A stretch of 27,635 nt of DNA, taken from contig JALOPK010000008.1 of the NCBI GenBank assembly GCA_025453925.1, positions 1 through 27,635 on the forward strand. The letters run 5' to 3'. Numbering within the stretch: position 1 is the stretch's first letter; each line of letters opens with the position of its first letter. This stretch comes from Candidatus Eiseniibacteriota bacterium. Its GTDB lineage: Bacteria; JAFGKV01. The notes below the pieces were generated by a model. The model was not told the DNA's origin, did not search any database, and worked only from the letters and a program-made list of their open reading frames with translations. Of this stretch, positions 1-27,635 are shown piece after piece. Both the position numbers and the translations under genes were made by a program.

Positions 1-111
1 CACCGTCAGGATGTCCCCGTCCACGTCCGTATCGTTCGTCAGAACCGGGATGATGACCGGCGTATCTTCCGCCGTGCTCGCAGTATCGTCGTTCGCTACC
101 GGCGCCTGGTC
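1..111 (-). other. Start of a further cadherin-like/VCBS-type domain, cut by the window edge
   Basis: The last 36 visible residues read APVANDDTASTAEDTPVIIP followed by VLTNDTDVDGDILTV. This is the opening strand and D-x-D-x-D-G-D-x-L loop of a cadherin-like domain as at 3385-4014. The frame is still open at base 1, so the protein continues for at least the rest of this domain. Confidence 0.85.
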
Positions 112-3100
112 GACGTTGAGGATCGTCACCTCCGCATCGGCCGCAGCCACGCCCAGATCATCGTCGCGTACCTCTACCGCGATACTGTAAACACCGTCGC
201 TGGTGTACACGTGCAGCCGGTTAAACGTGCCGGCGGAACAGGGGGATTCCTCAATCGTGCCGTCGCCCCACTCGATCCTCAGTGTGAAGGTATCCAGCGT
301 GCCCGGGTCGGCGATCGTACCGCTCACCGTGCTGGGCGACCCTTCATCGGCATCGGCGGCGCTCAGACCCGTGAGAGTGGGGACGACGTTGTTGAGCGTG
401 ACAGTAGTCTGTCCGGTCCCGACTTCGACGGTGTCGTCCTCCACGGTCACCGTGATCGCATACGTGTCCGCAGGGGTCCCCCCCGGTGCATCGTCGCGAT
501 ACAGATGAGTGAAACTGAAATCGGTATCTCCCGGGCTGCAGACCTGCTGCTCGAACAGCGAGCCGTCGCCCCAGTCAATTACGGTTACGATGTAGGCGCC
601 GCTCGAATCCGGGTCCGTGAACTCCCCTTGGAGCGTGACCGTGGTGTTCTCGTTCGCAGGATTCGGCGTGACCGTCAGGGCCGTTACCGTAGGTGCATCG
701 TTGACACCGTTGATGGTGACGGTGACCTTGGCGCTGTCTTCGCCGCCGCGGCCGTCAGCGACGGTGTAGCTGAAGGAGAAGGTAGCACTCTCTCCGTCTC
801 GGAGTGCGTCATAGTGCCCGCGTGGGTCGAACGTCAGCGAGCCGTCGCCGTTGTTGGTCACGGCGGCGGTGGTGAGGCTCACGATGCTCACGACGTCCCC
901 GTCGGGGTCACTGGCATCATTCACCCAGATGGTAAGCACATCGTCTTCCCCGACGGCCGGGGTCTTGTCGGCGCCGGCGTCCGGAGCTCCGTTCTCGGCC
1001 AGGATCGTCACCGTGCCGTCAACAATGGTGAGGGTCAGCAAGCCTTCATTGAGCCCGGTATGGTAGTCAAACTCATCGGAGGCAACGATATTCAGGGTCG
1101 TAGCCCCTGCCGCCGCTGCCGGCAAGATGCTGAATGTCAAATTCAGTAGCCTCCCGATCTGGGTTTCATCGACGAATTCGTTCGTGAGCGCAAAGCAGCT
1201 TATCCGGGCGAGACCGCTGGTGTTATCGATATTGGAGACCATCGCGTACCCGCTGCTGACGAGTTCACCCAGCGTCACCGCATCCAGCGTCAGAATGGCA
1301 GGCGTGAACCGCAGCTCAACATCGGCGCTCTCCATTGCCTCGCCCATCAGATTATCGACGGTCATGTCCAAATTCAGGCCGATCTCGATGGTGTCTCCCG
1401 GATAGCCGGTGAGGTCGCCGCCAAAGCTCAATTCCGGGTCGGGACCACCTTTGATCGGCGACTCAGACAGCCCAGGGAGATCCGGGATCTGCGAGACATC
1501 CAAGCCGACAGCCTTGCGGGCCAGCAGCGACGCGTCCTGCGCCGTGATACGTCCATTGCCGCTGACATCGCCGATCAGCACCGGGTCCTTCAGGCGGTAG
1601 CCGGCGGCAAAGCCGGTTCCGATCCCCACGCCCAGCCGCGCGATGTACGAGGCATCCAGACCGCTGTAGGAGAAGTTGCCCGTGGCATCACCGAGATACG
1701 CCACCACCTGCACACCACCATCGCTGCGGACCGGGATCGCCCCCTCGTTGAGTTGCACTTGACTGAGCGTGAGCAACCCGGTGGCCGTATACGGAGCATC
1801 CTCAGGAATCCCCGCTTCGATCTCAAGGATGCGCAGTGCGGTGGTGCCGGGCAAGGTGGTCGTCGTCCCGTAGAAGGTGACCGGAATGCGGCCGGGGTGA
1901 CTGATGTCGTACATCAATGTCCACTCGCTGGGTACGGCACCGCCGCGCACGATCCGTCTCACCTCCAGCAGTGACGGATCGTACTCGAACACGAAGTCGA
2001 CGGACTGCACGCCACTGCCGCTGCTGAGGGTCACCGGGATACCATTGCCGGTCGTCGGCACATCGACGTCCTGGCCCGGACCGCGGGTAACGTCGGGCAG
2101 AGACAGCAGGCGAGCGCTGGTGGCTTCTACGGTGAACGTCGTCACGTAGTCGCCGCCCGGCACGTGGTCGCCGTCACCATCGAGCGGATTGCCTTGGCTG
2201 TCGGTGAAACCATCCGCCGCACCGCGCAACGTCAAGGTGTAGGTGCCCGGCGTCAGGGGACCACCGGTCTTGACGAAGGTGAGGCTGCGTGTCTGCGAAT
2301 CATACACCAGCGAGCCGGCGACCGGCACACCCGTACTGCTGACCAGAGTCAAGTCCGCAGGGCCGTAGCCGCCGCCGGCCGTGTCGTACAGATTTAACAC
2401 GCCCAGGTTCAATTGATAGTTGAAGGACACGCTCAGCCCGGTCGCGATGGGCTGCAAGGCGGTTACCCGCAGCAGCGGCTGATCAGACAGGACGATCAAC
2501 TCATCCTGGGTGGCATCGTAGCCGCGGTTGCCGGCCGGGTCGATGGCAGTGACTATGACATCGTAAGCGCCGACAGCCAAAGCCGGGCGGATGGTGTTGT
2601 CGGGCAGAGTCCAGGTACCGTCGCCGTGATTGACCGCAGTATAAGGCCGGTTGTTGACCACGAGCTGTATCTGAGCCAACGGATCGTTTACCGTACCGGT
2701 CAGCGGCGGCGTGGTGTCATCCGCCTCGAGGAGATGCACGGTTACAACCGGTGGCGTGGTATCGACCCGCAGTTCATCCTTGCTGCCGTCGGTCGCGGTG
2801 TTGCCGGCCCGGTCGGCGGCGGTAGCGATAACCTCATAGACGCCGTCAGCCAGCGCCGGCGCGACAATGCCCGCGGGCAAAATCCACGTACCGTTGCTGC
2901 CGGAAGTCACCGCCCCGTAGGTCCTGCCGCCAACCGTGACCTCGACCGTAGCCTGCGGATCGTTGACCGTACCGGTCAGTTCCGGTGACGGGTTATTGGT
3001 CAAAAGCGGCCGGACGGTCACGACCGGCGCGGTCCTGTCGAGCGTGAACTGCACGGCAACGTCGACGCCCTGGTTGAGCGGATTCCAACCCTGGTCCCGG

Positions 3101-6100
3101 ATACCATCGTTCGGCCCAGCGTTGAGGATCACGGTGTACGTTCCCTCGCGGGTGAGCGGCGACTCGAGCACGATAAACAGGGCGTCGCTGCCCCAGCCGT
3201 CGATGCTGTAGCCGGCAACGATCTGACCTGAAGGATCGACGATGTGGACGTCCCCGTCATCTCCGAGGACTTGCTCGGAGAACAGGAACAGCAGGATCGG
3301 CGTTGCATCATTGGTCAGCTTGTCGGCATTACTGGCGCCGTTGTCGTCGTACAACTTCCACACCTTCAGCGCGGGCAGAACCGGGTCGATCCGCACGGTA
3401 ACGCTGGCGTAGCTCCGGACGCCGCTCGCGTCACGCACGGCGTAACCGAAGTAATCGAAGACGGACATACCCGGAGACAGGTGCTCGAAGGCACCGTTCG
3501 GGTCATACGTCCAGGTCCCATCGCCGTTGTCGATGATGACGGCCCCGTACTCGGTGTAGGGAGAGACAGAGACGATCGAGAGCACGTCACCCTCGTCGAT
3601 GTCGGTGTCATTGGCCAACAAGTCGGCCGCGGTGAAGGTCAGGGGCGTGTCCTCATCGGTGGCCAACTCGTCGTCCACGGCCACGGGCGCATCGTTGACA
3701 CCGGTAATGATCACTTCCACGATGGCGGTAGCGGTGGTGGTGCCATCGGAGACGGTGTAGGCAAAATGATCGGTGGCCTTGGCGCCGGCGGGCAGATCCT
3801 CGAACTGACCATTCGGATCGTAGAAGTAGTTGCCGTAGTTATCCCACCACAGGCTCCCCTTCATACCCGTCGTGTCGGGGTCGTTGATGATGGTGAGGGT
3901 GTCGCCGAGGTCGGGATCCTCGTCGTTTGTCAGCAGGTCTGCGGGACGGATGACCAGCACCGTGTCTTCGTCGGTGACTACCTCATCGTCGGCTGCCACC
4001 GGATCGCCGTGGATGGTGCCGGACGTGCCACCGATGGACCGCGTGCCGTCAACACCGCCGACGCTGGCGCTGAGGGTGAAGGTCCCCGCGGCATCGTACG
4101 TATGGACAATGTCAATCTGTGCGATAACCGGGGCGGGATAATCGAGCGGCTTGCCGTGGTAGATCGCAAGGGTCCCCGGACGCGGCACAAATTCATCGTT
4201 CTCCCAATACCCGTCGAAGCCGGCCCAATCACCGATCACGACGTCGTCATAGCCGTCGCCGTTGAAGTCGCCGCCGCCGAGCGTACCGGGAACATCATCG
4301 AAACCGATGGTCATCGCCGTACCGACGGGGAAGCGAATGATCATCGGCGATACGCCGTCGAGCGAACCGAGGTACAGGAACGCCTGGCCCAAAGGCCCTT
4401 CGCCACCGCCTGGTGCCCCGGCCAGCACAAGGAAGTCAGCGTAACCATCCGCGTTAACGTCGCCGGCCGGAGCCAGATCCCAGCCGACGTAGCCGGTGAT
4501 CAACTCCTCCGGAACCTCGATATACTGCGGCTGCTCGTCGAATCCTTTCGCAGTTCCGTAATAAACGGATACCGCACCGCGTTTGTAGTTCGGGGACGGC
4601 TCAAACAGCGGCGCACTGACGATGATATCCGGCGCCCCATCCCGATTGACATCGCCCACGCCGGCCGCATCCCACCCGAAGTAGCCGCCATTCGAACCTG
4701 TGAGGACCTGCAGCGGGGTCATCTCCAGACCGTGGGCAGTTCCCAGGAAGACGTACACCCGGCCGTTCAACGCGTCTTCCTGGCAGGCGCCGACGATCAC
4801 GTCGCCGAACCCGTCCTTGTTGAGGTCACCAACCGCGGCCACGCTGGACCCGAACTGACCGTGCTGCTGCGTGCCTTGATAGGTCCAGGCCGGACTGGCG
4901 TTCAATCCCTGCGCCGATCCCAGATACAGGCGGGCCTCACCGGCACTGACCAGGGTCTGCACCTGTCCACTCTCACTGATTCGGACGACCTCGGCGCCAG
5001 GAATACCCACGAGAACATCGCCGTACCCATCGTTGTTGACATCACCGGCGGAGACGGCAGAGTAGCGGAACGGCGCCCAGTTCTCGAGATTGGCAATATG
5101 CCAGACCGGCCCCATGAGACCTCCCGGCGTACCGGTGCCGGCAGCCGTGCCCAGGAACAGATAGATGGCGCCCTGGACGGAAACCGGCTCGTACGTCACG
5201 CTGTAGCCGTCGCCGGTCCAAACCTGAACCGCCCGCAGGACCGTAACCACCTGGTGGGGCGCGCTCACGAGAACGTCGTCATAGCCGTCGCCATTGACAT
5301 CACCGGCGGGGCTGACCGCCAGATCTCGGCTGAACGCTTCGTAGGACTGCTGGAGCATGAATCCCGAGATGACCTTCGCCGGATTATTGACGATACCGCC
5401 AGCGGATCCCAGATACAGGACGATGCGGCCGTAGGCCTGCCCATCGTTCTCATACGACTCCGTCACGACGAGATCGTCATAGCCATCGTTGTTGACGTCA
5501 CCGACCACCACGCTATTGGCATCGCCCATATCATGGCGGAACAGCGCGTTGACCTCATCCGCGACGGGGTCGAGCACCAGGTCCGGATCGTCCCAGACGA
5601 CCGGGCCGGGGGCCACGTAGTCCAGGAGGCGCGTCTCCGAGGTACCGTCCCCGAAATGGATCGTCACTTTCACCTTGTTGTTTGCGTCAGGAATGAAGCG
5701 GTGATCCGGGTCCTGAACAATCACGCGGACGGTTGTCGGCAGGTCGGTATGCATGACCTCATCGATGAATTCGGGCACCACCACGACTTGGTTGTCAATG
5801 TCGCCGAACCCGGTCCCGGCGCCGGCCGCGATGTGGATCTCGGTAAACTGCCCCACCAATACGCGGGCCGCCGGCATCCCGCGATACCCGAAATTCGTGG
5901 GAATCTCATCGCTCGGGAGGTTCCCGTCGAATCCGAACGGCACCTGCGAACTGCCGAAGGCGACCTCGCCAGCCGCCTGCAAGTTCAGCTTGTTGGCGTA
6001 GCTGTCGGTCTGGATGATCAAGCCACCGACGGCGATGCTGCCGGTCGAGGTCACGTCCACGTCCCCGTCGAGCACGTCGATGTTCACCAGTTCGACAGAA

Positions 6101-9100
6101 GTCAGGGCCTCGACCTTCAGGTCCCCCACACCCTCGACCCGAGCCTGCAGTTGTCCCACCGCGGTCCGCAGATGGAACCCGTTGTAGCCGACGGCCGTGA
6201 GACTCTGGCCGCTGATCAGGGCGCTGTCGCCGCCCACGATGTCACGTGCCTGCAGGCGGATGTCGGTGCCCTGGATGACCGGCGTGGTGACCCCGGTCCC
6301 GGAGTCCGGTCCGGACGCACTCAGCACCAGCGACCGGCCGGCGTTCAGGGTCGTCCGGCCCGTCGTGTTGATCCCGCCGTTCTCGGTAAAGATGATGTTG
6401 CCCAGCGCAACGAAGTGGACGTATTGGACCGTATTGATGACGGTGTCGATGATGATGTCCCGTTGGACCGGCACCTCTCCCACCCCGATCTCCCACGATT
6501 CCGGATGGTAGGTTTCATCGATCAGAACACTCAAGGAAGAAGAGATATCGGGCAGCTCGACGCCCTGCCAGATAGCATAATCGACATCGAAATCCAGACC
6601 AGCGCGGACCGTCAATTCGTAGGCCGATATCGAACAGCCCTCGATCGCGTACACATCGCGGGCCGCGTCGATCTCAATGGCGCTCCCCCAGGTCTCGAGG
6701 GCGCCCACCCCGATGCTGCCGGCACCGCCGGCGGTCAGAATGATGTCGTCCGCACCCACGTGGTGAGCCAGCAAGGTGCCGCCGGTCATGACTGTCACCG
6801 TGCCGGCGCCAGTGGTGACGTCCACCAGATCCACGACCTTGTCCGTGAAATCCCAGGCGTCACGCTCGGCCTGATAGTCCCAGCCCTGTTCACTGGCGCA
6901 CCAGTCGTTGTCGTTGATCCAGATGTCGCCCACGTCCGATGTGACCGCGTACGCGTCCACGTCGCCGTAGAGCCTGACTCCGCCATGGACATCCACGATC
7001 GCCGAATACGCCGTGACCATGCTGCCCGCATCACCGTAGATCGACCCGTTGTTGGAAACGAACTCCACGGTCGCGGCCTCCAAGAAGGCGCCCGGCTCCA
7101 GGTACAGGTCGCCCGTCGTCTGGATGCGGACCAGGTCCACGCCAAGGAGGCTGCCGCTGATGTGCAGATCGGTCTCGCTCTGGATGCGCACCTCCCGAGC
7201 GCTGAATGCTTCGCCGAAGTCGATCCCGGTCACGCCGTACGGGGCGATGATGCTCAGGATCTGGGAGCCGCTCAAGGAGATCCCTTCCAGGTGGATGACA
7301 CCGTCCTCGGCGGCAGGCACCGGAACCACCAACTCACCATTGTGCAGGAGCTCCGTAAACAGCTCCGGCAGGGCCTCTTCGGGCTGGTATTCCTTGTCCG
7401 TGTACTCGGCCTTCGGATCGACGAACGTGCATTCGCTGTCCGCCAGCGGGGTGTAGGCGGGCGTGAACTCCGTGAACTGGACCAGGACGTCTTCGGGATC
7501 CAGAACCTGGGTCAAGTGCCCGCCCGGCGGGACAATGACGGCGCTCTCCCAATCCACCCCTTCCTGCTGGGCCAGGAACTGGGCCAGGCTGACCGCGGTC
7601 CGTGTGGCCGGATCGAGCACGTAGACCGTCACGTCGTCCCAGTTGAAGGCTGGATCGAGCGGATTCGGAGCGCTGGGACCGGCCGCCGCGACCAGGATGG
7701 AATAGTGGTAATCGTGGACGGTGAACAGGTCATGCGGAATCTGGACAGTGCGCTCATGCTCGTCACCGGCCTCGTCCAGATAGGTCTCTTTATGGAAGGT
7801 GTACGTGACCTTGTCGAACTTCCGCACGAAGAAGGAGACCTCGCCCGGATAGATGGCATTGGGCGCGCCGCCCACCAAATCGACGGCGTACACCTGGTCA
7901 TCCAGGGTCTCATCGCCCGGTTGTGCCGGATCGTTGGGCGTTCCCATGATGTCGCGATAGTACCAGGCGCCGGGCGCCCCTTCGAGCTCCACCAGCCAGG
8001 TGTAGAAGGTGTCGTCCGCATTCTCTTCCACGTAGACCGGATCGCCGTGGACGTCCGTCTCGCCGGTCAGACCCTTGACGTCGCGGTAGAGCAACTGACC
8101 GGTCACCGTATTCTGGTACAGGAAGTAGCCGGAGAACTCGTCCTGGGCAACCCCGATGCCGTCCACCGGCCCGGGCTGGTGCGTTCCCCCATCGTCCCCG
8201 AACTGCTGAACGTGATGTCCAAGGGCCTGGATCCGGATGGCGGTGGGCGCGGGCGCGGACAGTTGCAGAGCGTGCAACTCCTGCTGCAGGGACTGGTAGC
8301 TCTGCTGCAGCAAGGTGAACTGGCTGGAGAGCGTGGCCATCCGGCTCTCGTTGAGAGCGAGCGTCTGGCGGAAGCTGTCGGCCAGGCCGTTGAAGGCCAG
8401 CGCGCCCTGCTGGATGACCATGTTCTGGGCCAGGGTCAGGATCTCCGCCTGGTCTTGCTGGCCGGCCAGATCAACGTCGTACAGGTGGTACCGGCCGTGC
8501 AAGCCCTCCCACTTCTCGGTGATGATCTCATCGAGGTTGGCCTGCATTTGTAGTTCGTAATCGGCCAGCGTCGGGTTGAGCGGATCGAGCGGATCGGTCG
8601 GTTCGAGCTGAGTCTCATAGGCGGCGAGCGTGGCCTCGTAGCTGGCTTTGTCCGCAATCCGTGCATCACGCTGCGCGGGCCAGCCGTTCGCATTCGCGGG
8701 ATCCAGAAGGAGCTCCAACTCGTCCAGGCTGTGCTGGGTGAGGTACGGGAAGGTGGTCTGGTACCACTGCACCCCGCCGGGGAACTCATTCAGCTTATTC
8801 TGAAGATACGTCCGCTCCGGTCCGACCAGCGTCGACCCGTCCTTCAGGATCCCGCCGAGGGTGTTCAGGTCCTGCTGGACAAGGCCCTGCTGGGCCTGGA
8901 GATCAGCCTTCATGTCCTCCAGCGCCTTCTGCTCCTGATCCAGCAGGCTGTACGAGCCCTGCCAAGTGGCGTAGATATGGTTCATCAGGCCCGTGCGACT
9001 CCCCTGTGCCTTGGCCAGGTCCTCATCCAACTGCTTGATCCGACTCAGGCATCCCTCTCTCGTCGTCGGCAGAGTGGGGTCCCACTTTCCGGTCGCGCCT

Positions 9101-12100
9101 TGCGTGACCAGATTGTTGTAGGTCCAGGAAATGTCGCCGACTTGTATGAGTTTCTCGTTGATCCCGGTCTTGTCGCCTTTGCCCCAGGAACGCAGCAGGT
9201 CTCCTCGCAACGCGAGCAATTCCTCGTACTTCAGAGTGCCCATGAGTTCGTCGGTCACGTCATACAGCTTCCATTTGCCAGAGTAGAGGGCATCGACGAT
9301 ATCAAAGTAGGCCCAGGGCACCGTCTTGGTAGCTCCCGCCGCGTCCTTCAGAACGAAGTCACCCGTATCCTGATCGAAGCGAATGCTGGTCCAACCCTGT
9401 CGGACGAACGTATCATCTGTCTTATAGTCCGGTACATAGTATGGATTCAGTCGCCCCAACCTTGCATCGGCAGCGATGAGACGATTCGTCAAATAGGTGT
9501 AGGCCTCGGTGGAGCCATTCGGGATATCCATGGTACGGACATACGCGAAAGCGACTTCCAGGAACTGGCGGTCCATCGCCGCAATCTGCTGATTCAGGCT
9601 GGCGATCTGCGCATCGAGGGTGGACAGCGTCGGGTGCCCGTTGATCCCCTGCAACTGGGTCCACAGGGCAGGGACGGTGATGTACTTGGTGCCGTATGGG
9701 AGGAGTCTCCGGAGTTCCCGGTCGAAGGTGTAGTAGTCGATCGAAGTGGCCTGCGCCAGGGGGGCCACGATATTGAGAACCGTCTGGACCTCAGCGATCT
9801 CGGCGGTGTAAGCGTCGTACTGGCCCCGAAGATAGCTGTAGGTCTTGTTGGCATAGGGGCCGGTCGTCAGGTCGGTGACGAACTGGGTCATGGCCGGGCT
9901 CAGGACATTGGTATAGCCGGCCAACTGGCGGAAGCGGGCATCGATCTCGCTATAGGGCGTTTGGCCACCTATTCCGGCGAGGATGCCGAGCGCGGCGTTG
10001 ATGTCGTTCAAGTCTAGGTAGTCCCGCGTGACCGCCAGTTGGCCCTTATTGAGCACGATCTCACCTTGCAGGCGCGTCTTCTCGCTCCCCAGGAAGGACA
10101 AGGTATCACCGACCTCGGTGTCCAAGGCCGTCAGGTTGAGGTACAAGGACTTCAACCGGTTGTCGCTCAGGGTGGCAGGGGTCACCGTCTGCGTGAGGCC
10201 GGCGACGTTGCGCACCTCATAGGCGCTGCCCGTGCCCGTCGGATCGAGTTGGCGGAGCCAGACCTCCTGCTGTACGTTGCCCAGCAGTACACCCAGATCG
10301 GCCTGATAGGCCGTGGTCTCGGTGATGCCCTCGTCCACCTCCGCGAGGTCGGCAATCCGCTGCGCGTTATTGCCGATCATACCCAGGATGTCCTGGATAG
10401 CCTCGTCAAGGAGCCCCTGGTACAGGAGGATGTTGTCCAAGACCAACTGCCGCTCGGCCAGCAAGTCCGTGTAGTAGTATTTTTCGCCGCCGGGCAGATC
10501 CAGCCACATATCCTCGATCGTGTCCGGCCACAACTCCTGCTCGACCTCCCAATCCAGTTGGGCCTGCAGGTTCGCGAACTGGGTGCGGAGCTGCTGCTGT
10601 TCAAGCTGATACGGCAGATGCAGCAACCGCTGGAGATAGGTCTCGCCCAGCAGACCCATCGAATCCGCCTGGCCGGTCTTCAGGGCAGCCGTCGTCCGCG
10701 CCAACATGGCCAACTCCTGCGAGACCTGCGCCTGCTGCCGCAGGTTCGTTTGCAGTTGCTCGAGGACCTCCTGCTGCTCGGCCAGGGCCTGCACGTAGAC
10801 GTTGAATCCGGGCCGGCCCTCGACGATCGTTCCGTCGGGGCCGAGCTCGACGACATCGTCCGCGAGGTTGACGTTGCCTTCACTGAGGATATCGATGCCG
10901 GTCAAGCCGGCGAGATGCCCGCTCAGCGTGGCGCTGCTGCCCACGTTCATGGCAATGGAGCCGATCTCCAGCAGGACTTTCTGCTTGAAGGTGCTGACGG
11001 TCCCGCCGGAGGTCAGCGAGAGCTGTCCGGGCGTGACGAGGTGACCGGTCACGACGAGGTCGTCGGCCGCGATCAGGTTCAGCGGGCCCGCCGAGATCAG
11101 GCTGCTGCCGGTCTCCCGGACGAAGAGACTGCCCGCCGTGGACCTCAGTGTCAGGCCCTGGAGGGCATCGTGGCTGTGGGCGTCGTTGAGGATCAGCCCA
11201 TGCTGGGCGGTGACATTGATCGCGCCGCCTTCAGCGCCGAGCAGTTCCATGCCGGGCGTGAACTCCCCCACCCCGTCCACGTCGAAGACCGCGACGGTAT
11301 GATAGCCATGCGAGAAGACGGTGCCGCTCGGATTCACCGCCATCGTGTTCACTGCCATTGTCAGGCCGGTGATGTTGAGCTGCGCCTGCAAAGCGGCGTC
11401 GCCCGCCACGATCGCGACGCTGCCGACGCCCGGACCAGTGATGGCCCCGTCCGCCTCCAGCCGCACCTTGCCCTGCGAGGTGAAGCCTTTGGTCATCCCG
11501 AGCAGACCGGTCGTCTCCCGGAAGCCATACTCCTTGCGGTTCTGGTCCCACGCGAGAGACTCGTCATCCTCGAAGGTGGCGTCGTAGGAGATGCCCAAGA
11601 GACCGAGCAGCCGCGTGTACAGGATGAAGGCCACGTGGCCGGTGATTACCGAAGGATAACCAAGGCTCAGGAAGTCCGCTTCGTCCAGGACATAGGGGTC
11701 ATCCTCCGGCCCGATGGTCGCCAGCGCGGCCGCAATGATCGCGGCCAAGTCGTCCGCCTCCGTCATCTCCAGGTGCACGACGATGGTCGGCACCCCTTCG
11801 GGATTCGTCGAGTAGTCGAGTACCGGGACGCCTTCCTCATCAGTCAGAGGATCGCGCAGCGCAAGCGGAATGTCGTAGGTTGAAACGCCGGTCAGATCGA
11901 TCCGGCTCAACTGGGCGTTCAGCAGTGCCAAGCGAATCGCGGCGGCCTCGGCATCGCTGGAGGCATACGTGCCGCCCGTGATGCTGACCACGGTGATCGT
12001 GCCGCCGCTGCCTTCCACGGTGCGCAGGAGGATCTCATTGGCGTGCGGCGGGGCAACTGTGGTGTCCCAGTCTGTCTTGAGCACGACGTTCTCGGCGGTC

Positions 12101-15100
12101 AGGTTGCCGTTGGTCGTGATGTCGATGTTCCCGTTCGCCAGGGTAACCTGCTGGAGGGTAAGGTTGGCGCTGTTATTGTACAAGAACAGGTCGCCGCTGC
12201 CGGTGATCTCCAGGACGAGCGAATTCAAGGCGGTGTTCAGCGGCTGCTCCGAGGTACCGATACTGCCGAAGGCGGTGATGGTCGCCTGGTCCGCGACGAC
12301 GCTGGCGCCCGGATCGAGGATCGTACCCTCAACGTTCAGGATCACATCGGCCAGACCCGCGGCGAAGATATCGTGGATCGTCACCGTGGTTCCGCCGGTC
12401 GCGGCGGCGTGGGCCGTGATGGTGATGTCGTCGTCGTCGGAGCCGCCCAGCGAGGTGACGCTGGTGATCACCAGGCTCGGGGTGATCGTCTCGATGGTGA
12501 TCGGCCCGTCTGCCGTCTGGAGGTTGGCCAGGGTCACGAGCGACGGCCAAGCCGGCACCGAATCCTCCAGGACGAAGCCGACCGCCTTGATGCTTATCGC
12601 GCCGCTGCCGCTGACCGTGGCAGTGATATTCGTGGCGTAGACGTTCTCCAGGGTGATGCCCGCGGACGAGGTAAGGACCAGGGCGGTGTCGGCCCGCAGC
12701 AGACCGCCCGTCGGCGGTGGCGTGCCTTCGTCACCCGCGCTGTAACCGCTCGACTGGATAATCGATCCGGCCGGGGCGGTCAGGGTCAGGGTCTGCGTGC
12801 TGATGTCCGCATCCAACAACGAGATGTCCCCGCCGCTGGCGCCGGCCAGCAGGGTGATCTGGCCGTCTTCACCCAGGGTCCGGAGGGTGCCGCCCAGCGA
12901 AGGACGCTCATTGCCGTCGAGGCTGTCCGCCGGGTCGCTCGTCTCCGCCAGATGAACCAGGATGTTGCCAGTGGCAGCGGTTCCCTGACCGGCGCTGATC
13001 GTGATCGTGCTGTGGGCGGTGGTGACGACGCCGGTGATGGTCACATTCGTCCCCGCGCTGATCGCCACGGTGTCGCGGGCCTCGATCTCACCGGCCACGG
13101 TCACAGAGCCCTCCGGCGCCGTCAGGGCGATATCCTTCTGGCCCGGGGCCAGCGAATCCAAGCTGGTCGTGGTGAGCGTCGCGGTCTCACCGATCACGAC
13201 ATCGCCGGCAGTGGCGGTGATATCGATCGTCTTGGTGGCGGTGATCTCGATCAGGTCGTAGATCATCGGATCGACGGGCATCTCCCCGCCAACCGTCACG
13301 TCGCCGGTATCGGAGGTGATCGTGACGGCGCTGTCGTCACCCGAGGCGTTCATGCCGGCCTTCACCAGAACGTTGCCATGTGCCGTGATGGTGATGTTGC
13401 CGTTCGCGCTCAGGGTAGGGAGATCGAAGGGAGAGAGGTCCAGAGGCCCGTCCGGCGTGACGGCGCTGGCGCCCCACGTGGCCCGCGGTTGGGTCACGGG
13501 GACATACTCCCAGTTGGTGACCTGCTCGAACTTGATCACCGGCACCTCGCTGGTGAGCGTCTCGTATCGGGGCCGCTTATCCACGATGTCGTGCGCCTCG
13601 GTGAACACGCGGTAGGTGAGATTCGAGCGGATGTCCTGGATGGCCTCCCAGCCGGTCTTCATCTTGTAGATGTAGTCGGTGAAGGTCTCATTGGTGACGA
13701 TGGGGCCCTTCCAGTAGGGTTCCTTCTCGTAGAAGCCGGGCAGCCTGTACGCCTCGGCGTCGCCGTCGTCCGGATTGCCGTCGAGGTCGTTCCAAGTCCC
13801 GCCCGGCCACATCATCAGCTCGTTTTCCCAGTTCAAGTCGTTGGGTTCGCCGGGGGCGAAATTGGTGTACTGGCCGTCGCCGCGCTCGACGTGTCCCCCA
13901 GGAGACACCCAGTCAAAGTCCTCCCACGTGTCGTGGGTCCACCCAAAGACATTGTGTCCGCCCAGCCACACGCTGTAATCGCCTATCCTGCTGGCGACGT
14001 CGGCATTCTCTTCGGGACTGTTGATGATCACCAGGTGGTAGCCGGGGGGGGCGCCGTCCGCCGCGTCCTGCCAGTACTGACTGGAGCTGGAGTCCCACTG
14101 ATACAAGGGGCCGGACCATACCTTATGTTCCCCCACGATGCCGATGACGTGGGTCTCTTCCACCGCGAGTTGTTCGAGTTTCACACCGTCCTGGTCCACC
14201 ACCAGCACCTCGTCGGTGTTGCCGGGGTTGAACTGGGCAAACACGGCGTTGCCCAGATTGTCATAGCCGAACTGCCAGTTGTTACCTTCAAACACACCCC
14301 AGCCATAGGAATCGGACACGACCGCGGCCTGGTCCGCGTCGAACACGCCGCAGCGCGTCCGGTAGAGAACACCATCATCGTCCCGATACCACAGCGTGCC
14401 ATCGCCACCGACGGTGCCTGCGTAGGCTGGACATCCCTCACCTTGGAAAACCTCTCCGGCCTCACCCAGGTCCCACTCGATCAGATCAATCGGGACTTTC
14501 ACCGACCGGTCGACCTCCGCAACGCTGTAGACCAGATCCCCGCTCAGGATCGCATCGGTCAGATAGAGGAAGTCCGTGCCCAGTCCCGAGAACTCGTAGT
14601 CCTGGGTGGAGACGCCTCCTTCCAGGGCCAGCTCGACCAAGCCCGCGTAGTACAACAGATTGGTGTAAGGCTCCGCCGGACTGATCTCCCGGCCGTCAAA
14701 GACGCTGTACTGCTGATAGGCCGTGTACGGATCGGTCCAGCTTGAATGCGGCGCGCTGCGGTAGGTCACCACGTAGCGTGGGTCAGGGCTCAAATCATAA
14801 TCGGCGGTCCGCCACCAATCGTCGTGAGCTGGATTCTGCGGCTCAGGCTCCACGTCATTGGCCGACCAGCCCTGGGCATACTCGAGCTGGTAGACCTCCC
14901 GGGTGTAGCCTACGGTCTCATCGACAGTCTCGACATTCCCCACGTACTGCAAGGTCTTCTGATCGGGATCGGTGCGGTCGTTGCCCAGGGTGGTCATCTC
15001 GTAGTTTTCCCACCACTCCACGGGCACGCGCAGGAAGATGTCGGTGCCGTCGTCGAGCTCATAGTAGACGACGTCGCGCACCGCGCCGGTGAAGTCCAGC

Positions 15101-18100
15101 TCCCAGAAGGTGGCGGTGGGGATGCCCTCGAAGTTGCGGTTGATCCGGCCTAGGCCGTGTGTGGGCGAATAGAGCTTATCCCATCTGTCGCCATCGATGT
15201 CGCTGCTCAGGATGGCGTCCTCCCGTTCGAAGAAACTGGCGATGTACCCGTCCTCATCGGGATTACTCATCTCCCAGTTGTAGTCATAACCGGCAATGAA
15301 GAAGTCGTCCGCGATGGCGTCGATCACGTCGCCGATCACGGTGTAGATGGCCTCCCCCAGTTCCTTGCTCAGGTACTGGCCATCTTCAGTAAACTCGCTG
15401 GCCACGATGGCCGCGAAGTCGGCGGCGAATTCCGCCGACAGCGCCAGCTCGTCGTCCACGAACAGGTCGAGCGGGGCATTCTGATCGGGATCGATGGCAT
15501 GCAGCGCCGCATTGAGAACTGCCAGCGTGATGCCTTCGTAGCCGCGCGTCAGCATCTCGTTGGGCGGCAGGAAATGCGCCCGGGCCGCAGCCTTCTCCGT
15601 CGGATACAGATCGTGATTCCAGTGCACCGCCGGATCGAACGGCACGAACTCGGAGAACCAGAAATCGAAGTAGTGCTTGGTGTAGGTCCTGCTGACGACC
15701 TCCACATCATCGATCTTCCCAAGAGCCGCCCAATCCACTGGCGCCACCGCGAAGGTATTGTTCACCCACACGCCGGGTACGAATTCCCCGCCGTAGATGA
15801 CGCCTTCGAGCGTCGGCGCGATGCCCTCATCGTCATCGAAGGCCCAGACACCATCGGCGACCTCATACAGAACCGTTCCCTCGCCGGCCACCGTGAGCTC
15901 ATCATCCACCGCCGTATGGAAGAGCACGCTGGCGTCGGTAACCGTTACCAAGGAAGAGGCGAGCGGATCGTCCGTGGTTATGCCGTCGAGCAACTCATAG
16001 ATGGACGGAGCCTTGGCCACGTAGACGGGATCCCACACTTCCTCCTCCACGGTCTTCTGGAACTCGGAGATGAACTGCACGTCATAGAGCATCTGGTAAC
16101 CCAGGAAGTCCATGATCGCGTTGATCTGCTCGGTGTCGGTAAGATCCTCCCAGCCCTTGCACTCGTCTCCGCCCACCGTGAACGCCTGCGCCAGGGCGGC
16201 ATACACCTGCGTGAAAGTCTGTGCGTGGTAGTACTGCGCGGGACTGAATTCCACGAACAGCGGCGGCTCCGCGTCCATGTAAGTGACATAATTGGCAATC
16301 ACCGACTCCATCTGGGCGCCGGCGACGTACGGGTCCCACGGGTTGACAATGGGACTGTCCCACTCCGAGACCTGCTCGAACAGTTGATAGACGGTCTCGG
16401 CCCACTCCTCGTTCTCGATGGCCGGATCGTCGGGCTGGAGCGTAACACCCAGCCAGGGCACATACACCGCGTCGGTAAAGCGGTTGTACTTGCCGGGCCA
16501 GGTCAGGTCTTCCACCGTATAGTCGACCCCCAAAATGAGGTACTCGCGGAACTGGTCTTCCCGGGGCAGCTCTCCGATGGCCCCGAGAAGGACATCCTGG
16601 ATGAGCACACGGTTGAGCCGCGCCAGCTCGACACCCGTCAGTTCGTCTTTGGCCAGCAGATTCTGGGCTTCGGTGCTCAGCGTCCACCCCTCAAAGGCAT
16701 TTTCATCGTAGAGCGACACGCCACTGGCGACGATGGCGTTGAGGTCGTCAATGATGGCCTTCTTCAAGTTGTAGGAAGGCTCGTTGGGATAGCTGTAGGT
16801 GTTGAGCAGACTCTGGGCCGTCTCCAGACTTTCCCAGATCTCATGCAGTGGCGAAGGATCGTAGTCTCTTCCCCACTGCAGCAGCCAGGCGGCGAAGGGA
16901 GGACTGGCCCCGTAATCTACGTCGAGATCGATCATACCGAAGCCGACCTTGTAGTAGCCATCCTGGAACAGCCGGGTCTCCACACTGCCAAACTCGCTGC
17001 CGACCTTGACGTCATCAAAGCCGGTCTGCTCCGTGGTGATCGTGGGGATCCAGTGCACCACCGGCTGCAAAACGAATCCGGCCTCGACCTTGCGGTAGCC
17101 GGTGACCACGTCCACATAGACCGGCTCGTACGTGATGTACGCGGGCGCGAACTCCAGGTCATCGTTCATGGTATCTTCAAAGGCCTGGAGGATGACCTCG
17201 CCGGTGGCCGTGAGCTGGATAGCGCCGGTCACCGTCACCGCCTCATATCCCGCCGCCAGCTTGCCTTCCGCGCTGACGGCAATGTTGCCCACCGTCACGC
17301 CCTCGGTTCCGGCCCGCACCGCCACGTCGCCGGCGCTGAGGATCTCGCCGCGCACCATCACGTTATACTCGGCGTCGATCAGCACGCGGGAGTGATTGAA
17401 CGAGCCTTCCGTCAGGTACTCGCCCTCGACCTGGACGGTGCCGTAGACCCCGACATTCCGGCCGATCAGCTCCACCGCCCCCTGGGCGGCCACCAGGGCG
17501 CGGAAGTAGTAGATCTGGCTGCGGGCGATGTAGACATCGCCGTCATCCGGGCCGCTGCCCGTCGCCGTCAGGCGGGTCACCGAGTGGACTCCACGGGTGA
17601 TCGTCACGCTCTCGCCCATCGCCCAGATGTTCTTGCCGTGCACGTCAATCTCGTGCCGGGCATTGATCAGAGCATCACTCCAGAAGTAGACCTCATCGGG
17701 CGTGGTCATGGTCACCGCGCCGACATCGACGGTCGAGACCGGATGGGCGGGATCGGTCTCATCCAGGTAGACCTCTCCGACCATGCCGTAGACTTCAATG
17801 CGTTTGCCGCCGTTGATCGTGATCGTGCCTTCGGGACCCGTGTTCACGATGCCGCCGCTCTGGCGGGCGGGTAGATCGATCATCCGCATCCCGCCAGTAC
17901 GAGCCATGGGAACGGGTCCCTCCTGGACCTCGCCGATATCCACCGGCTCCCCACCGTACACCGCGTCCTCGATGGCGCCGGGATCAGCCAGGACCCGGTT
18001 GCCGCCCGGGACCGGATCGTCCACGTCGGGATCGATGACCGCACCCAGCGCGTCCACCAGTTCCCCGGCGGCATTGATCCGGTACCCGTCGTCATTGACC

Positions 18101-21100
18101 AGGTATCCCTGATCGCTGACCAGATGGCCGGCCGCATCGGCGAGATACTCGACACCCGCGAGAACCACGCTGCCGCCGACCAGACCCGGAATCGAATTCA
18201 GATAGGCTACCGTGTCGGGGTCGGCCACAATCGGGTGCCCGCCGAAGACGGGCGCTTCCAGCGCGGTCAGCGGAACACCGGCGGCATCGGTCAGCTCGCC
18301 CCGGAAGTTGATGATGTGGCTCTGCTCATCGAGGAGATAACCGTGGTCGCCGACGCGGTAGCCATGGTCGTCGGCCGTATTCTCGTACTGGTTCACCAGG
18401 TAATCCACGCCGCCGAAGGTGAAGACGCCGCGGATGGCGCCCACGCCGTTGAGCAGCTCGCCGCTGCCGTCGATCAACAGCCCCTCGACGTTGATGCGGT
18501 TGCCCGCGCCGTCAATCAGGACATCGGTGGCCGTCAGCAGATTGCCGTAACGGTCGATCTTGTAGCCGTAGGCATTGATCGGCTGGCCGATCGCATTGAT
18601 GAAATTCCCGTACGCATCGACGAGATACCCGTACTGATTGATCAGGACGATCTCATCCGTGTCTTCATCGTAAGCCAGGAGTTGTTCCTGCTCATTGATG
18701 ACCATGCCGTCCTCGTCGAGGAAGTGCCGAACGTCGCCGACGCCCTCATCGACATGCAGGTATCGCACGTAGTTCTCATGATCGGCCATGCCCAGAGCCG
18801 CCAGGTTGGCACCAGCCATGCCGAGAGCGATATCGTAGCCGGTCGCGGCAAATACGAGACGCCTGTCGCGTTCCGAGGCCCGGATCATGCCGTAGGCGCT
18901 GCCGGCTCCGGCCAGCGCGTCGTTGAGGTCATCGATTAGCGTTTCGGCGTCCGTCAGCGAGATCGACAACGGCGTATCGCTGATCGCCGCGCCGGTGGTG
19001 GAATCCCAAACGTCGAAGTCCAGGACGATGGTGAGCGGGAATCCGACCGTCGGCAGCGCCGCCTGCGCCCGCAGCTCCGTGTACTCCACCAGCAGGTAAC
19101 CTTCCTTGTCCACCAGCACCGCCTCCAACGGCGTCTCTTCATCGCCGTCGTCCACGTAGGTGAGGTACACCGCGCCTTCCCCGAGCAGGGCATATCCGCC
19201 GGGGCCGATCAACTGAGAGGGATGACCCGCGTCGTCCACCACGACGTTTCCATCGTCATCCCGCTCCAGCCGGAAACCATATCCATCAATGGGCTGGCCG
19301 TGCTCATCGACAATGAAGGTCGCCATGCCGGGGATGGCCCCATGAATCGTGGGGAATGTCATCGTCTTGGTCACATAGAACAGCTTGTCCACGACCACGC
19401 TGATCGCCTCCGGCGAAAGCGCATCGGCCCCGGTCAGGGTCACGCTGTGGCCGGCCTCCACCAACCCGGTGACCAGGAGCATCCCGGCGCCGGAGTTCAG
19501 GCTTACGTTGGAATCCGAATCGATCGCCTGAATCACGCCGCGAACGGCAATGCCATCGCCCGTCGTCACGGTGATGTGACCTGTCACCCCGGCGGTCGGC
19601 ACACCCACAGGCACGGCATCCGTCTTCAGAGTGCTCAGGGCATTCAGATCGAAGCGCGGGTCGGCGCCGCCGCTGACGACGATCAAGATCTGGCCTGTGG
19701 CCTGGGCGAAGCCGCCGCGCACAATGGCGTCCCCTTCGTGGTCCGCGTCGCCGTTCAGCACATCCAGATCCGTGGCGTTATGCGGATCGTCCCCGCCGAA
19801 GGTAACCATCTGCACGCCCCGGATCTCGATCGCCGCCCCCGTGGCATGGGCCGCCGCCCAGTAGTCCAGGCCGGCCAGGTCTCCCACCCGCACCGGGTCG
19901 CGGCCGGCGTACAGGCTGCCCAGTACATTAACGTGCTGGCCTTGCAGGTAGATCCGGCTGTTGGCATGGCGCACGATGAGCTCGGCGCCGCTGCGGATAT
20001 CGAGATCGCCCAGGGGGGCCAGTTGGATGCGTCCGGAGGCCACGATCTGCGCACCCAGCGTATAGGTGTCGCCTTCCGCCAGATCGGGGCTCGTATCCTC
20101 GTCGCTGCCGTCGGAGCCCTCGGTTCCGATGCCACCGTCGACGGTGATGGCGGGAGCCTCGATGCACACCCGCTCGTCGCCGCCGTCGAGGAAGCTGCGC
20201 TCTTCCGTAATGAAGTGGAAGGTCTCGACGCCGCCCGCCTCCAGCGATCCGCGGAGCGTGAAGGCGTTCGACGTCGTGATCAGAATCGAACCGAGGGCGT
20301 CGACATCGCCGGTGATATCCACGTCGTTGGTGGCCGCGATGACGATCTCGTAGTTGGGCTCCTTCATGTCGCCGACTGGCGCCGGGGCCGTCGCGCCGGC
20401 GTTCTTGAGCACGCCGAAGACATTCACGTGGGCGGCTTTCAGCACGATGCGGCCGTTGGTTTCGATCCAGCCACTTCGTTCAGTGACTTCGATGTCGCCG
20501 TTGCGGGACGTGACCAGCACATGGGCATTGGTACGCGCGTCGTCGTTCTGCAGGGACCCGAGGGCGCCGTCCACGGTGACCTTGTTCCGCCCGTCCAGGC
20601 GAATGGTCTGCTCCTGGTCGGCGACCGCGTCGCTGCCCGGCGCGACCTCCGTGAAGCCGAGGGCGGCCACCTCGCTGGAGCCCGTCGCCAGCAGCGTGAA
20701 CGCATGATCGGCTTCCAGCACCAGGGTGGAACCACGGTGCGTCACACCAAACCACTGGTTGGCGTGCAAACCGGTGCCCGATCCCAGGTGGGTGAGCGCG
20801 GTGGCCGCGAAGGCGGCGCCCAGATCGGCGACGAGATCCGCAATCCCGGTATTGGCGGTCGTCCCGGGCGCTGTCCCGTCAGTGCTCGAGGCCGCCACCG
20901 TCACCAACGCCTCGTACGTGCCGCCCAGGCCGTTGTCGATGGACAGCGCCAGGGTCACGTTCCCGGCCAGGACCCCATTGGTCGGAAGCTGGCCGTCCGC
21001 CACGATCTCGTAGTTCGCGATGACCAGGTCTCCCGCCGTCCGGATCCAGGCCGTGGGCGCGATGATTACACTCTCGGCGGCCGGGGTATTCTCGGTGAGG

Positions 21101-24100
21101 AACCCGGCCTCGATGTAGACATGACGATCGGCTAGGATATGGCTGTTGACCGTGATGACATCCTTGGCCGTCAGGATCACATCGCCCTCGTTGCCGCCCG
21201 CAATCAGGTCGCCCTTGAGGAAGCCGTTCTCACCCAGATCGAGAACGATGGGGCCATCGGTGGTCTCGAGCAGTGCCGACCACTCCAGGTCGAGGTCCGT
21301 GTTCGGGCCTTCAACCATGCTGATCATGTGGTCGGTCAAAACGGAACCCGCGATATACAGGCCGCCCACCGGGTTCTCATCCGAGCCGAAGATCACTTCG
21401 GAACCGGCGGCCTTCGCCACGATGTTGTACGGCCGCTCCGACAGCACCTCAACTTCGTCGATCACATTCTCGAGGCCGAGCAACTCGACATTGACGCTTT
21501 CCAGGTACCCGACCTGCGGATCGAAGAACGTGTCGTAGAGGCGGATCTCATACTGGCTGGCAAGCAGGATCTTGCCGTTCTTGAGCTTGATCTTGACGAG
21601 CGGATCGGCGGTATGACCGACCGTCACCGGGTCGTCCGCGAAATCCTCATCGTGCGGCCGCCCCTCGAGCAGATCGTTGCCGTACGGATCGCCGTCCAGG
21701 TTGACGTAAGAAGCGCCGTTCAGGGCGGTCTGCAGATCAAGGACGAGGTCCATGATCATGTTCTCATCGTCGTTGCCGGCCGTCTGGTCCGCCGTGATCG
21801 TCACTTCCCCCACGATCTTCTGCACGCCCAGATTGACCCAGAGCACAAAGGTCACGTCTTCCGGCAGCACGCCGTCGTTGGATGAACGGTTGGCCTCGAT
21901 TTCGCTCTCGTAGGACAGCTCGCCGAATCCGAGGAGGGTTTCGTTCTGGGACTTGTACTCGATGTCGAACAGGTAGTCGCTCTCAAAGACGATGAAGCCG
22001 TCCGCCTCAACGGCCCAGACATCCGTGGTTTCGCCGGCGATCGCCAGGTTGATGTCCGCCACCAGGTCGCTCAGACTGGTGTTGTTCGCGGTCAGTCCGG
22101 CGGGGACATGCACGGTATAATCGCTCACCGGAGAAATTGGACTCGACCCGCCGGCAGTCGAGTAGTCATAGACCCGGAAGTCCAGACGAACCGCCGCGGT
22201 CAGTCCGTAACTGGCCGGCAAACTGATCCGCTCCCGGACCACCCCCAGCTCCCCGGCCACCTCAACGTACGGATAGACCTGCTGCACCGGAACCGGCTGC
22301 ACGGCGGTGACATCCGTACCGCTTTCCACAGTCGTCAGCCCCAGTAGCCCGGCGTGGTCCGAACCCGGACCGCTGATGGTAAACTCGACGTCGCCGGCCA
22401 GCACCAGGCGCCCGGACCGGGAGCTGACGGTGATGAACTGGCTGACATACGAGCCCGTCGCCTCCCCGCCGTCATAGACCCGGGCGGCCGTGCAGGCGTT
22501 CTCCAGATCGATCAGCAGGTCCTCCACCCCCGTATTCGTGGTGGTATCGCGCCAAGACAGGATGACCGTGGCCGCAAGCGTCCCGCCGACACCACCGTCG
22601 ATGGCGATCTCCAGCGTCACATCGGCGGTAAGCACGCCGCTGACAACGAGCTCGCCCTCACCGGTGATCTCATAATCGGTGTCGGAGGCCGCGGAGGAGA
22701 ACGTCCCGGTCGTGAATCCCACCTGCGTCAGGCGATCGGCCGGCTGACTGTCGAGCGTGAAGGCGTCGTTGCTGAACAATACCAGGACCCCGCGCTCGTC
22801 ACGGGCGCTGAGGACACTGCTGAATTTCACCCCGGCGTGGCCCGGAATCTCGGTGTCTGCGAACACCGCGTTGATGTCGCGCACGAGGTCGGCAATCCCG
22901 GCATTGGCGGTCGTGCCGTCCGCCGTGCCATTCGTAGTCGCCGCGGGCACGGTGAACAGTTGGTGGATTCCCGTGTAAACCCCGCTGGTGATAGCAATGT
23001 CAAGCACAAGGTTTTGGGAGAGGACGCCGTTGACCATGCTGTCATTTGCGGTCACGCGGTAGGTCTCGGGATCGCGCTCGGCAAGCTGGGCCTCGTCATC
23101 CACGGCCGGCAATCCGATCAGATAGGCGTTGCCTTGCGGCTCCTCACGGGCACTGTCGAGATCGTGTCCGCCTTCCACCGTGGCCAGGCCCAGAGAACCG
23201 GCATGGACCGAGGTATCCAGGACCGTGAAATCATACCGGCTGTAGAGGACCAGCGTATCCCGGTTCAGACGCACGTAGACCTCGCCGGCGGGGAAGGCGT
23301 CGGCAAAGGCGTGATAGACATCACTGTACAATTCGTCGATCGAGGTATTCGTCGCGTCGCACTCGATCTCGACCGCCCCCTGCGTCGCGCCGCCGGGCGT
23401 ATCCACGCTGATGTTCAGAATCACGTCGTCGTCGTCATCGGCCCCATCGCCGTCGGTATCGGGAAGGACCCCGTCAGACGGCAGAGCATCTTCCACCTCG
23501 ATCACGGCCTGCTCGCCGTCGATCTCGAAGGCGTGGAAGCTGGAAAGCACGATTTGATGGGAGGCGTTCAGAGAAGCCTCGATATTCCGGAAGCCGCCCC
23601 GAATCAGGGCGTCGTTGATGTCCGCCACCAGATCCGCGCGGGTGGTATTGTCGAGCGTGTCGTCGCGGTAGACGATCACCGTGCCTTCGACAACCTTGTT
23701 GCGCTCCTGGCTGCCTGGCGTCGGCTCATCCAGGTACGGGCTGACGTGGGCGGGGTCGTGATTCGGATTGACGTTGGACATCACCACGTGCAGCGCGATG
23801 TTGTCCGCCAATACTCCCTCGGTGGCCAAATCGTCTTCGGCGATCAACTCGAACAAAGAAGGATCGCGGCTGGAGAATTCAGAAGTTGCGCCTTTGCCGC
23901 CGTCGTTGACGTCGCCGGCGACATCAACCAGGCCCAGCAGATCGGCACCGACCGACTGCGGCGTGATCTCGATATCCACCGTGTCACTCGCAAACACCAA
24001 CCTGCCGGTGTCATGGCTGACCGCCACATCAAAGCGCAACGACTCGATGACAGCGTTGATATCGGCCAGGAGATCCGCCAGCGTGGCATTGTCGTCCGTG

Positions 24101-27100
24101 TCGTCGGCTTCGATGGTGAAGGAAGCAACCAGCTCGCCTTCGCCGAACGCGAGCACGAGGGTGACATCTTCGACGAGCGTGAACTCGTCGAGCAGCCCGG
24201 TGGCGGTATAAGCTTCATCCGCCTGACCGGGCGTGAGTACCGAGGATACGCCCGGAGCGCCGCCGTCCACGACCGTCAGTCCCAGCCCGTCGGCCCCGAC
24301 GGAGGTCGGCTCGATCTGGAAATGCCCGGAGGTCTGGAAGCGAATATAGCCGCCACTGTCCACGACCTCCAGGTCCTGCACCGGAAGATCGATCTTGGCA
24401 AGGATATCATTCATGTCCTCGACAAGGTCATCCACGTCGCGGTTCTTGAAGAAGACCGCTTGGCCGCGCGTCGCTTCCAGGTCATGTCCCGCGGCGACCG
24501 AGGTCAGACCCAGTAGATCCGCCGCCGCCGACGTGCTCTCGACGCGGAAATCGCAGAGGCTGATCAGGACCAACCGGCCCTCATAGAGGGAGGCGATGAT
24601 ATCTTCAAAGCCGGAGGAAGCGAGGGCGACGTTGATATCCTCGATCAGGTCGTCCAGCGTAAGATTCAGACCGTCGACCGCGATCAGCACCGAGCCACCG
24701 GCCACGCTACCCACGCGGTCGATCACGAGGTCCAGAGTCACCGGGCCGGCCAGAATCCCCGACGGGATCGACGCGTCACAACCGATCACCGCGTACGCGT
24801 CGGCCACGTCGGTGCCGTCGGTAAGGGCTTTCTGGACCGTGACCGTGGCCGTCAGGGTGTTATCGTCGCTATCGGTGGTGACAACTTCCAGGGTCACGTC
24901 TTCGGCCAGGACGCCCGTGGTCGGTACCGGGGTGTCGGCGACCAACTCCATCACGAAATAGTCGCGGCGGAGGGACGAAGTGTCACGCCCGGCCGCGACG
25001 GCGTTGAAGCCGAGCAACTGCGCCGAGACCGACGTGCTCTCGAGGGTGAAATCATGGGCGCTGACGAGGGTCAGGCGGGAGCCGTCCAGCTCGGCCACAA
25101 TGTCACCGAGTCCGGCGGCCACCAGCGCGTTGTTGATATCCTCCAGCAAATCCGCGAGCGTCTCGTGGTCGCCGGCCGCGATCACCGCCGTCCCGGAAGC
25201 CGGCACGCCGTCACGCGTAATCTGCAGGGTGACCGCCACCGCCAGGTCTTCGGACGGAATATTGTCGTCGCCGCTCACCCGGGCGGCGAACACCACCTCG
25301 GCCAACTGCCCGAGCAGCGATCCCTGCTCCGGCAGACGCAGGGACGCAACGTTGTAGCCCGCGGCCACCGTCAGGAATCCCAGTCGCTCGGCATTGACGG
25401 AAGTATTGCTCAGAATCCGGAAATCATTGATGCTGCTCAATTGCAGCAGGCCGCCGTGCACGGAGACATCCATATCACCCAGGTCCGCCGTCAGCAGGGC
25501 AACCTCGATGTCGTCCATGAGATCGTCGAGGTCGGCGTTGTTGTTGTCGTCCGGGATCGTTACCGTATAGGCGCTGATGACGCCCCTGCGGTTGACCTCG
25601 ATATGCAGAGTCACCGGACCGGCCAAATCGACCGCCGGGACAGCGACTTCGCCGGACAGGGAGGCCCCAAAGTAGACGCCCGCGGCTTCCAGGTCCACGC
25701 CGGCCGTCATGCCGAGCAGCGCCACGTTCTGCGACGCGCTCTTGATCTTGAACGCGTGGGTGCCCAGCAGCACCAGAACACCCTGCTCTTCGGCGGCGGT
25801 GATGTAATCGGCAAAGTGCCGCACGCCATGCAGGAGCGCCAGGGGATTGCCCGACTTGTAACGCCAGATCGCGGTGTCGGCCAGGGCCGCATTGACATCA
25901 TCCACCAGATCCGCGATCGTGGTATTATCCAGCGTGTCCGCCGCAGCTATGGTGACCGCATCGTATAACACGTCCTGCAGGTCGGTCTCCTCGATCCGGA
26001 TGACCAGGACCACGTCGCGGGCCAGTTGCCCGGTCGTAGGCACGGCGCCGCTGGCGACCAACTCCGCGAGCTCACGATACTCGGTGGTTTCCCAGTCCCC
26101 GCGGAATCCCAACTGCACGATATGCTCGGAAGTATCGAGGATCTCGAACTCCGGTCCCAGGGTGGTGAACATGAGCTTGTTCCCGCTGAGGCCGGCGGTG
26201 ATCGCGTCGAACGGATCGTTGCCGGTGCCGGGCGTGGGATTGAGCGCGGCGTTGATGGTCGCCACCAGGTCCGCGCGGCTGTGGTTGCCGGCGGTGGAGG
26301 TGGCCGTGATAACCACCGAATCTTCCGTGATGACACCGTCGTCGTCCAGCCAGAGGTCCAGGGTCACGTCGGCGATCAGCCGGCCGGTCAACGGCAGAGC
26401 GTATTGGCCGATCACCTGGGCCTCGGGATAGTAGACCGTAGAACGCAGGAGCGGCGTCAAGCCCAGAAGATCGATGTTCTCGGAACCCTCGGCCAGAATC
26501 GAGAAGTCGTGGCCGTAGCCGGTCAACACCAGGTACCGGCCTTCCTGCCCGACCTCGAGATCCATGAAGTGGTCGCTGCCGTTGAAGATGCTCTTGAGGT
26601 ACAGCAGCAACGCGCCGTCGCCGGGGTATTCTTCCGTCTCAGGATCGCCGCGGAAGAAGATGGACGGGATGGTGATCAACTCCTCGACCTCGGTCTCCGT
26701 GGAGAGCACCGGCTCGCCCGCCGCCGCCACGTCCGTCATGCCCAGGACCGCGACACCACTAGAAGACTCGTCGATCTGGAACGCGTAGGGGCAGCCGATG
26801 AACAGCCGGCCACCCGGGGCCGGCGCGGCGTAGAACGGTGCCAGGTCCGCCGACAGGTAGAACTGCTCGTTGATCTCCTCGATCAGGTCCCACACGCCCT
26901 CCTGGTCAAAGACCATGCCGGCGTCTATCCCGATGGTGATCTGGCCCCAGAAAGCGCCGCTGAGATTGTTGAACCTGAGGGTGACACTCCGGGCTGTCTC
27001 GGGCGGAGTGTAGGCAGCCGGGGCGGCGTAGCCGTCGATGCGCTTCCACATGTCCAGGACGACATTCGACGGCAGATAGCCCTGCAGCATGAACTGGCCT

Positions 27101-27635
27101 TCGGCCACGATGCGGCCCAGGTCGCCTTTGACCCAGGTCGACGGCTCGATCTCCTCGAAATGGGTCGCCGTCATGATCTTGATGTCGTCGGGGCCGTCCA
27201 GAATGATCCGGCTGTTCTCACCCCAGGTCTGCAGAAGCGCCGAACCGTAGACCAGGACGCTCGTGTCGGTGAAGTTGAAGATATCGCCCGGGTCTCCCTC
27301 AAAGGGATCATCGCCGCCGGTCAACTGGATCAGGCCGCCGGCCTTGATCATCGTGCCGATCCGTATCTGATGCTCGGCACGGATCCGAATCTCGCTGTGA
27401 GCGGCCGCAGTTCCGTAGTCATGGTAGACCGAGCCGATGTAACCACCCGTCTCGGCGTCGCGGATATTCTCCACCTCGCCGCCCGCGATGAGGTGGCCTT
27501 CGATCTCGGCATCGTAGGCGGAATCGATCACGACCGAGCTGTAGTCATGGTGAGTCGTGATCTCGCTGGAGCCGTCGATCCGTACGCCCATGCCCGTGCC
27601 TACGTAGGGGTGATCGACGCTGCTAAAGTTCGCCA
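1..27635 (-). CDS. Giant multidomain extracellular adhesin-like protein, internal part (both ends outside window)
   Basis: A single minus-strand frame stays open from base 27633 to base 1, giving 9,211 codons with no stop. Domains on both sides of every junction fall in the same frame, so there is no sign of a frameshift. No complete ORF of this frame ends within the window, which is consistent with it being open throughout. The product is rich in Asp, Gly, Val, Thr, Ala and Leu, and holds only about 17 cysteines by my count. It is built from beta-solenoid stretches, flagellin-hook-IN-like repeats, a heptad-repeat block, a C-type-lectin-like domain, a coiled-coil-prone region, an FG-GAP propeller, and PKD, cadherin-like, Ig-like, cohesin and dockerin domains. 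These are known modules of secreted bacterial proteins. I infer a surface or matrix adhesin or fibre protein. The signal peptide, secretion domain, start codon, ribosome binding site and C-terminal anchor are all off the window. The gene is longer than 27.6 kb and fills the window, so no neighbours are visible. Residue numbers in other entries count from base 27633. Confidence 0.97.
112..399 (-). other. PKD-like domain (residues 9079-9174)
   Basis: The domain reads PTLTGLSAADADEGSPSTVS, LRIEWGDGTIEESPCSAGTF, RLHVYTSDGVYSIAVEVRDD and DLGVAAADAEVTILNVDQAP. The E-W-G-D-G-T strand and 'L-H-V-Y-x-x-D-G-x-Y-x-I-x-V-x-V-x-D-D' match PKD-type domains. It is the second of two in tandem and contains one Cys (SPCSAG), in a place similar to the Cys of the preceding domain. 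Confidence 0.8.
400..684 (-). other. PKD-like domain (residues 8984-9078)
   Basis: The domain has ENTTVTLQGEFTDPDSSGAY, VTVIDWGDGSLFEQQVCSPG, FSFTHLYRDDAPGGTPADTY and AITVTVEDDTVEVGTGQTTV. The W-G-D-G strand followed by 'F-x-H-x-Y' and 'T-Y-x-(I/V)-x-V-x-(V/L)-x-D' is a PKD-type signature, in a slightly longer version. It contains one Cys (QVCSPG). Confidence 0.8.
685..999 (-). other. Cadherin-like/VCBS-type domain 3 (residues 8879-8983)
   Basis: The unit reads TPAVGEDDVLTIWVNDASDP, DGDVVSIVSLTTAAVTNNGD, GSLTFDPRGHYDALRDGESA, FSFSYTVADGRGGEDSAKVT and ends VTINGVNDAP. Length and order match the two copies at 3385-4014. The closing N-D-A-P also opens the following domain. Confidence 0.85.
1000..1440 (-). 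other. Cohesin-type domain 2 (residues 8732-8878)
   Basis: The domain reads LTGYPGDTIEIGLNLDMTV, MESADVELRFTPAILTLDAV, GYAMVSNIDNTSGLARISCF, TQIGRLLNLTFSILPAAAAG and LLTLTIVDGTVTIL. The order '(G)-D-x-(I/V)-x-(I/V)-x-(L/V) ... (S/A)-x-(D/E)-(V/L)-x-(L/V)-x-(F/Y)-x-x-x-(I/V)-L ... L-x-x-(L/I)-x-F-x-(I/V)' is that of cohesins. It contains one of the few Cys residues (ISCFAL). It is more divergent from cohesin 1 than a recent duplicate would be. Confidence 0.75.
1480..1701 (-). other. Dockerin-type domain (residues 8645-8718)
   Basis: Two F-hand-like segments lie in the order expected for a type I dockerin: GDATGNFSYSGLDASYIARL, then, about 32 residues later, GDVSGNGRITAQDASLLARK. Each has D-x-x-G-N followed by a D-A-S helix start, matching the D-x-N-x-D-G-x-(I/V)-x-x-x-D pattern. 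The second is canonical; the first is degenerate. The domain is calcium-dependent in the known family and partners cohesins. It is internal here, lying between two cohesins of the same chain, rather than at the C-terminus as in cellulosomal enzymes. Confidence 0.88.
1702..2118 (-). other. Cohesin-type domain 1 (residues 8506-8644)
   Basis: The domain starts LLSLPDVTRGPGQDVDVPTT, continues with GVQSVDFVFEYDPSLLEV (the cohesin hallmark 'v-x-(S/A)-x-(D/E)-(F/L)-x-(L/F)-x-Y-D-x-x-x-L-x-(V/I)'), RIPVTFYGTTTLPGTTALRI and a final GLLTLSQVQLNEGAIPV. Length and strand order fit the cohesin fold. Cohesins bind dockerins in cellulosomes; outside cellulosomal bacteria their partner is usually unknown. 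It is immediately followed by a dockerin, giving an unusual order in one chain. Confidence 0.8.
2119..2490 (-). other. SbsA-type Ig-like domain (residues 8382-8505)
   Basis: The sequence includes VPVAGSLVYDSQTRSLTFVK, GPLTPGTYTLTLRGAADGFT and DSQGNPLDGDGDHVPGGDY, then VTTFTVEA. The order 'Y-D-x-x-x-x-x-(L/V)-T-F ... L-x-x-G-T-Y-T-(L/V)-x-(L/V) ... D-x-x-G-N-x-L-D-G-D' is that of SbsA/Big_5-type Ig-like domains. I recall this combination directly followed by a cohesin domain from large planctomycete-type secreted proteins, which is part of the reason for the suggested lineage. Confidence 0.75.
2491..2760 (-). other. Bacterial Ig-like domain (residues 8292-8381)
   Basis: A near copy of the preceding domain: TTPPLTGTVNDPLAQIQLVV, DGTWTLPDNTIRPALAVGAY, DVIVTAIDPAGNRGYDATQD and ELIV. 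The shared words GTVNDP, GTW-LP and AGN at the same spacing show the duplication. It hands over to an SbsA-type Ig-like domain. Confidence 0.85.
2761..3033 (-). other. Bacterial Ig-like domain (residues 8201-8291)
   Basis: The domain reads PSPELTGTVNDPQATVEVTV, GTWILPAGIVAPALADGVYE, VIATAADRAGNTATD, then DELRVDTTPP. This is the well-known bacterial Ig-like pattern 'P-x-L-x-G-x-x-x-(D/P)-x-A-x-(V/I)-x-V ... L-x-D-G-x-Y-x-V-x-(A/V)-x-A-x-D-x-A-G-N'. It is followed by a close copy, so the pair arose by tandem duplication. Confidence 0.85.
3034..3384 (-). other. Bacterial Ig-like domain (residues 8084-8200)
   Basis: About 117 residues with strands such as ILLFLFSEQVLGDDGDVHIV and TYTVILNAGPNDGIRDQGWN, ending in VDVAVQFTLDRTAP. 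The last part, 'x-(F/V)-T-(L/V)-D-x-T-A-P', is the usual hand-over to the next bacterial Ig-like domain. The overall order resembles Big-type Ig-like domains with a 'G-x-Y-T-(V/L)' strand. It belongs to a series of four Ig-like modules. Confidence 0.65.
3385..3699 (-). other. Cadherin-like/VCBS-type domain 2 (residues 7979-8083)
   Basis: This is a second copy of the preceding unit: NDAPVAVDDELATDEDTPLT, DLLANDTDIDEGDVLSIVSV, GDGTWTYDPNGAFEHL, FDYFGYAVRDASGVRSYASV. The same order and length repeat at the domain level. It ends in VTVRIDP before an Ig-like domain. The tandem arrangement supports a rigid extended segment. Confidence 0.85.
3700..4014 (-). other. Cadherin-like/VCBS-type domain 1 (residues 7874-7978)
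   Basis: This 105-residue unit has the signature layout of the bacterial cadherin-like (tandem-95/VCBS-type) domain: opening DPVAADDEVVTDEDTVLVI, then DLLTNDEDPDLGDTLTI, a Gly/Tyr-rich middle with GNYFYDPNGQFE, and closing DHFAYTVSDGTTTATAIVEV. It runs into NDAPVAVDD of the next unit. Such domains bind Ca2+ and form rods in bacterial adhesins. The match is clear. Confidence 0.85.
4015..4143 (-). other. PKD-like domain, C-terminal half (residues 7831-7873)
   Basis: The sequence APVIAQIDIVHTYDAAGTFT followed by LSASVGGVDG matches the back half of PKD domains, where 'H-T-Y-x-x-x-G-T-(F/Y)-x-(V/L)-x-(L/V)-x-V' is the signature. No 'F-G-D-G' strand precedes it within the usual 20 residues; that strand lies before the propeller, at 5590-5769. 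I infer that the propeller is inserted in the loop between the two halves. The short flanking phrases LLDYVAPG and PLDYPAP at the two junctions are alike. Confidence 0.7.
4144..5589 (-). other. Seven-bladed FG-GAP (integrin-alpha-like) beta-propeller (residues 7349-7830)
   Basis: Seven Ca2+-loop repeats are visible: GDVNNDGYDD (near 5476-5502), GDVNGDGYDD (5275-5304), GDVNNDGYGD (5020-5046), GDLNKDGFGD (4801-4836), GDVNRDGAPD (4630-4662), GDVNADGYAD (4438-4467) and GDFNGDGYDD (4246-4275). Each is followed by 'V-(L/I)-V-x' and then a strand like 'G-x-(V/A)-x-(L/V)-Y-L-G-(S/T)-x-x-G'. This is the FG-GAP repeat, whose D-x-N-x-D-G-x-x-D loop binds calcium in integrin alpha chains. Exactly seven copies fit the seven-bladed propeller. 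Spacing between loops is about 55-75 residues, as in the family. In bacteria such propellers occur in secreted adhesins and hydrolase-associated proteins. The likely role is protein or glycan binding. The assignment is strong. Confidence 0.92.
5590..5769 (-). other. PKD-like domain, N-terminal half (residues 7289-7348)
   Basis: The sequence holds VRVIVQDPDHRF followed by KVKVTIHFGDGTSETRLLDY. It matches the front part of PKD domains, where the 'V-x-(F/W)-G-D-G-T' strand is the signature. The second half (H-T-Y-x-x-x-G-T-(F/Y)-x-(V/L)) is not found next; an FG-GAP propeller begins instead. The missing half appears at 4015-4143, after the propeller. The two parts together would make one complete PKD domain with an inserted propeller. 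Confidence 0.7.
5770..7326 (-). other. Beta-solenoid-like region (residues 6770-7288)
   Basis: About 520 residues of solenoid-style sequence include REVRIQSETDLHISGSLLGV, GDLYLEPGAFLEAATVEFVS, GGVRLYGDVDAYAVTSDVGD and ATGAGTVTVMTGGTLLAHHV-like coils. Strands recur about every 20 residues with Gly or Asn at turns. Short inserts occur (for example DNDWCASEQGWDYQAERDAW near 6890). The end leads into a PKD-type domain. It is probably a rod; the fold is inferred from pattern only. Confidence 0.6.
7327..8259 (-). other. Unrecognised Tyr/Asp-rich linker region (residues 6459-6769)
   Basis: About 310 residues are rich in Tyr, Asp, Val and Pro. Two passages are alike, LLYRDVKGLTGETDVHGDPV and a later WYYRDIMGTPNDPAQPGDE, each followed by an acidic run and a 'V-Y-(V/A)' strand, suggesting an internal duplication. 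Later parts include VTYTFHKETYLDEAGDEHER and WDDVTVYVLDPATRTAVSLA. No known domain was recognised. It connects the helical region with the next solenoid. Confidence 0.5.
8260..10791 (-). other. Alpha-helical, coiled-coil-prone region (residues 5615-6458)
   Basis: About 840 residues switch abruptly from beta to helix-rich composition, with many Gln, Leu, Glu, Ala and Lys. The region starts with ALAEQQEVLEQLQTNLRQQA and ends with LQQSYQSLQQELHALQLSA. Leu/Ile/Val spacing of 3-4 residues is frequent in the first 80 and last 120 residues. The middle, near 9460-9060, contains a more globular passage (FVRQGWTSIRFDQDTGDFVL, a TVPWAYFDIVDAL area and one Cys) flanked by further helices. I read it as a helical hairpin or bundle, perhaps a spacer or an oligomerisation element. 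Such regions are unusual within beta-solenoid adhesins. No ATPase or enzyme motif was seen. Confidence 0.7.
10792..13419 (-). other. Long beta-solenoid adhesin-like region (residues 4739-5614)
   Basis: About 875 residues hold the clearest filamentous-haemagglutinin-type pattern in the window. Examples are GNITITAHGNVLVKAGMNAS, TATAGDVVIGETATLTTTSL, IALTAPEGSVTVAGEIEARD and GNIDITTNGNLTAENVVL. Coils of about 20 residues with 'G-x-(I/V)-x-(I/L)-x-A/T' alternate throughout. Near 11970-11480 a helical, acidic passage (LEMTEADDLAAIIAAALATI onward to the RKEYGF area) interrupts it before solenoid sequence resumes. I read it as a right-handed beta-helix rod of an adhesin; haemagglutinin-family exoproteins look like this. 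No activity was recognised. Confidence 0.65.
13420..13722 (-). other. Linker between lectin-like domain and solenoid (residues 4638-4738)
   Basis: About 100 residues are rich in Lys, Glu, Tyr, Thr and Trp. They include GWEAIQDIRSNLTYRVFTEA and a passage ending in FEQVTNWEYVPVTQPRATW. No domain was recognised. It resembles the Trp/Tyr-rich region upstream more than the solenoid downstream, so it is probably the tail of that globular head. Confidence 0.4.
13723..14142 (-). other. C-type-lectin-like domain (residues 4498-4637)
   Basis: The order of motifs matches the long-form C-type lectin fold. An opening YQWDSSSSQYWQDAA-like strand and helix is followed by GYHLVIINSPEENADVASRI (the usual 'G-g-H-L-(A/V)-x-I-x-S-x-E-E-N'). 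Next come SVWLGGHNVFGWTHDTWE (the 'W-(I/L)-G-L' core), FDWVSPGG, then YTNFAPGEPND and finally GTWNDLDGN. The EPN and WND motifs are the calcium and sugar-contact elements of mannose-type lectins. EPN is generally associated with mannose/fucose-type ligands; that specificity is known for animal proteins and only inferred here. The four canonical disulphide cysteines are absent, as I would expect in a bacterial version. It probably contributes carbohydrate binding outside the cell. Confidence 0.85.
14143..17169 (-). other. Unrecognised Trp/Tyr-rich globular region (residues 3489-4497)
   Basis: About 1,000 residues differ in character from the rest: rich in Trp, Tyr, Phe, Pro and Glu, without the Gly/Thr/Asp beta-repeat pattern. 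Helical passages such as AYPNEPSYNLKKAII-like and KEAAARAHF-like stretches mix with aromatic-rich ones such as DLTWPGKYNRFTDAVYVPWL, VPVEWWENYEMTT and HDDWWRTADYDLSPDPRY. Three of the protein's few Cys lie here (ECKGW, GCPAYAG, TRCGVF). No catalytic signature was recognised. It may be one large globular head or several domains, and it directly precedes the C-type-lectin-like domain, so the two may form a functional head together. The function is unknown. Confidence 0.6.
17170..17841 (-). other. Beta-solenoid-like segment (residues 3265-3488)
   Basis: Solenoid-style sequence runs through phrases such as EGTITINGGKRIEVYGMVGE, NARHEIDVHGKNIWAMGESV and AQGAVELIGRNVGVYGTVQV, ending with AIQLTATGEVILQAFED. 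Each short strand is followed by Gly or Asn, and 'x-G-x-(I/V)-x-(V/A)' recurs about every 20-25 residues. It separates the heptad-repeat block from the Trp/Tyr-rich region. It is probably a structural spacer; the fold is inferred. Confidence 0.55.
17842..18036 (-). other. Linker after the heptad repeats (residues 3200-3264)
   Basis: About 65 residues, Pro/Gly/Asp-rich, include PVPGGNRVLADPGAIEDAVY and a run ending in MARTGGMRMIDLPA. The phrase GGNRVLADPGAIEDAVYGG parallels GGHPIVADPDTVAYLNSIPG, which lies between the second and third heptad blocks. It is therefore probably the degenerate end of the same higher-order repeat. No domain was recognised. Confidence 0.5.
18037..18642 (-). repeat. 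Tandem seven-residue repeats, consensus hydrophobic-[N/D]-x-x-G-x-x (21 units in three blocks)
   Basis: Three runs of exact seven-codon (21-bp) periodicity are visible. Bases 18642-18433 hold ten consecutive units: INQYGYL, VDAYGNF, INAIGQP, INAYGYK, IDRYGNL, LTATDVL, IDGAGNR, INVEGLL, IDGSGEL, LNGVGAI. Bases 18396-18271 hold six (VNQYENT, ADDHGYR, VGDHGYL, LDEQSHI, INFRGEL, TDAAGVP). Bases 18141-18037 hold five (ADAAGHL, VSDQGYL, VNDDGYR, INAAGEL, VDALGAV). The hydrophobic residue, Asn/Asp and Gly recur at positions 1, 2 and 5. The spacing is neither the RTX nonapeptide nor a pentapeptide or hexapeptide repeat, and the glycines rule out a coiled coil. I do not recognise the family. The regular turn-like Asn/Asp...Gly suggests a tight beta-solenoid or beta-roll, possibly Ca2+-binding, which is inference. 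The runs are separated by inserts that each end in G-V-(D/E)-Y-L. Confidence 0.85.
18781..19080 (-). repeat. Outlying hook-IN-like unit 17 (residues 2852-2951)
   Basis: The unit has the opening strand with ALPTVGFPLTIVLDFDV, a core reading ISLTDAETLIDDLNDALAGA, the strand RRLVFAATGYDIAL and the closing NLAALGMADHE. It is shorter than the array units and lacks the usual Asn-Thr-Thr before the helix. It lies between a degenerate heptad segment and the main heptad block, so the two repeat types are interleaved here. That suggests the region grew by shuffling of modules. Confidence 0.75.
19081..19329 (-). other. Degenerate heptad-like segment preceding unit 17 (residues 2769-2851)
   Basis: This 80-residue stretch begins with three seven-residue units, VDEHGQP-IDGYGFR-LERDDDG, that fit the heptad consensus found at 18037-18642. 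It then degenerates through VVVDDAGHP and a Gly/Tyr-rich passage (LIGPGGYALLGEGAVYLTY) before an acidic linker. It looks like a first, shorter copy of the heptad block, separated from the main block by a hook-IN-like unit. No known domain was recognised. Confidence 0.5.
19330..20610 (-). other. Beta-solenoid-like segment (residues 2342-2768)
   Basis: About 430 residues carry the repeating style 'I-x-V-x-G-x-(V/L)-x-A-x-G-x-(I/V)-x-(L/V)'. Examples are NDVDITGDVDALGSILITTS, GRIQLAPLGDLDIRSGAELI and SNVSLNSGAGMLLVTGLVEA. This is typical of large bacterial exoproteins and adhesins with a right-handed beta-helix. An acidic insert (GSDGSDEDTSPDLAEGD) interrupts it near 20090. One Cys (RVCIEAPAI) falls near 20167. 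No enzymatic motif such as pectate-lyase catalytic residues is recognisable. I read it as a structural rod segment; the fold is inferred. Confidence 0.55.
20611..21024 (-). repeat. Outlying hook-IN-like unit 16 (residues 2204-2341)
   Basis: This is a complete unit of the same kind as the array at 21448-27105. It has the opening strand (NYEIVADGQLPTNGVLAGNV), the core GIADLVADLGAAFAAT and the closing AALGFTEVAPG. It is separated from the array by about 140 residues of solenoid-like sequence. Its central part, including a Thr-Asp/Ala-Gly-Thr run and G-I-A-D-L-V, closely matches the unit at 22685-23174, and stretches of the DNA match too. It therefore looks like a comparatively recent copy moved into the solenoid region. 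Confidence 0.8.
21025..21447 (-). other. Beta-solenoid-like segment (residues 2063-2203)
   Basis: A stretch of about 140 residues separates the main hook-IN-like array from an outlying unit. It contains solenoid-style repeats such as GGLYIAGSVLTDHMISM, LIAGGNEGDVILTAKDVITV and AWIRTAGDLVIA, with short hydrophobic strands broken by Gly/Asn/Asp turns. The pattern 'G-D-(V/L)-x-(L/V)-x-A' is common to filamentous-haemagglutinin-like exoproteins. No catalytic residues or membrane segments are seen. It is probably a rod spacer. Confidence 0.5.
21448..27105 (-). repeat. Array of ~15 flagellin-hook-IN-like repeats (residues 177-2062)
   Basis: About 15 divergent units of roughly 75-170 residues follow one pattern. 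Each has an opening 'LP/G-x-L-x-x-x-V-T-L-x-(I/L)', an 'N-T-x-x-A-D-L-V-x-D-I-N-A-A-L' helix-like core, a '(G)-x-L-x-(L/F)-x-S' strand, and a closing 'T-S-x-x-A-x-L-L-G-(L/F/M)-T-x-V-A-A-G'. Approximate unit limits, descending, are 27105-26715, 26714-26420, 26419-26060, 26059-25680, 25679-25360, 25359-24995, 24994-24490, 24489-24265, 24264-23900, 23899-23520, 23519-23175, 23174-22685, 22684-22285, 22284-21905 and 21904-21448. The core resembles the flagellin hook IN motif (Pfam Flagellin_IN), known from FliD and flagellins, where it contributes beta-rich surface domains. Here it is embedded in a non-flagellar giant protein. I infer a stalk made of small globular beads. Units vary in length through insertions. 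The third-to-eighth units are the clearest, and the eighth is shortened. The family assignment is moderately secure; the existence of the repeat is secure. Confidence 0.85.
23428..23463 (-). other. Acidic Ca2+-loop-like run inside the hook-IN array
   Basis: Between the tenth and eleventh units the protein reads DTDGDGADDDDD. This resembles the D-x-D-x-D-G-x-x-D calcium loops of thrombospondin type-3 repeats and EF-hand-like motifs. It sits after a short 'ALPSDGVLP' linker and just before a new strand (VILNISVD). A single loop is visible, not a series of type-3 repeats, so it is best read as a possible isolated calcium site or a flexible acidic insertion. Confidence 0.45.
27106..27633 (-). other. 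Beta-solenoid-like segment (residues 1-176)
   Basis: This is the most N-terminal visible part of the giant protein. It alternates short hydrophobic beta-like runs with Gly/Asp/Asn turns, using phrases such as RIDGSSEITTHHDYSSVVID, EIEGHLIAGGEVENI and IRIRAEHQIRIGTMIKAGGL. That is the style of filamentous-haemagglutinin-like beta-solenoids, where each coil repeats 'x-I-x-a-x-g-x-I'. No Cys or catalytic motif is visible. It leads directly into the first hook-IN-like unit around GYLPSNVVLD. The same solenoid style recurs in four other places in the protein, so it probably forms rod segments between functional modules. The fold assignment is inferred from composition and periodicity only. Confidence 0.55.

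Follow-up and report, generated by a model that had tools for sequence, protein, structure and literature searches.

A contig-filling frame as the interior of a giant gene for a probably exported multidomain protein with collinear orthologs in distant genomes

The stretch of DNA analysed here (27,635 bp, hereafter the window) is probably the interior of one gene, whose acidic multidomain product would be an exported giant of the LEPR-XLL/dockerin surface-protein class of Planctomycetota. It comprises the entire contig C124 of its source MAG, from first base to last, and is filled by one minus-strand frame whose counterparts in two further genomes are collinear with it over thousands of residues. 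One of these counterparts is complete and extends over 14,858 aa.

The frame and its orthologs

In a six-frame translation, the minus-strand frame running from 27633 to 1 (codons ending at 1, 4, 7, and so on) contains no stop across its 9,211 codons, just as the initial annotation of this DNA had claimed. The five remaining frames have 17, 282, 429, 324, and 240 stops, and ~260 would be expected in a frame of this length from base composition alone. GC contents of 0.65, 0.43, and 0.82 at the 3 codon positions are coding-like in each 500-codon block. Long ORFs on the plus strand, the longest of them encoding 1,769 aa at positions 3244-8553, had been proposed to be antisense shadows, and we agree because the 17 stops of their frame match the rare TTA, CTA, and TCA codons of the gene (2 + 9 + 6). 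The encoded protein is very acidic (pI 4.05) with a cysteine content of only 0.2%. Since the window is a whole contig, both gene ends are contig ends and neither start nor stop is visible, again in line with the initial annotation. Its proposal to extend the contig in both directions met with no success, as the bin of the MAG (3.9 Mb in 502 contigs, 82% complete) has no contig overlapping either window end.

A scan of named genomes revealed that contig LJUC01000119.1 of Phycisphaerae bacterium SM23_30 is one frame open across all 11,979 bp, and a second contig of this genome (G386:C45) carries the match onward. The ends of both contigs share exactly 104 bp, and joining them gives a single open frame (at least 7,784 aa) that is collinear with window aa ~900-8250 at 53.2% identity over 6,980 aligned aa with few gaps. 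Both contigs are filled by this one open frame and have been left unjoined in the public record, where a gene caller would keep unrelated fragments. At the outer ends of the joined pair, no overlapping contig was found either.

By searching the order of SM23_30, we found the complete ortholog in genome G497, where a 245-kb contig contains a frame of 14,875 codons. From the sole early ATG of this frame (codon 18) to a TAA stop, the gene (G497:C142:96561-141137) encodes 14,858 aa. Window aa 2-8205 correspond to aa 7049-14423 of this protein. Its N-terminus carries a LEPR-XLL motif (NCBIfam NF012209) at aa 28-41 that scores 17.8 bits against a cut-off of 17, its C-terminus has 2 dockerins (1.3e-15), and an RTX block lies around aa 5,650 (HemolysinCabind, 1.8e-9; RTX_toxin, 3.7e-18). 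The gene just after its stop codes for a small dockerin-bearing protein whose start resembles a signal peptide, and 2 Golvesin_C/PKD proteins are encoded ~8-16 kb downstream of the giant. The SM23_30 and G497 proteins, from the same order, share 47.3% identity over shared columns, and the C-terminal ~1,000 aa of the window protein diverge from both. The agreement of 2 independent orthologs bears out the view that the window lies within a single genuine gene longer than 9,211 codons. The full protein would probably measure roughly 15,000 aa or more, and exceed ~16,000 aa if its missing N-terminal part resembles that of G497. Relatives of the gene sought in plasmids and viral contigs were not found.

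Modules of the window protein

The features of the window protein are listed in Table 1. Recognisable domains had initially been described throughout the frame, which goes too far: Matches to Pfam and NCBIfam fall only within ~aa 7,300-9,211, and the C-type lectin domain stands apart from these. Pfam searches with 700-aa tiles gave no meaningful match across aa 1-6950, where weak matches to OTU1_UBXL and DUF6944 did not reach a meaningful level and were discarded. With the profile libraries silent there, aa 1 to ~7,300 were analysed via de novo repeats, orthologs, and structure comparison. Adenylation, condensation, and ketosynthase domains of the NRPS/PKS type were sought in the window with Pfam and NCBIfam, and carbohydrate-binding modules with Pfam, in each case with no match.

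Table 1. Features of the window and of the protein encoded on its minus strand.
Feature	Window position	Strand	Protein residues (aa)	Remarks
Interior of one giant gene	1..27633	-		9,211 codons running off both ends of the contig; ~979 kDa, pI ~4.05
18 copies of ~105-aa repeat	18781..27009	-	209-2951	last copy (aa 2856-2951) set apart; b-b-a-b-b fold, flagellin/FliD 'IN'-like (tentative)
Short Y-G-rich repeats	17734..18642	-	2998-3300	type 'INQYGYLVDAYGNFINAIGQPINAYG', unnamed; read from sequence
Strongly conserved region without Pfam family	14314..17316	-	3440-4440	long invariant patches across three genomes
C-type lectin-like domain	13783..14037	-	4533-4617	EPN...WND motif visible in sequence; E 2.9e-5 to CD23
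Helix-former-rich segment	8284..10983	-	5551-6450	probably helical/coiled; composition only
FG-GAP repeats	4195..5502	-	7378-7813	integrin-alpha-like beta-propeller
VCBS / Cadherin_5 / tandem-95 domains	3379..3921	-	7905-8085
Big_13 / Ca2+-stabilised Ig-like repeats	2524..3003	-	8211-8370
Cohesin domain 1	1756..2103	-	8511-8626	2.6e-6
Dockerin-like segment	1489..1692	-	8648-8715	E 0.03, under Pfam cut-off
Cohesin domain 2	1003..1413	-	8741-8877	8.2e-16
Cadherin-like domain	709..993	-	8881-8975
PKD domain	130..381	-	9085-9168
Beginning of another cadherin-like domain	1..138	-	9166-9211	truncated at contig end

The ~105-aa repeat has the consensus LPxxGxL..VTLxxxI...VxIxAxxTxxNxxxxDLxxDINxAL...GxLVLxSxxxFxIxxxSxxxxxLG and no match in Pfam; in particular, the model of the flagellin hook IN motif (PF07196) gave no hit up to E 1-10. 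One copy, modelled with AlphaFold (pLDDT 81), folds as beta-beta-alpha-beta-beta, and its best structural neighbours are a domain of a phage tail sheath (Z 9.1), Vibrio flagellin (Z 8.6), and Helicobacter FliD (Z 7.7). Foldseek likewise places flagellar proteins on top, at weak E values of 0.3-1. At the sequence level, a profile of the repeat run over 386 genomes detects FlgK in 2 genomes that share a genus (per-genome E of 5.7e-5 and 3.1e-4; hhalign E 7.5e-4 at 26% probability) and a 3,325-aa protein in genome G246 (E 8.5e-9), and the NCBIfam FliD model weakly touches the repeat region of the complete ortholog (E 0.013). The same profile has no significant match among solved structures. Taken together, the fold and sequence comparisons argue weakly to moderately for a flagellin/FliD-type "IN"-like domain, an assignment that is reasonable but not proven. 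Most copies in the window pair best with their positional counterpart in SM23_30, typically at 55-79% identity compared to ~33% for other pairs, indicating that the array is ancient and has kept its order, and that it did not arise by recent amplification.

The 3,325-aa frame (G246:C1 ~1737609-1740083, L026) lies in a complete 2.8-Mb genome and has at least 3 copies of the window-type repeat; 1,068 aa of it were scanned with Pfam and gave no match. The FlgK proteins of ~940 aa (L027:436-3246 in G252, and L028 in G115) contain several IN-like inserts that have no Pfam model and are caught by the repeat profile.

Beyond the repeats, the conserved region at aa 3440-4440 stands out by its long invariant stretches (for example TYEPVYVDVVTGYR and PVVHWIPTITTEQTGFD), and an AF2 model of its core (aa 3440-3790, from 3 sequences) is unusably poor at a pLDDT of 40. 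The lectin domain, which Pfam does not call, matches solved C-type lectin domains in sequence. Runs of short, V/I-rich repeats, for example near aa 4,700-5,250 and 6,650-7,250, appear solenoid-like, and the segment at aa 5651-6450 is less conserved (34-39%). The FG-GAP propeller has 5 stretches above the Pfam cut-off (6.4e-35) and matches integrin alpha-IIb at 5e-19.

Host of the contig and alternative readings

The assignment of the gene to its MAG seems doubtful: Either contig C124 comes from a planctomycete and was binned wrongly, or the gene has moved between genomes. In RpoB, the MAG shares 91% and 82% identity with its 2 known relatives and 47% with SM23_30, so that RpoB is less conserved towards SM23_30 than the giant itself (53%), which suggests misbinning or lateral transfer. 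In addition, the identity between the window and SM23_30 (53%) exceeds that between SM23_30 and G497 (47%) even though the latter pair shares an order. The 2 relatives of the MAG (94% and 98% complete) have neither the first 3,000 aa of the window protein nor aa 2960-5959 nor the repeat, and other matches within the bin of the MAG itself are of the FG-GAP type only. Several FG-GAP proteins are also encoded by the relatives of the MAG (G001:C296:5527-8178 and contigs C454, C64, and C420 of G001/G002/G000), one of them a 1,344-aa frame with many tandem FG-GAP-like repeats.

We therefore lean towards a real gene on a contig misbinned from a planctomycetal relative of SM23_30, an explanation that concerns the host and not the nature of the gene. 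Lateral transfer would give the same picture, however, and composition does not settle the host because the tetranucleotide profile of the contig fits the MAG (0.627 compared to 0.619 for own-own comparisons), its codon usage deviates from the MAG, and the G497 giant departs still more strongly from the codon usage of its own host. For this last reason, we dropped the codon deviation as proof of misbinning.

Regarding the protein itself, it seems unlikely that it is an RTX-type adhesin exported via a type I secretion system. The RTX calcium-binding block of the G497 giant and the VCBS and Ca2+-tandemer domains of the window would suit such an adhesin, but this block sits internally (~aa 5,650 of 14,858) and the C-terminal region is instead occupied by the 2 dockerins. 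Still less probable is a two-partner or filamentous-haemagglutinin-type giant adhesin with a long beta-solenoid. Huge proteins of the haemagglutinin type have been reported (PMC11573180) and the solenoid-like V/I-rich repeats of the window recall them, but Pfam has no match within the N-terminal 1,146 aa of the G497 giant and thus no TPS/haemagglutination domain, with LEPR-XLL present there instead. That several genes were misassembled or fused into one frame, conceivable where both ends are contig ends in a MAG of 502 contigs, is very improbable because the orthologs are collinear: Two further genomes have the same module order in one frame, which excludes a misassembly or a lost stop for aa ~900-8200, and this support is weaker for the first ~900 aa and last ~1,000 aa of the window.

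Proposed role and relation to known giants

The window protein, read as an exported giant of the LEPR-XLL/dockerin class, is likely to serve both as an adhesin and as a scaffold of the matrix. The extracellular-type domains of the window (FG-GAP, Cadherin_5, VCBS, Big_13, 2 cohesins, and PKD) would be those of a protein that leaves the cell and stays attached to its surface; its export is deduced from the ortholog only, because the window contains neither the N- nor the C-terminus. In this architecture, the 18 repeats may build an extended rod carrying the conserved core, the C-type lectin, and the propeller outwards, of which the latter two are predicted to attach to glycans or other surfaces. 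The cadherin and Ig modules would serve as calcium-stabilised stalks, as expected from their families, and the C-terminal cadherin/Ig, cohesin, and dockerin modules may link the giant to further secreted proteins through predicted cohesin-dockerin pairing. A candidate partner is the small dockerin protein with a signal-peptide-like start encoded directly downstream of the giant in G497.

Neither the size nor the surface role of such a protein is new, since giant surface genes are already documented in Planctomycetota and giant ORFs in Omnitrophota. Giant genes are general in Planctomycetes, with the largest of Fuerstia marisgermanicae reaching 36,239 bp (PMC5177795), and huge proteins with Big_9, Cadherin_5, RTX, and Dockerin_1 domains come mostly from Planctomycetota (PMC11573180). 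The giant described here belongs to the same size class and surface-protein type. Yet planctomycetal giant genes are described as strain-specific, at least as Reva and Tummler are cited in PMC11573180, while this one is collinear over more than 7,000 aa between distant genomes. With the LEPR-XLL giants (NF012209), it shares great length, Cadherin/Big_9/dockerin modules, and, in the G497 ortholog, a motif above cut-off; it differs in its large block of flagellin-IN-like repeats, and the motif is known from the ortholog, as the N-terminus of the window protein lies outside the contig. Giant ORFs of Omnitrophota, 39,678 aa long in one case, resemble it in size, in adhesion-type domains, and in one case in dockerins, but, according to their description, they show little conservation and often contain transmembrane helices (PMC10066038).

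Two further systems can be compared at the level of single modules. The AF2 model of the repeat has flagellin and FliD among its closest folds, behind the phage tail sheath domain, and its profile picks FlgK; unlike the IN domains of these proteins, the repeat has no PF07196 match and stands in 18 tandem copies in a giant, non-flagellar surface protein. The 2 cohesins and the dockerin-like segment of the window, together with the dockerins of the ortholog, recall cellulosomal scaffoldins, but the cohesins are a minor portion of the window protein and Pfam finds no carbohydrate-binding module. What is unusual about this giant is its strong collinear conservation, its long flagellin-IN-like repeat block, and its conserved core without a family.

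As a tentative and rather speculative extension, these proteins may form a conserved family of extracellular giants in which flagellin-type IN domains were taken from the flagellum into a surface rod and combined with a cohesin/dockerin scaffold and a lectin, with a module order conserved across thousands of residues and a spread from one phylum to another. Gene callers drop or split giant bacterial genes, which are usually regarded as strain-specific. The giant of the window fills a whole contig and is about half identical and collinear across distant genomes. The analysis also contributes a repeat family that no Pfam model covers, and the available complete copy makes the start, the export motif, the module order, and the conserved uncharacterised domains of these giants directly testable.
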